In this document: in pieces, positions 1 through 64,000 of the stretch
How positions within the stretch are numbered: the first letter of the stretch is position 1
Layout of the letters: each line of letters opens with the position of its first letter
Assembly: GCF_001307195.1 (NCBI RefSeq)
Contig: NZ_CP012808.1
Coordinates: 1,984,001 to 2,048,000 of the forward strand
Length of the DNA stretch: 64,000 bases
Source of the DNA: Acinetobacter equi
GTDB taxonomy: Bacteria > Pseudomonadota > Gammaproteobacteria > Pseudomonadales > Moraxellaceae
Direction of reading: 5' to 3'
The notes under the pieces: generated by a model
Database searches by the model: none
The model's input: the letters and a program-made list of their open reading frames with translations, nothing else
Told to the model about the DNA's origin: nothing
Position numbers and translations under genes: made by a program

Positions 1-3000
1 GAATTATTATGGGTAAAAATAGTTGGGGAAAATGGCGAACTTTTAAATCCTATTTCATATAACCCTATTCAAAGTATTGAACCATTTTTATATGAACAAA
101 CAGATTATTTAAACTTTGTTGTGCCTTTACTTGCAGGTGGTGCTGCAATAGCAGCTTTTGATCATCAAAATAAAGATGACGCTCAGACAGATACTTATAT
201 ACCACCAGTTGTTGTTCCTGAAAAACCAGATGTTCCAAAAGGTTATGAAGATAATGTAGGGGATTTACAAGGCACCTTCCCAGGTGGGACAACGACTGAT
301 GACAATACACCAGGCATTGTGGTGGTTGTTCCGGAAGGAGATACACCGAATCTGATTGTGAATGGAGAAGAAGTTCCCTCGATTTATGACAAAGATAAAG
401 GCACACTAACGCCAGTTGATCCATTACCTGAGGGTGATAACGAAATCAGCTATACGGTGACGAATCCAGCAGGTAATACCAGTGAGCCAAGTGACAGTAT
501 TACGATCACAGTAGATACAAGTCCAGTTGAAAAACCAGATGCACCATCAGGTTATGAAGATAACGTGGGTGATGTTCAAGGTACCTTCCCAGGTGGGACA
601 ACGACTGATGATAACCGTCCTGGTATTCTTGTGAATGTCCCTGAAGGAGATACACCACAATTAATCGTAGATGGAGAAGAAGTTCCCTCGATTTATGACA
701 AAGATAAAGGCACACTAACGCCAATCAATCCATTACCAGACGGTGATCATGAAATCAGCTATACGGTGACAAATCCAGCAGGTAATACCAGTGAGCCAAG
801 TGACAGTATTACGATCACAGTAGATACAAGTCCAGTTGAAAAACCAGATGCACCATCAGGTTATGAAGATAACGTGGGTGATGTTCAAGGTACCTTCCCA
901 GGTGGGACAACGACTGATGATAACCGTCCTGGTATTCTTGTGAATGTCCCTGAAGGAGATACACCACAATTAATCGTAGATGGAGAAGAAGTTCCCTCAA
1001 TTTATGACAAAGATAAAGGCACACTAACGCCAGTTGATCCATTGCCAGATGGTGATCATGAAATCAGCTATACGGTGACAAATCCAGCAGGTAATACCAG
1101 TGAGCCAAGTGATAGTATTATAATTACAGTCGATGCTTCAGGTATCGTACGTCCAGATGCCCCTGAAGGTTATTACGATAATGTGGGGGATCTACAAGGA
1201 AAATTTGAGTCAGGTACAACAACGGATGACAGTACACCAAGTTTGATTATCCCAACACCACCTGAAGGTAGTACACCAACACTATTGGTTGACGGTGAAG
1301 TTGTAGAATCGACGTATGATGCCGAAAATGGCTATTTAACGCCACTTGTTGCATTGCCGGATGGTTCTCATAAGTTAAGTTACACCTTAACCAATGCTGC
1401 TGGTAATGTTAGTGAGCCAAGTGACAGTATTACGATCACAGTAGATACACGTCCAGTTGAAAAACCAGATGCACCATCAGGTTATGAAGATAACGTGGGT
1501 GATGTCCAAGGCACCTTCCCAGGTGGGACAACGACTGATGACAATACACCAGGCATTGTGGTGGTTGTTCCGGAAGGAGATACACCGAATCTGATTGTGA
1601 ATGGAGAAGAAGTTCCCTCGATTTATGACAAAGATAAAGGCACACTAACGCCAGTTGATCCATTACCTGAGGGTGATAACGAAATCAGCTATACGGTGAC
1701 GAATCCAGCAGGTAATACCAGTGAGCCAAGTGACAGTATTACGATCACAGTAGATACACGTCCAGTTGAAAAACCAGATGCACCATCAGGTTATGAAGAT
1801 AACGTGGGTGATGTCCAAGGCACCTTCCCAGGAGGGACAACGACTGATGACAATACACCAGGCATTGTGGTGGTTGTTCCGGAAGGAGATACACCGAATC
1901 TGATTGTGAATGGAGAAGAAGTTCCCTCGATTTATGACAAAGATAAAGGCACACTAACGCCAGTTGATCCATTACCTGAGGGTGATAACGAAATCAGCTA
2001 TACGGTGACGAATCCAGCAGGTAATACCAGTGAGCCAAGTGACAGTATTACGATCACAGTAGATACAAGTCCAGTTGAAAAACCAGATGCACCATCAGGT
2101 TATGAAGATAACGTGGGTGATGTTCAAGGTACCTTCCCAGGTGGGACAACGACTGATGATAACCGTCCTGGTATTCTTGTGAATGTCCCTGAAGGAGATA
2201 CACCACAATTAATCGTAGATGGAGAAGAAGTTCCCTCAATTTATGACAAAGATAAAGGCACACTAACGCCAGTTGATCCATTGCCAGATGGTGATCATGA
2301 AATCAGCTATACGGTGACAAATCCAGCAGGTAATACCAGTGAGCCAAGTGATAGTATTATAATTACAGTCGATGCTTCAGGTATCGTACGTCCAGATGCC
2401 CCTGAAGGTTATTACGATAATGTGGGGGATCTACAAGGAAAATTTGAGTCAGGTACAACAACGGATGACAGTACACCAAGTTTGATTATCCCAACACCAC
2501 CTGAAGGTAGTACACCAACACTATTGGTCGACGGTGAAGTTGTAGAATCGACGTATGATGCCGAAAATGGCTATTTAACGCCACTTGTTGCATTGCCGGA
2601 TGGTTCTTATAAGTTAAGTTACACCTTAACCAATGCTGCTGGTAATGTTAGTGAGCCAAGTGACAGTATTACGATCACAGTAGATACAAGTCCAGTTGAA
2701 AAACCAGATGCACCATCAGGTTATGAAGATAACGTGGGTGATGTTCAAGGTACCTTCCCAGGTGGGACAACGACTGATGATAACCGTCCTGGTATTCTTG
2801 TGAATGTCCCTGAAGGAGATACACCACAATTAATCGTAGATGGAGAAGAAGTTCCCTCAATTTATGACAAAGATAAAGGCACACTAACGCCAGTTGATCC
2901 ATTGCCAGATGGTGATCATGAAATCAGCTATACGGTGACAAATCCAGCAGGTAATACCAGTGAGCCAAGTGATAGTATTATAATTACAGTCGATGCTTCA

Positions 3001-6000
3001 GGTATCGTACGTCCAGATGCCCCTGAAGGTTATTACGATAATGTGGGGGATCTACAAGGAAAATTTGAGTCAGGTACAACAACGGATGACAGTACACCAA
3101 GTTTGATTATCCCAACACCACCTGAAGGTAGTACACCAACACTATTGGTTGACGGTGAAGTTGTAGAATCGACGTATGATGCCGAAAATGGCTATTTAAC
3201 GCCACTTGTTGCATTGCCGGATGGTTCTCATAAGTTAAGTTACACCTTAACCAATGCTGCTGGTAATGTTAGTGAGCCAAGTGACAGTATTACGATCACA
3301 GTAGATACACGTCCAGTTGAAAAACCAGATGCACCATCAGGTTATGAAGATAACGTGGGTGATGTCCAAGGCACCTTCCCAGGTGGGACAACGACTGATG
3401 ACAATACACCAGGCATTGTGGTGGTTGTTCCGGAAGGAGATACACCGAATCTGATTGTGAATGGAGAAGAAGTTCCCTCGATTTATGACAAAGATAAAGG
3501 CACACTAACGCCAGTTGATCCATTACCTGAGGGTGATAACGAAATCAGCTATACGGTGACGAATCCAGCAGGTAATACCAGTGAGCCAAGTGACAGTATT
3601 ACGATCACAGTAGATACACGTCCAGTTGAAAAACCAGATGCACCATCAGGTTATGAAGATAACGTGGGTGATGTCCAAGGCACCTTCCCAGGAGGGACAA
3701 CGACTGATGACAATACACCAGGCATTGTGGTGGTTGTTCCGGAAGGAGATACACCGAATCTGATTGTGAATGGAGAAGAAGTTCCCTCGATTTATGACAA
3801 AGATAAAGGCACACTAACGCCAGTTGATCCATTACCTGAGGGTGATAACGAAATCAGCTATACGGTGACGAATCCAGCAGGTAATACCAGTGAGCCAAGT
3901 GACAGTATTACGATCACAGTAGATACACGTCCAGTTGAAAAACCAGATGCACCATCAGGTTATGAAGATAACGTGGGTGATGTTCAAGGTACCTTCCCAG
4001 GTGGGACAACGACTGATGATAACCGTCCTGGTATTCTTGTGAATGTCCCTGAAGGAGATACACCACAATTAATCGTAGATGGAGAAGAAGTTCCCTCAAT
4101 TTATGACAAAGATAAAGGCACACTAACGCCAGTTGATCCATTGCCAGATGGTGATCATGAAATCAGCTATACGGTGACAAATCCAGCAGGTAATACCAGT
4201 GAGCCAAGTGATAGTATTATAATTACAGTCGATGCTTCAGGTATCGTACGTCCAGATGCCCCTGAAGGTTATTACGATAATGTGGGGGATCTACAAGGAA
4301 AATTTGAGTCAGGTACAACAACGGATGACAGTACACCAAGTTTGATTATCCCAACACCACCTGAAGGTAGTACACCAACACTATTGGTCGACGGTGAAGT
4401 TGTAGAATCGACGTATGATGCCGAAAATGGCTATTTAACGCCACTTGTTGCATTGCCGGATGGTTCTTATAAGTTAAGTTACACCTTAACCAATGCTGCT
4501 GGTAATGTTAGTGAGCCAAGTGACAGTATTACGATCACAGTAGATACACGTCCAGTTGAAAAACCAGATGCACCATCAGGTTATGAAGATAACGTGGGTG
4601 ATGTCCAAGGCACCTTCCCAGGTGGGACAACGACTGATGACAATACACCAGGCATTGTGGTGGTTGTTCCGGAAGGAGATACACCGAATCTGATTGTGAA
4701 TGGAGAAGAAGTTCCCTCGATTTATGACAAAGATAAAGGCACACTAACGCCAGTTGATCCATTACCTGAGGGTGATAACGAAATCAGCTATACGGTGACG
4801 AATCCAGCAGGTAATACCAGTGAGCCAAGTGACAGTATTACGATCACAGTAGATACAAGTCCAGTTGAAAAACCAGATGCACCATCAGGTTATGAAGATA
4901 ACGTGGGTGATGTCCAAGGCACCTTCCCAGGTGGGACAACGACTGATGACAATACACCAGGCATTGTGGTGGTTGTTCCGGAAGGAGATACACCGAATCT
5001 GATTGTGAATGGAGAAGAAGTTCCCTCGATTTATGACAAAGATAAAGGCACACTAACGCCAGTTGATCCATTACCTGAGGGTGATAACGAAATCAGCTAT
5101 ACGGTGACGAATCCAGCAGGTAATACCAGTGAGCCAAGTGACAGTATTACGATCACAGTAGATACACGTCCAGTTGAAAAACCAGATGCACCATCAGGTT
5201 ATGAAGATAACGTGGGTGATGTCCAAGGCACCTTCCCAGGAGGGACAACGACTGATGACAATACACCAGGCATTGTGGTGGTTGTTCCGGAAGGAGATAC
5301 ACCGAATCTGATTGTGAATGGAGAAGAAGTTCCCTCGATTTATGACAAAGATAAAGGCACACTAACGCCAGTTGATCCATTACCTGAGGGTGATAACGAA
5401 ATCAGCTATACGGTGACGAATCCAGCAGGTAATACCAGTGAGCCAAGTGACAGTATTACGATCACAGTAGATACACGTCCAGTTGAAAAACCAGATGCAC
5501 CATCAGGTTATGAAGATAACGTGGGTGATGTCCAAGGCACCTTCCCAGGTGGGACAACGACTGATGACAATACACCAGGCATTGTGGTGGTTGTTCCGGA
5601 AGGAGATACACCGAATCTGATTGTGAATGGAGAAGAAGTTCCCTCGATTTATGACAAAGATAAAGGCACACTAACGCCAGTTGATCCATTACCTGAGGGT
5701 GATAACGAAATCAGCTATACGGTGACGAATCCAGCAGGTAATACCAGTGAGCCAAGTGACAGTATTACGATCACAGTAGATACACGTCCAGTTGAAAAAC
5801 CAGATGCACCATCAGGTTATGAAGATAACGTGGGTGATGTCCAAGGCACCTTCCCAGGAGGGACAACGACTGATGACAATACACCAGGCATTGTGGTGGT
5901 TGTTCCGGAAGGAGATACACCGAATCTGATTGTGAATGGAGAAGAAGTTCCCTCGATTTATGACAAAGATAAAGGCACACTAACGCCAGTTGATCCATTA

Positions 6001-9000
6001 CCTGAGGGTGATAACGAAATCAGCTATACGGTGACGAATCCAGCAGGTAATACCAGTGAGCCAAGTGACAGTATTACGATCACAGTAGATACAAGTCCAG
6101 TTGAAAAACCAGATGCACCATCAGGTTATGAAGATAACGTGGGTGATGTTCAAGGTACCTTCCCAGGTGGGACAACGACTGATGATAACCGTCCTGGTAT
6201 TCTTGTGAATGTCCCTGAAGGAGATACACCACAATTAATCGTAGATGGAGAAGAAGTTCCCTCAATTTATGACAAAGATAAAGGCACACTAACGCCAGTT
6301 GATCCATTGCCAGATGGTGATCATGAAATCAGCTATACGGTGACAAATCCATCAGGTAATACCAGTGAGCCAAGTGATAGTATTATAATTACAGTCGATG
6401 CTTCAGGTATCGTACGTCCAGATGCCCCTGAAGGTTATTACGATAATGTGGGGGATCTACAAGGAAAATTTGAGTCAGGTACAACAACGGATGACAGTAC
6501 ACCAAGTTTGATTATCCCAACACCACCTGAAGGTAGTACACCAACACTATTGGTTGACGGTGAAGTTGTAGAATCGACGTATGATGCCGAAAATGGCTAT
6601 TTAACGCCACTTGTTGCATTGCCGGATGGTTCTCATAAGTTAAGTTACACCTTAACCAATGCTGCTGGTAATGTTAGTGAGCCAAGTGACAGTATTACGA
6701 TCACAGTAGATACACGTCCAGTTGAAAAACCAGATGCACCATCAGGTTATGAAGATAACGTGGGTGATGTCCAAGGCACCTTCCCAGGTGGGACAACGAC
6801 TGATGACAATACACCAGGCATTGTGGTGGTTGTTCCGGAAGGAGATACACCGAATCTGATTGTGAATGGAGAAGAAGTTCCCTCGATTTATGACAAAGAT
6901 AAAGGCACACTAACGCCAGTTGATCCATTACCTGAGGGTGATAACGAAATCAGCTATACGGTGACGAATCCAGCAGGTAATACCAGTGAGCCAAGTGACA
7001 GTATTACGATCACAGTAGATACAAGCCCCGTTGAAAAACCAGATGTACCATCAGGTTATGAAGATAACGTGGGTGATGTCCAAGGCACCTTCCCAGGTGG
7101 GACAACGACTGATGACAATACACCAGGCATTGTGGTGGTTGTTCCAGAAGGAGATACACCGAATCTGATTGTAAATGGAGAAGAAGTTCCTTCGATTTAT
7201 GACAAAGATAAAGGCACACTAACGCCAGTTGATCCATTACCTGAGGGTGATAACGAAATCAGCTATACGGTGACAAATCCAGCAGGTAATACCAGTGAGC
7301 CAAGTGACAGTATTACGATCACAGTAGATACAAGCCCCGTTGAAAAACCAGATGTACCATCAGGTTATGAAGATAACGTGGGTGATGTCCAAGGCACCTT
7401 CCCAGGTGGGACAACGACTGATGACAATACACCAGGCATTGTGGTGGTTGTTCCGGAAGGAGATACACCGAATCTGATTGTGAATGGAGAAGAAGTTCCC
7501 TCGATTTATGACAAAGATAAAGGCACACTAACGCCAGTTGATCCATTACCTGAGGGTGATAACGAAATCAGCTATACGGTGACGAATCCAGCAGGTAATA
7601 CCAGTGAGCCAAGTGACAGTATTACGATCACAGTAGATACAAGTCCAGTTGAAAAACCAGATGCACCATCAGGTTATGAAGATAACGTGGGTGATGTCCA
7701 AGGCACCTTCCCAGGTGGGACAACGACTGATGACAATACACCAGGCATTGTGGTGGTTGTTCCGGAAGGAGATACACCGAATCTGATTGTGAATGGAGAA
7801 GAAGTTCCCTCGATTTATGACAAAGATAAAGGCACACTAACGCCAGTTGATCCATTACCTGAGGGTGATAACGAAATCAGCTATACGGTGACGAATCCAG
7901 CAGGTAATACCAGTGAGCCAAGTGACAGTATTACGATCACAGTAGATACAAGTCCAGTTGAAAAACCAGATGCACCATCAGGTTATGAAGATAACGTGGG
8001 TGATGTCCAAGGCACCTTCCCAGGTGGGACAACGACTGATGACAATACACCAGGCATTGTGGTGGTTGTTCCGGAAGGAGATACACCGAATCTGATTGTA
8101 AATGGAGAAGAAGTTCCCTCGATTTATGACAAAGATAAAGGCACACTAACGCCAGTTGATCCATTACCTGAGGGTGATAACGAAATCAGCTATACGGTGA
8201 CAAATCCAGCAGGTAATACCAGTGAGCCAAGTGATAGTATTATCATTACAGTTGATACGATTCCTCCATCTGTAGAAGGTATTACAAATGAAGTTCATAT
8301 TGATATCGATACAGCAAATGGGGTTCCTGAATCTGGATTTACTGATACGATTACAGCAAGAAATGATGACTTAATCACACGTGATTCTAATCCAAGCCTC
8401 ATATCTGGGTCTTTAAATATAGCGCTAAAAGCTGGTGAAACAATTCAATTATCTTTTGATGGTGGTGAGACGTGGAACACTGTTACGACTTTCGAAAATC
8501 AAAAAGATTGGACATATCAGTTTGATAAAACATATGAAAATGATACTGAAATAAATATCAATTTTAGAGTTGTAAATAGTATTGGTAACTCATCAAGACT
8601 CGAGGGGCAAGATGCCAAAATTATTATTGATTTAACATCACCAACAGGTATTGCTTTTGCTCCAGAGGTAAGCAGTTTAACTGATGTGACTGAAATTTTC
8701 ACATTTGATAGTGAAAAATATGGTCTTCTAGAGGCAGGTGCAACAATTGCTTTAGTTAATGATGTGAATAACAACACTATGTGGCAAGAAGGCATTGATA
8801 CTGTAATTGCATCAGCTGTAGTAAATGCCGATGGAGCATGGTCAATTGAAACAACTTTACCAGCTGGTGCTTTAAATCTTGCATTCTTGGTATGGGATAA
8901 AGCAGGAAATATTTCTGAAATGAGTACAATTACTCATACAGGTGTTTCATCAAGTGATACGGGTAGTGAGTCTGTTGAGGCAACATGGGGTGGAACAACA

Positions 9001-11421
9001 GATGCAGGTGGCCGAGGAATTAATGCCGCGGCTGCAACGATTAGTAAAGATGGTACATGGTCATTCTTCCAAAGTGTACGTGCCGCAACGGGAACAGGAG
9101 CTGCTAACGCAGGTCGTGTATATACACAAGAAGGTGATCTTGAAGACTATACTTCTGCATATTTAGCACAGCCAAGTACGACTAATGGCGCAGGCTATAA
9201 TTTAAATGGTGGTGGTTATGGACATTTTGTTAATGCTGCCGTTTTTGCGGATATCAATCGTGATGGCTTAGTCGATGTGATGTCACAAGTAAGTGACTAT
9301 GGTAATAGTGGTCGTACCGCATATTGGATGCAACAGGAAGATGGATCGTGGTTACCACAAGTTGTTAACCAAGGTACATTGAACCATCTTGGTGGTGTAA
9401 TTGCCTATGACCGTACGGGTGATGGGTATCTTGATTTTGTTTTAGCAGATTCAGCTCCAGATTCAATTTCATTCTTGAAAAATGAGGAAGGTGTTTTAAG
9501 CCCTGAAAATAATGGTAACGAAGTCGGTCGTCCACCATCTTCTGCAACAACTGTTATGAATGGTTTAGGTACTGCAGGTGTTACTGGTGTTAGTCTAGAT
9601 GGACTTGCAGGTGGTAACCTTAGCGTGATGCATGAAATTGGAGCTGTAGATATTGATAATAATGGTACTGTAGATATTACAGCTCATATCGACCGTAGCG
9701 GTACAGGTACAGGTGGTCGAAATAATGGCCAAAATATGGGTATGCTTTATAATACGGGTACTGAAGAAGGTTTTACCTTCATTCAGAAAGAGTATATTTT
9801 TGCGCCAGATGCGGGTGATGATTATGGTAACTTATCACAATCTATGACTTGGGCTGATTTTAATGGCGATGGTTGGTTAGATTTATACTTAAACCGTGGT
9901 GCTGATAAAACAACTCAAACACGTGCGAGTAGTGAAAGTCGAATTTATTTAAATGATGGCACAGGACAACTTAAGACTGATATTGCTGATACAATCTGGT
10001 TCGGTGATGAGTATAAAGGTGCAACATCATTTGCGGTTGACTGGAACTTTGATGGTTTGGTTGATGTGATTGAAGTGCCTGCACAAGTTAATAACTCAAA
10101 CTTCTCACCATTCTCACCAATGTTGTATACGAATAATGGAACGAATGAATGGGGAGCAAATGCAATATCCTTAACAGGGGATGTAACATATTCAAATGTT
10201 ACAGGTGCAGTCGTTGTAGACTATGACTGGGATGGTTCACTAGATTTATTGTTATATCATTCAGGTACAAATGCTGCTGTTGTTTCAACGGATAATAGCG
10301 CACCAACAACAATTGTACGTAACACTAATATCGCAGCTGATGGTACAAGTCTAAATATTCGTATTGTTGATGGTCATGGTATTAATACCTACTATAGTAA
10401 TACCGTTAAACTCTATAACTCAGCAGGTGAACTAGTTTCTACACAATTGATTAATCCTCAATCGTCAGGTTCTAGTAACAGCATGGGCTTAGTGAGTTTC
10501 TATGGCTTAAGTGCAACAGAAAGCTATTCAATTCAGTTATTACGTGTAACGAATGGTGTGACTGATCATGTAGGTGGTGTCGCGAATTTAGGTGGTTATA
10601 ATAATGCAACAATTAATAGTAGCTGGACTGGTTTAACGACAAGTAAAGCAAACGAAGCATATGTGCTAACTGCAGAAGCAGATACAGCAATTAATGATAG
10701 TAATAATAATTCTGTTGGTATTGTCGGTACGGGGTATAACGATCATTTCTACGGTACTCTAGGTAATGATCACTACAATGGTGGTGGTGGTTGGATCATT
10801 AATGAAAATGGTAATCAATGGGTGGCTCAAGGTGGTCAAGATATTCTTGATTACAGTTTATTGAATGCCAAAATTTCTATTAATGTAAGTACGAAAACTG
10901 TAATTAAAAATGTGGATGGCACTGTTTATACAGATACTTTTGAAAATATTGAAAAATTCATTACAGGAAGTGGAGATACAGTTTTCACAGGTGGTGATGA
11001 AGGTGATCATTATTTTGTAGGTGGACAAGGTGACGATACGTATAATTTAGGTGAAAACCATACAGGAAATGATACTTTATACTTCACTCTTCTAGATGCA
11101 GATGATGCAACTGGTGGTAATGGAACAGATATTGTAAATGGGTTTAAAATAGGTCAGGATATTATTGATATTCATGAACTATTAACAGATTACACTGAAA
11201 CAGTTGGTCTGTATGAGGATTTAAACGGTGATTATAAGCTCGATGTGTCTTCAGAAAAACTTTTACAATATGTGAAAGTATCAAATGAAGATGGAAATAC
11301 TTTCGTTGCTATTGACCGTGATGGTGAAGGCACAAACTATAACTTTACAACAGTATTAACAATTACTAATCTTGAAACAGATCTGATAACATTATTGCAA
11401 AATAATCAATTAGTTGTGTAA
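1..11421 (+). CDS. Giant Bap-like type I-secreted adhesin (5' end outside window)
   Basis: The reading frame is open from base 1, so the gene starts upstream; the GTG at 121 is internal, not a start. At least 3807 codons are present. Early residues include a glycine/alanine-rich hydrophobic stretch (LLAGGAAIAAF) typical of the N-terminal region of Acinetobacter Bap-like proteins. About 220-8268 encodes 26 tandem ~103-residue Ig-like repeats. Two diverged Ig-like modules follow (about 8270-8930). Next comes a segment (about 9000-10270) with FG-GAP/VCBS-like calcium-binding motifs (DINRDGLVD, DRTGDGYLD, DFNGDGWLD, DWNFDGLVD, DYDWDGSLD). The C-terminus (about 10690-11421) has glycine/aspartate-rich RTX-like turns (GGQGDDTYNLG) and the hydrophobic tail of type I secretion targets. 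Role by family: cell-surface adhesion and biofilm formation, exported by a TolC-type type I system not present here. A strong terminator follows. Confidence 0.88.
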   Translation, partial: ELLWVKIVGENGELLNPISYNPIQSIEPFLYEQTDYLNFVVPLLAGGAAIAAFDHQNKDDAQTDTYIPPVVVPEKPDVPKGYEDNVGDLQGTFPGGTTTDDNTPGIVVVVPEGDTPNLIVNGEEVPSIYDKDKGTLTPVDPLPEGDNEISYTVTNPAGNTSEPSDSITITVDTSPVEKPDAPSGYEDNVGDVQGTFPGGTTTDDNRPGILVNVPEGDTPQLIVDGEEVPSIYDKDKGTLTPINPLPDGDHEISYTVTNPAGNTSEPSDSITITVDTSPVEKPDAPSGYEDNVGDVQGTFPGGTTTDDNRPGILVNVPEGDTPQLIVDGEEVPSIYDKDKGTLTPVDPLPDGDHEISYTVTNPAGNTSEPSDSIIITVDASGIVRPDAPEGYYDNVGDLQGKFESGTTTDDSTPSLIIPTPPEGSTPTLLVDGEVVESTYDAENGYLTPLVALPDGSHKLSYTLTNAAGNVSEPSDSITITVDTRPVEKPDAPSGYEDNVGDVQGTFPGGTTTDDNTPGIVVVVPEGDTPNLIVNGEEVPSIYDKDKGTLTPVDPLPEGDNEISYTVTNPAGNTSEPSDSITITVDTRPVEKPDAPSGYEDNVGDVQGTFPGGTTTDDNTPGIVVVVPEGDTPNLIVNGEEVPSIYDKDKGTLTPVDPLPEGDNEISYTVTNPAGNTSEPSDSITITVDTSPVEKPDAPSGYEDNVGDVQGTFPGGTTTDDNRPGILVNVPEGDTPQLIVDGEEVPSIYDKDKGTLTPVDPLPDGDHEISYTVTNPAGNTSEPSDSIIITVDASGIVRPDAPEGYYDNVGDLQGKFESGTTTDDSTPSLIIPTPPEGSTPTLLVDGEVVESTYDAENGYLTPLVALPDGSYKLSYTLTNAAGNVSEPSDSITITVDTSPVEKPDAPSGYEDNVGDVQGTFPGGTTTDDNRPGILVNVPEGDTPQLIVDGEEVPSIYDKDKGTLTPVDPLPDGDHEISYTVTNPAGNTSEPSDSIIITVDASGIVRPDAPEGYYDNVGDLQGKFESGTTTDDSTPSLIIPTPPEGSTPTLLVDGEVVESTYDAENGYLTPLVALPDGSHKLSYTLTNAAGNVSEPSDSITITVDTRPVEKPDAPSGYEDNVGDVQGTFPGGTTTDDNTPGIVVVVPEGDTPNLIVNGEEVPSIYDKDKGTLTPVDPLPEGDNEISYTVTNPAGNTSEPSDSITITVDTRPVEKPDAPSGYEDNVGDVQGTFPGGTTTDDNTPGIVVVVPEGDTPNLIVNGEEVPSIYDKDKGTLTPVDPLPEGDNEISYTVTNPAGNTSEPSDSITITVDTRPVEKPDAPSGYEDNVGDVQGTFPGGTTTDDNRPGILVNVPEGDTPQLIVDGEEVPSIYDKDKGTLTPVDPLPDGDHEISYTVTNPAGNTSEPSDSIIITVDASGIVRPDAPEGYYDNVGDLQGKFESGTTTDDSTPSLIIPTPPEGSTPTLLVDGEVVESTYDAENGYLTPLVALPDGSYKLSYTLTNAAGNVSEPSDSITITVDTRPVEKPDAPSGYEDNVGDVQGTFPGGTTTDDNTPGIVVVVPEGDTPNLIVNGEEVPSIYDKDKGTLTPVDPLPEGDNEISYTVTNPAGNTSEPSDSITITVDTSPVEKPDAPSGYEDNVGDVQGTFPGGTTTDDNTPGIVVVVPEGDTPNLIVNGEEVPSIYDKDKGTLTPVDPLPEGDNEISYTVTNPAGNTSEPSDSITITVDTRPVEKPDAPSGYEDNVGDVQGTFPGGTTTDDNTPGIVVVVPEGDTPNLIVNGEEVPSIYDKDKGTLTPVDPLPEGDNEISYTVTNPAGNTSEPSDSITITVDTRPVEKPDAPSGYEDNVGDVQGTFPGGTTTDDNTPGIVVVVPEGDTPNLIVNGEEVPSIYDKDKGTLTPVDPLPEGDNEISYTVTNPAGNTSEPSDSITITVDTRPVEKPDAPSGYEDNVGDVQGTFPGGTTTDDNTPGIVVVVPEGDTPNLIVNGEEVPSIYDKDKGTLTPVDPLPEGDNEISYTVTNPAGNTSEPSDSITITVDTSPVEKPDAPSGYEDNVGDVQGTFPGGTTTDDNRPGILVNVPEGDTPQLIVDGEEVPSIYDKDKGTLTPVDPLPDGDHEISYTVTNPSGNTSEPSDSIIITVDASGIVRPDAPEGYYDNVGDLQGKFESGTTTDDSTPSLIIPTPPEGSTPTLLVDGEVVESTYDAENGYLTPLVALPDGSHKLSYTLTNAAGNVSEPSDSITITVDTRPVEKPDAPSGYEDNVGDVQGTFPGGTTTDDNTPGIVVVVPEGDTPNLIVNGEEVPSIYDKDKGTLTPVDPLPEGDNEISYTVTNPAGNTSEPSDSITITVDTSPVEKPDVPSGYEDNVGDVQGTFPGGTTTDDNTPGIVVVVPEGDTPNLIVNGEEVPSIYDKDKGTLTPVDPLPEGDNEISYTVTNPAGNTSEPSDSITITVDTSPVEKPDVPSGYEDNVGDVQGTFPGGTTTDDNTPGIVVVVPEGDTPNLIVNGEEVPSIYDKDKGTLTPVDPLPEGDNEISYTVTNPAGNTSEPSDSITITVDTSPVEKPDAPSGYEDNVGDVQGTFPGGTTTDDNTPGIVVVVPEGDTPNLIVNGEEVPSIYDKDKGTLTPVDPLPEGDNEISYTVTNPAGNTSEPSDSITITVDTSPVEKPDAPSGYEDNVGDVQGTFPGGTTTDDNTPGIVVVVPEGDTPNLIVNGEEVPSIYDKDKGTLTPVDPLPEGDNEISYTVTNPAGNTSEPSDSIIITVDTIPPSVEGITNEVHIDIDTANGVPESGFTDTITARNDDLITRDSNPSLISGSLNIALKAGETIQLSFDGGETWNTVTTFENQKDWTYQFDKTYENDTEININFRVVNSIGNSSRLEGQDAKIIIDLTSPTGIAFAPEVSSLTDVTEIFTFDSEKYGLLEAGATIALVNDVNNNTMWQEGIDTVIASAVVNADGAWSIETTLPAGALNLAFLVWDKAGNISEMSTITHTGVSSSDTGSESVEATWGGTTDAGGRGINAAAATISKDGTWSFFQSVRAATGTGAANAGRVYTQEGDLEDYTSAYLAQPSTTNGAGYNLNGGGYGHFVNAAVFADINRDGLVDVMSQVSDYGNSGRTAYWMQQEDGSWLPQVVNQGTLNHLGGVIAYDRTGDGYLDFVLADSAPDSISFLKNEEGVLSPENNGNEVGRPPSSATTVMNGLGTAGVTGVSLDGLAGGNLSVMHEIGAVDIDNNGTVDITAHIDRSGTGTGGRNNGQNMGMLYNTGTEEGFTFIQKEYIFAPDAGDDYGNLSQSMTWADFNGDGWLDLYLNRGADKTTQTRASSESRIYLNDGTGQLKTDIADTIWFGDEYKGATSFAVDWNFDGLVDVIEVPAQVNNSNFSPFSPMLYTNNGTNEWGANAISLTGDVTYSNVTGAVVVDYDWDGSLDLLLYHSGTNAAVVSTDNSAPTTIVRNTNIAADGTSLNIRIVDGHGINTYYSNTVKLYNSAGELVSTQLINPQSSGSSNSMGLVSFYGLSATESYSIQLLRVTNGVTDHVGGVANLGGYNNATINSSWTGLTTSKANEAYVLTAEADTAINDSNNNSVGIVGTGYNDHFYGTLGNDHYNGGGGWIINENGNQWVAQGGQDILDYSLLNAKISINVSTKTVIKNVDGTVYTDTFENIEKFITGSGDTVFTGGDEGDHYFVGGQGDDTYNLGENHTGNDTLYFTLLDADDATGGNGTDIVNGFKIGQDIIDIHELLTDYTETVGLYEDLNGDYKLDVSSEKLLQYVKVSNEDGNTFVAIDRDGEGTNYNFTTVLTITNLETDLITLLQNNQLVV
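220..8268 (+). repeat. 26 tandem ~309-bp coding repeats of three types
   Basis: Units are 309 bp (103 aa), or 312 bp for one variant. By residue signature, about 15 are type A (core NTPGIVVVVPEGDTPNL), 6 are type B (core NRPGILVNVPEGDTPQL) and 5 are type C (core STPSLIIPTPPEGSTPTL, 312 bp). Every C unit directly follows a B unit. Only the B unit at about 506 is followed by another B. Copies of a type are almost identical at DNA level, synonymous sites included, which points to recent recombination or gene conversion. The copy number should be treated cautiously if the assembly used short reads. Confidence 0.92.
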
Positions 11422-11455
11422 TGGGATTAGCGGAATTATAATTTTTTAGCAACAG

Positions 11456-11490
11456 ACGCTGTTATGATTTAGATCATAACAGCGTTTTTA
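11456..11490 (+). terminator. Rho-independent terminator of the adhesin gene
   Basis: A 13-bp perfect stem (11456-11468 pairing with 11473-11485) with the 4-base loop TTAG, followed by a T-rich tract. It lies 35 bases after the adhesin stop codon. Confidence 0.9.
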
Positions 11491-11558
11491 TTTAAGTTTT
11501 AAATTTAAATATATAAAAATTCACAATAAAAGATGCTGATTTTAAAAATAAAAAAGTA

Positions 11559-12411
11559 CAATAGATTTCTTTCATAAATCAAAAAATAATCTATCTTTTT
11601 CTGTTTATTTGTGCCCAAGAAATTAAAATATTCAGGCATATTCTTTGAATGAAATACATCTATTTAAAGAAGCTTTCTGAAACATAGTTTAAGTGATATG
11701 CCGGCATCTCATGGTCAACATTTTATTTTAATAGTTGAGCAATTGCAGAAGCATATTCCAGCGAAAGGCATGAATATAGAGGATCAGATTCTTTTATGTT
11801 TAAGCTATTGATGTGAATATCGGACATTGATTGGCATGCTGTGATCGTGGATGTCGCAGAAATTCCAATACAAAGACCTAAAAAACAGAAGAAAATTTAC
11901 AGTGGTAAGAAGAAGACTCATACTTTCAAAGTTCAGGCTATAGTTCACTATCAAACACAAAAAAATTTGAGTTATGTACCGGTCGAGGAGCTATACATGA
12001 TTTTGAACTCTTTAAAAGTAACTTTAATCAGATTTCTGAGGGTGCCTTTATACTTACAGATAAAGGTTATCGATGGATTTACAAAGTGTATTCGAATAGC
12101 CTATTACCCTTAAAAGCGAAAAAGCATTGTAAATTAGATCCTGAGCTAAAACTTTATAATCAATAAATCAATAAATCAATAAATCAATAAATCAATAAAT
12201 CAATAAATCAATAAATCAATAAATCAATAAATCAATAAATCAATAAAAGAAGAATAGGTATTGAGCATATATTTTGTCGCTTAAAAACCTTCAAAATTCT
12301 TGCGGAGCGTTATAGGCATAGAGGAAAAAGGCTTGGCTTGAGATTCTGTTTAAGTGCTGGAATTTATAACTTGGAGCTGAGTGAAAAATGATTTATGAAA
12401 GAAGTCTATTG
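11559..12411 (+). mobile_element. Decayed IS5-family insertion sequence
   Basis: Both ends are preserved: 11559-11578 and 12392-12411 form 20-bp terminal inverted repeats with one mismatch. The interior is a wrecked DDE transposase on the plus strand. Recognisable pieces are MKYIYLKKLSET near 11650, IEDQILLCLSY near 11776, VDVAEIPIQRPKKQKK then YSGKKKTHTFKVQA (11847-11940), LTDKGY (about 12055), LLPLKAKKHCKLDPELKLYN (about 12101-12160) and a C-terminal piece from IEHIF to NLELSEK (12260-12388). Stops, deletions and frameshifts separate them, so the element is inactive. No target duplication is clear. The 90-codon open stretch at 11841-12113 is only a fragment of this transposase. Confidence 0.85.
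12158..12245 (+). repeat. 8-bp microsatellite, 11 perfect copies
   Basis: Eleven uninterrupted copies of AATCAATA lie inside the IS5 remnant, at the point where an intact transposase would read roughly N-x-A-I-N-K-R-R. The flanking transposase codons resume right after the tract. The expansion therefore most likely arose by replication slippage from a single in-gene copy. Confidence 0.95.
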
Positions 12412-12540
12412 AAAGATCAATATAATTTGATGACAAGTAGAGCTAGAAGTATTGCAATTTTTTTAAGTGGGATTTATGTATCGCTATGTACATACCAATT
12501 AACTCAGCAGAATAAGCTAATAATTCAAATTATGAAGTCA

Positions 12541-12568
12541 TTGGTTTAAATAGGATTCGGGTTATAAT
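12541..12568 (+). promoter_or_regulatory. Putative sigma-70 promoter for the Sel1-repeat gene
   Basis: TTGGTT (12541-12546) and a perfect TATAAT (12563-12568) are separated by 16 bases, 34 bases upstream of the ATG at 12603. It lies outside the IS end at 12411, so it is not an IS-borne outward promoter. Prediction from consensus only. Confidence 0.55.
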
Positions 12569-12602
12569 ATGATGAGTTTAGTATAAAATTACATGGAATG
12601 AT

Positions 12603-14600
12603 ATGTTTGTAGACTATTTTAGGGGAATATTAAATGTCAGTATTTTTTTTATTTCTTGTGATATCTTTATTCTAAATACGTATGCAAATCAAACCAATTA
12701 TTCTTTCAATGATTCTAATTATATAAACTTAGCTGATACAAAAAATGCTAAAAATTTAATTTATGTACAAGATAAAAATATTTTAAAAGAGAATACAAGA
12801 TTATCTGATTCATTTTATCAAAGAAAAGTACTGGTAAATAATAATAAAATAATTTCTACCAGAAACCTAGGTGCAATAAAGTTTTTAAAAAAAGATACAG
12901 ATATATTTGAGTGGGTAAGACAAGAGGCGGAAAAAGGTAATAGTGACGCACAAAATCAATTAGGTTGGTTATATAGCCAAGGACAAGGAACTTCTCAAAA
13001 TTACCAACTTGCTTATCAATGGTTTTATTTGGCTGCTAAAAAAAATAATCCTGAAGCTCAAAATAATTTGGGTTGGTTATATCAGCAAGGCATAGGTGTA
13101 CAAAAAAATAATCAAAATGCTTTAAACTGGTATTTAAAAGCAGCTCAACAAAATCATTTAGAAGCTCAAAATAACTTAGGTCTTTTATTTATAGAAGGAC
13201 AAAATATACCGAATCATTATCAAAAAGCATTTGAATGGTTAAGTAAAGCAGCTCATCAGAACAATGCTAAAGCGCAGTTTAATTTAGCTTTAATTTATGA
13301 TTTAGGTTTAGGGGTTCCTATTGATTTAGAACAAGCCTTTAAATGGTATTTAAAAGCGGCTGAAAATGGACATGTTGAAGCACAATTTAATGTAGGTTGG
13401 ATGTATAACCAAGGGAAAGGTACTAAGAAAAATTACCAAAATGCTTTCATTTGGTATAGTAGAGCTGCGCATAATGGTAGTCCAGAAGCCCAAAATACAT
13501 TGGGGTGGATGTATAAAAATGGGCAAGGAATTTTTAAGAGTGATGAAAAAGCCATTGAATGGTATGAGCGAGCAGCACAGCAAAATTATGCTCGAGCACA
13601 ATTTAATTTAGCTGTTATTTACGATTTAGGTCTAGGGGTCGAAAAGAATAAACAACGAGCATTTGAGTGGTATAGCAAAGCTGCAAATTTAGGGAATGAA
13701 TCGGCACAAAATAATTTAGCTTGGATTTACTTACATGGTGAAGGTATCGCAAAAGATGAGCAGCTAGGAATAGATTGGTATAAAAAAGCTGCAAATTTAG
13801 GCAATGCACAGGCACAATTTAACTTAGGTTTAATTTATGATCTAGGTCTTTTATTATCAGGAGATAAGCAAAAAGCATTTTATTGGTATAGCAAAGCTGC
13901 AGCACAAAATTATAAAGATGCTGAAAATAATTTAGGAATACTTTACAAAGAAGGTAAAGGTATAGAGAAGAATGATAAAAAAGCATTTGAGTTATTTTAT
14001 AAATCGGCACATTCGGGAAATGCACAAGCACAATTTAACTTGGCTTTGATGTATGAACAAGGTGAAACTATTCCACAAAGCAAGGAATTAACTTTATTTT
14101 GGATTCAAAAATCGGCTCAACAAGGATATCCAGAGGCGCAAAATAATCTTGGATGGATTTATAGTCAGCAAGAGAATATAGGAAAAAATGATGAAATTGC
14201 ATTTCAATGGTTTCAAAAAGCAGCTGAGCAAGGAAATGTCCAATCACAATTTAATTTAGGATTAATGTATGAGCAAGGAATTGGCATCAAGAAAGATAAA
14301 GAAAAAGCATTAGAATGGTATGAAAAAGCAGCTTTACAAGAAGATATTGAAGCACAAAATATCTTAGGAATCATGTTTATGAATGGTATTGGTGCGCGTA
14401 AAAATGCCAAAAAAGCTTTTGAATGGTGGTTTAAAGCAGCTGAAAAAGGGCATCATCAAGCACAATTAAATATAGGATTAATGTATAGTATGGGGCAAGG
14501 TGTAGCTAAAAATAATACTGAGGCATTGAAATGGTTGTTTTTATCTAAAAATAACGGTAATGTGAATGCACAAAAAATTTTACAAGAAATACGACCATGA
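12603..14600 (+). CDS. Secreted or periplasmic Sel1-repeat (TPR-like) protein
   Basis: 665 aa. A hydrophobic N-terminus (about residues 8-27, ending near TYA) looks like a signal peptide. From about residue 117 to the end there are 15 consecutive ~36-residue Sel1 repeats, each with an AQxxLG-type helix, a GxG turn and a W-[YF]-x-K-A-A helix. The first-helix signatures often alternate between AQNNLGW and AQFNLAL types, which suggests growth by duplication of a two-repeat unit. Sel1 proteins are alpha/alpha solenoids that scaffold protein contacts, and in some pathogens they act in host interaction or envelope signalling. No catalytic domain is visible. The gene stands alone between IS remnants, with its own putative promoter. 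Partner and role cannot be told from the sequence. Confidence 0.85.
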   Translation: MFVDYFRGILNVSIFFISCDIFILNTYANQTNYSFNDSNYINLADTKNAKNLIYVQDKNILKENTRLSDSFYQRKVLVNNNKIISTRNLGAIKFLKKDTDIFEWVRQEAEKGNSDAQNQLGWLYSQGQGTSQNYQLAYQWFYLAAKKNNPEAQNNLGWLYQQGIGVQKNNQNALNWYLKAAQQNHLEAQNNLGLLFIEGQNIPNHYQKAFEWLSKAAHQNNAKAQFNLALIYDLGLGVPIDLEQAFKWYLKAAENGHVEAQFNVGWMYNQGKGTKKNYQNAFIWYSRAAHNGSPEAQNTLGWMYKNGQGIFKSDEKAIEWYERAAQQNYARAQFNLAVIYDLGLGVEKNKQRAFEWYSKAANLGNESAQNNLAWIYLHGEGIAKDEQLGIDWYKKAANLGNAQAQFNLGLIYDLGLLLSGDKQKAFYWYSKAAAQNYKDAENNLGILYKEGKGIEKNDKKAFELFYKSAHSGNAQAQFNLALMYEQGETIPQSKELTLFWIQKSAQQGYPEAQNNLGWIYSQQENIGKNDEIAFQWFQKAAEQGNVQSQFNLGLMYEQGIGIKKDKEKALEWYEKAALQEDIEAQNILGIMFMNGIGARKNAKKAFEWWFKAAEKGHHQAQLNIGLMYSMGQGVAKNNTEALKWLFLSKNNGNVNAQKILQEIRP

Positions 14601-14668
14601 TATGTATTTAAATCATTTTAAAAATTATAGCTTTAATAAATTTTTTATTAAAAATAGTCTTGAATGAT

Positions 14669-14885
14669 ATTAGATCTATTTCATAAGTCAAAAAACGATC
14701 TATATTTTACTGTTTATTTGTACCAAAGAAATTAAAATATTTAAGCATAATCTTTGGATGAAATACATCGATTCAAAAAAGCGTTATGAAACACAATTTA
14801 AGTGATATACAGGTATTTAATGGTTGAGTAATTGAAGAAGAATATTTTTGTGAAAGGCAGACCATCCAAATTGGGTACTGTTACA
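14669..14885 (+). mobile_element. Truncated left end of a second IS5-family copy
   Basis: From about 14669 the sequence parallels the left end of the IS at 11559. It covers the terminal repeat, the same leader and the start of the transposase (MKYID at about 14759), with many point changes. Similarity extends through the 'GRPSKLG'-like stretch near 14860, a few codons deleted in the first copy, and is then lost. No right end is seen. Confidence 0.7.
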
Positions 14886-14939
14886 AATAGCGGCAAATAT
14901 TAAACTAAGTTGTCTTTTAACTAAAGGTTCAGTAGATGA

Positions 14940-15440
14940 ACTCCTTCCATGGTCGTCATTTTTAGGGTGAAAGCATTCTTCGGGCTGTCTTTCAATGGTT
15001 ATTACCTCAATTAAAAGCCAAATATGATGAAAAGCAGATTTTTTTATATCAATGAGTCAGGCATCAACAGTAATGAAACTGCAGAATATGATTGGGTTAA
15101 GAAGGGAAAATGTTACTATGCTTTAAAGCTAGGTGGGCATGGCGTTTGATTGAGCCTCATCACATCAGTGCAGTTCGATCAAGTTCACCTTTTAAATTTG
15201 TGATGCCTTTTGTTTTTCAAGGCTTATGTAATCGTCGTATTTTTACTGGATAGCTTGAATATTTACTTGGTGATTTAGCTCAAAATGAATCTGAATCCAA
15301 GAAAAAGTATCTATTCATTTTAGATTTAGATATTGCTTCAATTCACAAGGGTTAGGAAATTGAAAAATTAGCAACTCGATATAACACAAGAGCTCTTTAT
15401 GTAATGGTCATGCCTTATGAGAAATGTATCTAGTGAATCA
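14940..15440 (+). pseudogene. Decayed IS630-type transposase remnant
   Basis: Translating across two frames gives pieces of a DDE transposase. These are NESGINSNETAEYDWVKKGK (about 15050-15110), PFKFVMPFVFQGLCNRRIFTG followed by a stop (about 15190-15250), a block with LEYLLGDLAQ (about 15255-15290) and YLFILDLDIASIHKG then a stop (about 15310-15355). The D/NES, FxGxCNRxxF and DxAxxHK blocks are those of IS630-family transposases. There are at least two in-frame stops and one frameshift. No inverted repeats were identified. The rest of 15440-15674 is AT-rich with no feature I can name. Confidence 0.65.
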
Positions 15441-15674
15441 AATTTTCGGAATTTAAGCATCATTCAAACAAAAATTACAGCTCATTTTCCTATTTGCAAC
15501 AGTGCCCTTTAAAATGCATAATTTTGATAAAAAGGTCTCAATTTTTTTTTAAAATGTTATATTTTTCAGAAGATAAAAAAAATATTGTATGCTTTTTATT
15601 TATCTTTAATAAAAATAATATTTTTTAGTTAATATTAGATAGTTAAGTAAACTTTTAGCTATCTGAAATAGAAT

Positions 15675-16757
15675 ATGAATCATAAATTAAAGTGCAAATT
15701 ATATATTTATTTATCAATTATTATTGTTCTTTTGATAATTGTATACATTTTTGTTCATACCGTTTTGATGAAAAGCATTGTGAGTGTTCAGAATTTAGGA
15801 CATAAATTATCTGTAGATAATATTTTAAATAAAAATAATACGAGGTCTGAGCATTTAGAAGAAAAAAATAATGAGATAAAAAAAGTAGAAAATGAAGATA
15901 AAAATCTCGAACTTATTAAATTAAAAGACTTTTCTATTACGCTTGATTCATTAACACGTAAAAAACATGATGCTAAGAATGATCACGAAGTATTGGTAAA
16001 TGGTGCTGAAGTTGAAGTACATAGTGGAACAGGGCTAAATATTTATTCTAATCATGCGGAAGATATAGATATTGCATTGGTAGAAGAGTCATTGGAGGTT
16101 GAACAGAAAAGTACGGTGGTGGTATCTGAAAAAAATGATACAGAAAAAACTCAAAAAGAATATCCATCATTAGAAATAGTTCATGAAAGTCAATATATTG
16201 TTGCAAATGAGTTATTTGATAATGAAAATCAAAAAGCAATTGAACACATCAAAGAAGAAATAGTGAATGAAAATTCTGCATTAAATCCTACAAAGGATAT
16301 TATTATGAAATTAAATACAGCTGATAGTATAGATACGATTATTGATAAAGTGGCTAATCCAAGTATAGGCTTAATCTCTACTGAGAGCATACTAGTACCT
16401 GAAATTGTTTTAACGAATAATAACAATGATATTACAGAAATAAATCCGCTCTCAAACTTAATTGCTACTGAAACGAATGATTTTTTATCAATAGTATTTC
16501 CTTCATGTGAAAGAAAAGAAGAACAAATAGATTTACAGTCCGAACTTATTTCAAGAAAAATTGAAGCTCTAGAAAAAACATTGGCTTTTGATAATCATCT
16601 GAATGAAAATGTATTGAAGCATGCAGATTTAGCAGAGATTGAAATTATTTCACCTTCAAGCGCTAAAAAGCTATATGCAATGCAAGCGACAGATAAAAGT
16701 GCAAACTTTAAAAAGGTTGTTGCGACTTATCAAAAAGTATCTGATTTATATAAATAA
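15675..16757 (+). CDS. Unrecognised membrane-anchored, largely disordered protein
   Basis: 360 aa. There is a short basic N-terminus, then one strong transmembrane segment (about residues 9-31, rich in I, L and V). The rest is a long polar region rich in E, N, K, D and S with little predicted globular character. It ends in a short, more regular basic segment. The topology suggests an inner-membrane anchor with a periplasmic tail. The AT content is even higher than in neighbouring housekeeping genes, and the gene borders the IS-scarred zone, so a recent or fast-evolving origin is likely. I recognise no family. The ATG at 15675 follows a very AT-rich leader without a strong ribosome binding site. 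Confidence 0.55.
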   Translation: MNHKLKCKLYIYLSIIIVLLIIVYIFVHTVLMKSIVSVQNLGHKLSVDNILNKNNTRSEHLEEKNNEIKKVENEDKNLELIKLKDFSITLDSLTRKKHDAKNDHEVLVNGAEVEVHSGTGLNIYSNHAEDIDIALVEESLEVEQKSTVVVSEKNDTEKTQKEYPSLEIVHESQYIVANELFDNENQKAIEHIKEEIVNENSALNPTKDIIMKLNTADSIDTIIDKVANPSIGLISTESILVPEIVLTNNNNDITEINPLSNLIATETNDFLSIVFPSCERKEEQIDLQSELISRKIEALEKTLAFDNHLNENVLKHADLAEIEIISPSSAKKLYAMQATDKSANFKKVVATYQKVSDLYK

Positions 16758-16895
16758 ATTTATTCTACTTTTTAATTTAAACGTGGATAAAAAATTGAAT
16801 TCTAAGAATAAATATATGCCATAAATTTTTAAAAGTGATTTTATGTATGTGAATAGGTGTAGATATAAAGAAAGTTGTTATTAAGGATAAAAATA

Positions 16896-17076
16896 AGTAC
16901 TCCGAAGATGCCGCTGCATGTCGTTACCCTGAACCCGAAGAAGTTCAAGGTGGACGCGACGCATACTTGCTGGGTTTCCTACTCGAAGGTAGGCATACAC
17001 TCTAAATATGCAGAACACAATCCGTAGATTTAAGTATCGGCAGGGATATAGACCCGCTGGCGAACACCTCAGAGAT
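16896..17076 (-). ncRNA. ssrS: 6S RNA
   Basis: The minus strand reads CTCTGAGGTGTTCGC-AGCGGG near its 5' end and CACCTTGAACTTC, then GGGTTCAGGGTAACGAC, GCGGCATCTTCGGAG near its 3' end. These are the conserved arms of gammaproteobacterial 6S RNA, a sigma-70 holoenzyme mimic that represses transcription in stationary phase. The outer CTCTGAGG and CTTCGGAG arms pair. It lies directly downstream of zapA, as in E. coli. The ends are estimated: the 5' end from the promoter spacing, the 3' end from the closing stem. A 74-codon open frame on this strand is coincidental. Confidence 0.92.
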
Positions 17077-17082
17077 AGCCAC

Positions 17083-17110
17083 AGTATAACGAATAAATGA
17101 AACATGTAAA
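17083..17110 (-). promoter_or_regulatory. Sigma-70 promoter of 6S RNA
   Basis: On the minus strand, TTTACA (17110-17105) and TATACT (17088-17083) lie 16 bases apart. The predicted start is about 7 bases further on, where the 6S sequence begins. 6S can therefore be transcribed independently of zapA. Confidence 0.7.
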
Positions 17111-17178
17111 ATCCTTACAAGTAAAACTCTGTAAGGATAAGTATCATTTGAATATTCTTTAAACGCTAAATTTTTAAA

Positions 17179-17463
17179 TTAATTAAATTCTTGTACGTCT
17201 TCTAAAATTGTTTCTAACAAACGTTCGCAATGCTCATATTCTTGAATTGATCTATTCATGGACAGTACTTCTTGCATTAAATCTAGAGCAACCATAATAA
17301 TGAGTTTACTGGGTTCCATACGTGGTGCTTTTCTACGTAATTCATCATAGCGTTGGTTAACTAATTCTGCTGCTCGTTCAAGATCAGGCGAAGCCTCTTT
17401 TGTTGTCGCTAAACGGAAGCTATGTCCAAGAACTTTTAATTCAATAGGAATTTGTTCGCTCAT
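17179..17463 (-). CDS. zapA: Cell division protein ZapA
   Basis: 94 aa, close to the usual ZapA length (about 100). It begins with the family's beta-strand region (IPIELKVLGHSFRLATTKEA), followed by the ERAAELVNQRYDELR helix and a C-terminal coiled coil. ZapA binds FtsZ at midcell and promotes protofilament bundling and Z-ring stability. The ATG directly abuts the stop codon of the upstream coiled-coil gene, so the two are translationally linked, and 6S RNA follows. The zapA-ssrS order is conserved in gammaproteobacteria. Confidence 0.9.
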   Translation of the reverse strand: MSEQIPIELKVLGHSFRLATTKEASPDLERAAELVNQRYDELRRKAPRMEPSKLIIMVALDLMQEVLSMNRSIQEYEHCERLLETILEDVQEFN

Positions 17464-18015
17464 TTATGCATCCTCATTATTTTCAGCAGGGTGAGCTAAT
17501 TGTTGAATTTCTTGTGTATAAGAATCTTGTGTAGTTCCTAAAATACTTAGGCGCTGAATAATAGCTTCAACTTTTGCTTTTGCATGATCATTTTTTTGTA
17601 GTAAACGATCTCGCTCATTTTGTAGATTTTGAATCTCATGTTGAGCATGACGCTGATCATTATGGAATTTTTCTTTTAAAATTCGTAATTCATTTCGTTC
17701 TGCCAATATTTCTTGGAAACGATTCTTTAAATCAGTACAACTTTTCTCTAAACGATTGTAGCGATCTGCAAGTGCTGTTGCATCTTCATTCAATTGTTTT
17801 AATTTAGAGTTCGCATTTTCAAGTTTTTCAACCAATTGCTCACATTCTTTTTCTTTTTGGTTGATGATACTTGTTTTTAAGTCAATCTGAACCTTATGCT
17901 GTTGATTAGAATGAGCTTTTTCATTTTCTAAGGCTTTGTTGTTAGACTCGTATTGAGCCAAACGAGATTTTAGCGCAGTAATATGCGCTTGCAGACGCTG
18001 TAATTCTTCTAACAT
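17464..18015 (-). CDS. Coiled-coil protein, ZapB-like (TIGR02449-type C-terminus)
   Basis: 183 aa from the ATG at 18015 (MLEELQRLQAH). The frame is open nine codons further upstream, but this start opens the predicted coiled coil. Nearly the whole protein is heptad-rich and charged. The last ~60 residues (ERNELRILKEKFHNDQ, then NERDRLLQKNDHAKAKVEAI) resemble the small TIGR02449/ZapB-like proteins found beside zapA in Pseudomonas and relatives. It is about twice their usual length, so the N-terminal half is an added coiled coil. Inferred role: a divisome factor working with ZapA, based on family resemblance and the coupled position. Confidence 0.7.
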   Translation of the reverse strand: MLEELQRLQAHITALKSRLAQYESNNKALENEKAHSNQQHKVQIDLKTSIINQKEKECEQLVEKLENANSKLKQLNEDATALADRYNRLEKSCTDLKNRFQEILAERNELRILKEKFHNDQRHAQHEIQNLQNERDRLLQKNDHAKAKVEAIIQRLSILGTTQDSYTQEIQQLAHPAENNEDA

Positions 18016-18079
18016 ATCGTAGTCGCACAGTATCGTAAACAAGGGTAATATATAAGAAGTATAGAGATTGGATAGACGA

Positions 18080-18697
18080 ATGCAAGACGATATTTCAGGT
18101 TGGTCAGATTGGGACCTAAATTTTTCAGCAATTGAAGAAATTTCAAGCCCTAGCGAACTTCATGGATTGCTTACAGGTATTATTTGTGTCACACAGGCAC
18201 CCACACGTGAAGAGTGGTTAAAAATTCTTGAAACTTTAGATGTAACAGAAATTAATGAAGAGGCAATTGCGATCTTAGCTGATGAAGGTGAAGACATAGC
18301 ACATGCTTTAACTGAAGATGATCTAGATTATTTACCTATATTACCTGATGATGAGCACTCATTATCAGAACGTGTTCAAGCGTTAGCAGATTGGTGTGCT
18401 GGCGTTGTATTAGGATTTGGTTTGGCATCTGGGCATTTACGTGCCGATGAGAAAGAATTGATTGAACATTTACAAGATGTTGCATCTGTAGAGTTTGATG
18501 ACTCTGACAACGATGAAGAAGGCGAAGAAAGCTATCAGGAATTATATGAATTCGTTCGCTTAATTCCAGTAAGTTTATCTATGGGACGTAAAAAAGTACC
18601 ATTAGAAGAAACACCATTATTGAAAATTGTACCTGTGAAAAAAGCAGATACTTCAATGAATGTTGTTGAGATGTTTACACCCCATAGACCTAGCTAA
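18080..18697 (+). CDS. ygfB: UPF0149 (YgfB/YecA) family protein
   Basis: 205 aa from the ATG at 18080; a TTG four codons upstream is a weaker alternative. It has the family layout: an N-terminal helix with SPSELHGLLTGIIC, a central acidic stretch, then LADWCAGVVLGFGLA, an aspartate/glutamate run, and YQELYEFVRLIPVSL. The exact function is unsettled; in Pseudomonas YgfB affects AmpDh3 and beta-lactam tolerance. It is divergent from the ZapB-like gene, with only 64 bases between starts, and is upstream of pepP as in E. coli. Residues 210 onward are absent, so there is no SEC-C zinc tail. Confidence 0.85.
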   Translation: MQDDISGWSDWDLNFSAIEEISSPSELHGLLTGIICVTQAPTREEWLKILETLDVTEINEEAIAILADEGEDIAHALTEDDLDYLPILPDDEHSLSERVQALADWCAGVVLGFGLASGHLRADEKELIEHLQDVASVEFDDSDNDEEGEESYQELYEFVRLIPVSLSMGRKKVPLEETPLLKIVPVKKADTSMNVVEMFTPHRPS

Positions 18698-18726
18698 GAT
18701 TTAATCTACCATTGAATGGAAATTCT

Positions 18727-18753
18727 AGGGTCTGTTGAATATTCACAGACCCT
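18727..18753 (+). terminator. Hairpin between ygfB and pepP (possible attenuator)
   Basis: AGGGTCTGT (18727-18735) pairs with ACAGACCCT (18745-18753), and the inner bases also pair. Only a weak T-rich stretch follows, so it may be a partial terminator or an RNA-processing site rather than a full stop. Confidence 0.5.
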
Positions 18754-18787
18754 TAATTTATATCAGAAGTGAAGAAGTAATATTTAT

Positions 18788-20110
18788 ATGAAGAAATTAA
18801 CTCAAGCTTATTTTGCAGAACGTCGTGACCATCTTGCGGCAGAAATTGGATTACGTAGCATTGCAATTATTGCAACGAGTCCTGAAGTTATGCGTAATAA
18901 CGATGCAGATTATAAATATAGAGCAGACAGTAGTTTCTTTTACTTAACAGGTTTTGCAGAACCTGAAGCAGTTGCTGTTATTGAAACTTTTGATTCCGAA
19001 GAAGAAGGTTATTGTTATACCTTATTTTGTCGTGAACGTGACCGGGGTATGGAAATTTGGAATGGTTATCGTGCAGGACTAGATGGCGCTTTAAATGATT
19101 ATGAAGCAGATGAAGCATATGCCATTGATACATTAGATGAAGAAATTATTGCTAAATTGGTAAATAAAGATAAAGTTTTTTATCGGATTGGGCATCAAGA
19201 AGAATTTGATACTCGTGTAACTCAGTGGCTCAAGCAAGCTGAAAAAAATTATCGTAATGCACATATTCCAGCACAGATTATTCAGCTTAATCGTATTGTA
19301 AATGAAATGCGTTTATATAAATCCTCTGAAGAAATTGAATTAATGCAGATCGCATCTGACATTAGTGCTCAAGCACATACACGGGCAATGCAAACTGTTG
19401 AACCCGGAATGATGGAATATGCTTTAGAAGCAGAGCTAAACTATATTTTTGGAAAAAATGGCTGTGTACCATCATATAACAGCATTGTTGGCGGTGGTGA
19501 AAATGCATGTATCCTACATTATGTTGAAAATAATAAAGAACTCAAAGATGGTGATTTAGTTTTAATTGATGCTGCTTGTGAATATGAGTTTTATGCATCA
19601 GATATTACAAGAACCTTTCCAGTAAATGGGAAGTTTAGTGAAGAACAGAAAGCTTTATATAATGTAGTATTAAAAGCTCAGATTGCCGCGATTGATCAAG
19701 TCCGTATTGGTCATTCATATCAAGCACCACATCATGCTGCAGTTAAAATTCTTGTAGAAGGATTACTTGATTTAGGAATCATGAAAGGGAAAGCAGAAGA
19801 CATTATTAAAGATGAAAGTTATCGTCAATTTTATATGCATGGTACAGGTCACTGGTTAGGAATGGATGTACATGATGTTGGTGCATATACCATAGATGGA
19901 AAATGGCGTAATTATGAAGATGGAATGGTGGTTACAGTCGAACCAGGATTATATATTGCACCAGATGATGAAAGTGTAGATTTAAAATGGCGTGGTATTG
20001 GTATAAGAATTGAAGATGATGTTGTTGTTACGAAAAAAGGTCCTTTGATTTTGACTAAAAATGTAGTGAAAACGATTGAAGATATTGAAAAGTTAATGGC
20101 TCAAAGCTAA
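18788..20110 (+). CDS. pepP: Xaa-Pro aminopeptidase (M24B family)
   Basis: 440 aa, matching E. coli PepP (441). It removes N-terminal residues that precede proline. The N-terminal domain (about 1-170) carries NNDADYKYRADSSFFYLTGF, typical of AMP_N. The C-terminal pita-bread metallopeptidase has all five Mn-binding ligands: D near 261 (LIDAACEYE), D near 272 (SDITRTFP), H near 355 (HGTGHWLGMDVHD), E near 384 (VEPGLYI) and E near 405 (IRIEDDVVV). Cytoplasmic. In many gammaproteobacteria ygfB-pepP-ubiH-ubiI are contiguous; here a terminator and a 6-kb block separate pepP from ubiH. Confidence 0.95.
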   Translation: MKKLTQAYFAERRDHLAAEIGLRSIAIIATSPEVMRNNDADYKYRADSSFFYLTGFAEPEAVAVIETFDSEEEGYCYTLFCRERDRGMEIWNGYRAGLDGALNDYEADEAYAIDTLDEEIIAKLVNKDKVFYRIGHQEEFDTRVTQWLKQAEKNYRNAHIPAQIIQLNRIVNEMRLYKSSEEIELMQIASDISAQAHTRAMQTVEPGMMEYALEAELNYIFGKNGCVPSYNSIVGGGENACILHYVENNKELKDGDLVLIDAACEYEFYASDITRTFPVNGKFSEEQKALYNVVLKAQIAAIDQVRIGHSYQAPHHAAVKILVEGLLDLGIMKGKAEDIIKDESYRQFYMHGTGHWLGMDVHDVGAYTIDGKWRNYEDGMVVTVEPGLYIAPDDESVDLKWRGIGIRIEDDVVVTKKGPLILTKNVVKTIEDIEKLMAQS

Positions 20111-20136
20111 ATAGCTTACGGTCAATAGATAAGTAT

Positions 20137-20174
20137 AAATAGCGCTTACTCTCTTAGATAAGGGCTATTTTTTA
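20137..20174 (+). terminator. Terminator after pepP
   Basis: AAATAGCGCTTA (20137-20148) pairs with TAAGGGCTATTT (20159-20170), with one or two internal mismatches, followed by a T run. This ends the ygfB-pepP unit. Confidence 0.8.
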
Positions 20175-20594
20175 TTTAAAATATTGATATTTAAGTATTT
20201 TAAAAATATTTCGTTTTAATAATATAACTTTATATATTCATTTCTTATTAAAGTCAGACGAAATAAAGAATATTAAGAATTACTATAAAGAATGAAATGT
20301 TTAACAGTTAAGATATTATTTATAATGAAAAAGATGTATTAGTTTTGTTTAAAAAAATAGTGTCAGTATTAAGTTAATATTACTATATTGCTAAAGTGTT
20401 ATTTAAACTGTCTTATAAGATAAATAAAAGAAATTTATTATATATCAAGCATTTAAAAATTTACTAATAGTTCGTTTATTAGGAAAAAATCCAATAAAGT
20501 TTTGATTATATTTAACTTTGTAAATTTATTAAAAATTTCAAATCAAAGCAGTTTAAATAAATTTTTTAAAATTAAATATTGAGTGATTAAACAC
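20175..20594 (+). other. AT-rich intergenic region before the efflux operon
   Basis: About 420 bases with very high A+T, no open frame of note and no RNA family I recognise. It must hold the promoter of the downstream operon, but no convincing -35/-10 pair stands out. The composition is suggestive of H-NS-type silenced DNA. Confidence 0.5.
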
Positions 20595-21659
20595 ATGAAG
20601 GTTAATAAGTTTTATTTTATTGTTGGAGCATTAGTAATGGGTGCTCTATTTGGATATATTTTTTTGAAAATTTCGAATCCATCTACAGCGCAAAGTATTA
20701 TTAGTGGCAATGGAAGAATAGAAGCAACAGAAATTAATATATCGAGTAAAACGGCAGGTCAATTAGAAGATGTACTTGTGAAAGAGGGGCAATTTGTTGA
20801 ATCTGGGCAAGTTCTTGCAAAAATAAAAGTATTAACTCTTGAGGCAAAGTTGAGAGAAGCGAATGCTCAATTACGACAAGCTGAGGATGCAGTTATCAAT
20901 GCAGAAGCTCAAGTAATGATGAGAATGAGTGAGCGTGACGTAGCGAAAGCTATGGTAGAACAGCGACAAACAGAATTATCAGTGATTCAAAAACGCTTAA
21001 CACGTTCAGAAATGTTAGCTCAAGATGGCGCTGTTTCAAAACAACAATTAGATGATGAAAGAGCAGGTTTGCAAAGTGCAATTGCGGTATTAACTTCAGC
21101 GCAATCACAAGTGAGAAGTGCAGAAAGTGCGATTATTGCTGCTCATAGTCAGGTTTCTAGTGCAAAATCACAAGTTGAAGCGGTTAAAGCAACTATTGAT
21201 AGTTTAAGTTATGACATTGAGGATGCTCAATTAAAGGCACCGTTGAATGCAAGAGTCCAATTTCAAACAGCACAAATTGGAGAGATGATTAATACTGGTG
21301 GTCGAGTTATGAATCTTATTGATCTCTCAGATGTTTATATGACTTTCTTTTTACCAGAAACAATGGCTGGTCGAATTTCAATTGGTTCAGAAGTCAGAAT
21401 TGTTTTAGATGCAAAGAAAAATAGAGTTATTCCTGCAAAAGTATCATTTATTGCAGATCGTGCGCAGTTTACACCTAAATCAGTAGAAACAGAAAATGAA
21501 CGTCAAAAATTGATGTTTAGAATTAGAGCGAATATAGATCCCAAATTATTAGAAAAATATATTCATAAGGTTAAAACAGGTTTACCGGGAATGGCATATA
21601 TCAAAATTGATGATGATGCAGAGTGGCCAGAATTTTTAAGCAATCAGGTTCAATTATGA
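20595..21659 (+). CDS. yhiI: HlyD-family periplasmic adaptor, YhiI-like
   Basis: 354 aa from the ATG at 20595; a GTG four codons earlier is an alternative. One N-terminal transmembrane segment (about residues 5-25) anchors it. Then come a biotinyl/lipoyl-like half ([20 protein letters not shown]), a long alpha-helical hairpin (about 80-210, alanine/glutamine rich), the second lipoyl half ([19 protein letters not shown]) and a beta-barrel. It is the membrane-fusion subunit linking an inner-membrane ABC exporter to a TolC-type channel. The length matches E. coli YhiI, and the next two genes match RbbA/YhiH and YhhJ in order and size. Its stop overlaps the next start (ATGA). Confidence 0.85.
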
Positions 21660-24409
21660 TACAACAATCTGCTTCAAGACCGATTGTTGCTGAAGTTAAG
21701 CATGTCAGCCTTAACTATGGAAAAACTAAAGCTTTAAAGGATATATCAATTGATTTTCCTGCGGGAGTCATGATCGGTTTAATTGGTCCTGATGGTGTTG
21801 GTAAATCTAGCTTACTTGGTTTGTTATCTGGAGCAAAAGTAATCCAGTCAGGTAGTGTCAAAGTGCTGGGTGGAGATCTTGCAGATAAAAAGCACAGAAA
21901 GAAGATCTGTTTACATATTGCTTATATGCCGCAAGGGCTAGGTTCAAACTTATATAAAACGCTTTCAATTGAAGAAAATTTACAGTTTATTGCTCGCTTA
22001 TATGGTCATAATGCGGCAGAACGTCGCAAGCGAATTGATGAATTAACGCAAAGTACAGGATTATATGAATTTTTAGATCGTCCTGCTGGTAAGCTTTCTG
22101 GAGGAATGAAACAAAAACTGAGTTTATGTTGTGCTTTAATTCATGATCCAGATTTTCTGATTTTAGATGAACCAACAACAGGTGTGGCACCATTAGCACG
22201 AGCCCAATTTTGGGAGCTGATTAATCAAATACGTTTAGCGCGTCCAAATATGAGTGTGATTGTTGCCACTGCATATATGGATGAAGCTCAAAAATTTGAT
22301 TGGCTTGCCATGATGAATGATGGTGAAATTTTAAAGACAGGAACTCCTACAGAATTATTAGCACTTACCAACAGTCGAACTTTAGAAGAATCTTTTATCA
22401 AATTACTTCCTGAAGAAAAGAAGCAGGGATATAAACCAATTGTTATTCCACCATTGCCAGAAAATTATTTAAATGATTATGTGATTGAAGCACAGAATCT
22501 TACGGTTAATTTTGGTGATTTTAAGGCGGTAGATAATGTTAATTTCAGAATCAGGCGTGGTGAAATTTTTGGATTTTTAGGCTCAAATGGTTGTGGTAAA
22601 TCAACAACCATGAAAGTTCTAACGGGATTGTTAGAGGCTAGTGAAGGGAAAGCATGGTTATTTGGTAATTTAGTGGATGGAGAAAATATTCAAACACGAC
22701 GACGTATTGGGTATATGTCACAAGCATTTTCACTTTATACAGAGTTAAGTATTCTTCAAAATTTAGTCTTACATGCTCAGCTGTTTCACGTATCTCCTGA
22801 TCAAATTAATCCGCGTGTTCAAGACATGTTGAAGCGCTTTGATTTAGTAGATGTACAAAATAAGTTACCTAATGATTTACCGATAGGATTAAGACAGCGT
22901 TTATCACTCGCTGTTGCTTTGGTTCATAATCCTGAAATTTTAATTTTAGATGAACCAACGTCTGGTGTAGATCCTATTGCACGAGATAGTTTTTGGCACT
23001 ATCTAATTCAGTTATCACGTGAAGATGGCGTAACGATTTTCATATCAACGCACTTTATGAATGAAGCTGAACGTTGTGATCGTGTTTCATTGATGCATTC
23101 AGGCTGTGTTTTAGATAGTGACTTACCATCTGAACTTATGAGAAAAAAGCAAAAAGAAACATTAGAAGATGCTTTTATTGAATATTTATTGGAAGCTGGT
23201 GCTGGAACGATTATTTCTTACAATTCGAGTTCTGGGCAAAATATTGGAAAACTGGAGTCTATAGCGAAAAAAGATGAGACAAAAATTTTTAGTTTCCTAA
23301 GATTATTTAGTTATGCATGGCGAGAATTTTTAGAGTTAGCACGAGATCCTATTCGTGCAACCATGGCATTATTAGGTTCAATCTTATTACTTTTTGTAAT
23401 GAGTTACGGCATTAATTTAGATGTTGAAAATCTTAATTTTGCAGTACTTGATCGTGATCAAACACAGCTTAGTGAGAATTATGCAATGGGAATAGCCAAT
23501 TCCCATTACTTTGTCGAAAAAAAACCATTGCAAAATTATGATGATATTGACCAACGGATGAAAAGTGGTGATATTGCCTTAGCCATAGAAATTCCTCCGA
23601 ATTTTGCTAGAGATATTGCACGCGGAGAAAATGTACAAATTGCTGCATGGATTGATGGTGCAATGCCATCAAGAGCTGAAACGATACAAGGGTATGTTAG
23701 AGGCATACATGCACATTGGTTGCTAGAAAGAACTTTAGCACAAACAGGTATATCAACAAGTAATAATGTTGATATAGAAACACGCTTTCGTTATAACCCT
23801 GATATTAAAAGCCTTCCTGCAATAGCGACGGGTATTTTACCATTATTGTTGTTACTTATTCCTGCGACCTTAACAGCCTTGTCTGTGGTACGTGAAAAAG
23901 AGTTAGGTTCGATAGTTAATTTATACGTAACGCCTGTTACTCGCAGTGAATTTTTAATTGGAAAACAAATTCCTTATGTCATGTTAGCCATGCTGAATTA
24001 TTTCTTCATGTGCATCATTATTGTTTTCATATTTGATGTCCCAATGAAGGGTGAATTTCTAACCTTAACAATTGCTGCCTTTTTATTTTCTATATTTGCA
24101 ACAGGTACAGGAATGTTGGCATCAACAATTACAAATAGTCAGGCAGCAGCTTTATTTTTGGTACTTATAGGAACATTGATTCCTGTGACTCAATTTGCTG
24201 GCTTGATTAATCCTGTTTCATCACTTGAAGGTTTGGGCAGATGGTTTGGTGAAATTTATCCTGCAACATATATGATTAATATAAGCCGAGGAATCTTTAA
24301 CAAAGGTTTAGGTTTTGATGAGTTAGAGTTGTATTTAAGCATTTTGCTTATTTCGGGCCCCATTATTTTGTTGACAGCAATTACATTATTAAAAAAACAG
24401 GAGCCCTAA
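21656..24409 (+). CDS. rbbA: Fused double-ATPase/permease ABC protein, RbbA (YhiH)-like
   Basis: 917 aa from the ATG at 21656 (ATGA overlap with the adaptor); E. coli RbbA is about 911. Nucleotide-binding domain 1 has Walker [10 protein letters not shown] (45-53), signature LSGGMKQ and Walker [10 protein letters not shown]. Domain 2 has Walker [10 protein letters not shown] (near 309) and Walker [10 protein letters not shown], but a degenerate signature, LPIGLRQ. From about 550 an ABC-2 type permease follows: one TM, a large periplasmic region, then about five TMs. E. coli RbbA was first described as a ribosome-bound ATPase, but the gene context and the membrane domain argue for an exporter. 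It pairs with the YhhJ-like permease downstream. Substrate unknown. Confidence 0.88.
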
Positions 24410-24410
24410 G

Positions 24411-25538
24411 ATGTTTAAAACTACGATTCAAAATATTTTTCAATTAGGGCTTAAGGAATTATGGAGTCTATGGCGAGACCCTATGATGCTCATTTTAATT
24501 GTATATACCTTTACAGCTTCTGTTTATATTGCTGCAACTTCTATTTCAGATACTTTGCATCAAGTACCTGTTGCAATTGTAGATGAAGATAAAACAATGT
24601 TATCTGAACGTATTTCATCTGCGTTATATCTTCCATATTTTTTAACTCAAAAGGTTGATATTCAACAGATGGATGATGGAATGGATCAAGGTGAATTTGC
24701 TTTTGCGATCAATATTCCTCCTAATTTTCATAAAGATGTTATGGGAGGAAACGATACAAGAATTCAGGTGAATGTTGATGCTACTCGTATGAGCCAAGCT
24801 TTATCTGGCGCTGGATATTTACAAGAAATTATTCAATCTGAAGTTAGTGAATATGTGCAGCGAAATAAAGTAGAAGCTAAAACATTAGCTGAATTGGAAT
24901 TAAGAACAAGGTATAACCCAACTTTAGATTATTCATGGTTTGGTAGTGTGCGACAAGTAATTGATAATGTAGCAATGTTATCCATTATTTTGACAGGGGC
25001 TGCATTAATTCGTGAACGTGAACATGGCACGATTGAACATCTCATGGTTATGCCAATTACCGTTTTTGAAATTATGATGGCTAAAGTCTGGTCAATGAGT
25101 TTAGTGGTTTTATTGGCTGCTTTTATTGGAATAAAAGTCATTGTACAAATAGTATTAAAGGTACCAATAGAGGGCAATTTATGGATTTTCTTTTTTGGTG
25201 CTTTATTGACATTGCTTGCAACGACATCTTTAGGAATTTATTTAGCTACATTGTCTAAGTCTATGCCTCAATTTGGATTATTAACAATGCTTATTATTAT
25301 TCCATTATTGATGTTATCTGGAGGTTCAACTCCTACCGAAAGCATGCCTGAAATTGTACAAAATATTATGAAAATTGCACCAACGACTCATTTTGTTTCT
25401 TTAGCGAAAGCAATTTTATATCGTAATGCAGGATTTGATGTTGTATGGTCATCTTTTTTATGGTTAATCGCAATTGCATGTACATTTTTTTATATTTCTT
25501 TAAAGCGCTTTAAAAATACCATTCATACAATGGCGTAA
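24411..25538 (+). CDS. yhhJ: ABC-2 type permease, YhhJ-like
   Basis: 375 aa, the same length class as E. coli YhhJ. There is one TM near residues 25-45 and an extracytoplasmic segment with the family motif YNP (RTRYNPTLDYSW). Five further hydrophobic segments lie between about 180 and 370. Start is one base after the RbbA-like stop. It is the second half-permease of the YhiI-RbbA-YhhJ exporter. Confidence 0.87.
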   Translation: MFKTTIQNIFQLGLKELWSLWRDPMMLILIVYTFTASVYIAATSISDTLHQVPVAIVDEDKTMLSERISSALYLPYFLTQKVDIQQMDDGMDQGEFAFAINIPPNFHKDVMGGNDTRIQVNVDATRMSQALSGAGYLQEIIQSEVSEYVQRNKVEAKTLAELELRTRYNPTLDYSWFGSVRQVIDNVAMLSIILTGAALIREREHGTIEHLMVMPITVFEIMMAKVWSMSLVVLLAAFIGIKVIVQIVLKVPIEGNLWIFFFGALLTLLATTSLGIYLATLSKSMPQFGLLTMLIIIPLLMLSGGSTPTESMPEIVQNIMKIAPTTHFVSLAKAILYRNAGFDVVWSSFLWLIAIACTFFYISLKRFKNTIHTMA

Positions 25539-25775
25539 TAAAATGAGAAAGGTAAATGGTTTGTAGGAGCATGGAGCTTTATATAAACCATTTATATTTT
25601 AAGAGTTTCAATAAATTCAAAATCAAATTGTATTTAAATCATAATGTTAAATTAGCTTTATTTTAGATGGTTTTTTTAATAAATAATGCTGTAAAAGAAA
25701 AAAGAATTTTATAAATAGTCGTTATGATTTAAACAAAATTAATGAAAAATATTCAATGCGTAAAAGGTCATTATT

Positions 25776-26522
25776 ATGGAAATCAACAAACTAATATCCA
25801 TCATCATCTTATGCATTGTATTTCCTGCGTGTAGTAATGAAGTCCAAACGAGGGCTTTAGAAGAGCATCGTATGATGTCTATAGAAAATTTTAAGGATAG
25901 CGATTCTTATCTTTTTGCAATTTATAATATGATTAAAAAACATGGTATTAAAAGTGAAATTGAAAAAGAAGAGTTCTTAAAAGAACAAAATCATTGGTTA
26001 AGAGAAAGAAATTTTTTTTGTAAATTGACAGAGCTTGAAAATATAAGTTCATTAAGTGAACAGTGTTTGATTCAAAAAAACATTGGAAGAATTGATTATT
26101 TGCAAAATAATTATTTTAATTTTGAGCGCCTAGAAAAACACATTATCAATCCATTTTTATATCAGAATAATAAAAAAATTATTGATGTGGGTGGATGTTT
26201 TTGTAGTGAAAATTCGATCAAAATTTTAAACAATAAAATGTATATTTTTCAAACGTGTGATCAGATGATAGAGAATCCAATTTCTTTAAATATTATTTCT
26301 AAAAAAATCAATATGATTGATGCTGAATATGATTTAGATATTGATCAAGATAACATTGCTGATATTAATGTGAAATTCACAGCAATTGGAAAAAATGCAT
26401 GGAAAATTTCGCTATATTATGATGATGAAAATAGCATAATTAATATTAATACTAAGCATGCGTATACTACAGATTCAAATTTAGAGATGTATGAAGGTGA
26501 TTGTGGTGATTTCGATGGATAA
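25776..26522 (+). CDS. LprI-like (DUF1311) lipoprotein with extra C-terminal domain
   Basis: 248 aa. It has a lipoprotein signal with lipobox VFPAC (lipidated Cys19). Residues about 55-110 contain LKEQNHWLRERNFFC and SEQCLIQKNIGRIDYL. This is the W-x-x-x-R-N-x-C ... C-L pattern of the LprI/DUF1311 family, some of which inhibit lysozyme. Residues about 125-248 form an extra part with a Cys pair (GGCFCSE) and an acidic DxDxDNIADINV stretch like a calcium loop; I do not recognise it. It stands alone after a 237-base gap without a clear terminator. Confidence 0.65.
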   Translation: MEINKLISIIILCIVFPACSNEVQTRALEEHRMMSIENFKDSDSYLFAIYNMIKKHGIKSEIEKEEFLKEQNHWLRERNFFCKLTELENISSLSEQCLIQKNIGRIDYLQNNYFNFERLEKHIINPFLYQNNKKIIDVGGCFCSENSIKILNNKMYIFQTCDQMIENPISLNIISKKINMIDAEYDLDIDQDNIADINVKFTAIGKNAWKISLYYDDENSIININTKHAYTTDSNLEMYEGDCGDFDG

Positions 26523-26768
26523 GAGCTATTTTAATGAAACAATTTTTTTTAATAAAATTTTATGAATTTCATTATATTTTAGTTAAATTGTGGAAGTCCA
26601 CTGTTCTGAAAAATTAAACTTAGTGACAAAATTTGTATTTATTCACAGCAAGTAAACAGAAGAGTAAGAGTTTAAATGTCAAAACGATGAACCTTCATGT
26701 AATATAAAACTATTCAATATTATAAGGATCTGTCGTGATACAGATATCACAATAGAGAGGATACAAGC

Positions 26769-27977
26769 ATGCAGCAAGACATCATTATTGTTGGCGGTGG
26801 TATGGTTGGGCTAAGCCTAGCTTTAATGTTGGCAAAAGCAAAGATTGGGGTAAAGCTTCTAGAAGCCATAAAATACCCAAATTATGATGATGCAAATCTT
26901 GCGCCGTATCATTCCAGTTTTGATGCTAGAAATAGTGCACTATCACGTCGTAGTGTACAAATTTATCAAGAATTAGGCTTATGGGATGCCTTACAAGAAC
27001 ATGCTACACCTATTTTACAGGTAGATATCACGGAACAAGGTAGTTTTGGTAAAGCACGTTTAAGAGCAGAACAAGAAAAAGTCGAAAGCTTTGGTCAGGT
27101 CATTGAAAATGCATGGTTAGGTCGAGTGCTTTTAACACAAGTGCGTCAACAACCTTTAATTGACTTGATAGATGGTGTTCAAGTTACAGCTTTAACTCAA
27201 AATGAAGATTTTGCATCTATTGAAGCTATTCGTGGTGAAGAGACACTTACTTTAAATGCCAAATTAGTGATTGCCGCAGATGGTCGTGATTCATTCTGTC
27301 GCAAAGCTTTAGGCATTGGTGCTTCTGTCCATGATTATGATCAAGTCGCAATAGTGACTACGGTGCAAACATCTAAACCACATGGTCATGTTGGTTTTGA
27401 GCGATTTAGTCATTTAGGACCTTTAGCACTATTACCATTACCGGGTGAATATCGTCGTTCAGTGGTATGGCCTGTGAAGAAAGGTACCGAGGATGAATGG
27501 TTAGGTGAAGAAAATGATCAACATTTCTTGGATGCATTACAAGAAACTTATGGTGATCGTGCAGGAAAATTCCAAAAAACAGGTAAAAGATTCTGTTTTC
27601 CACTATCTCAAGTATTAGCAGAAAAGCAAGCTATTGGACGTGTGGTTCTTATGGGGAATGCTGCGCATACCATTCATCCTGTTGCTGGACAAGGCTTTAA
27701 TTTATGCATGCGAGATGCATATGTATTGTTGCGTTACTTAACAGAGCAACAGGCAAAAAATGCAGATTTGGGCGATGCTGAAATGTTATTAGAATACGAA
27801 AAGTCACGTTTGAAAGATCAACAACGTGTCATTAAATTCTGCGATTCAGTTGTACGTGGTTTTAGTAATCAGAATCCATTTTTGAAGATCATTCGTAATA
27901 CTGGATTACTTGCTTTTGAAACTATTCCTGGTATTAAACCACTCGTTGCAAATTATGCTATGGGGTTAAAGGCATGA
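26769..27977 (+). CDS. ubiH: Ubiquinone biosynthesis FAD hydroxylase UbiH
   Basis: 402 aa. The FAD-binding GGGMVG lies near residues 8-13 and ADGRDSFCRK near 175. Near 295 is GNAAHTIHPVAGQGFNL, where GN in place of the usual GD is typical of UbiH. It hydroxylates the ring of the ubiquinone precursor (C6 position in E. coli nomenclature). It overlaps the next gene by ATGA, so the two are co-translated. The usual partners ygfB-pepP lie upstream, but on the other side of the 20.5-26.5 kb block. Confidence 0.85.
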   Translation: MQQDIIIVGGGMVGLSLALMLAKAKIGVKLLEAIKYPNYDDANLAPYHSSFDARNSALSRRSVQIYQELGLWDALQEHATPILQVDITEQGSFGKARLRAEQEKVESFGQVIENAWLGRVLLTQVRQQPLIDLIDGVQVTALTQNEDFASIEAIRGEETLTLNAKLVIAADGRDSFCRKALGIGASVHDYDQVAIVTTVQTSKPHGHVGFERFSHLGPLALLPLPGEYRRSVVWPVKKGTEDEWLGEENDQHFLDALQETYGDRAGKFQKTGKRFCFPLSQVLAEKQAIGRVVLMGNAAHTIHPVAGQGFNLCMRDAYVLLRYLTEQQAKNADLGDAEMLLEYEKSRLKDQQRVIKFCDSVVRGFSNQNPFLKIIRNTGLLAFETIPGIKPLVANYAMGLKA

Positions 27978-29218
27978 CAGACAATAATGATCAAGTTTTA
28001 GATGCTGTCATTATTGGTGGTGGCTTAGTTGGTGGTTTAACAGCATTGTTACTTGCACAAGGTGGTGTTCAAGCAACTGTTTTAGATGCAGCTCCAATTT
28101 TAGATCAAGAAAAAACATTAGCAATTGCCAATCCGCGTGTTTTGGCATTGAGCCAAGCAACAATACATTTATTAAAAACGATAGATGTTTGGGATTCTAT
28201 TGCACGTCAAATGCCATATAGTGGTATGCAAGTATGGAATAAAAATGGTTATGGCGAAATTAATTTTGGTGAGCCATCTGAAAAAGCACCATCTGTTGGA
28301 CATGCTTTAGGTTCAATGGTTGAACCAAGCTTGTTGAATTTAGCTATTCAGCAAAAAATGCTGAAAGAGTTAAATGATTATAGAACACAAGTTAAAGTTG
28401 TCCGAGTTGAGGAAGGAGTCAATGTTTGGCACATCCATCTTGCGGATGGTACACGTTTAACAACGAAACTGTTGATTGGTGCTGATGGTGCTAATTCATT
28501 TGTACGTGATCAAGCATTTATCAGTTTTGATATTTTGGATTATAAACAAGCAGGTGTGAGTTGTGCCATTCGTACGGCAAAACCACATCAACATGTCGCT
28601 AGACAAATTTTCTTAGAAACAGGACCATTGGCATTTTTGCCTATGGCAAGTTTAATTGCAGGGCAAGATGGGCATTGGCAATCAATCGTGTGGACGTTGC
28701 CAGATGATTATGCAGATGAATATGTTGCATTATCTGATCATGAATTTACACAACTTTTGACACGTGAAAGTCATCATATGTTAGGCGAGGTTTTAGAAGC
28801 AACGCCTAGAGCAAAGTTTCCCTTAAAGGCTCGAGCTGCAAATCAATATGTAAAAGCAGGGCTTGCATTAATTGGTGATGCTGCACATGTTATTCATCCA
28901 CTTGCAGGTCAAGGTGTAAATATTGGGTGTCTTGATGCAGCAATTTTATGTGATGCTTTATTACATGATAAGCAGCGTGGAGTTTGGGCTCATGAACAAA
29001 CGTTGCGTCGTTATGAGCATTGCCGAAAAGGGCAAAATGATACGATGATGCACAGTATGTCTGCAATTGGTTGGTTAGAAACAACAACATTGTATCCTGT
29101 CATCTGGGTACGTAATTTTGGACTTAAACAAGTTGAAAAGCAGAATATGTTGAAAGATGCTTTTATGGCTCAAGCAAATGGTCTCAATATTTTAAAAGAT
29201 ACCTTATATTCTGTTTAA
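27974..29218 (+). CDS. ubiI: Ubiquinone biosynthesis FAD hydroxylase, UbiI/VisC-type
   Basis: 414 aa. Same flavoprotein family as the upstream gene: GGGLVGGLTALLLA near residue 15, GADGANSFVRDQA near 170, GDAAHVIHPLAGQGVNIG near 300. The GDAAH form and second position in the operon fit UbiI (C5 hydroxylase). UbiF cannot be excluded, because the two are distinguished by phylogeny rather than motifs. Start overlaps the ubiH stop. Confidence 0.75.
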   Translation: MTDNNDQVLDAVIIGGGLVGGLTALLLAQGGVQATVLDAAPILDQEKTLAIANPRVLALSQATIHLLKTIDVWDSIARQMPYSGMQVWNKNGYGEINFGEPSEKAPSVGHALGSMVEPSLLNLAIQQKMLKELNDYRTQVKVVRVEEGVNVWHIHLADGTRLTTKLLIGADGANSFVRDQAFISFDILDYKQAGVSCAIRTAKPHQHVARQIFLETGPLAFLPMASLIAGQDGHWQSIVWTLPDDYADEYVALSDHEFTQLLTRESHHMLGEVLEATPRAKFPLKARAANQYVKAGLALIGDAAHVIHPLAGQGVNIGCLDAAILCDALLHDKQRGVWAHEQTLRRYEHCRKGQNDTMMHSMSAIGWLETTTLYPVIWVRNFGLKQVEKQNMLKDAFMAQANGLNILKDTLYSV

Positions 29219-29396
29219 ATTTGGTCTAGATTATTTTTTGATCTGTTGTTAAGATTTTTTATGAAATTGGTTAGAAAGTAATCATTTTTTAGGTATTGAC
29301 TACTATGCTAAATTCATAGAGATTGCTAAATTTCTTCATAATTCAAAACCAAATATTTAGATCAGTTAATGAACACCATTTGTAGGGAGCTTTAAT

Positions 29397-29642
29397 ATGA
29401 CAGATATGAATGATTACGATGAAGTTGATGATTCAGTTGTCGATGAAGATGAAGCTAAAGCAGCAGAAAAAGGGGCATCTGATGGTGAGGAATCATCAAA
29501 TGATGGTGATGTTGCTGAAGCAGAAACTTTGACTGTCACAGCAAAATTAAAACAACGCCAAGCACTTGAAGATGAGATTGCTGCCTTTCTTGCACGTGGT
29601 GGTCGAATCACAGAAGTTCCTCCCGACGAAGCCGCAAAGTAA
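29397..29642 (+). CDS. Small acidic protein resembling the RNA polymerase regulator SutA
   Basis: 81 aa. The first ~45 residues are very acidic and look disordered. The conserved part is KLKQRQALEDEIAAFLARGG, then RITEVPP. This parallels the central helix and [RK]GG[RK]xxE motif of Pseudomonas SutA, which binds RNA polymerase and adjusts transcription under slow growth. A good ribosome binding site (GGGAG, 8 bases before ATG) and a strong terminator frame it as a monocistronic gene. The assignment rests on motif recall, so moderate confidence; the gene itself is well supported. Confidence 0.6.
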   Translation: MTDMNDYDEVDDSVVDEDEAKAAEKGASDGEESSNDGDVAEAETLTVTAKLKQRQALEDEIAAFLARGGRITEVPPDEAAK

Positions 29643-29652
29643 CTTGCAAAGA

Positions 29653-29681
29653 AAAACACCACATTATTGTGGTGTTTTTTT
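29653..29681. terminator. Bidirectional terminator between SutA-like and membrane-protein genes
   Basis: An 11-bp perfect stem (29653-29663 with 29668-29678), loop TTAT, T run on the plus strand and matching A run (T run on the minus strand). It serves both convergent genes; the minus-strand gene's last codons lie inside it. Confidence 0.92.
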
Positions 29682-30008
29682 ATTAAAAATTAAAAGAAAA
29701 GGAAAAATACAAAAATGGAAAATAAGGAGCAGGAATGTATTTTTTATAAAAGCAATAATATCAGGTGGTGCATGTAAAAAAATAGAAAAGGCAATAAATG
29801 CTTGAAAAATTAAAATGCCACTAATAATGTAATAACTTAAAACAGGATATTTTTCATTAATATTTAAAATTTCTAAGACGGAATAACCGAAAAAATAAAG
29901 CGAAAATAATGAGCAAGGAAAGAGTACATAATATTGTTGTTCCATATAAAGAATATGACAACAACCAATGAGCCAAAGAGAGAAGAATATCGTATTATTT
30001 TTTTTCAT
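29664..30008 (-). CDS. Small polytopic membrane protein, unknown
   Basis: 114 aa with three or four hydrophobic segments (about 5-22, 27-45, 58-75, 85-108) and few charges. ATG start at 30008; it ends within the shared terminator hairpin. No family recognised. Support is moderate: the open frame covers the whole strand-consistent gap, the hydrophobic pattern is membrane-like, and the terminator is placed correctly for it. Confidence 0.5.
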   Translation of the reverse strand: MKKNNTIFFSLWLIGCCHILYMEQQYYVLFPCSLFSLYFFGYSVLEILNINEKYPVLSYYIISGILIFQAFIAFSIFLHAPPDIIAFIKNTFLLLIFHFCIFPFLLIFNKKTPQ

Positions 30009-30046
30009 TTTAATAAAATAGAATTAGAAAGTAGTTCAAAGTTATA

Positions 30047-30078
30047 TTCACTTTAGCTTTTAGAAAAGCTAAAGTGAA
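30047..30078 (-). terminator. Perfect 15-bp inverted repeat downstream of rsmI
   Basis: 30047-30061 pairs perfectly with 30064-30078. It lies 10 bases past the rsmI stop. The T-rich stretch after it on the minus strand is weak, so it may end transcription inefficiently or stabilise the 3' end. Confidence 0.7.
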
Positions 30079-30088
30079 ATGAATAAGG

Positions 30089-30928
30089 TTAATCTTGCTG
30101 TGTGAGTTCTAGCGCACGTTGGTAAGCTATTTTCTTTTTAATTCCCGTTAAATCTGCTGCGAGTTGTGATGCAGCTTTAACAGATAAATCCTGTAAAAGA
30201 CGAGTAAGTAATTGATCTAATTTTTCTTGCTCCATATCTTTTTCTTGGATTGAACCACCAACGACTAAAACAATTTCACCTTTTTGCTGGTTATGATCAT
30301 TTTCGATAAAATCTACCAGCTCACCGAGCGTCATTTTTTTAATTGTTTCGAAAGTTTTTGTGATTTCGCGTGCAAAACCGACAGGACGATCTGCTCCAAA
30401 AACGTGTGTCATATCTTTTACAGAATCTAAAATACGATGTGGAGCTTCATAAAAGATCATGGTTTGTGTTTCATCTTTTAGCTTTTCTAAGCCAATAATT
30501 CGTTGTGAAGACTTAGAAGGTAAAAAGCCTTCAAAACTAAAACGGTCACTAGGTAAACCAACGGCACTTAATGCAGCAATTGCTGCGCATGCACCAGGAA
30601 CTGGAATAACACGAATATTTTTTTCTTGCGCTGCACGTACAAGTTTAAAGCCAGGATCACTAATCAGTGGTGTACCAGCATCACTAATTAATGCCATATC
30701 TTCGCCATTGAGCAAGCGTTCAATCAACTGATCTATTTTATTGCTTTCATTGTGCTCATGACAGGCTGTTAATGGTGTTGAAATATTAAAGTGTTTTAAT
30801 AATTGTGCTGATGTACGGGTATCTTCAGCAGCAATAATTTTCACTGATTTTAAAACATCAATTGCACGATAGCTGATATCGTCTAAATGCCCGATTGGCG
30901 TAGCAACAACAAATAATTGGGCACCCAT
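30089..30928 (-). CDS. rsmI: 16S rRNA (cytidine1402-2'-O)-methyltransferase RsmI
   Basis: 279 aa from the ATG at 30928, preceded by GGAG at a 6-base spacing; the longer GTG form is less likely. Tetrapyrrole-methylase fold: LFVVATPIGHLDDISYRA at the start, AEDTRTSAQLLKH, LISDAGTPLISDPGFKLV and VPGACAAIAALSAVGLPSDRF. It 2'-O-methylates C1402 in the ribosomal P site with S-adenosylmethionine. It is divergent from yraN, the arrangement seen around yraL-yraN in E. coli, here without lpoA between them. Confidence 0.94.
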   Translation of the reverse strand: MGAQLFVVATPIGHLDDISYRAIDVLKSVKIIAAEDTRTSAQLLKHFNISTPLTACHEHNESNKIDQLIERLLNGEDMALISDAGTPLISDPGFKLVRAAQEKNIRVIPVPGACAAIAALSAVGLPSDRFSFEGFLPSKSSQRIIGLEKLKDETQTMIFYEAPHRILDSVKDMTHVFGADRPVGFAREITKTFETIKKMTLGELVDFIENDHNQQKGEIVLVVGGSIQEKDMEQEKLDQLLTRLLQDLSVKAASQLAADLTGIKKKIAYQRALELTQQD

Positions 30929-31067
30929 AACATTCTCCACGCGTGCTGATTAAGGCAAAAGAACTATTTTACCTGAATTCATCGGTTGAATGTGATCTTG
31001 GTCTGATTTAATCTTGATGATGTATGATTGATGAACAATCTCTTTAGACAATAAAAAGAAGATAAAA

Positions 31068-31487
31068 ATGAAAGTAGATCAAAAAATGGGAGCTTGGGCA
31101 GAGCAGCATGCTTTAATATATTTGCAAAATTTAGGATATATACTGGTTGCAAGAAATTATTATTGTAGATATGGTGAAATTGATCTTATTGTAAAAAATG
31201 ATTCTGACTTAGTATTTATTGAAGTTAAAGCACGGTCAAAAACAAAATATGGGCAAGCGATTGAGGTTATTTCATTTTCAAAGCAGAAAAAGATTATGAG
31301 GACAGCCTTACATTTCTTGAATAAAAATTTACAATTTTCTCATTATTTCTGCAGATTTGATGTTATTTGTTTTGATTTTAAGCATAATTTTTCAAAAAAT
31401 GTACAGCAAAGATTTGATGACTATGTCTATGATTTAAATTGGATTGAAAATGCTTTTACTTTTGAGGCAGAGTTTATTAATCTTTAA
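31068..31487 (+). CDS. yraN: UPF0102 (YraN) family protein
   Basis: 139 aa. Contains the family core AEQHALIYLQNLGYILVARN, then YGEIDLIV and VFIEVKARS. The E/D...ExK spacing is that of the PD-(D/E)XK nuclease fold, hence a suspected nucleic-acid role that remains unproven. ATG preceded by an A/G-rich leader. It is followed 76 bases later by the dolP-like gene, as in E. coli yraN-(diaA)-yraP with diaA missing. Confidence 0.9.
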   Translation: MKVDQKMGAWAEQHALIYLQNLGYILVARNYYCRYGEIDLIVKNDSDLVFIEVKARSKTKYGQAIEVISFSKQKKIMRTALHFLNKNLQFSHYFCRFDVICFDFKHNFSKNVQQRFDDYVYDLNWIENAFTFEAEFINL

Positions 31488-31563
31488 TTAAATGCAAAGT
31501 AAATTTGATTTTAGTTATTGGTAAATTAAAAAATTAAATAATGTAATGAAGGAGTTCACCTGA

Positions 31564-32226
31564 GTGTTTAATCGTATCGCTGTGACTTTGCTTTGTGTGG
31601 CAAGTTTATCTGGTTGTGCTAGTTTTATTGCTGGTGGGACGGGAACTGCACCTGTCGGTACTGAAAGTGGTTCGCGCACTTTAGGTCAAGTTTTTATAGA
31701 CAATTCAATTGAACGTACAGCAAAAATTAATATGTATAAATTGGATTCTCGCTTCAAGCAATCTCGTGTAAATATAGAAAGTTTTCATAGTAATGTGTTG
31801 TTGACTGGTCAAGTTCCAGATCAGCATTTAAAACAATTGGCTGAAGATAATATTCGTGCAATGAGTGATGTTAAATCAGTTCATAACTACATTACAGTTG
31901 GAGACAAAATCGGTTATGGTACGATTATGCAAGATACGACCGTAACGGCAAATACAAAAGGTTTAATTGCAAGAGCACCTGTTATTTCTGGTAGTAAAAT
32001 TCACATACATACTGAAGATGGTGTTTTGTATGTAATGGGGAGGTTAAATACAGCTGAAATAGCAGATTTAAATCAAGTGCTTGGTCAGGTCGGTAATGTA
32101 ACTAAAATTGTAATGTTGGTTGATAATTTAGATAATCAAAATGCAGCAATTCAGGCAACTCAATCGAGTGTAGTAACACCTACTGCGATTGAAGTAGATC
32201 AAATTGAGCCAACGAATGTTCAATAA
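31564..32226 (+). CDS. dolP: BON-domain outer-membrane lipoprotein, DolP (YraP)-like
   Basis: 220 aa. It begins with GTG, supported by AAGGAG nine bases upstream. Lipobox SLSGC (Cys19). Two BON domains follow: about 50-110 (RFKQSRVNIESFHSNVLLTGQVPD) and about 125-190 (GSKIHIHTEDGVLYVMGRL). In E. coli, DolP supports outer-membrane integrity and BamA function. Size and yra neighbourhood fit. The C-terminal ~25 residues form a polar tail. The next gene overlaps it by 11 bases. Confidence 0.85.
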   Translation: MFNRIAVTLLCVASLSGCASFIAGGTGTAPVGTESGSRTLGQVFIDNSIERTAKINMYKLDSRFKQSRVNIESFHSNVLLTGQVPDQHLKQLAEDNIRAMSDVKSVHNYITVGDKIGYGTIMQDTTVTANTKGLIARAPVISGSKIHIHTEDGVLYVMGRLNTAEIADLNQVLGQVGNVTKIVMLVDNLDNQNAAIQATQSSVVTPTAIEVDQIEPTNVQ

Positions 32227-33106
32227 TTTAAATAAGATAGTTGGGTTAGCAAATCAAAAGTTTACAGTTTTAAAAGAATATAGTGAAAATTTTAGACTAT
32301 ATAATGTTGGAAGTTTTGCTGTAAATCGGTTGGTTTCTAATAAAGGATTTAAAAAGATTATTGATATTCCTTATGGCGAAAATGAGCGCCATAAGTTTGA
32401 TTTATATCGTACAGAGGTTCCAAAACCTGAGCGACCTTTGATCGTTTTTGTTCATGGCGGTGCGTGGAATGCTGGTGATAAAAAGGACTATCACTTCCTT
32501 GGACATGCATTTGTAACAGAAGGCTATGACGTTGCAATTATTAATTATCGATTAGCACCTGAAAATATTTTTCCTGCTTATGTTGATGATTTAGTACTTG
32601 CTTTAGAATATTTAACAGATCAGCAGACTGAGTTCGGAATTGAATGTAAGAATATCATTTTACTTGGACATTCAGCAGGTGCATTTAATATTATGTCTGC
32701 GATCTATTATCCTCATCATATGGGAGGATATAAGCAACAAGAAAATATTAAAGCCATTATTGGATTGGCCGGACCATATCATTTTGATTATAAAGATGAT
32801 CCTTTATGTGCAAATGCTTTTGACCAAAGTGTTTCTTATAAGCAGGTTATGCCATATTATTTTGTTGAAAAGAATCATATCCACCACTATTTATTGATGG
32901 CTGATCGTGATCAGATTGTGGCTGACTGGAATGCTGTAGATCTAAATGAAAAGCTAAATGAACAGCAAAACCACTCGAAAATTATTGTAGTTCCTAAGAC
33001 AGGGCACATCACTATCATGGGTTCAGTGTCTAGTTTATTCAGTCCATTTTTTCAAACTAAGGCTGAAATATTAAGTGCAATCGATGAGGCTTTAAATAAA
33101 GTTTAA
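32216..33106 (+). CDS. Alpha/beta-hydrolase of the esterase/lipase (HSL) type
   Basis: 296 aa from the ATG at 32216, overlapping the dolP-like gene; a TTG four codons upstream is possible. It has the oxyanion-hole motif FVHGGAW, YRLAPE, nucleophile elbow GHSAG (Ser near 153), Asp near DRDQIVADW and His in TGHITIM. This set matches carboxylesterases of the hormone-sensitive lipase or kynurenine-formamidase type. No signal peptide, so likely cytoplasmic. Substrate unknown. Ends convergently with nudC (4-base overlap). Confidence 0.8.
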   Translation: MFNNLNKIVGLANQKFTVLKEYSENFRLYNVGSFAVNRLVSNKGFKKIIDIPYGENERHKFDLYRTEVPKPERPLIVFVHGGAWNAGDKKDYHFLGHAFVTEGYDVAIINYRLAPENIFPAYVDDLVLALEYLTDQQTEFGIECKNIILLGHSAGAFNIMSAIYYPHHMGGYKQQENIKAIIGLAGPYHFDYKDDPLCANAFDQSVSYKQVMPYYFVEKNHIHHYLLMADRDQIVADWNAVDLNEKLNEQQNHSKIIVVPKTGHITIMGSVSSLFSPFFQTKAEILSAIDEALNKV

Positions 33107-33876
33107 AGCCACTTTTTTGTATCATCTGCCACTGGTGTACCTGCTACAATATGCATAATCATGGCATGAGCAATACTGCCTTTAAATGGGATTTGTGGGA
33201 GTTGATCAAATGTAAAAAAATCAGCATCGCTGATTTCATCTTCTTGTAATTGAAGTTCACCGAATTCATATTCAGCCTTAAATGCGATCATTAAATTACT
33301 TGGAAATGGCCAAGGTTGACTGGCTAAATATTGAATATTTTTAACTTTAATTCCAACTTCTTCTAATGTTTCTCTACGTACAGCTTCTTCTAATGTTTCT
33401 CCAACTTCAACAAAACCTGCAATTAAACCATACATATTATTTTTATTACGGGCATTTTTTGCAAGAAGGATTTGATTTTGGCCTTTAGTAATTACAGTAA
33501 TAACGCAAGGTTGGATGCGAGGATATTGATGATAGCGACAAGAAGGACAAGTCATCGCATATTCTGAAGTATGAATTTCGGTTTTATGACCACAATGGCT
33601 GCAAAATTTATGATTTCTACGCCATTCTAAAAGTTGTATTGCCTTACTGGCTTGTTCAAATTGTGAAGTAGTCCAATACTGTAATAATTGACGAATAGGA
33701 ACAAGTTTTAATCCATCAGGAATGGGTTCATTTTCAAGTAGATCACGAGCAATTATTTGTTGATCTGAAATACATAAATCACTTGCTAAGCGTTCTACTT
33801 TTGGAAGTTGAAATTGATCATCTACAAGTAATTGTTGTTGATGAAAAATATAAGCAATAGAAATATTTGAGGTCAT
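33103..33876 (-). CDS. nudC: NAD(H) pyrophosphatase NudC
   Basis: 257 aa, the same length as E. coli NudC. It has a zinc ribbon with CSHCGHKT and CPSCRYHQYPR, followed by the NudC signature (YPRIQPCVI). The Nudix box is GFVEVGETLEEAVRRETLEE plus VGI, and the family motif SQPWPFPSNLM lies just after. It hydrolyses NADH to NMNH and AMP and removes NAD caps from RNA. Its ATG overlaps the fimL stop by one base (TAATG on the minus strand), so the two are co-translated. fimL-nudC adjacency also occurs in Pseudomonas. Confidence 0.95.
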   Translation of the reverse strand: MTSNISIAYIFHQQQLLVDDQFQLPKVERLASDLCISDQQIIARDLLENEPIPDGLKLVPIRQLLQYWTTSQFEQASKAIQLLEWRRNHKFCSHCGHKTEIHTSEYAMTCPSCRYHQYPRIQPCVITVITKGQNQILLAKNARNKNNMYGLIAGFVEVGETLEEAVRRETLEEVGIKVKNIQYLASQPWPFPSNLMIAFKAEYEFGELQLQEDEISDADFFTFDQLPQIPFKGSIAHAMIMHIVAGTPVADDTKKWL

Positions 33877-35504
33877 TATGCTGCCGATCTAAGTGTTTTA
33901 CTACTCTCTAATGCTACCGTAAAGATTGTGAGAGGAATAGCTTGATTTTGCATTAAATGTTCAAGATAAAGTTCTGCACTTGCTAAACTATGTAAGAGTA
34001 GTTTTATTTGCTCTTTTTCTAGTAAATCTTGTTGCTTCAACTGTTGTTCAATAAATTGTTTATTTAAATTAAGTATTTGATAAGCAATAGGTTGTTCTAA
34101 ATATAAAAATGTATAAGCAACCTTTTTGAAGTAGTATGGAAGTTTTTCAAGGGATTTAACATTTTGCGCATTAAGATGAAAATAAATTTCATTAACTGCT
34201 GTAGATATTAATTTTTGTGTTTCAACTAATAAATCTGAAAAAGCATCATCTAAAAACTGTATAGATAAGTATGGATTATGGACTTGGAATTGTATTTGAG
34301 AAGAAAAATGCTGGCGCTTTTTTATTTCTATATCATTTTTGATTTTAAAAATCAAAGTGTTTAGTTGCGTAAATGAATCATGAGATAGTGAATCTACAGA
34401 ACTTAAAAAACTCATTTCATTTTGTAATTCAATAAATTCTGATTCCATATTTAATTTTTTAAAAGAACCCTCTAATTGATGTAAATTAGATTTGAATAGA
34501 TTTAAAATTTCCAAACTATTTTCTTTTGAATCAATTTGATATAGGTTTTTAAATATCAAATTAGAGTATGAATTGAGTTCATCTACAGTAGGTTGATGAA
34601 TTAAAGAATGGATGTGTTCTAATTCATTATCATTTAAAAAATTGTCGCTTAGATTTAACTTTTTACAAAGTTTAAGTGAAAGTTCATCATTTAGTGAAAT
34701 ACAAAGATAAACAATATCAGCAAAAAGCTTATCAGGAATAAGATATGAGTTTGGGGAATTTAAAAAATGATAAATACTAGATTCAATTTCAATAAGAGTT
34801 TGTAATACAGCGCTAGAAATGTTTATTTTATTAAAATTAAAAAAAATGTGATTGAGTAGTTGCCAGAAATTTTGACTTGGTTTTTTCCAAGACAAATATG
34901 CCATATGTATAGAAACATCTTTAAATTGATCAAAGTTTAATTTTTTATCTTTACTATTAAATAAGTTATTAAGGCCTAATTTATACAAAAAATGAATGTA
35001 ATGAGATGGTTCAACATGTTTTGTTGAAGTAATGATTGGGATAAGTTCATTGGCTTTATTAGAAAGATTTAAATATTCTGCAAATGTTGTTATTGGTTTT
35101 TTTAGTACAATTTCTATTTGATTTAAATCAGGTAGCAATAATTCTGGCATTCTTTTTTTTAATAAATTCGTAATTTCAATATGCTTTTTAAGAGATGTTA
35201 AGCTTATATGTAATTGTTTAATTGCTTGATTTTTTGTTGCTAGATTAGAGTCGTTATCTACAATTTTTATTATTAATTCCTGAATGCGTTGAGTAAATTT
35301 TGCTAAATATGAGTAATCTAATAAACTAAAAATATTCGAAATATCATTAATTTTTTTAAAAATTTGCTTACTCTCATTTTCTGATATTGTTCGTGAAGAA
35401 AAATGGCGACCTAAATTTTGAATGTGATTGATAAGTGTGGTTATTTCTTTGGAGATGATAAGTAATGAATTAGAAGAATAATCAGTCATATGTTGAACAT
35501 TCAC
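33876..35504 (-). CDS. fimL: FimL-like type IV pilus/surface-sensing regulator
   Basis: 542 aa, all alpha-helical and soluble, with Hpt-like segments that lack obvious phosphorylatable His motifs. I identify it from length (Pseudomonas FimL is about 556 aa), the position upstream of nudC as in Pseudomonas, and the general resemblance to the ChpA N-terminal region (for example a block with LHQLEGSFKKLNMESEF near residue 340). FimL works with the Chp system and adenylate cyclase, controlling twitching and cAMP/Vfr-dependent surface responses. Start: ATG at 35504, or five codons later at 35489 (MTDYSS). Confidence 0.7.
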   Translation of the reverse strand: MNVQHMTDYSSNSLLIISKEITTLINHIQNLGRHFSSRTISENESKQIFKKINDISNIFSLLDYSYLAKFTQRIQELIIKIVDNDSNLATKNQAIKQLHISLTSLKKHIEITNLLKKRMPELLLPDLNQIEIVLKKPITTFAEYLNLSNKANELIPIITSTKHVEPSHYIHFLYKLGLNNLFNSKDKKLNFDQFKDVSIHMAYLSWKKPSQNFWQLLNHIFFNFNKINISSAVLQTLIEIESSIYHFLNSPNSYLIPDKLFADIVYLCISLNDELSLKLCKKLNLSDNFLNDNELEHIHSLIHQPTVDELNSYSNLIFKNLYQIDSKENSLEILNLFKSNLHQLEGSFKKLNMESEFIELQNEMSFLSSVDSLSHDSFTQLNTLIFKIKNDIEIKKRQHFSSQIQFQVHNPYLSIQFLDDAFSDLLVETQKLISTAVNEIYFHLNAQNVKSLEKLPYYFKKVAYTFLYLEQPIAYQILNLNKQFIEQQLKQQDLLEKEQIKLLLHSLASAELYLEHLMQNQAIPLTIFTVALESSKTLRSAA

Positions 35505-36323
35505 TTGTCAGGTTTAGTCAGATAAACACATAGTTATTATTTGTCGATTAATTTTAAATAAAAATTAATAATTGTGGTCAATACTTAAATAAAAATATAC
35601 ATGATTATTTCTTCTTTTGAAAGCAATATGATGGTGATATGCAGTATTAACGCAATAAGTCTTAGAAAAAATATTTTATAATGGGTGCTAATATTAAATT
35701 AGAGCGCGTAATTTTTGATATTTAATAAATCATAAAAATGTTCAAAATATATGATGAAATTTTTATAAAAGCACTTAAAAAGTTAAAATTTAATCTCATT
35801 TTGTGTGTTTATTGAACACTTGATATGTCGATTAGTTTAAAGTTTGTAGTAAAAATAAACAATTGAGCTTAAAGAAAAATAGTCAAAAGTGTGATTATTT
35901 AACATATTAATTTATTTGAAAATTCATCTAACAATTAACAAATAGAAATAAATTTTCACAAATAGAAACATATTCTGCAAAATTATAATCTAAAATGCAT
36001 AAAAATCACGAGAAGTGTGCACTATTTCACATTATTTTTATTATTGAAGTTTGATTTTGAATTGTACTTTTAAGTATTTAATTAAATGGAGCTAGTGGAA
36101 TTTTGTTTTAGTAATGCATTGCTTTTCACATTAATAAAAAAGATTAAAAAAATAATTTCTGAGTACATGTTTTGTTGTTTGTACTTCAGGTGTCTTATTG
36201 AGTGTTTGTAGCATTCAATCTGCCATTTTTCATTTTTTAGAATTAGCGGTTTGAAGTGAGATATTTTTATTTTTAATCGCTATGTTTGTGGTAAATGTCA
36301 TACTAACTAAAAAGTAGGTAATA
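35505..36323. other. 819-base AT-rich divergent regulatory region between fimL and tpsA
   Basis: No open frame or RNA family is evident. It separates two divergent transcription units (fimL-nudC and the ~19-kb operon). It is unusually long for this tightly packed genome and very A+T rich, with many TTAATT/AAATAA runs, as expected for H-NS-type silencing plus complex control. At least one good and one weak CRP/Vfr-like palindrome lie in it. Confidence 0.6.
36016..36031. promoter_or_regulatory. CRP/Vfr-like operator
   Basis: TGTGC-N6-TCACA differs from the CRP/Vfr consensus TGTGA-N6-TCACA by one base. A weaker site, TGTGA-N6-AACAT, lies at 35890-35905. Because fimL products act through cAMP in relatives, cAMP control of the operon is plausible but inferred. 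No paired -35/-10 is assigned. Confidence 0.45.
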
Positions 36324-38867
36324 ATGAAAGATAAACAAAACTTAATGAAATTGAATCCGTTAGCAGTATCGGTTCTTATGGCTCTTCCTGTTGTTGCAAG
36401 TGCAGCAGATATTAGCATTTCTAATGGTAGTATCAGCACAGCAAATGGCGTGCCTGTTATTAATATTAATCAAGCTAACGGTAACGGTATTTCTCACAAT
36501 ATTTATGATCGTTTAAATGTTGGTCGAGAAGGTGTAGTTTTTAATAACAGCCAAAATGGTGCAAACTCTGTTTTAGCTGGTCAAATTGCAGGTAATAGCA
36601 ATTTAGCATCTGGTACTGCAAATGTTATTTTGAATGAAGTAACTTCACGTAATGCAAGTACTTTAAACGGTATGATGGAAGTAGCTGGCGATAAAGCTCA
36701 GCTCATCATTGCTAACCCAAATGGTATTACTTGTAATGATTGTGGTTTTATCAATAGTGATAAAGTAACGCTTACAACTGGTTCACCAAGCATGGTAAAT
36801 GGTGAGTTACAAGGATTCTCTGTTAGTGGTGGAACAATTACGACTAATGGTTTAACAAGTGACTCTCCAACTGCAATTTTAGCGCGTTCAATTGTTGTAA
36901 ATGGTGAAATTCGTACAACAAATAACAGCGACTTAACTTTAATTGCTGGTAATAATGTTATTGATAATGATAATAATATTACTGGCACAGTGCGTGCAAC
37001 TGGTAGCCGTAATACTTATGCAATTGATGTTGCTCGTTTAGGCGGTATGTATGCGAATAAAATCAATTTAGTCAGCACGGAAAATGGTGTTGGTGTACGT
37101 AACTTAGGTGTAATTGCTGCAGGTCAAGAAGGCTTACAAATTACATCTAATGGGCGCTTATTAAACAGTAATGCTCAAATGTTATCTGCAGGTGCAATTG
37201 GTATTAAAACTAATGGTGCTCTAGAGAATACAACTGGTCAAATTGCTGGTATTGGTGATATTTCAATAGATACGACTAAAGGTGCTATTACAAATACACG
37301 TGCTGGTAATATTTCATCAGCTTCAAATGTATTTGTTAATAGTGGTCGTGTAGACAATACAAACGGTAAAATTGCAGCAACAGGTATGGTTGCAATTAAT
37401 ACGAATAATACTGAGTTAACAAACTCAGGTAAGGGTAATACAGTTGGTATTGAGGCTGGTATTGTTGCATTAGAAACGGGTACTTTGAATAACCGTAATG
37501 GTCAAATTCAAGGTGGTTATATTGGTGCACAATCAACGAATGTAAACAATAATGGCGGTATGATTCAATCTGCTGGTGATATTGATATCTCAAGCACAAA
37601 TAATATTGATAATACAAGCGGTTTAATTCGTAGTGGTAATGGTCAAATTCGTTTAGCAGCAGCAAATCGAATCACAAACCGTAATACTCGTACTGCTGAT
37701 ACTACAGGTAATGATGCACTTGGTATCATTTCTACTAAGCAAGGTGTTCAATTGTCTGCTGCGACTGTTGATAACTCAAATGGTCAAGTATCAACAACTG
37801 GTACGGTTGGAATTCAAGCGACTACTGTAAATAATAGTAGTGGTCAAATCCAAACTGAATCAAATGTGGCAATTAAAGCTGGTACAGTAAATAACAGTCA
37901 ATCTAGTATTACTGGTAAAACAGGCGTTGATATTGAATTAACAGGTGATTTAACAAATTCACTTGCATTTATTTCGGCTGAAGAAGGAACAATTAATGTT
38001 CAAGCACGTAATATTGCCAATACTGGTGGTGTTATGGTTGCTGAAAATATTAGCCTAAATGCAACAAATAATGTAAATAACGCTCCTGGTCTTATTGCGG
38101 CAACTGAGAAATTAACAGTAAATGCTGGTAATACAGTAACAAATACAAATTCTGATAACTTTGGAAGTCGTTACGGTGCTTATCTAGGTATGGGACAGCA
38201 ACCTGGTGGCATGATTGGTAATGCTGGTGTTGAAATTAATGCTCGTACGTTAAATAACAATAGCAGTCGTATTGTTGCTGAAAATGGTACTTTAAATTTA
38301 ACTGCGACAGGTACATTCAGTAATGATCGTAGCTTATTAGTTGCGGGTGTTGGTGAGTCAACTATTACTGCGAATTCATTAAGTAGTAACTACTCTACAA
38401 TCTATTCAGCAGGTGATTTAGCTATTAACGCTGGTAGCATGTCGTTATATTCTAGTGGTTCATTAATTGATAATAATGCTACAGGTATTGTTGCAGCTGA
38501 TGGCTCATTAGCAATTAATGTTGCTGGTAACTTCACAAACTATGGTTGGATTACTGGGCAAGAAAGCGTAACAGTTAACTCAACTCGTGCTTTACAAAAC
38601 CGCGGTACTATTTATTCTCAAAATGAAACAACTGTATCAGGAACTACAAGTGTAACGAATAATGGCGACATTGTTGGTGACGCAAAAGTAACTGTAACTT
38701 CAAATGGTACTATTGCTAACGCTGGAAACATGTTCAGCGAAGGTCAAGCAGATATCAACGGTAACCGAGTACAAAATACAAATCGTAATGCTGTATTAGG
38801 TGGTCGTCAAGGTCTTGAACTTCACGGTAATACTGTAACTGGTAACGGTTCAGTAATTGGACTGTAA
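36324..38867 (+). CDS. Short FHA-type two-partner secretion exoprotein (TpsA)
   Basis: 847 aa. Signal peptide to about VVASA (residue 27). The TPS domain (about 28-260) includes GVPVININQANGNGISHN, YDRLNVGREGVVFNN and the diagnostic ANPNGITCNDCGFIN with its Cys pair. From about 270 to the end there are FHA-like ~20-residue beta-helix repeats (xNTxGxIxAxGxxxIxT patterns), ending simply at GNGSVIGL. It is much shorter than FhaB or CdiA and has no pretoxin motif or C-terminal toxin, so a structural or adhesive exoprotein is likely. tpsB follows after a hairpin. First gene of the ~19-kb operon. Confidence 0.9.
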   Translation: MKDKQNLMKLNPLAVSVLMALPVVASAADISISNGSISTANGVPVININQANGNGISHNIYDRLNVGREGVVFNNSQNGANSVLAGQIAGNSNLASGTANVILNEVTSRNASTLNGMMEVAGDKAQLIIANPNGITCNDCGFINSDKVTLTTGSPSMVNGELQGFSVSGGTITTNGLTSDSPTAILARSIVVNGEIRTTNNSDLTLIAGNNVIDNDNNITGTVRATGSRNTYAIDVARLGGMYANKINLVSTENGVGVRNLGVIAAGQEGLQITSNGRLLNSNAQMLSAGAIGIKTNGALENTTGQIAGIGDISIDTTKGAITNTRAGNISSASNVFVNSGRVDNTNGKIAATGMVAINTNNTELTNSGKGNTVGIEAGIVALETGTLNNRNGQIQGGYIGAQSTNVNNNGGMIQSAGDIDISSTNNIDNTSGLIRSGNGQIRLAAANRITNRNTRTADTTGNDALGIISTKQGVQLSAATVDNSNGQVSTTGTVGIQATTVNNSSGQIQTESNVAIKAGTVNNSQSSITGKTGVDIELTGDLTNSLAFISAEEGTINVQARNIANTGGVMVAENISLNATNNVNNAPGLIAATEKLTVNAGNTVTNTNSDNFGSRYGAYLGMGQQPGGMIGNAGVEINARTLNNNSSRIVAENGTLNLTATGTFSNDRSLLVAGVGESTITANSLSSNYSTIYSAGDLAINAGSMSLYSSGSLIDNNATGIVAADGSLAINVAGNFTNYGWITGQESVTVNSTRALQNRGTIYSQNETTVSGTTSVTNNGDIVGDAKVTVTSNGTIANAGNMFSEGQADINGNRVQNTNRNAVLGGRQGLELHGNTVTGNGSVIGL

Positions 38868-38883
38868 TTAACGATGTTTGAGG

Positions 38884-38905
38884 GCAGTAGCAGCAATGCT
38901 ACTGC
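38884..38905 (+). terminator. Intercistronic hairpin between tpsA and tpsB
   Basis: A 9-bp perfect stem, GCAGTAGCA (38884-38892) with TGCTACTGC (38897-38905), and a GCAA tetraloop, 16 bases after the tpsA stop. No T run follows, so it more likely sets the tpsA:downstream mRNA ratio by 3'-end stabilisation or partial attenuation than acts as a full terminator. Confidence 0.55.
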
Positions 38906-38926
38906 TCTTATTCAGAGCTAAATGTT

Positions 38927-40579
38927 ATGAAAAGCACAATTAAACCATTGTTGATACTTTTGTCATTAGGTGCAGCAAAGCAAACACTTGCTGACTTTGA
39001 TCCAAATAGACTTGCGAAAGCTCAACAAGAATTAGATAAGAATATTCGACAAGAAAGTAAACTCGATAAAAAAGATGTTTATTCGGAGGTTGAGGCATTC
39101 AAAATCAATAATATTGAATTTCCTGTTGAGGAAGAATGTTTTGATTTTGAAGAATTAATTCTTAATGATGATTTTTTAAATGATCGTAATATTAAAAAGA
39201 TTAAAGCAGATGTAGCAGGTCGTTGTTTAGGGTCTCAAGGTATATCTAAGCTTGCAAGTACTTTGCAGGATTATTATATCAATTCTGGATATGTCACAAC
39301 TCGAATTGAGATTCCAGAACAAGACCTATTGACAAAAAAAATAACATTGGTTGTTCTTCCAGGTCGAATCGAAGAAATTATTATAGAAGATAATGATGTA
39401 CGCGATTGGATTTTGCCATTTAAAGTCGGTCAAATTTTAAATGTAAGAGATCTTGAACAAGGTTTGGAAACCTTGCAGAAAGTTCCAGGTCTGAATGTGA
39501 AAATTAATATTGCACCAGGTCAAAACAATGGTTTTAGCAATGTTGTGATTAATACAGGTCGAACTAAAAATTGGAACGTACGGACATGGGCAAATAACTG
39601 GGGTGATGAAGGTACTGGTAAAAATCTAATCGGTGCTGCTGCTTATGCATATAACTTAACTAAAATGAATGATGTGTTATATGTGTCAGGCACAACAAAT
39701 GCTGAGCGAGAAGATGGTGGATATGACAGTGTTAGTGCCTATTACTCATTGCCATATGGTTATTGGGATTTGGAAGCATTTTATAGCAAAAGTAAAACAA
39801 AGCAGCCAATTAATCTTGGAACATTAAACTTTAATTATTTTGGTGATACAGAATATTCGAGCTTAAAGGCATCTCGCACTATTTATCGAGATGTAGATAA
39901 AAAAATCACACTTAGTAGTGAAATCACACGTAGAAAAGTTACGAATAGTCTTGAAGATATTGAATTAGTTTTACAAAAACGAGATATGACTAATCTGCGT
40001 TTTGGAGTCAATTTAAAGAAAAATCTGACGGGTGCATTTTTAGATACAACCTTGTCATATCAGCGCTTTGTTCCATGGTTAGGAGCGGTGGAAACACCTG
40101 ATATGCAATCTGGTGATGTAAGTAAACAAAGTCATGTTTTTAACTTTGATGCTGATTATACGAAAGCAATGAAAGTTGCTAAATATGATGGTTATTACAA
40201 TCTACGTGTAGGTGCACAATATGCACCAAGCCCACTGACTTTACAGGATCGACTGACTGTTGGTGATCGTTGGAGTGTTCGTGGATTTGAAAACAGTGCT
40301 GGCTTAGATGGCGACAAAGGTTTTTATGCACAAAATACGATCAATGTAATGACGGGTGTGCGGAATCTCGAGTGGTTCTTTGGTACGGACTACGGTGTAA
40401 TTTTCAAAGATGATGAATTACATAAAAGAGATAAACATTTATTGGGTGCAACAACAGGGTTTAGAGGAAGCTTTAAGTCATTAGGTTATGGTTTTTCTGT
40501 ATCAAAACCGTTGAGGTATCCGCAAGCAATGACTCCAGATGAGTTTAGCTTTAATTTCAATTTTTATTATCAACTATAA
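38927..40579 (+). CDS. Two-partner secretion outer-membrane transporter (TpsB)
   Basis: 550 aa. Signal peptide (cleavage near LADF), a linker with Cys-containing EECFDFEELIL, then POTRA domains (about 60-200; ISKLASTLQDYYINSGYVTTR is the POTRA_2 signature) and a 16-strand-type barrel to the C-terminal FNFYYQL. The SVRGFENSAGLDGDKGFY segment near residue 450 carries the VRG[YF] motif of the Omp85/TpsB lid loop. It exports the TpsA encoded just upstream. The acpS ATG follows after 16 bases, which ties secretion to the acyl-biosynthesis genes. Confidence 0.92.
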   Translation: MKSTIKPLLILLSLGAAKQTLADFDPNRLAKAQQELDKNIRQESKLDKKDVYSEVEAFKINNIEFPVEEECFDFEELILNDDFLNDRNIKKIKADVAGRCLGSQGISKLASTLQDYYINSGYVTTRIEIPEQDLLTKKITLVVLPGRIEEIIIEDNDVRDWILPFKVGQILNVRDLEQGLETLQKVPGLNVKINIAPGQNNGFSNVVINTGRTKNWNVRTWANNWGDEGTGKNLIGAAAYAYNLTKMNDVLYVSGTTNAEREDGGYDSVSAYYSLPYGYWDLEAFYSKSKTKQPINLGTLNFNYFGDTEYSSLKASRTIYRDVDKKITLSSEITRRKVTNSLEDIELVLQKRDMTNLRFGVNLKKNLTGAFLDTTLSYQRFVPWLGAVETPDMQSGDVSKQSHVFNFDADYTKAMKVAKYDGYYNLRVGAQYAPSPLTLQDRLTVGDRWSVRGFENSAGLDGDKGFYAQNTINVMTGVRNLEWFFGTDYGVIFKDDELHKRDKHLLGATTGFRGSFKSLGYGFSVSKPLRYPQAMTPDEFSFNFNFYYQL

Positions 40580-40595
40580 AAACTGGGTAATAGTT

Positions 40596-40964
40596 ATGTT
40601 TGTTGGGACAGATATAGTTGAAATTGAACGTATTAAAACAGCAATTTTACGTTCAGGAGAAACATTCTTAAAGAGAATGTTGACCGATACTGAAATATTA
40701 AAAGTTGGTGACGAAGAACTAGACTTCGAAAGAATCTCTGGTTTTTGGGCGGCAAAAGAATCAATTGTAAAAGCAATTGGTTTAGGTTTTAGAGATGGAA
40801 TTTTATTTCACGATGCTGAAATTATTCATAATGAATATGGCGCTCCATCATTTTTATTACATGGGCGCTTAAAAGAGATTCTTGATCAAAAAGGAATTTC
40901 AAAAATTTCATTAAGTATTTCGCACTGTCGGACGCATGCAGTTGCGGTCACAATAATGGCTTAA
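40596..40964 (+). CDS. AcpS-type holo-ACP synthase (phosphopantetheinyl transferase)
   Basis: 122 aa from the ATG at 40596; the open frame extends into tpsB, but MFVGTDIVEIERIK is the normal AcpS start. The Mg/CoA-binding motifs GTDIVEIERI and FWAAKESIVKAIGLGF are intact. It transfers phosphopantetheine from CoA to the ACP serine. A housekeeping acpS normally sits beside pdxJ/era, so this copy is probably dedicated to the ACP at 42317. Confidence 0.88.
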   Translation: MFVGTDIVEIERIKTAILRSGETFLKRMLTDTEILKVGDEELDFERISGFWAAKESIVKAIGLGFRDGILFHDAEIIHNEYGAPSFLLHGRLKEILDQKGISKISLSISHCRTHAVAVTIMA

Positions 40965-40988
40965 TTATTAATTAATTGAAGAATATTT

Positions 40989-41744
40989 ATGTATAAATAC
41001 AATGATTTGGTAAATAAAAATGTTTTGGTCACTGGTGCAAGTGGCGACATTGGTTTGGGAATTTGTGCGGCATATTTAGAGCAAGAATGTCATGTTTATG
41101 CACTCTATAAGTCAAACTCATCAGATTTACAGCAACTAAAAGAGACACATCTTAATGGTAAAAATTTGGACATCATTCAATGTGATATTTCTGATAAAGA
41201 ATCATTAGCACAACTTGCTAAATATTTAGAAGAAAAAGCACAAAAGCTTGATGTTCTTGTAAATAATGCTGGAATTGTACGTGATAGTTTATTTTCGGCA
41301 ATGAGTTGTGAAGATTTTAATGCTGTTATTGATACAAATTTATTGAGCACATTTGCAATTACCAAAGAAGTTTTACTTTTATTAAGAGCAGCTGAAAGTG
41401 CTGCGATTGTAAATGTTGCTTCTATTGCAGCAATTGTTCCAAGTGTTGGACAAACAAATTATAGCGCGTCAAAAGGTGCATTACTTGCATTTACAAGAAC
41501 GCTTGCTGCTGAACTAGCACCAAGAGGTGTACGTGTAAACGCAGTAGCTCCTGGAATGATCGAATCAAAAATGGTGAAAAAGGTGTCACGCACAGTTGTA
41601 CGTGACGTACTTTCTTCTATTCCATTAAAACGCTTAGGTAAATGTGAAGAAGTTGCAAATACGATTGTGTATTTAAGCTCATCAGCTTCTAGCTATATCG
41701 TTGGTCAAACCATCGTAATTGATGGTGGCATGGTGATGAGGTAA
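40989..41744 (+). CDS. Ketoreductase, FabG-like short-chain dehydrogenase
   Basis: 251 aa. Rossmann glycine motif TGASGDIG (about 17-24), NNAG near 90, catalytic Ser in NVASIAAI, Tyr158 and Lys162 in YSASK, and the C-terminal YIVGQTIVIDGG. It reduces beta-ketoacyl-ACP with NADPH. It starts 24 bases after acpS, and the dehydratase begins two bases after its stop. A pathway-dedicated reductase rather than housekeeping FabG, judging by the neighbours. Confidence 0.9.
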   Translation: MYKYNDLVNKNVLVTGASGDIGLGICAAYLEQECHVYALYKSNSSDLQQLKETHLNGKNLDIIQCDISDKESLAQLAKYLEEKAQKLDVLVNNAGIVRDSLFSAMSCEDFNAVIDTNLLSTFAITKEVLLLLRAAESAAIVNVASIAAIVPSVGQTNYSASKGALLAFTRTLAAELAPRGVRVNAVAPGMIESKMVKKVSRTVVRDVLSSIPLKRLGKCEEVANTIVYLSSSASSYIVGQTIVIDGGMVMR

Positions 41745-41746
41745 GT

Positions 41747-42301
41747 ATGTCTAAATATTCTATTCCTTCAAGAGTCTTTTTAGAGATGGGGGGTTGGAGA
41801 CAACCACTCGTAATGGTAGACCGCATTGACGATTATAAATATGGCGAAAATGGTTATATCAAAGTCGTTAAGCATGTGACTTATAACGAACCATATATGG
41901 TTGGTCATTTCCCTGAAGATCCAATTATGCCAGGTGCATTGATCTCAGAAATCTTTGGTCAAGCCAGTGAATATTTATCTTTCTTAACTGATGTATGTGA
42001 TATCTACCAAGAAGCCCATCAGCATGAAATGCGTTCTTTACGTGATATTCATGAAAAAATTACAACAGAAGAAATGCGTTCAATTATCCGCACTAGACGT
42101 TCTCAAGTACGCGGTGTGTTAGCTTCACAAAATTTAAAATTTAAAGAAATTGCTTGGCCAGGCGATACGATTGAAGTCGTAAGTAAACTTTCATTTTCAG
42201 ATAGTCATGGCTTTAAACATTATGCAGTAACAGCACATGTTGGCAAAAAACTCATTAGCCAAGGTGTAATTATTAACTTTCGCGATGTAAAACAATCTTA
42301 A
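41747..42301 (+). CDS. Hotdog-fold beta-hydroxyacyl-ACP dehydratase (FabZ/FabA-like)
   Basis: 184 aa. Conserved PLVMVDRIDDY, then GHFPEDPIMPGALISEIFGQ with catalytic His near 53 and Glu near 68, both present as in FabZ. The C-terminal third (about 120-184) completes the hotdog. It removes water from beta-hydroxyacyl-ACP to leave a double bond. The operon holds no enoyl reductase, so products could stay unsaturated unless housekeeping FabI acts. Confidence 0.88.
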   Translation: MSKYSIPSRVFLEMGGWRQPLVMVDRIDDYKYGENGYIKVVKHVTYNEPYMVGHFPEDPIMPGALISEIFGQASEYLSFLTDVCDIYQEAHQHEMRSLRDIHEKITTEEMRSIIRTRRSQVRGVLASQNLKFKEIAWPGDTIEVVSKLSFSDSHGFKHYAVTAHVGKKLISQGVIINFRDVKQS

Positions 42302-42316
42302 GTACGGAGAAAAATA

Positions 42317-42601
42317 ATGAGTACGATGCAAGAAAATATTGATGAACGTAAAGACGTTTTATTTACGATTAAAACAGAAATTATTCAGCGTTTACATATT
42401 CAAAAAAATGAAGCGCAAATTGATGATGATACTGCATTATTTGGTAATGGTTTAAAACTAGATTCGGTTGATGCAACTGAAATTATGGTGCTTTTAGATA
42501 AAGTTTTTGGCATCAAAGTAAGTGAAAGTGATGATCCTTCATATATGCGAAGCATCAATAACTTGGCATCTTTTGTAATTAATAAACGTAAAAAATCTTA
42601 A
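42317..42601 (+). CDS. Acyl carrier protein
   Basis: 94 aa, acidic and helical, with the phosphopantetheine site at Ser50 in LKLDSVDATE (usual DSLD/DSLE). It carries the growing chain. It lies 15 bases after the dehydratase and is presumably activated by the AcpS encoded at 40596. It is longer than housekeeping AcpP (about 78 aa), mainly through N- and C-terminal extensions. Confidence 0.9.
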   Translation: MSTMQENIDERKDVLFTIKTEIIQRLHIQKNEAQIDDDTALFGNGLKLDSVDATEIMVLLDKVFGIKVSESDDPSYMRSINNLASFVINKRKKS

Positions 42602-42633
42602 TTTTAAACAATAACTTAAATAGGGCTATAAAA

Positions 42634-43797
42634 ATGAGCGCTCTCAATAATATTCATATTAAAAATAATGCAAAAATGGGTGTTTTTAATGGTAAAGAAG
42701 TGCCTGCTTCTTATCATGATTCAAATGTAGTTTATAAAGCAGTACGTGAAAATGCAGTACTTGTTGACTACTCTCATATGTCAATTGTCAGTGTTGTTGG
42801 TGAAGATGCTTGGTCATTAATGAACTATATGGCATCTGCTGATATTTCTATCATTCGTGATGAACAAGGCATTTATACACTTATTTTGAATGAGGATGGT
42901 TCAATTTGGGGCGATGCCTACATTTTATGTACCGAAGATGGTTACTATATTCTTTCAGAAACACTTTCAGCTGAAGCAATTATTGAACGTTTAAATCAAA
43001 TTTTAGCTGATCACAGTGATGACTTAGATATCCAAGAAAATCCTGAAATTAGTTCAATGGAAAGCGCTGATTGGGGTGCAATTCTTTTAGAAGGTCCTTA
43101 TTCATGGGAACTGTTATCTGAAATTTATGGTTTCGATATAATTGGATTACCATACCATGAATATATGAATACGGATGATGGTTTATTAACATTCCGCTGT
43201 GGTAAACATGGTGAATTTGCTTATTTAGTCGTTGGTGAAAAAGAACAACTGGCACAAGTATGGGAACAATTACTTGAAAAAGGTGATAAATATCAATTAA
43301 AGACTGGCGGTCTAGATTATCAAGATGTGATTCGTGTTGAAAATCCATGTTGGGATGAATCTGTTTATCAAAATTATTCACGTAATCCTGTTGAATTACA
43401 GTTACAGTGGGCTATTCAATACGATAAAGAAGGCTTTACTGGTAAAGATGAAATTGAAGCAATTTCTGAAGCAGGCGCAGCTCGAAAATTATTGGGTATT
43501 AAACCAGTAGCTGAATGTGCTGGTATTGCACCAGATGATAAAGTCTTAGTTGATGGTGCTGAAGTTGGTACTATTGTGAAAAGTGTTTATTCACCTGCAA
43601 GCCAATCGTATATCGCACTTGCATTAATTAATAGTGATTATGCATGGTCAGATATTGAAGGCTTCCATATAAAAACAAGTCAAGGCGAAGTTGCAGCAAA
43701 AACGCATAACCTTCCATTCCTTTATAACTTCAGTATGTTGGTAAATCCAACAGAGCATAGTTATGTCGATGCTTCGAAGCCAAAAAGCGCTTTGTAA
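42634..43797 (+). CDS. GcvT-like (folate-binding aminomethyltransferase family) protein
   Basis: 387 aa. The layout is that of glycine-cleavage T-protein and relatives (DmdA, YgfZ). The first domain has AVLVDYSHMSIVSVVGEDAW and NEDGSIWGDAYIL, with an Asp at the folate-site position; a C-terminal barrel follows (FTGKDEIEAI and a late segment with EVGTIVKSVYSP). No gcvH or gcvP lies nearby, so it is not the glycine-cleavage enzyme in context. Possible roles are folate-dependent one-carbon transfer or demethylation of the acyl product or its head group. Its place between ACP and the ketosynthase suggests that it acts in the same pathway. Confidence 0.75.
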   Translation: MSALNNIHIKNNAKMGVFNGKEVPASYHDSNVVYKAVRENAVLVDYSHMSIVSVVGEDAWSLMNYMASADISIIRDEQGIYTLILNEDGSIWGDAYILCTEDGYYILSETLSAEAIIERLNQILADHSDDLDIQENPEISSMESADWGAILLEGPYSWELLSEIYGFDIIGLPYHEYMNTDDGLLTFRCGKHGEFAYLVVGEKEQLAQVWEQLLEKGDKYQLKTGGLDYQDVIRVENPCWDESVYQNYSRNPVELQLQWAIQYDKEGFTGKDEIEAISEAGAARKLLGIKPVAECAGIAPDDKVLVDGAEVGTIVKSVYSPASQSYIALALINSDYAWSDIEGFHIKTSQGEVAAKTHNLPFLYNFSMLVNPTEHSYVDASKPKSAL

Positions 43798-43876
43798 TTA
43801 AAAATTGAAGATTTAAAGCAGAGAAAAGGGTAAGCATTTAACAATAGCGTTAAGAAAAAAAATTACTGGAAAAGCA

Positions 43877-46432
43877 ATGAAAACTAACAGAAAAAGAGTA
43901 GTAATTACCGGGATGGGAATATTGTCATCACTCGCTGACAATATTGTAGATTTTAAGCAGGCATTGCTGAATAAAACATGTGGTGTTAAAGATAGCGCAC
44001 GCTTTTCAGAATGGTTTGAAAATGCACGTGCAGCAGAAATCTTACATGAGATTGATTATTCTGATATCCCAGAAGATATTTTGAAGTCTCAAGATAATGC
44101 AGCTTTATGGGCTTATAAGGTAAGTAAAGATGCATTAACTCAAGCGGGTCTTATTAATGATCAAGCCAGCTTAGATGATACTGGTTTAGTTGTTGGTGTT
44201 TCATCTGCAGGAACTGAAGCTTTTTTACCATTATTTGAGCAGCGAATTAAAGATTTTTCGTTGAAAAAAGCAATGTACTCGGGTGGTTTTTCTTCTTGTT
44301 GTTCTAGCGTTTCAACGCTATTAGGACTTAAAGGCGGTACAGAGCTTGTTGCAACTGCATGTACTGCAAGTCCTAATGCAATTGGTATTGCTTATGACTT
44401 TATCCAAAATGGTAAGGGCACAACAATGTTGGCAGTTGGTACTGAGCCAATTTATTTACCAACATTTGCTGGTTTCTATGCTTTAAATGTAATGCATGAG
44501 GAATCATGTACGCCATTTTCGGGCACATCAGGTATGTCTATTGGTGAAGGGGCCGGTGCAATTGTCCTGGAAGAATATGAACATGCGATTGCCCGTGGTG
44601 CGACAATTTATGGTGAAATTCTTTCATATGCTACGTCATGTGATGCTTATCATGAAACTGGTCCAGATCCACGTGCAAATGGTGCTGTTCAAGTGATGAA
44701 TAAAGCAATGGAGAATGCAGGTATTACTCCAGAGCAAATTGATTATGTCAACGTACATGGTACGGGTACAGAAGCAAATGACCGTATTGAAACTATGGCA
44801 ATGAAAAAAGTATTTGAAAATACTGATAAGTTGCAAGTAAGTTCAACAAAATCATTCTTCGGACATAATATTGGTGCAGCGGGTATTGTTGAGTTAATTA
44901 GCTGTTTAGTGACTTTACCTGAAAAGCATTTATTGCCTACTTTAAACTTTACAGTTCCTCGTCCAAATTGTGATTTGGATTATGTGCCGAATGAGTTTAA
45001 AGAGAAAGAAGTTAATATTTTCATGAAAAACAATTATGCATTTGGTGGTAATAACTGCTGCATTATTGTGAGTACAAAGCCAGGTACAACACCAGTAAGC
45101 TCATATAATCCTAAGCGTGTTGCAATTTCAGGATTAGGTGCTGTTTCTGCTATTGGTCATACTGTAAATGAAATTTTAGACCATATTTGGAACAATAATT
45201 CTGCACCTGATTTGGGTTCCGTTGAGTTTTATGAAGACACATTGGAAGAAGCGAAAGAATTATTAGAAGTTCTTGATACTACAGGTCAGTTTAAAGAATT
45301 GTTGGGTGATGACTACACTGTTGCAAATGTCTTACCTCAAAATGAACCGAACTTTAAAACATTCCAAGTCCAAAACTTGGAGCCGCGTAAACATTTACGT
45401 CGTTTTGATGCACGTAAAGCAACACGTGGTGGTACTTTTGCACTTATTTCTTTAGCTGAAACATTAAATTTAGCTCAACGTAAAATTAAGCGTGATGGTC
45501 ATGAGTTAGGTCTTGTGATGGGTATGTCTCGTGGTCCGCAAGAAACGACTTATAAGTATTTACAAAGCTTAAAACCAGATCCAAGAAAAGTTCGCACTTC
45601 AGAGTTTCCAGGTTCGTTGATGAACTCAATTGCAACATTTTGTGGAATTTCAGAGGGCATTAAAGGTTATACGACAACGCTTGCAACTGGGCAAAATGCA
45701 GCATTAGGTGCATTAGCTTATGGTTATGAAATTGTTCGTCAACAATTGCAATCACAAGTATTGGTTGGTGGTGCAGATGAGTACTTCCCATCAATGGCAC
45801 TGTATATGGATGCTGTAACACAGAAAATCCAAATGAGTCCAAAAGCTGAAGACTATCAAATCTATAGTGATAAGGCTCAGGGCTATATGTCTGGTGAAGG
45901 TGCATGCATGTTGTTACTAGAAGATCTAGAATCAACACAGGCGCGTAATGTTGAAATTCAGGCTGAAATTGTCGGGTACGGTAAGTCAAACAGTACGACT
46001 TATTTCGATGCTTCCCAAATTGATGAAAAATCTGAAGCAATGTCTTTAGCAATACAACGTGCATTAAAAGATGCAGGCTTGACCACAAAAGATATTGGTT
46101 TGGTATGTGGTACATCAAATGGTGCAGTTGATTCTGTGAAAATTGAATTAGGTGCAATTCACCGTATATTTAAAGATGAAAATGCTCAAGTTCCAGTTGT
46201 GAATTACAATGGTTATTTTGGTTTTGTTGAATCATGTGCAGGTTTGTTGAATTTAGCAATGATTATTGATTGTCTGAAAAAGCAAGCAATTCCAGCGATC
46301 CCTTATACAGAAAATTTCTGTGATGGTCGAATTAATTTTGTACGTACACCATTGAAAGCAGAAATTAAGCATGCGCTTTTAGTAGGTGCTAACGAAGGTG
46401 GTAACTACTACGCATTTATTATAAAAGGATAA
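43877..46432 (+). CDS. Fused ketosynthase-chain length factor (KS-CLF)
   Basis: 851 aa made of two condensing-enzyme modules. Residues about 5-410: a complete KS with Cys near 162 (ATACTASPNA), His near 294 (HGTGTEAND) and His near 332 (GHNIGAAG). Residues about 420-851: a second KS fold (RVAISGLGAVSAIGH) lacking all three. The Cys site reads TGQNAALGAL near 604-613, with Gln where the nucleophile belongs; HGTGT becomes CGTSNG near 744; GHxxGAxG becomes a non-His sequence. Gln for Cys is the hallmark of chain length factors in type II polyketide synthases, but those are normally separate polypeptides. Here the pair is one protein. Confidence 0.85.
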   Translation: MKTNRKRVVITGMGILSSLADNIVDFKQALLNKTCGVKDSARFSEWFENARAAEILHEIDYSDIPEDILKSQDNAALWAYKVSKDALTQAGLINDQASLDDTGLVVGVSSAGTEAFLPLFEQRIKDFSLKKAMYSGGFSSCCSSVSTLLGLKGGTELVATACTASPNAIGIAYDFIQNGKGTTMLAVGTEPIYLPTFAGFYALNVMHEESCTPFSGTSGMSIGEGAGAIVLEEYEHAIARGATIYGEILSYATSCDAYHETGPDPRANGAVQVMNKAMENAGITPEQIDYVNVHGTGTEANDRIETMAMKKVFENTDKLQVSSTKSFFGHNIGAAGIVELISCLVTLPEKHLLPTLNFTVPRPNCDLDYVPNEFKEKEVNIFMKNNYAFGGNNCCIIVSTKPGTTPVSSYNPKRVAISGLGAVSAIGHTVNEILDHIWNNNSAPDLGSVEFYEDTLEEAKELLEVLDTTGQFKELLGDDYTVANVLPQNEPNFKTFQVQNLEPRKHLRRFDARKATRGGTFALISLAETLNLAQRKIKRDGHELGLVMGMSRGPQETTYKYLQSLKPDPRKVRTSEFPGSLMNSIATFCGISEGIKGYTTTLATGQNAALGALAYGYEIVRQQLQSQVLVGGADEYFPSMALYMDAVTQKIQMSPKAEDYQIYSDKAQGYMSGEGACMLLLEDLESTQARNVEIQAEIVGYGKSNSTTYFDASQIDEKSEAMSLAIQRALKDAGLTTKDIGLVCGTSNGAVDSVKIELGAIHRIFKDENAQVPVVNYNGYFGFVESCAGLLNLAMIIDCLKKQAIPAIPYTENFCDGRINFVRTPLKAEIKHALLVGANEGGNYYAFIIKG

Positions 46433-46436
46433 TATT

Positions 46437-47672
46437 TTGGACCATTCCGCTATTATCTCAGGCTACAGTTCATATCTCGCATTTGCTGAGAGTACTGAAG
46501 ATTTAATCCAATCTTTAAAGCAAGCTAAGCAAGTTGCTCAAGAAAACTGGTTTAAATCTGAAAGTATTGCAGAAAAATGTGGAATCACTGGCAATAAACG
46601 TGTTGCCAAATTGAAGCCAAATAATAAAAGTATGTTTGAGCACATCTGCGATCAGGTTCAATTTTCTCTTAATCAAGCAATGCTCGATGAGCATTGCTTG
46701 GCTGAGGAAAATGTTCGTGTATATTTGACTGGACTGGGTCCTCGAGTTGATGTTATTGATTATTCAGCTTTTTATGATCATAACGATATTGAAGATGTGA
46801 CATTAACGAAGCCTGTTCAAAACTTACATATGGCTAAAAAATCTCAGGATGATTTAGCATATAAAATCGCAAAAAAATTTAAATTAAAATATAACCCGCC
46901 AAATTTTCAATGTACGAGTAATTCTTCATTATCAGCGGTACATCTTGCAATTAAGGCAATAGAAAGTGGTGATATAGACTTAGTTCTGATCATCAATTGT
47001 TCTTTAATGACAACGCAAGATATTAAGTTTTTAGCAAATCAATCAATGTTAGATAGTGCGATTGTGCAACCCTTTGGTGAAGAGAGTAAGAGTGTACTAT
47101 TTGCTGAAGGTTATTGTTCAATAATTTTGGAAAGTGAAAAGCATCGTATAAATCGAGGTTTAAATTCTGGTGTTTGTTTAACTTCAAATTATGCACAAAT
47201 TAGTTCAGGTCGAGGAAATGATGCTGCTCAATTAAGTGCAAGTTTAGTAAAAGTCATGACCAAGGCACTCGAGCAAGCGAATGTCGAACTAGACCAACTG
47301 TGCGCCATTATTCCCCATGGAAATGGATCAGAGGTTACAGATAAAGCCGAGGCTCAGGCAATTATGACATTATTACCAGAACAACCATTACCTGTTTTGG
47401 CATATAAAGGTCAAATTGGTTATACCACAACGGGTTCAGGCATTATTGATTTAATTATTGGACATTATTCTTTATGTCATGGTGAGCTTGTATCTCCAAC
47501 AGGTACTGCAGAAATACGTGAGAAATTTAATCAATACGTATTGCTGAATAAAGGGACGGTTAAACACGATAAACATCATTTGTTAAAAATGGGTTTAGGT
47601 GTTGATGGTTCTATTATTGCTATTGTGATGTCAAATCGCGATAAATTTGTCGGTGAAGGGGATGAAAAATGA
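46437..47672 (+). CDS. Ketosynthase-like protein with altered active site
   Basis: 411 aa. It starts with TTG, supported by AAAGGA just upstream and by a four-base gap to the KS-CLF stop. The KS fold is recognisable: FQCTSNSSLSAVHLAIKAI, EGYCSIILE, HGNGSEVTDKAEAQ near 293, YKGQIGYTTTGSGIIDL. The nucleophile position seems to be Ser (TSNSSLSAVHLA against ACSSSLVAVHLA), the first His is kept, and the second (GHxxGAxG) is gone. It probably does not do ordinary condensation; it may prime, transfer acyl groups, or act as a structural partner. Its end overlaps the next start. Confidence 0.75.
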   Translation: MDHSAIISGYSSYLAFAESTEDLIQSLKQAKQVAQENWFKSESIAEKCGITGNKRVAKLKPNNKSMFEHICDQVQFSLNQAMLDEHCLAEENVRVYLTGLGPRVDVIDYSAFYDHNDIEDVTLTKPVQNLHMAKKSQDDLAYKIAKKFKLKYNPPNFQCTSNSSLSAVHLAIKAIESGDIDLVLIINCSLMTTQDIKFLANQSMLDSAIVQPFGEESKSVLFAEGYCSIILESEKHRINRGLNSGVCLTSNYAQISSGRGNDAAQLSASLVKVMTKALEQANVELDQLCAIIPHGNGSEVTDKAEAQAIMTLLPEQPLPVLAYKGQIGYTTTGSGIIDLIIGHYSLCHGELVSPTGTAEIREKFNQYVLLNKGTVKHDKHHLLKMGLGVDGSIIAIVMSNRDKFVGEGDEK

Positions 47673-48655
47673 TGTATTTATCTTCATTTGCAATGACTGA
47701 ACCACAAGATAAAATTCATTTATATTATCCGTGCTGGCTAAACGTGTGGGAATCTCATATGTATAACTTAGCGCTTAAATCCACTAAATCACATGCTTGG
47801 GGATTTAAACGTTTCGGTACCAGTATTGATGGTTATACGCGTGAAATGATCCGAACACCGCGTTATAAAGATTATATTGATGCGATGGAACAAGCTTCAG
47901 ATTTAGCTTTACAACAACTTTCTGCGAAACAACGTATGCAGTTATTTAAATCGCGTACAGCATTTATTTATGTAGATAGTTGGGGGGAGTCTGGTCCTTT
48001 TGAAAATATTTCGAGTGCATTACATACAGCAATTATTGATACTTTACCGAAAAATCTAGTAAAAAAATTCTCAGTGAAAGATTTCACTTGTAAAATTCGT
48101 GGTGAAAAACAATCTTTAGTTCAAGCAATGAAAGTTGCTGAAGATTATTTAAATTGGGATCTTTTTGACTATGTTGTGATTTGTGCAGCATATAGAGCAA
48201 TACCTGTGCTGGTATTTTCTGAGGAAGATATTGGTGTAAATAAGAAAGAAAAAAAACGTTCAGATGATTTTAAAATGAATTTATCTGTTGAGCGTGTAGG
48301 GTGTTTTATTTTTAGTCGACAAGAAAGCCCAATAAAAGTTAAGTGTGGGCACTATGTAATACCTGAAGATGATCAACAGTTATTGACCGACATTATAGAA
48401 AAAGAATCAGATATTAATGTATTTGCTTTTTCTGGAATGAGAAAAATGGCTTCTGAGCAAACATTGCTAAAAAATGAAAATAACTCGCCATTTAAAGCAA
48501 TTAATCTTACAGATAAATATGGCAATAGTGGATGCCTTTCACCTGCATTGAGCTGGATTTATCTAGAACAGCAAGCAAGCGATTATGGAAAAATGAGAAC
48601 AATTGTTCCAGATAACTTTGGTGGTTATAGCTGGTTTGATACTTGGTATTCATAA
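47669..48655 (+). CDS. Divergent thiolase-fold (KS-like) protein, no catalytic residues seen
   Basis: 328 aa, overlapping the previous gene by four bases. I find no direct family match. YVVICAAYRAIPVLVFSEED followed by SVERVGCFIFSR resembles the KS core beta-strand and the 'EGA..lvLE' region. KYGNSGCLSPALSWIYLE looks like a degraded GHxxGAxGxxxL helix. No Cys-His-His set is visible. The most economical reading is a third, catalytically dead ketosynthase-like subunit. Alternatively it is an unrelated partner of the synthase. Confidence 0.55.
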   Translation: MMYLSSFAMTEPQDKIHLYYPCWLNVWESHMYNLALKSTKSHAWGFKRFGTSIDGYTREMIRTPRYKDYIDAMEQASDLALQQLSAKQRMQLFKSRTAFIYVDSWGESGPFENISSALHTAIIDTLPKNLVKKFSVKDFTCKIRGEKQSLVQAMKVAEDYLNWDLFDYVVICAAYRAIPVLVFSEEDIGVNKKEKKRSDDFKMNLSVERVGCFIFSRQESPIKVKCGHYVIPEDDQQLLTDIIEKESDINVFAFSGMRKMASEQTLLKNENNSPFKAINLTDKYGNSGCLSPALSWIYLEQQASDYGKMRTIVPDNFGGYSWFDTWYS

Positions 48656-48674
48656 ATAAGTGCAGGAATAGAAA

Positions 48675-49382
48675 ATGGCAAATCTAATTAAAGAACTACC
48701 AGCCATCCTATTGATTGATATTTTCAAAAGTTATGGTGCAGGAGAAAACAGAGTTGATGCGCTTAAAAATATCAATTTAGAAATTAAAAAAGGTGAGTTT
48801 CTTGCTTTATGTGGTCCATCAGGTAGTGGGAAAAGTACTTTATTAAATATTTTATCGGGTATTGATCGACCAACATTTGGTACAACACTATTTTTAGATA
48901 AAGCATTGAATAATTTAGATGAAAATCAGCTTTCTTTGATTCGTAGTAAACATCTTGGTTTTATCTTTCAGTTTTTTAATTTAATTCCAGTTTTAAGTGC
49001 TTTTGATAATGTTTATTATCCATTGATTTTAAATGAAAATTATTCAAAAAAAGCAGCAAGTGAATTGGCTCTACATTATTTAGAGCGTGTCGGATTATAT
49101 GAATTACGTGATCGAAAACCAGGTCAATTGTCTGGTGGACAACAACAACGTGTCGCAATTGCAAGAGCTTTGGCAAATAACCCAGAAATTGTTGTCGCAG
49201 ACGAACCAACAGGAAATCTTGATTTAGCAACGGGTGAAGCAATTTTAGATCTGTTAATGCAAATTAATCAGGATATTGGAACGACATTTATTATTTCAAC
49301 GCATTCAACTCAATTAAAGGATAGAGCGAATCGTGTTATAGAAATCAAAGATGGAGAGTTAGTCAGTGACTCCGCTATATAA
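48675..49382 (+). CDS. LolD/MacB-type ABC transporter ATPase
   Basis: 235 aa. Walker [10 protein letters not shown] (47-55), Q-loop [18 protein letters not shown], signature [15 protein letters not shown], Walker [14 protein letters not shown]-loop STHS. This subfamily pairs with FtsX-fold permeases (LolCE, MacB, FtsX) that do mechanical work in the periplasm rather than pump through the membrane. The FtsX-like permease is two genes downstream. Lies in the operon 19 bases after the KS-like gene. Confidence 0.92.
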
Positions 49383-50007
49383 AAATATATTATTTTGGGG
49401 AATGGGTTTATTTATTTCTATCCAAAGTAATGCAACTCCAGTACAAGTTGAAAATATTGTTAAACAAGGTTTTTCAAATAATACAGATAAGTTACTTATA
49501 ACAAGTCAGGCATTATTTAAAGAATATGAACGCGAAAATAACATTACATCATTAATTTTTTATTCATATGCCATGTTACGTTTGGCGAATAACTATAAAG
49601 CTGTCAATGATTATGTAAATGCATCTGAATATGCAAAATTAGGTTTTTTTTATTTAGATGAAGCTGCTGATTTAAATGAAGATAATTGGCGGGTTCGTTA
49701 TTTGCGAGCAAGAATTGATGCATATGTAGCTGCAGATCTAGGTCGTTGTGTTGTTGCTTTAAATGATACCAATGCTTTATTAAATGAGCGTCAAAAATTT
49801 GATATAGACATCCTTGCTAGAGTGAACCATATGCGTTATCGCGCTTTGGAAAGTTGTAACGATCCGCGAACAAAAGCATTTTTACAGCAAATAAAAAAAG
49901 GGCATCCTACGCAAATTAAACTTTTGGCTTTAGATAAAAATAGTGCGCCTGAGTGGGATGTAAATGAGGTTTCTCAGATTTTAATGCCTTTGATGAAAGG
50001 TGAATAA
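49366..50007 (+). CDS. Periplasmic helical (TPR-like) protein of the export module
   Basis: 213 aa from a GTG inside the 3' end of the ATPase gene (17-base overlap). Signal peptide to about SNA (residue 23), then an all-helical body with TPR-like pairs (LIFYSYAMLRLANNYKAVND, then YAKLGFFYLDEAADL) and two cysteines. It abuts the FtsX-like gene directly. I infer an accessory role in the same transport complex; no known family is recognised. Confidence 0.65.
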   Translation: MTPLYKNILFWGMGLFISIQSNATPVQVENIVKQGFSNNTDKLLITSQALFKEYERENNITSLIFYSYAMLRLANNYKAVNDYVNASEYAKLGFFYLDEAADLNEDNWRVRYLRARIDAYVAADLGRCVVALNDTNALLNERQKFDIDILARVNHMRYRALESCNDPRTKAFLQQIKKGHPTQIKLLALDKNSAPEWDVNEVSQILMPLMKGE

Positions 50008-51321
50008 ATGAATATTGGAATCATACTCACGAGTATTGCGTTACTGGCGATTTTAGGCTTTTTAACCTATAGCATTATCTTTTCTGGAACAGATGCAAAG
50101 TTTGCATTCTTAAATTTATTCAGACATAAGCGCCGTTCATTTTCGACAATTTTTGCCATTATTTTAGGTGGTGTTGCTATTTTTCTTTATGGTGGCTTCA
50201 TTAATTATTCATTTTGGATTTTGAAGCAACAAACAGTACGTACGAATATTGGTCATGTGCAAATTTACGATAAGACTTACTTTGAAACGTCCAATAAAAG
50301 TAAAAGTATTATTCAAGATTATCAAAATTTAAAAGAGAGTATTCTGCAAGATAAAGAATTATCACCTTATATTTCTACAATTTCAGGTCAATTAGAATTT
50401 ACTGGTGTAATTTCACAGTATGAAAATGAAACCTCAAGTTACTTTGCTGCACTTGGTGTCGAGCCATTGGCGGCTTTAAAGTTGGGCTCATTTGATCGAC
50501 TTATTTCAGGTAGTGATTTATCTCGTGTAAAAACAGATGAAATTACAGTGGGTAGTGGTTTAGCAAAAACATTAAATGCTAAATATTCAGACTGGGTCGA
50601 TTTACTTTTGGTGAATAGCCAAGGTGGTCAAGGTGCTTTATCGCTTAAAGTGCGTGGTATTTTTTCTTCAGGAATTAAAGATTACGACGATACCGCAATC
50701 AAAATGCCTTTAGGAACAGCGCAACAATTAATGGATACCAGTGGTGTTAGTAAAATCGTAATTTTATTAAAAGATGACCATGATCTGGATGTTTTTACCA
50801 CAAAATTAGAAAAATTTATTTCAACACAAAAGCAACCATTAATGATTAAAGACTGGAAAACATTATCAATCTTTTATCAACAAGTAGAAGGTATGTTATC
50901 TGGAATTTACTTCTTCATTAAGGTGATTGTGGCATTAATTGTTATTTTCATGATTAGCAATTCTATGCGTATGAATGTCATGGAAAGAACACGTGAAATT
51001 ACCACATTAAGAGCAATTGGATTACGACCTACTCATGTAACAAGACTGTTTTTGTTGGAAGGGATCTTTATTGGTGTTATTGGTGCAGTGGGCAGTTTAG
51101 TTATCGGTTTTGCTTTAGCTGGAATTATTAATCTGCAAGGCATTACGATGCCACCATCACCAGGTCAAACAGAAGGCTATACCGCATTTATTCAAACACA
51201 TAGTTTTGATTTGATTTGGATTACATTGGTTTTACCAATTTTGACAGCATCTCTTGCTTCAATTTTACCTGCAATAAGTGCATCTAAATTGAATATTGCT
51301 GATGCTTTTAAATCAGTTTAG
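50008..51321 (+). CDS. FtsX-fold ABC permease (LolC/E-like)
   Basis: 437 aa. An extra hydrophobic N-terminal segment (about 5-26) precedes the usual TM1 (about 47-70, after the FAFLNLFRHKRRS amphipathic loop). Then come a large periplasmic MacB-PCD domain (about 70-300) and three C-terminal TMs (about 303-328, 350-378, 398-425), with the cytoplasmic coupling helix MERTREITTLRAIGL. Works with the ATPase at 48675. In LolCDE this pair lifts lipoproteins from the inner membrane to LolA, and a LolA-like gene follows here. Confidence 0.9.
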   Translation: MNIGIILTSIALLAILGFLTYSIIFSGTDAKFAFLNLFRHKRRSFSTIFAIILGGVAIFLYGGFINYSFWILKQQTVRTNIGHVQIYDKTYFETSNKSKSIIQDYQNLKESILQDKELSPYISTISGQLEFTGVISQYENETSSYFAALGVEPLAALKLGSFDRLISGSDLSRVKTDEITVGSGLAKTLNAKYSDWVDLLLVNSQGGQGALSLKVRGIFSSGIKDYDDTAIKMPLGTAQQLMDTSGVSKIVILLKDDHDLDVFTTKLEKFISTQKQPLMIKDWKTLSIFYQQVEGMLSGIYFFIKVIVALIVIFMISNSMRMNVMERTREITTLRAIGLRPTHVTRLFLLEGIFIGVIGAVGSLVIGFALAGIINLQGITMPPSPGQTEGYTAFIQTHSFDLIWITLVLPILTASLASILPAISASKLNIADAFKSV

Positions 51322-51331
51322 GAAAAATCAT

Positions 51332-52114
51332 ATGAAAGTTTATGCTTCATTATCATTGCTCTCAGTTTTGTTAATTCCAACACTGAGTTGGTCAAATGCA
51401 TCGCAACCAAATGCAACTGAAATTATTCGTAAGGCAGATGATATTCGATCTCCGAATAAACCATTTCGTTATACAGTGACAATTTCAGAATTTAAATCTG
51501 GTTCAACGAAAGCTGTAAATAAACAAATTCTTGATGTTTCAATGCGTTTTTTAAAACCGGAGGGTAATAATCAAGCTGATGCAAAATCTTTGGTTAGATT
51601 TGTATATCCTGCTAAGGATAAGGGCAAAATCATGTTGTCCGATTGGTATGATTTATGGTTTTACACACCTGAGTTAAGACGCCCGATCCCAATTTCACGT
51701 CAACAGCGTTTATTAGGACAAATTTCAAATGGTGATGTGATTGTAACCAATTTTGAATATTCTTATAACGCTAAAGTTGTGGATGAGCAAACATGTGGCA
51801 ATAAAACATGTTATCGCTTGGCATTACAACGTAAGTCACCCGAAGTAACTTGGCCAAAAGTAACTTATTTAGTTGAAAAGGGAACTTATAGACCTTTTAA
51901 AGCTTCATATTTGTCCCAAGATGATAAAATCATGAAAGAAGTGACTTACCATGAATATAAGCAATTACTTGGTCGTGAGCGTCCTTCAAAAATTATTGTG
52001 AAAGATACGAGACAAGGCAATGGCTATTCAGTCATGGAATACAGTGATTTAAAATTTGAATCGCTTCCTGTTTCTAATTTTACAAAAGAATATATACAGA
52101 GAAGGGCAAAGTAA
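51332..52114 (+). CDS. LolA-like periplasmic lipid carrier (outer-membrane lipoprotein-sorting family)
   Basis: 260 aa from the ATG at 51332, with AGGAAA upstream and 10 bases after the permease stop. Signal peptide to about SWSNA. The mature part matches the LolA_like family (pfam17131 type): FRYTVTISEFKSGS, LVRFVYPAKDKGKIMLSDWYDLWFYTP, RQQRLLGQISNGDV and NFTKEYIQR. The half-open beta barrel of this fold binds acyl chains. Such proteins often sit beside FtsX or MMPL transporters. Presumed carrier for the operon's product, or a lipoprotein, from inner to outer membrane. Confidence 0.88.
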   Translation: MKVYASLSLLSVLLIPTLSWSNASQPNATEIIRKADDIRSPNKPFRYTVTISEFKSGSTKAVNKQILDVSMRFLKPEGNNQADAKSLVRFVYPAKDKGKIMLSDWYDLWFYTPELRRPIPISRQQRLLGQISNGDVIVTNFEYSYNAKVVDEQTCGNKTCYRLALQRKSPEVTWPKVTYLVEKGTYRPFKASYLSQDDKIMKEVTYHEYKQLLGRERPSKIIVKDTRQGNGYSVMEYSDLKFESLPVSNFTKEYIQRRAK

Positions 52115-53481
52115 TGTTGCCCTATCGCTGGCTTGCACTTTCTACTATTCTGTTTCCTACAGAAAAAGCCATTTCGTGTGTATTTGATGCTGACATAGAA
52201 TTATATGGACAAGTATCTTATGTACATAAAAAAGCATCATCTTGGGAAATAGGTGGGGAAGATCCTTATAGCTCAGATAATAGTTACAATGATGTTGCAC
52301 TTAAATATCAGAACCGCTGTGAATTAATAGAAAATAAACTGAATTTAAATATTAATGCTTATGGTTTAGCTTATTCATCTTACAAAGATACGGGTAATTT
52401 TGAACAAGATAATCAACATGTTAAATTATTATTGAATCAGTTTAGTCTTTCTTATCAACTCTCTGATACTTTAAGTCTAGATACAGGAAAACTCAAAAAT
52501 AATGATGGTTTATTCTATTTAAAGTCTCCTACAGCGTTATTAAATAACTATTATGCAGGCTTTAAGCCAACTCGTATTCATGATTCGGCAATGGATCAAA
52601 TTTATTCAGAGTCATTTTGGGGAATCTCACTTACCCAAGATACTGAAGATTATTCTTTGGCAATAACTGTTGCACCTAAATTAACAGAGATCGATGAAAG
52701 ATATGTCTCTTCTAGTAATTGGTCTTCTCTGGAGCGGTCGAATAGTCGTGAGCGATATTTATTTAGATATACCGATTACCATTTTAAAGATCATACACCT
52801 ACGGTAAGTTTAGGTTTAGGTGATGCAGTATCTATTGCATTTTCAAATAGTTATAATATCACTCAGCAATTAACTATGAATGCTGAAATTGCTTGGCATA
52901 ATAAACAGCAATGGCACCATTTAAATCGAGAGAATGCTCAGTTAGTTCAGAATTATTTATTTCCAAATGATTTATATCAAATTAAGAAAAAAGATGGTTT
53001 TGAAATTGCTTTAGGTATGCAATACACCTCAGATCGATTCAGCCAATTTGGTTTTGAATATTATTATCAAAGTGAGGGTTACTCTAAACAGCAATGGAAT
53101 GAGCAAAAGAATTTAATTCAGTTTTTAAATCGAACAACAAATTTTGAACCATTAGATAGTGCATTTGATTCATATAAATATTTAATGGCTTCCGAAATCT
53201 ATAACACATCAAGTCAAGGTAATTTGACAGGAAAACATTACATCAACAGTTATGCCAGCATTTTAATGGCAGATCAATCAACAATTAAACCCTATGTTGT
53301 CATGAATTTAGTAGATAAAAGTACTGTTTCAGGAATTACTTATACAAAACCATTCAATATAAGAACACAACAAGTAGATATTTATACAGGTATTTATGCC
53401 GCATTGGGTCGCAATGATTCTGAATTTGGTCTGTTTGGTGAAACTGTAGGAACTTACGTCGGTTTTAACTATCATTTTTAA
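52114..53481 (+). CDS. Outer-membrane beta-barrel protein
   Basis: 455 aa, starting with TAATG overlap on the LolA-like stop. Short signal (to about AIS). The mature part shows alternating polar/hydrophobic strands with aromatic girdles and ends in Phe (VGFNYHF), the C-terminal outer-membrane signature. No OM family is clearly recognisable; the overall look is similar to proteins paired with LolA_like/FtsX modules (DUF1302-type porins). Likely the outer-membrane end of the export route. Confidence 0.75.
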   Translation: MLPYRWLALSTILFPTEKAISCVFDADIELYGQVSYVHKKASSWEIGGEDPYSSDNSYNDVALKYQNRCELIENKLNLNINAYGLAYSSYKDTGNFEQDNQHVKLLLNQFSLSYQLSDTLSLDTGKLKNNDGLFYLKSPTALLNNYYAGFKPTRIHDSAMDQIYSESFWGISLTQDTEDYSLAITVAPKLTEIDERYVSSSNWSSLERSNSRERYLFRYTDYHFKDHTPTVSLGLGDAVSIAFSNSYNITQQLTMNAEIAWHNKQQWHHLNRENAQLVQNYLFPNDLYQIKKKDGFEIALGMQYTSDRFSQFGFEYYYQSEGYSKQQWNEQKNLIQFLNRTTNFEPLDSAFDSYKYLMASEIYNTSSQGNLTGKHYINSYASILMADQSTIKPYVVMNLVDKSTVSGITYTKPFNIRTQQVDIYTGIYAALGRNDSEFGLFGETVGTYVGFNYHF

Positions 53482-53491
53482 GGTTATTGTT

Positions 53492-54424
53492 ATGAAAATT
53501 AATCAATTACAACCCACTGCATTTTTATTTGCAGGTCAAGGTAATCCTGTCATTGGAATGGGATCAGATTTATGGGATCTCAATGAGACGACACGTAAAA
53601 TTTGGGATTGTGCGAGTGATATTTCGCAAACAGATATTAGACGCTTATGTTTAAAAGGACCAATGACAAAATTGGTTCAAACGACAAATCAGCAAATTGC
53701 AGTGACGGCAATTAATACCACACTTTATGAATTATGTTTGGAAAAACAAAATTTTGAAAACGTGGTGGGTTTTTGTGGTCATAGTGTTGGTGAATATGCA
53801 GCTTTATATGCAGCGAAAGCAATCACGCTTGAAAATTTATTCAAAATGATTCAATTCCGTGCACAACTCATGAACGATTTAAGCAAGGTGAATAAAGGCT
53901 TAATGTATGCAGTAAAAGGCATTGATTATTCAACATTAGTTCGTTTAATTGAGCAAAGTGGCATAGAAATCGATGTGAGTTGTGATAATAGCCATCAACA
54001 ACAAGTCATTGGTGGAACTTCATCTGCATTATCAGAGTTTTCACGGTTACTTTTAAGTGAAGGATATGAATCTACAAAGCTGGGTGTAAGTGGTGCTTGG
54101 CATACGCGTTTAATGCAAGATGGCGTTCGACAAATGCGAGATTTTTTAGCAACAATAGAAATAAAAAGTCCAGAACATGATGTTTTTATGAATGTGACTG
54201 GTAAGCCTGAAGCAGATCCAAATATGATTAAAGAAAACCTATCTTTACATTTAACTCATACCGTTAAATGGACGAGTTCAATGGAATCTTTAATTCAACA
54301 TCCAACACAACCAGTTTTATTAGAAGTGAGTAATAAAGCTTATTTAGGGCATATGCTAAATGATTTTAAAGGTTTTACACCTGAAAAAACCGTGCATTGT
54401 AGAAATCTTATTGGTGCGATATGA
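53492..54424 (+). CDS. Malonyl-CoA:ACP transacylase-like acyltransferase
   Basis: 310 aa. FLFAGQGNPVIGMGSDLWD at the start; nucleophile in GHSVGE (Ser98; housekeeping FabD has GHSLGE); conserved Arg in IQFRAQLMND; His in SGAWHTRLM near 205. It loads malonyl (or another acyl) onto the ACP. Housekeeping fabD sits with fabG/acpP, so this is a pathway-specific copy. ATGA overlap with the last gene. Confidence 0.88.
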   Translation: MKINQLQPTAFLFAGQGNPVIGMGSDLWDLNETTRKIWDCASDISQTDIRRLCLKGPMTKLVQTTNQQIAVTAINTTLYELCLEKQNFENVVGFCGHSVGEYAALYAAKAITLENLFKMIQFRAQLMNDLSKVNKGLMYAVKGIDYSTLVRLIEQSGIEIDVSCDNSHQQQVIGGTSSALSEFSRLLLSEGYESTKLGVSGAWHTRLMQDGVRQMRDFLATIEIKSPEHDVFMNVTGKPEADPNMIKENLSLHLTHTVKWTSSMESLIQHPTQPVLLEVSNKAYLGHMLNDFKGFTPEKTVHCRNLIGAI

Positions 54425-55425
54425 ATCCGAATTATTTAGATTTTATTCGATTCCAAGATAAAAGAATTATTCCTTTCATCTACGGTATTTTATTTATTGT
54501 TCTTGGATTTTATTGGAAAAATAATAACTATAGTCTGACTCAACAAGATGTATGGATTGTGGGTGGAATACTCGCAATTATGCTTTTTAATTTTATCTAT
54601 GAGTTAAAAGCATATTGGGCTTATAGCTATTTGCTTGGGCGTGTTGATTTTCATGACTTGAAAGAAAGATCATCTTTTTTTGTAGATAAATCAATATTAT
54701 TTAGACCTACAACAGTCAGTGTGTTTTCAGTTTTACTATTCGCACTCATTGTTTATTGTAGCACCATAATAATGCCCCCAATATACAGTACAATCCTTTT
54801 ATATCTGATTGCACCCTTTATTATTTATCTTATTTTAAGATGTTTAAGACCGATTTATATTCAACAATTATTGAATTCTGTTTCTTCAGGAATTCGCTAT
54901 AAAAATCTTTATCATCATGTAATTTATTCTGTTTTATTGATTTTTTTATTGAATATCTTATCCATTAGTCCTTTGGCTAAAAATGCAGATTTTTCTTTAG
55001 CTGATGGATTTTTTTCAGCTCGACTAATTATTGCGATGACTATTTTATGTAGCATAGTTTTGGTGATTAATCTCATATTTTTAAAAGCATCGAAAAGATA
55101 TATTTTTTTAGGAAGAATTTTTTTAAAAGAATTTGATTTTAATTTTCCTGAGCAAATTCCATTTATAAATTTTCATGCAAAACCAATTGTGATTCGGTTA
55201 TTACTTTTATTATTGGTATTATTTGTATGGATTATGTGCGTAAGTACAGTACTTAGTTTTTTACAGTGGTCTGTGATATTTGAAGTTTATTTTATTCTTT
55301 GTTTTTTGCCTTGCCTTGTTTATTATTTTTTACAGACTTATTGGCACTGGCATACTGAGCTAATGATGGCGTGTGATATGTATTTCCGCTATGAGGAAAT
55401 TAAAAAGCGTAAAGAAGCAAATTAA
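54421..55425 (+). CDS. Polytopic membrane protein, last gene of the operon
   Basis: 334 aa with about eight hydrophobic segments (roughly 14-32, 40-60, 98-118, 122-142, 168-186, 200-222, 256-285, 290-312) and basic loops. It overlaps the acyltransferase gene by ATGA. I recognise no family; no MMPL, flippase or O-acyltransferase (MBOAT) motif is visible. It may place the lipid product in the membrane or add its head group. Function not known. Confidence 0.7.
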   Translation: MNPNYLDFIRFQDKRIIPFIYGILFIVLGFYWKNNNYSLTQQDVWIVGGILAIMLFNFIYELKAYWAYSYLLGRVDFHDLKERSSFFVDKSILFRPTTVSVFSVLLFALIVYCSTIIMPPIYSTILLYLIAPFIIYLILRCLRPIYIQQLLNSVSSGIRYKNLYHHVIYSVLLIFLLNILSISPLAKNADFSLADGFFSARLIIAMTILCSIVLVINLIFLKASKRYIFLGRIFLKEFDFNFPEQIPFINFHAKPIVIRLLLLLLVLFVWIMCVSTVLSFLQWSVIFEVYFILCFLPCLVYYFLQTYWHWHTELMMACDMYFRYEEIKKRKEAN

Positions 55426-55434
55426 AATAATACT

Positions 55435-55465
55435 AAAAAAAGAGCCTGTTTTCAGGCTCTTTTTT
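55435..55465. terminator. Bidirectional terminator ending the ~19-kb operon
   Basis: A stem of at least 13 bp (55435-55448 with 55453-55465), loop TTTT, with A run before and T run after. It also follows the convergent rnhA-dnaQ gene. It is the first strong terminator seen after 36324. Confidence 0.93.
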
Positions 55466-55469
55466 AGCA

Positions 55470-56846
55470 TTATGTATTTTCTTGTTCAAATAAGCATGGA
55501 CTACCATGTTTATCTGCATAAAGTTTCATCCACTTTTCATGTTCTTCTAGTTCTTCACTAGATGGTAAAATAATAGGTAGATCTACATTAATTTCACGTT
55601 TTCCGGAAGAATTTTGCTGGTCTAATGATTGGGAGAGAGCATCAATATCAAATGATACTTGCCCACCTGTCATTGCTAAATAAACATCTGCTAAGATTTC
55701 AGCGTCGAGTAATGCACCATGGAACGTACGATCACGTGCTGGAATTTCATAACGTCTTACTAAGGCATCTAATGAATTTTTTTGTCCTGGATGTTTATTT
55801 TTTGCCATGACCAATGTATCGGTCACGTCACAAACATTTGAAAGTTTTCCTAAGCCAACGCGTTCGAACTCCATATCTAAGAAGTTCATATCGAAGGTTG
55901 CATTATGGGCAATAATTTCAGCGCCTTTTAAATATTCAAATAAAATATCTGAAATTTCTGCATATTTAGGTTTATCTTTTAAAAATTCATCACTAATACC
56001 ATGGACATTTTCTGAGTCACCTACAGGTTTTTCAGGGTTGATATAAATATGAATTGAGCTACCTGTCAACTTTCGGTTAATCATTTCAATAGCACCGACT
56101 TCAATAATTCGGTCGCCATCGTTAAAGTAAAAACCAGTTGTTTCCGTATCTAGAATAAGCTGGCGTGGACCAATTGCATCAACAGTAGCAGGAGTAATAA
56201 CAATTTGAGGGTGATCTGTTGTCGTTACATTAATGTTAGAGCCATGAGTTGTAGTATTTAAACTTTCATCTTGTGCTGTATCATCACGTTGAGCAGATAA
56301 AGCGGTCTCTTGTTCAAATTCATCTTGATTTTCTTCTGAATCTTCATCAAATTCTAAACCAAAAGGATCATTTAGCAACCAGTCAGATTCAGCTTTTTTT
56401 TTAGGGTCAGTTGAATTTTCTTGAGCAGCTATTTGGTCTGCCCCTTGATTTGCGAGTTGGTCTGCCATTTCATTACCTTCATGACCTGCGTGACCTTTAA
56501 TCCAATTCCATTCTATTTCACGATCTTGGCAAGTCGCATCTAGCTTTTTCCATAAATCAGGATTTTTAACATCTTTCCAGCTTTTCTTTTTCCAACCTTC
56601 AATCCATTCAGTAATTCCACGTTTTACGTAATTCGAATCCGTCCAAATAATTAATTTCGCATCTTTAGGGCAAAACAGAATTCCTTCAATGGCCGCAGTA
56701 AGTTCCATTCGGTTATTTGTTGTATGTAATTCACCACCACAAATTTTATGTTCTTCTTGTTCCGTAATAATATATGCACCCCAACCGCCTAAACCAGGAT
56801 TACCACGGCAAGCACCGTCTACGTAAAGCGTGATTGTTTGAGACAT
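55470..56846 (-). CDS. rnhA-dnaQ: Fused ribonuclease HI / DNA polymerase III epsilon (proofreading exonuclease)
   Basis: 458 aa from the ATG at 56846; a TTG five codons upstream is unlikely. Residues about 1-150 are RNase HI with all catalytic acids: VDGACRGNPG, MELTAAIEG, WTDSNYV, HEGNEMADQLAN. An acidic linker (about 155-225) follows. Residues about 230-405 are the DnaQ 3'-5' exonuclease: LDTETTGFY (DxE), HNATFDMNFLD, HGALLDAEILADVY. The tail (about 405-458) may be the alpha-subunit (DnaE) binding part. In E. coli rnhA and dnaQ are adjacent, divergent genes; here they are one polypeptide, as I recall for Acinetobacter. Confidence 0.93.
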   Translation of the reverse strand: MSQTITLYVDGACRGNPGLGGWGAYIITEQEEHKICGGELHTTNNRMELTAAIEGILFCPKDAKLIIWTDSNYVKRGITEWIEGWKKKSWKDVKNPDLWKKLDATCQDREIEWNWIKGHAGHEGNEMADQLANQGADQIAAQENSTDPKKKAESDWLLNDPFGLEFDEDSEENQDEFEQETALSAQRDDTAQDESLNTTTHGSNINVTTTDHPQIVITPATVDAIGPRQLILDTETTGFYFNDGDRIIEVGAIEMINRKLTGSSIHIYINPEKPVGDSENVHGISDEFLKDKPKYAEISDILFEYLKGAEIIAHNATFDMNFLDMEFERVGLGKLSNVCDVTDTLVMAKNKHPGQKNSLDALVRRYEIPARDRTFHGALLDAEILADVYLAMTGGQVSFDIDALSQSLDQQNSSGKREINVDLPIILPSSEELEEHEKWMKLYADKHGSPCLFEQENT

Positions 56847-56977
56847 AGGTGAAAATTCCAAAAAAAATTACTGAAAACTTGCCTATTGTATAACGCAATT
56901 TGATTAAATGAGTTGTTTATATCTTATTTTTTTAATTTCTTGTAACATTTATATGGTATTGGTATTCGATTATTGCC

Positions 56978-57005
56978 TTGTTTCCCCACGGTGCTACTCT
57001 ACAAT
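56978..57005 (+). promoter_or_regulatory. Putative sigma-70 promoter for mltD
   Basis: TTGTTT (56978-56983) and TACAAT (57000-57005), 16 bases apart, 45 bases upstream of the ATG at 57050. Consensus-based prediction. Confidence 0.45.
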
Positions 57006-57049
57006 AGCGATATTAAAAATAAATTGTATACGAGTTGTTTGGACTTCTT

Positions 57050-60000
57050 ATGTATAAATCAACCACACACATGTGGCAGCCGACATTACCATCATTATTT
57101 AAAATTACAGTATTAGGAACAGCATTAATTGCATTAGGTGCTACGACGGGTTGTACTTCTACACCAACAAGTTCAACTGTCACAAAAACACAAAGTCCAA
57201 AGGGCGTGAAAAGCTCTCTGAGTGGATATTTAGATACTGATAGTCTTGATTCTCTAGAAGGTCTTCTTTCTGCAACAGATATGCGCGCAGTCGAGGGTGA
57301 TCGTTTATTAATTTTAAAACACGGTGATGTTTGGAAGCGTATGCGTGTAGGCTTCAAAATGGATACCGAAGTTTGGAATCCACGAATAGATGCTCAGCGT
57401 AGTTGGTTTGTATCTCGTCAGCCTTATATTGATCGACTAAGTGCACGAGCTTCGCGTTATTTATACCATACAGTGAAAGAGGCTGAACGTCGTGGAATAC
57501 CAACGGAATTAGCACTATTACCTGTAATTGAAAGTTCATATGATCCAGCAGCAACAAGTAGTGCAGCAGCAGCAGGTTTGTGGCAATTTATTCCAAGTAC
57601 AGGGAAAATTTATGGTTTGCGCCAAAACTCATTGTATGATGGGCGACGTGACGTTGTTGAATCAACGCGCGCAGCTTATGAGTTTTTAGGTAGTTTATAT
57701 AATCAGTTTGGATCTTGGGAGCTCGCTTTAGCTGCATATAATGCAGGTCCAGGGCGAATTCAACAAGCGATTAACCGTAATAAAGCAGCTGGTTTACCTA
57801 CAGATTATTGGTCATTAAAATTACCACAAGAAACAATGAACTATGTGCCACGCTTCATTGCAGTTGCACAAATCATTAAAAATCCAGATGAATATGGTGT
57901 TTCATTACCACCAATTGCGAATAGACCTCACTTTAGAGAAGTTTCAGTTGGGACTGCAAATTTAAATGATATTGCTGCTGTTACAGGCTTAAGCCGTGCA
58001 GAAATTTATGCATTAAATCCTGGTCATCGTGGGGATTTTATTGGTGCAGATAGTCCAATGAAGATTTTAATTCCTGCAGATTTGAGCCCTACGATTGATG
58101 CTAAGTTAAAAAAACTTTCGACTACCAGTTCTTCTACACTTTTAGCAAGCTCACAAACTCAAATGCCTGAGCTAGCTTCCTCAACTACATTAAGTCGTAC
58201 ATCAACGACAAATCAACCATCGACAACAGTAGTAAGTCCTCCAAAACCTGTTGTGAATTTAGGTGTTACAGCAAAAAATCCAACAATTAAGGATACTCGT
58301 GTAAATACGCCAAATGGATCATCCGCATTAGCAAGTTTTGCAGCTAACTCAGATATTCCAAGTGCTCCACGTATTCCAGTTGCTGTTGTTCAAGCGAATA
58401 ATGTAAAGCCTATTTCTATTGAACCCCCAATTTCTGATGCAGAAAAAACACAAATTTTACGTGCTGTAGAAGCAGATGGTAGCAAAGCGACTGTAAAAGA
58501 AGTTTTACAACCTATTGCATCTAAAGCTGAACAAGAGCAAGTTGTTGCCGAAATTCAAAAAATTGCTCCGCAAGGAACAGAAATTGTTGATCCTTATGAC
58601 GGTAAAATTAAGTTAACTGCAATTCAAACAAGTTTATCTGTAGCAGAACAACAGGGTAAAGAATTGAAAAAAGAATTCGCTTACCCACGATCTGTGGCAA
58701 ATAATACGAGTGAAAGTTCAGATGAGGCTCGTCGCAATCAGGGCAAAAATGTTATTCAAACAGATTCTGATGTTATCGTAACTGTACCAAAAGGGAAACG
58801 TACACTTTATACCGTTGTTCCTGGTGATACATTAGCAATTATTGCTGCGAAAAATGGAGTGAATTGGAGAGATGTTGCCCAGTGGAACCAGATTAATCCA
58901 ACAGGGACTTTATATGCAGGTGCAACACTGTATTTGTATGATGCAAAGCCCCAAGTTGAAGCTGAAAAGTCAAAAGCTAAACTAGAAACATATATTGTTC
59001 AACCGAACGACTCCTTAACCAATGTAGCTGCTCAGTTTGGTTTATCAGTTAAACAACTGGCAGATTATAATGGTTTAAATTCAACGAGTAATTTAATTGT
59101 TGGACAAAAAATTTCATTAATTGATAAGACAAACGGAAAATCTCAATTAGCGATTGAAAAGAAAAATGATCGTGCAACTAAAAAAATTGCAACCAAAACG
59201 TATATGGTTAAGCGTGGCGAATATTTAAAACTTATTGCTGATCGTTATGCTTTATCTGTTCAAGAACTAGTTGACTTAACGCCAAATTTAAATGCGGATA
59301 GTAGTTTGATTGTAGGGCAAAAAATTAATGTGCCTGCAATAGATGTTGCTGAGTCATCGACGACTAACAAAAAAGAATCTAAAACTGAGCCTTCAACTCC
59401 TGTAGAAGATTATACTGTTCAGCGAGGTGATACTTTATATAACATTGCAACTGGTGCTAAAATTACTGTAGCAGAACTTGCTACTTTAAATAATTTTACA
59501 ACAAACTCTACGTTGCAAGCAGGTCAAAAAATTAAGGTTCCTATGAGTGCTGTAACTAAAGCACCTATAAATTATACAGTTCAATCTGGTGATACGTTGT
59601 CAGGAATTGCTGTTAAATATAATATCGATATGGATGATCTTGCGAGTTTAAATGGCATTGGTAAAAATGCGAATTTAAATGTTGGGCAAAAGTTAAAGCT
59701 TGTTGGTGAGTCAAAATCTGCTACTAAAAATGTGTCACAGACTGAGAAAAAACCAGATATGCATGTGGTGCGTTCTGGAGAAACTTTGGCAAGTATTGCA
59801 CGTAAATATGAGCTTAAAATTGAAGACTTGACAGGATTAAATAACTTATCTTCTGCATCAAATATTAAAGTGGGTCAAAAGCTAAAGCTTGAAGGTGAAG
59901 TGAAAAAGCAAGCAGATAAAACATCAACGAAAAAGGCGACTAACAGTAAAAAAACTGAGAACTATACTGTGAAGTCTGGTGAATCTTTACATATTATTGC

Positions 60001-60250
60001 GAATCGAGTTGGAATATCAGTTGCTGAACTTGCTTCATTAAATGATCTAAATCAAAAAGCAGGATTAAAAGTAGGACAAACGATTTTAATTCCTAAAGTA
60101 ATTACGACTTATAAAGTAAAGCGTGGCGATACTTTAATTGGTTTAGCTGGTCGTTATGGTATAGATGTTTCAGAATTAGCTGAACTCAATGGCATAAAAA
60201 CAAGTGCACAGTTGAAAATTGGTGAAGAGATTAAAGTTCCAAATCTTTAA
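57050..60250 (+). CDS. mltD: Membrane-bound lytic transglycosylase MltD with eight LysM motifs
   Basis: 1066 aa from the ATG at 57050 (MYKSTTHMWQ). Lipobox GATTGC (about residue 35). The SLT domain (about 110-270) has catalytic Glu near 160 (LLPVIESSYDPAATS) and AAAAGLWQFIPSTG, NAGPGRI. A degenerate LysM-like stretch follows, then a ~200-residue Ser/Thr/Pro-rich linker. Eight LysM motifs (about 585-1066) begin with YTVVPGDTL, YIVQPNDSL, YMVKRGEYL, YTVQRGDTL, YTVQSGDTL, HVVRSGETL, YTVKSGESL and YKVKRGDTL. It cleaves glycan strands to anhydro-muropeptides at the outer membrane. E. coli MltD is 452 aa with two LysM, so this form is greatly extended. Confidence 0.93.
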   Translation: MYKSTTHMWQPTLPSLFKITVLGTALIALGATTGCTSTPTSSTVTKTQSPKGVKSSLSGYLDTDSLDSLEGLLSATDMRAVEGDRLLILKHGDVWKRMRVGFKMDTEVWNPRIDAQRSWFVSRQPYIDRLSARASRYLYHTVKEAERRGIPTELALLPVIESSYDPAATSSAAAAGLWQFIPSTGKIYGLRQNSLYDGRRDVVESTRAAYEFLGSLYNQFGSWELALAAYNAGPGRIQQAINRNKAAGLPTDYWSLKLPQETMNYVPRFIAVAQIIKNPDEYGVSLPPIANRPHFREVSVGTANLNDIAAVTGLSRAEIYALNPGHRGDFIGADSPMKILIPADLSPTIDAKLKKLSTTSSSTLLASSQTQMPELASSTTLSRTSTTNQPSTTVVSPPKPVVNLGVTAKNPTIKDTRVNTPNGSSALASFAANSDIPSAPRIPVAVVQANNVKPISIEPPISDAEKTQILRAVEADGSKATVKEVLQPIASKAEQEQVVAEIQKIAPQGTEIVDPYDGKIKLTAIQTSLSVAEQQGKELKKEFAYPRSVANNTSESSDEARRNQGKNVIQTDSDVIVTVPKGKRTLYTVVPGDTLAIIAAKNGVNWRDVAQWNQINPTGTLYAGATLYLYDAKPQVEAEKSKAKLETYIVQPNDSLTNVAAQFGLSVKQLADYNGLNSTSNLIVGQKISLIDKTNGKSQLAIEKKNDRATKKIATKTYMVKRGEYLKLIADRYALSVQELVDLTPNLNADSSLIVGQKINVPAIDVAESSTTNKKESKTEPSTPVEDYTVQRGDTLYNIATGAKITVAELATLNNFTTNSTLQAGQKIKVPMSAVTKAPINYTVQSGDTLSGIAVKYNIDMDDLASLNGIGKNANLNVGQKLKLVGESKSATKNVSQTEKKPDMHVVRSGETLASIARKYELKIEDLTGLNNLSSASNIKVGQKLKLEGEVKKQADKTSTKKATNSKKTENYTVKSGESLHIIANRVGISVAELASLNDLNQKAGLKVGQTILIPKVITTYKVKRGDTLIGLAGRYGIDVSELAELNGIKTSAQLKIGEEIKVPNL

Positions 60251-60282
60251 TTTGAAAACTGTACATAAGGATATGTCTAAAT

Positions 60283-62118
60283 ATGCCTAAAACTTTTGCA
60301 AAAACTTTATGTATTGCCTTAAGTTTTTCTTGTTTATCATCAATGACGTGGTCTGCATTGCAGACCACGCCATATATTTCCTTATATGGCATACCTAAAT
60401 ATATAGGTTTAAAGGCAATGCCTTATGCCAATCCCCAAGCACCTAAAGGTGGATATTTCAGTACATCTGAATCAGGAACATTTGATAATTTAAATACCAT
60501 GAATGGTAAGGGCACACCAACGTCTGGAAATAAATATCTATATGATACGTTAATGACGAAATCTCTAGATGAGCCTGCGGTGATGTATCCCTTATTGGCT
60601 GAGAAAGTCACGTATGATCCGAAACAGCCTAAATTTGTTATTTTTCATTTAAATCCAAAAGCAAAATTTAGTGATGGAACATCACTTACGGCAGAAGATG
60701 TAAAATTTAGTTTCGATACTTTTAAAACCAAATCTAACCCTGGATTACAAACTTATTTATCTGACTTAGATCAAACTGTTGTTTTATCTAAGCATCAGGT
60801 TAAGATGATATTTAAATCAAATAATAATATTGAGTTGCCAATGATCTTGGCTGAAATGCCAATTTATTCAAAAAAAGATTGGCAGAATAAAGATTTCACA
60901 CGTATTACCATGAAGCCAATTTTGGGGTCTGGTCCATATGTGATTGATCATATTGATTCTGGACGAAGCATTCGTTATAAACGAAATCCAAATTATTGGG
61001 GTAAAGACTTAGCAATTAATAAAGGCAAATATAATTTCGATACAATTAAATATGTATATTATCGGAGTATAGATGTTGCTTTTGAAGGTTTTAAGTCAGG
61101 TCAATATACTTTTCGTGAGGAAAATACAGCCCGAAAATGGGTAAATGAATACAACTTTCCTGCTGTAAAACAAGGTTTAATTAAACAAATTGAGTTTAAA
61201 CATCAGAATCCTGCACCTACTCAAAGTTTTGTGTTTAATACGCGACGTGCGCCATTGAACGATATTCGATTTAGACAAGCGGTTAGTTATGCGTATGATT
61301 TTGAATGGCAAAACAGAGCCTTGTTTTATGGGAAATATCAAAGATTACAAAGTTATTTTAGTAATAGTGAGTTAGAAGCGAAAGGTTTGCCTAGTGCAGC
61401 AGAAATGGCAATTTTAAAGCCATATTTAGCAAAGCTTGATCCTATTCAGCGAGCAGGTGTACTGTCAAATTGGAAAAGTCCAGTGTCTGATGGTGGTGGA
61501 TTTAATCGGGCAGGATTATTAAAAGCTCGTGAACTATTGATCAAGGCAGGCTATCGCTATAAAAATGGGCAGTTGATAGATCAAAAAGGTCAACCTATTA
61601 AAATTGAGTTTTTAATTCATCAAGACGGATTACAACGGACATTAATGCCTTTTATTCGTAATATGAAAAAATTAGGTATAACAGTCACAATTCGCCATGT
61701 TGATGTACCACAATATATCGAGCGTAAATATAGTTATGATTTTGATATGACTACAGATGTTATGCCGCAATCCCTAACACCTGGTAATGAGCAGGCACAG
61801 TTCTGGGGAAGTGCCGCAGCAGATGAAGTCCGAAATTATAATTATGCAGGTATTAAAAACCCAGTGATTGATGATGCCATTCAGGGGGTAATTCGTGCTC
61901 CCACTAGACAAGAATTAGTTTTAAGAACACATGTGTTAGATCGACTATTAAAATCTGGTTATTATCAGATACTCACTTATGGTAAAAGTGAAAATTGGTA
62001 TGCGTATTGGAATATGTATAAGCAACCAGCTGTGAAACCAAAATTAGATATTGGTATTGATTATTGGTGGTTTGATGCTACCGAAGCTAAAAAAGTCGCT
62101 CAATATTTACGTAAGTAA
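60283..62118 (+). CDS. yejA: Oligopeptide ABC transporter substrate-binding protein, YejA-like
   Basis: 611 aa, close to E. coli YejA (about 604). Signal peptide to about WSA (residue 25). SBP_bac_5 fold: YDTLMTKSLDEPAVMYPLLA, FHLNPKAKFSDGTSLTAEDV, YKRNPNYWGKD, and a segment with RQAVSYAYDFEWQN typical of YejA. Yej systems take up peptides, including microcin C in E. coli. Thirty-two bases after mltD without a terminator, so co-transcription is possible; yejB follows. Confidence 0.9.
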   Translation: MPKTFAKTLCIALSFSCLSSMTWSALQTTPYISLYGIPKYIGLKAMPYANPQAPKGGYFSTSESGTFDNLNTMNGKGTPTSGNKYLYDTLMTKSLDEPAVMYPLLAEKVTYDPKQPKFVIFHLNPKAKFSDGTSLTAEDVKFSFDTFKTKSNPGLQTYLSDLDQTVVLSKHQVKMIFKSNNNIELPMILAEMPIYSKKDWQNKDFTRITMKPILGSGPYVIDHIDSGRSIRYKRNPNYWGKDLAINKGKYNFDTIKYVYYRSIDVAFEGFKSGQYTFREENTARKWVNEYNFPAVKQGLIKQIEFKHQNPAPTQSFVFNTRRAPLNDIRFRQAVSYAYDFEWQNRALFYGKYQRLQSYFSNSELEAKGLPSAAEMAILKPYLAKLDPIQRAGVLSNWKSPVSDGGGFNRAGLLKARELLIKAGYRYKNGQLIDQKGQPIKIEFLIHQDGLQRTLMPFIRNMKKLGITVTIRHVDVPQYIERKYSYDFDMTTDVMPQSLTPGNEQAQFWGSAAADEVRNYNYAGIKNPVIDDAIQGVIRAPTRQELVLRTHVLDRLLKSGYYQILTYGKSENWYAYWNMYKQPAVKPKLDIGIDYWWFDATEAKKVAQYLRK

Positions 62119-62143
62119 TAGCTCAATGTGGAAGGATTGTCTC

Positions 62144-63211
62144 ATGGGCACATATATTTTAAAAAGACTTTTACTGATTATTCCAACGCTATTTTTTATT
62201 TTGCTTATTAATTTTGTTGTGGTTCAAATTGCTCCTGGTGGTCCAGTAGAGCAAGCGATTCAGCAAATTGAACAAGCGAGAGGAATGGGTGTTTCTGGTG
62301 GAGAGACTGCATCTATGAATGCAGTACAATATCAGGGAGCACAGGGCTTAAGTGAGGAAATGGTTAAAAAAATTGAAGCACAATATGGCTTTGATAAACC
62401 TGCAACAGAACGTTTTTGGTTAATGTTAAAAGGTTATTTAACTTTAGATTTTGGCACCAGTTTTTTTAAAGATAAACCTGTTACACAGCTTTTGGTTGAG
62501 CGATTACCTGTCTCTATTTCCTTAGGGTTATGGAGCACTTTGCTAATTTATTTAATTTCAATTCCATTAGGTATTAAAAAAGCACGAGCACATGGTTTAA
62601 CTTTTGATAAAGCGACGTCTTTAGTTTTAGCAATTGGCTATGCAATACCCGCTTTTGCTTTGGCAATTGTGCTTATTGTATTTTTTGCTGGTGGTTCATA
62701 TTGGCAGTGGTTTCCATTGCAAGGCTTAGTATCTGAAAATTTTGCACAATTAAGTTTATTTGGAAAAATTAAAGATTATTTTTGGCATATGGCTTTACCA
62801 CTTTTTGCCATGGTGATTGGTGGGTTTGCGGGTTTAACGTATTTAACAAAATATTCTTTTATGGAAGAGCTAAATAAGCAATACGTACTTGCCGCTCGTT
62901 CCAAAGGGCTTTCTGAAAATAGAGTGTTGTATGGGCATGTTTTTCGTAATGCGATGCTCATTGTAATTGCGGGGTTACCTGAAGCGTTAATAGGAATTTT
63001 CTTTGTTGGTAACTTATTTATTGAAGTTATTTTTAATTTAGATGGTTTAGGCTTACTCGGTTTTGAAGCCATCACGCAACGAGATTATCCTGTTATTTTT
63101 GGTACATTATTTATTTTCACTTTAATTGGTTTGGTTTTAAGGCTTATTAGTGATGTGATGTATCAGTTGATTGATCCTCGAATTAATTTTGATTCTAGAG
63201 GGGCAAAATAA
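62144..63211 (+). CDS. yejB: Peptide ABC transporter permease, YejB-like
   Basis: 355 aa from the ATG at 62144 (MGTYILKRLLLIIPTLFF), with GGAAGGA upstream; the open frame's earlier codons overlap yejA and are not needed. BPD_transp_1 permease: TM near 9-30 followed by VVQIAPGGPVEQAIQQIEQA, five more TMs, and the EAA loop (LAARSKGLSENRVLYGHVFRNA). One-base TAATG overlap with yejE. Confidence 0.92.
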   Translation: MGTYILKRLLLIIPTLFFILLINFVVVQIAPGGPVEQAIQQIEQARGMGVSGGETASMNAVQYQGAQGLSEEMVKKIEAQYGFDKPATERFWLMLKGYLTLDFGTSFFKDKPVTQLLVERLPVSISLGLWSTLLIYLISIPLGIKKARAHGLTFDKATSLVLAIGYAIPAFALAIVLIVFFAGGSYWQWFPLQGLVSENFAQLSLFGKIKDYFWHMALPLFAMVIGGFAGLTYLTKYSFMEELNKQYVLAARSKGLSENRVLYGHVFRNAMLIVIAGLPEALIGIFFVGNLFIEVIFNLDGLGLLGFEAITQRDYPVIFGTLFIFTLIGLVLRLISDVMYQLIDPRINFDSRGAK

Positions 63212-64000
63212 TGTCTCCTATTTTAAAAGCACGCCTGCAACGATTTAAACAAAATAAATTAGGTTATGTCTGTTTTATTATTTTTAGCGTTATTTTTGCA
63301 TTGTCATTGGCGGCTGAATTTATTGCCAATGATAAACCTTTGATAGTGAAATATGATCAATCATATTATTTTCCTGTTTTAAGAACATATCCTGAAACGG
63401 CTTTTGGTGGTGTTTTTGAAACAGAAGCAGATTATAAAGATCCAGCTGTACAAACTTTAATTCATGATAAAGGTTGGGCAGTTTGGCCTATTATTCCATT
63501 TTCCTATCAAACACCAAATTTAGATTTAGCCGTACCTGTTCCATCACCACCAACAGCACAAAATTGGTTAGGAACAGATGATCAAGGACGAGATGTTCTA
63601 GCCCGAATTTTATATGGTTTACGTATTTCACTCTTATTTGGCTTTGCTTTAACATTTGCCTCGGCATTTTTGGGCATTATTGTTGGAGCGATACAAGGTT
63701 ACTATGGTGGTTGGATCGATCTGATTGGTCAACGTGTGTTGGAAGTATGGGGGGATTACCTATGCTTTTCATGGTGATGATATTGGTCAGTATGTTTACG
63801 CCTAGCGTGTATTGGCTGTTTGTTATTATGCTCCTTTTTGGTTGGACGACATTGGTAGGGCTTGTTCGGGCTGAATTTTTACGTGCACGTAATTTTGATT
63901 ATGTTCGTGCGGCACGTGGTTTAGGTGTTTCTGATCGTAAGATTATGTTTAGGCATATTTTACCTAATGCAATGAGCTCAAGCCTATCTCAATTACCATT
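63211..64000 (+). pseudogene. yejE: Peptide ABC transporter permease YejE, frameshifted and cut by window end
   Basis: The first 188 codons read as YejE: MSPILKARLQRFKQNKLGY, then TM about 17-35, PTAQNWLGTDDQGRDVLARI, and a TM near 142-162. The frame ends in a TGA at 63775-63777 after the sequence GQRVLEVW. Adding one G to the six-G run at 63749-63754 restores the expected GGLPMLFMVMILVSMF and the EAA loop with FDYVRAARGLGVSDRK, open to base 64000. This is either a sequencing or assembly error in a homopolymer, a real inactivating mutation, or a phase-variable tract. yejF would lie beyond the window. Confidence 0.85.

What the first reader, a model, noticed from the sequence alone, without database searches (positions are those of the whole stretch)
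36324..55425. One 16-gene operon joins two-partner secretion, a type II fatty-acid/polyketide synthase and a Lol-like export machine
Seen: 16 same-strand genes, gaps from -17 to 79 bases, several ATGA/TAATG overlaps, and one strong terminator at 55435. Known: TpsA/TpsB, AcpS/KR/DH/ACP/KS-CLF/MAT and LolD/FtsX/LolA-like are each familiar modules, but I know no described system that combines all three. Inferred: a dedicated acyl or polyene product is made in the cytoplasm and carried to the outer membrane by the Lol-like set. There it either modifies or anchors the exoprotein, or forms a surface lipid co-expressed with it. This is my main candidate for an undescribed system.
Basis: partly seen in the sequence, partly recalled or inferred. 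Interest (0 to 1): 0.9.

Follow-up and report, generated by a model that had tools for sequence, protein, structure and literature searches.

The report
Polyene-type lipid operon with surface protein
A 17-gene block in an Acinetobacter genome appears to build a polyene-like lipid, ship it to the cell surface and co-produce a secreted surface protein; the same block, function unknown, sits in some E. coli and other gut and plant bacteria, and a leftover of it survives in laboratory E. coli.

Summary
The operon is real: 17 (not 16) co-directional genes, 36324-55425, gaps -17 to 79, no plus-strand terminator-like site between tpsB and acpS. It is not undescribed as sequence: E. [quoted passage not shown] I found no paper that tested its product. 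My reading: a type II PKS (KS-CLF fusion, KR, DH, ACP, MAT, AcpS, GcvT-like; no recognised enoyl reductase) with the gene kinds of Gram-positive cyl/granadaene operons but no recognised CylE or glycosyltransferase, wired to an ABC/LolA-like/outer-membrane line. Its site is empty in 55 of 56 other Acinetobacter genomes compared. K-12 ymdE-ycdU is its stump.

The parts
36324..38867 (+). tpsA, 847 aa, TPS domain plus haemagglutinin repeats, short, no further domain found
   Evidence: Pfam PF05860 E 4.3e-40, PF05594; length, Cys and tail compared in 28 TpsA rows
38927..40579 (+). tpsB, 550 aa, POTRA plus ShlB/FhaC barrel family
   Evidence: PF03865 E 1.8e-72, PF08479, PF17287; only TpsB found at E<=1e-40 in the own genome
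40596..40964 (+). acpS, holo-ACP synthase, 122 aa
   Evidence: PF01648, TIGR00516 above cut-off
40989..41744 (+). ketoreductase (SDR), 251 aa
   Evidence: best-scoring NCBIfam models are FabG, the top ones below their cut-offs; YxxxK in 49 of 49 orthologues scanned
41747..42301 (+). FabZ-like dehydratase, 184 aa
   Evidence: PF07977 E 3.5e-15; strict GHFP..PG pattern in 39 of 49
42317..42601 (+). acyl carrier protein, 94 aa
   Evidence: PF00550; DSx pattern 49 of 49
42634..43797 (+). GcvT-like aminomethyltransferase-family protein, 387 aa (counterpart in kind of CylF)
   Evidence: PF01571 E 1.1e-38, below the GcvT equivalog cut-off; own clade in tree
43877..46432 (+). fused ketosynthase-CLF-like protein, 851 aa; N half keeps C162, H294, H330, C half lacks the active Cys (Gln here; matched by eye)
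46437..47672 (+). third KS-like protein, 411 aa; Ser161 at the active-Cys position (matched by eye), second His lost, S161, H294 and K324 invariant in 19 sequences
47669..48655 (+). 328-aa protein of unknown family, possibly a degenerate thiolase fold
   Evidence: no Pfam/NCBIfam match at E<=0.01; hhalign to the 411-aa family E 0.00097, probability 22%
48675..49382 (+). LolD-like ABC ATPase, 235 aa
   Evidence: PF00005; TIGR02211 233.8 bits against cut-off 307.75; Walker A pattern in 44 of 47 orthologues
49366..50007 (+). 213-aa protein with an N-terminal hydrophobic stretch, probably periplasmic, family unknown
   Evidence: no Pfam; 20-sequence alignment; no credible solved relative
50008..51321 (+). 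LolC/E-like FtsX permease, 437 aa
   Evidence: PF02687, PF12704; TIGR02212 107.3 bits against cut-off 362.45
51332..52114 (+). LolA-like periplasmic carrier, 260 aa (ATG at 51332; the listed ORF starts at TTG 51296)
   Evidence: PF17131 E 3.7e-39; solved relative 3buu E 1.9e-35
52114..53481 (+). 455-aa exported protein, probable outer-membrane barrel (inferred from a signal-peptide-like start and the C-terminal aromatic)
   Evidence: 18-sequence alignment; no Pfam, no solved relative
53492..54424 (+). malonyl-CoA:ACP transacylase, 310 aa
   Evidence: PF00698 E 1.6e-26; GHSxGE 47 of 47
54421..55425 (+). inner-membrane protein, homologue of E. coli YcdU at the same operon position, 334 aa
   Evidence: 40% identical to annotated ycdU of L017; no solved relative
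55436..55465 (.). 13-pair hairpin with T-run, terminator-like, at the operon end

Best explanation
One horizontally spread operon makes and displays a polyene-type acyl lipid. AcpS activates the ACP and the MAT loads malonate. The KS-CLF fusion extends the chain while KR and DH reduce and dehydrate each unit; no enoyl reductase is recognised, so the chain should stay conjugated (inferred). The GcvT-like protein and the KS-like 411-aa and 328-aa proteins are thought to tailor or release it (inferred, weak). The LolD-like ATPase and the single FtsX-type permease lift the product out of the inner membrane, the LolA-like protein carries it across the periplasm, and the 455-aa protein receives it at the outer membrane (inferred from families). 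TpsB exports TpsA, a short surface protein of its own subfamily, as a co-displayed partner. Shown: gene content, conserved order, catalytic motifs kept in most genes, block inheritance, a clean insertion site, a core that exists without tpsAB, recurrent TpsA adjacency. Inferred: product, direction of transport, any contact of TpsA with the lipid.
For: Families and cut-offs. Catalytic patterns: KR 49 of 49, ACP 49 of 49, MAT 47 of 47, KS 50 of 51, GcvT KHGE-type 47 of 49, LolD Walker A 44 of 47, DH 39 of 49; KS C-H-H invariant in 13 fused proteins including two Gram-positive ones. Same gene kinds as cyl operons (PMC6985545 section 7) and as a Priestia plasmid cluster PPTase-MAT-KR-ACP-DH-GcvT-KSKS. 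17-gene order on two enterobacterial plasmids, one flanked on both sides by the same IS6 transposase. E. coli counts. Flank genes adjacent in 55 of 56 other genomes. TpsA-bearing classes A and C are sisters in the KS tree, SH-aLRT 98. Erwinia TpsA downstream in 3 of 3. Operon-linked TpsAs fall in one TPS-domain clade, 95/91, together with three unlinked Serratia ones. Two orphan TpsA paralogues, one TpsB.
Against: No gene recognised as CylE, which PMC6985545 calls universal in cyl operons, and no glycosyltransferase, so the release step and head group are unknown. GcvT and KS trees keep the operon proteins apart from the Gram-positive ones, so common descent is not shown. The core lacks upstream tpsAB in 22 of 29 divergent loci, and 12 of 15 downstream stretches read show no TpsA either. 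Divergent loci carry a second SDR that might be an enoyl reductase. Two Kosakonia loci have tpsB but no tpsA. Morganellaceae lack TpsB, LolA-like and OMP genes, and three of their LolD-like genes (L041, L045, L059) miss the Walker A pattern. TpsA-KSKS distance correlation is weak (0.30 over 23 loci) beside OMP-KSKS 0.85. The strict DH pattern fails in 10 of 49.
Confidence: 0.55

Rival explanations
1. The PKS-export block and tpsAB are merely co-regulated neighbours: the lipid does one thing and TpsA, an ordinary adhesin, another.
For: Core without upstream tpsAB in 22 of 29 divergent loci, no TpsA in 12 of 15 downstream stretches; tpsB without tpsA in two Kosakonia loci; weak TpsA-KSKS distance correlation 0.30.
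Against: Near-equal counts in E. coli; tpsB-acpS gap 4-23 bases in 20 of 21 loci, 357 in the other, where the start may be misplaced; TpsA beside the core in three arrangements and in one TPS clade.
Confidence: 0.3
2. It is an aryl polyene (APE) cluster variant, as antiSMASH labelled part of the O157 copy.
For: PMC9205054 passages; shared KR/DH/KS/ACP logic and a LolA-like gene.
Against: No acyl-ACP ligase and no RND/MMPL exporter recognised among the 17 genes, both listed for the E. coli APE cluster in PMC8253772. The same genome has a separate KS cluster with an aromatic amino-acid lyase, whose two KS proteins fall outside the operon clade.
Confidence: 0.12
3. The pathway makes an acyl group that acylates TpsA or another envelope protein.
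For: Shared operon; a KS-like protein with invariant Ser, His and Lys that could be an acyltransferase (speculation).
Against: No recognised protein acyltransferase; Lys content of TpsA varies from 15 to 67 and several TpsAs have no Cys.
Confidence: 0.08

Closest known systems
E. coli O157:H7 O-island 47 / S-loop 71 operon, ECs_1282-ECs_1298 (s1-ST11)
   Same: All 17 genes, same order; 66-69% DNA identity over KSKS in the listed E. coli rows.
   Different: TpsA longer in E. coli (about 1270 aa); different chromosomal site; function not tested in what I read.
cyl operon / granadaene (Streptococcus agalactiae and other Gram-positives)
   Same: ACP, KR, DH, MAT, KS, PPTase/AcpS, aminomethyltransferase (CylF in kind) and an ABC ATPase (PMC6985545).
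   Different: No recognised CylE, CylX or glycosyltransferase; extra KS-like and 328-aa proteins, FtsX-type permease, LolA-like, OMP, TpsAB.
Aryl polyene clusters (ape)
   Same: Type II polyene logic, LolA-like chaperone (PMC8253772 passages).
   Different: No recognised ligase or RND/MMPL exporter; MAT, GcvT-like and fused KS-CLF instead.
LolCDE-LolA lipoprotein sorting
   Same: LolD-like ATPase, LolC/E-like permease, LolA-superfamily carrier.
   Different: One permease, ATPase and permease below the curated Lol cut-offs, PF17131 carrier, no LolB recognised.

Membership tests
O157 O-island 47-type operon | Same genes in the same order | tested here: met
cyl / granadaene operon | KS, KR, DH, ACP, MAT, AcpS, aminomethyltransferase present | tested here: met
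   list from PMC6985545
cyl / granadaene operon | CylE acyltransferase, called universal | tested here: inconclusive
   No gene recognised as such by Pfam or NCBIfam; no CylE sequence or model was searched, so I do not file the operon as cyl
cyl / granadaene operon | CylF and KS of common descent with the operon's | tested here: inconclusive
   Operon GcvT and KS each one clade apart from the Gram-positive fused-KS neighbours; unrooted for GcvT; no protein named CylF or CylI was obtained
Aryl polyene cluster | Starter ligase and RND/MMPL exporter | tested here: not met
   Not recognised among the 17 genes; features from PMC8253772
Type Vb two-partner secretion | TpsA with TPS domain, TpsB with POTRA and ShlB-type barrel family | tested here: met
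LolCDE lipoprotein exporter | Scores above LolD and LolC/E equivalog cut-offs | tested here: not met
   233.8 against 307.75; 107.3 against 362.45
Polyene producer | Conjugated product | not testable with these tools
   Needs chemistry

The most novel reading that the evidence does not exclude
A Gram-negative counterpart of the granadaene system: a non-aryl polyene lipid made by a cyl-like synthase, moved to the outer surface by a dedicated ABC-LolA-like-barrel line, and working together with its own subfamily of short TpsA proteins (including orphan paralogues that share the one TpsB), so that lipid and exoprotein form one surface device.
Probability: 0.22. Interest if true: 0.82.

Novelty: new variant of a known kind. 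Interest (0 to 1): 0.6.

Why it matters
A gene block annotated in a well-studied E. coli lineage for about two decades, and whose stump (ymdE-ycdU) is in K-12, gets a concrete testable reading: a polyene-type surface lipid. If right, it would show how a Gram-negative moves such a lipid across two membranes, and whether a two-partner exoprotein and a lipid can be one functional unit. It also ties an uncharacterised K-12 gene, linked in print to bovine mastitis strains, to a pathway.

Tried and rejected
PDB profile searches gave no credible relative for the 328-aa, 334-aa, 455-aa or 213-aa families. A DNA invertase upstream of the Rahnella sikkimica copy was considered as a phase switch; among the loci held only one other, Rahnella laticis, has it, so rejected as general. 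Upstream DNA of the two Acinetobacter copies shows clear similarity, by eye, only near the start codon. No phage record matched the 328-aa protein. GC of the operon is close to that of its flanks in each of six copies (0.34 in both Acinetobacter, 0.52 in Rahnella), so composition does not support a recent transfer from enterobacteria. Two patterns of mine were badly drawn and are not used: the KS3 one (11 of 49) and the TpsA C-terminal one (no row matched). The link of O-island 47 to cyl operons is in no paper that I opened or saw listed by my ten searches, which cover open-licence PMC only and list at most 20 papers each. Passages in PMC1890555, PMC2907692, PMC3893438 and PMC3064760 added nothing on function. 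Perna 2001 on O-islands is recalled, not seen.
Full report
What is there. Window 36324-55425 is a run of 17 same-strand genes: tpsA, tpsB, acpS, KR, DH, ACP, a GcvT-like gene, an 851-aa KS-CLF fusion (KSKS), a 411-aa KS-like gene, a 328-aa gene (U328), a LolD-like ATPase, a 213-aa gene, an FtsX/LolC-E-like permease, a LolA-like gene, a 455-aa exported protein (OMP), a MAT and a membrane protein homologous to E. coli YcdU. Gaps run from -17 to 79 bases. tpsB ends at 40579 and acpS starts at 40596; the terminator scan shows no plus-strand site there, and a strong hairpin stands at 55436-55465.

Enzymes. Pfam and NCBIfam assign AcpS, SDR ketoreductase, FabZ-like dehydratase, ACP, GCV_T, double ketoacyl synthase, MAT, TPS and ShlB families. 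Catalytic patterns are mostly kept: KR 49 of 49, ACP 49 of 49, MAT 47 of 47, KS 50 of 51, GcvT-like 47 of 49, LolD Walker A 44 of 47 and DH (a strict pattern) 39 of 49, counted over the window and those of the 51 loci whose gene covered at least 80% of the query and had no X. In the fusion the first half keeps Cys162, His294 and His330, invariant in 13 aligned fused proteins; the second half lacks the Cys, with Gln in the window and other residues elsewhere (the halves were matched by eye). The 411-aa protein has Ser161 at the Cys position and has lost the second His (by eye). The 328-aa protein has no family match; profile comparison to the 411-aa family gives E 0.00097 but only 22% probability and to the fusion family nothing useful, so a degenerate thiolase fold is a suspicion. 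No gene is recognised as an enoyl reductase, which is why I expect double bonds to stay; that is inference from polyene pathway logic. Divergent loci carry an extra SDR between FtsX and LolA-like whose role is unknown.

Export. The ATPase and permease look like LolD and LolC/E but fall well below the curated cut-offs (233.8 of 307.75 and 107.3 of 362.45 bits). The carrier is PF17131 with a solved relative, 3buu, E 1.9e-35. The 455-aa protein has a signal-peptide-like start and an aromatic or hydrophobic C-terminus like outer-membrane barrels, with no solved relative. So the set may work like a Lol line but is not a LolCDE member.

Where else. In 175 Acinetobacter genomes only this one and G111 match the 328-aa protein at E<=0.001; G111's contig C28 has the length and gene position of Acinetobacter sp. 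ANC 4558. The 17-gene order is on an IncFII Enterobacter bugandensis plasmid, flanked on both sides by the same IS6 transposase protein, on a Rahnella sikkimica plasmid with a broken KSKS frame, and in E. coli. In E. coli the KSKS gene is in 370 of 5426 complete genomes (369 at >=80% cover), tpsAB at >=80% in 367 and GcvT-to-LolA in 368; the sets were not intersected. O157 Sakai ECs_1282-ECs_1298 is the same block.

What print says (passages only unless said). [quoted passage not shown] PMC8565820 gives OI-47 as z1528-z1556, a 31.7-kb island, so the operon is part of it; in the passages I saw it treats GrvA only. PMC2323221 and PMC2749873 place ECs1282 in S-loop 71 / OI 47. PMC1635569 lists ECs1282-1289 as hemagglutinin/hemolysin-like, activator and acyl genes that may make additional lipids. 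PMC9205054 names the cluster s1-ST11, reports an aryl polyene biosynthetic gene in it by antiSMASH and cites induction on spinach roots. PMC4940412, cited there for the S-loops, held none of my terms. PMC6985545 (passages and section 7) found cyl genes in Gram-positives and a chloroflexus and calls CylE universal. I saw no paper joining OI-47 to cyl; the ten paper searches are named in Tried and rejected.

Core without tpsAB. A scan of named genomes gave 51 loci (two short peptide patterns were used, so this is a sample). By KSKS identity 22 are close (class A) and 29 divergent. Class A: tpsB 21 of 22, tpsA 19 of 22; L033 is cut by its contig end, while L035 and L040 (Kosakonia) have tpsB and no tpsA in the 5 kb before it. 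Divergent: tpsB 0 of 29; tpsA upstream in 3 of 29 (Proteus, Providencia, Morganella, here class C; these lack TpsB, LolA-like and OMP genes, as does a P. mirabilis record); LolA-like and OMP in 22 of 29, none of which has tpsAB upstream. The seven without LolA-like are those three, L041 (contig end) and L058, L060, L067.

TpsA nonetheless recurs. In 17 divergent genomes searched, 16 have some TpsA at E<=0.001, mostly far from the operon. The three Erwinia ones carry a TpsA (open frames of 741-754 aa) 0.6-1.2 kb downstream of YcdU on the same strand; downstream stretches of 15 of the 17 were read and the other 12 showed none (Pfam of one Erwinia TpsA). In a TPS-domain tree of 44 rows, 12 class A, 3 Morganellaceae, 3 Erwinia-adjacent and 3 unlinked Serratia TpsAs form one side of a branch (95/91), apart from 23 other rows; two Erwinia rows appear under duplicate names as 'nonlinked', and some of the 23 are two pieces of one gene. 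The A-C join inside it is weak (87/55). In the KS tree A and C are sisters (SH-aLRT 98). Distance correlations in class A: tpsA-KSKS 0.30, tpsB-KSKS 0.63, tpsA-tpsB 0.66, LolD-KSKS 0.72, U328-KSKS 0.53, OMP-KSKS 0.85, tpsA-U328 0.73, tpsA-OMP 0.39, none reached by shuffled labels (300 tries each). The own genome has two further TpsAs, 1020 and 740 aa, at C1 about 2.63 Mb with no TpsB beside them, and a single TpsB at E<=1e-40. Among 173 Acinetobacter genomes 39 have a TpsA match at E<=1e-40, but outside G000 and G111 identity is at most 45% and most frames are far longer.

Insertion. The two genes that flank the operon were found on one contig and strand in 57 of 59 genomes, the window's own included: they lie within 300 bases of each other in 55, 797 apart in one, and 19,968 apart in the window. 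Operon GC is near the host's, so the entry is not recent or came from a genome of like composition.

K-12 stump. MG1655 keeps ymdE (pseudogene) and ycdU between an IS3 element and serX; they match the last 357 bases of the MAT plus all of ycdU of an intact E. coli copy at 98.6%. Of 5426 E. coli genomes 2651 hold some piece of MAT+ycdU, one listed row only 46 bases, and 375 hold >=80%. PMC4951805 (passages) reports ymdE and ycdU in 98.5% of mastitis strains against 79.9% and 82.0% of phylogroup A.

Comparison with cyl. The Priestia plasmid cluster and Gram-positive fused KS proteins, among them ones from Thermosporothrix and Paenisporosarcina, genera that PMC6985545 lists, share the fused KS and, in Priestia, the GcvT neighbour. 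Trees keep operon KS and GcvT as separate clades, and the Gram-positive KS group itself has only 69% support; common descent is open. It works like a cyl pathway in gene kinds; it is not filed as one because no CylE is recognised and descent is not shown.

Verdict. A real, mobile, conserved operon of known sequence type and untested function; most likely a non-aryl polyene-type lipid synthesis and display system with a dedicated TpsA partner.

Noticed in passing
L134:6301-9363 and 9934-12156 (own genome C1 about 2.63 Mb): Two orphan TpsA paralogues (1020 and 740 aa) with near-identical starts and a tail like the operon TpsA, no TpsB beside them.
   Followed up: partly
L073:11545-12830 (E. coli K-12): ymdE-ycdU is the 3' stump of this operon, between IS3 and serX.
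   Followed up: yes
L013:3495-26405 (Enterobacter bugandensis plasmid): The operon lies between two copies of the same IS6 transposase gene, a composite-transposon-like layout.
   Followed up: no
L076:1-13000 (own genome C1 about 1.36 Mb): A second polyketide-like cluster with an aromatic amino-acid lyase, a flavoprotein and at least two KS genes, possibly an aryl polyene type.
   Followed up: partly
L058, L060, L067: Distant PKS relatives in which no Lol-type genes were found; L060 and L067 carry a second KS-KS fusion, L058 an acyltransferase PF01757.
   Followed up: no
L012:5243-5794 and L024:1239-1787: A tyrosine-type DNA invertase upstream of two Rahnella copies; possible phase switch there.
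   Followed up: partly
window:34001-36000: Very AT-rich stretch (GC 0.234) before tpsA, including about 820 bases without a listed long gene.
   Followed up: partly
L011 and L015 records: Two 'plasmid' records of over 4 Mb are probably chromosomes labelled as plasmids in the collection.
   Followed up: no
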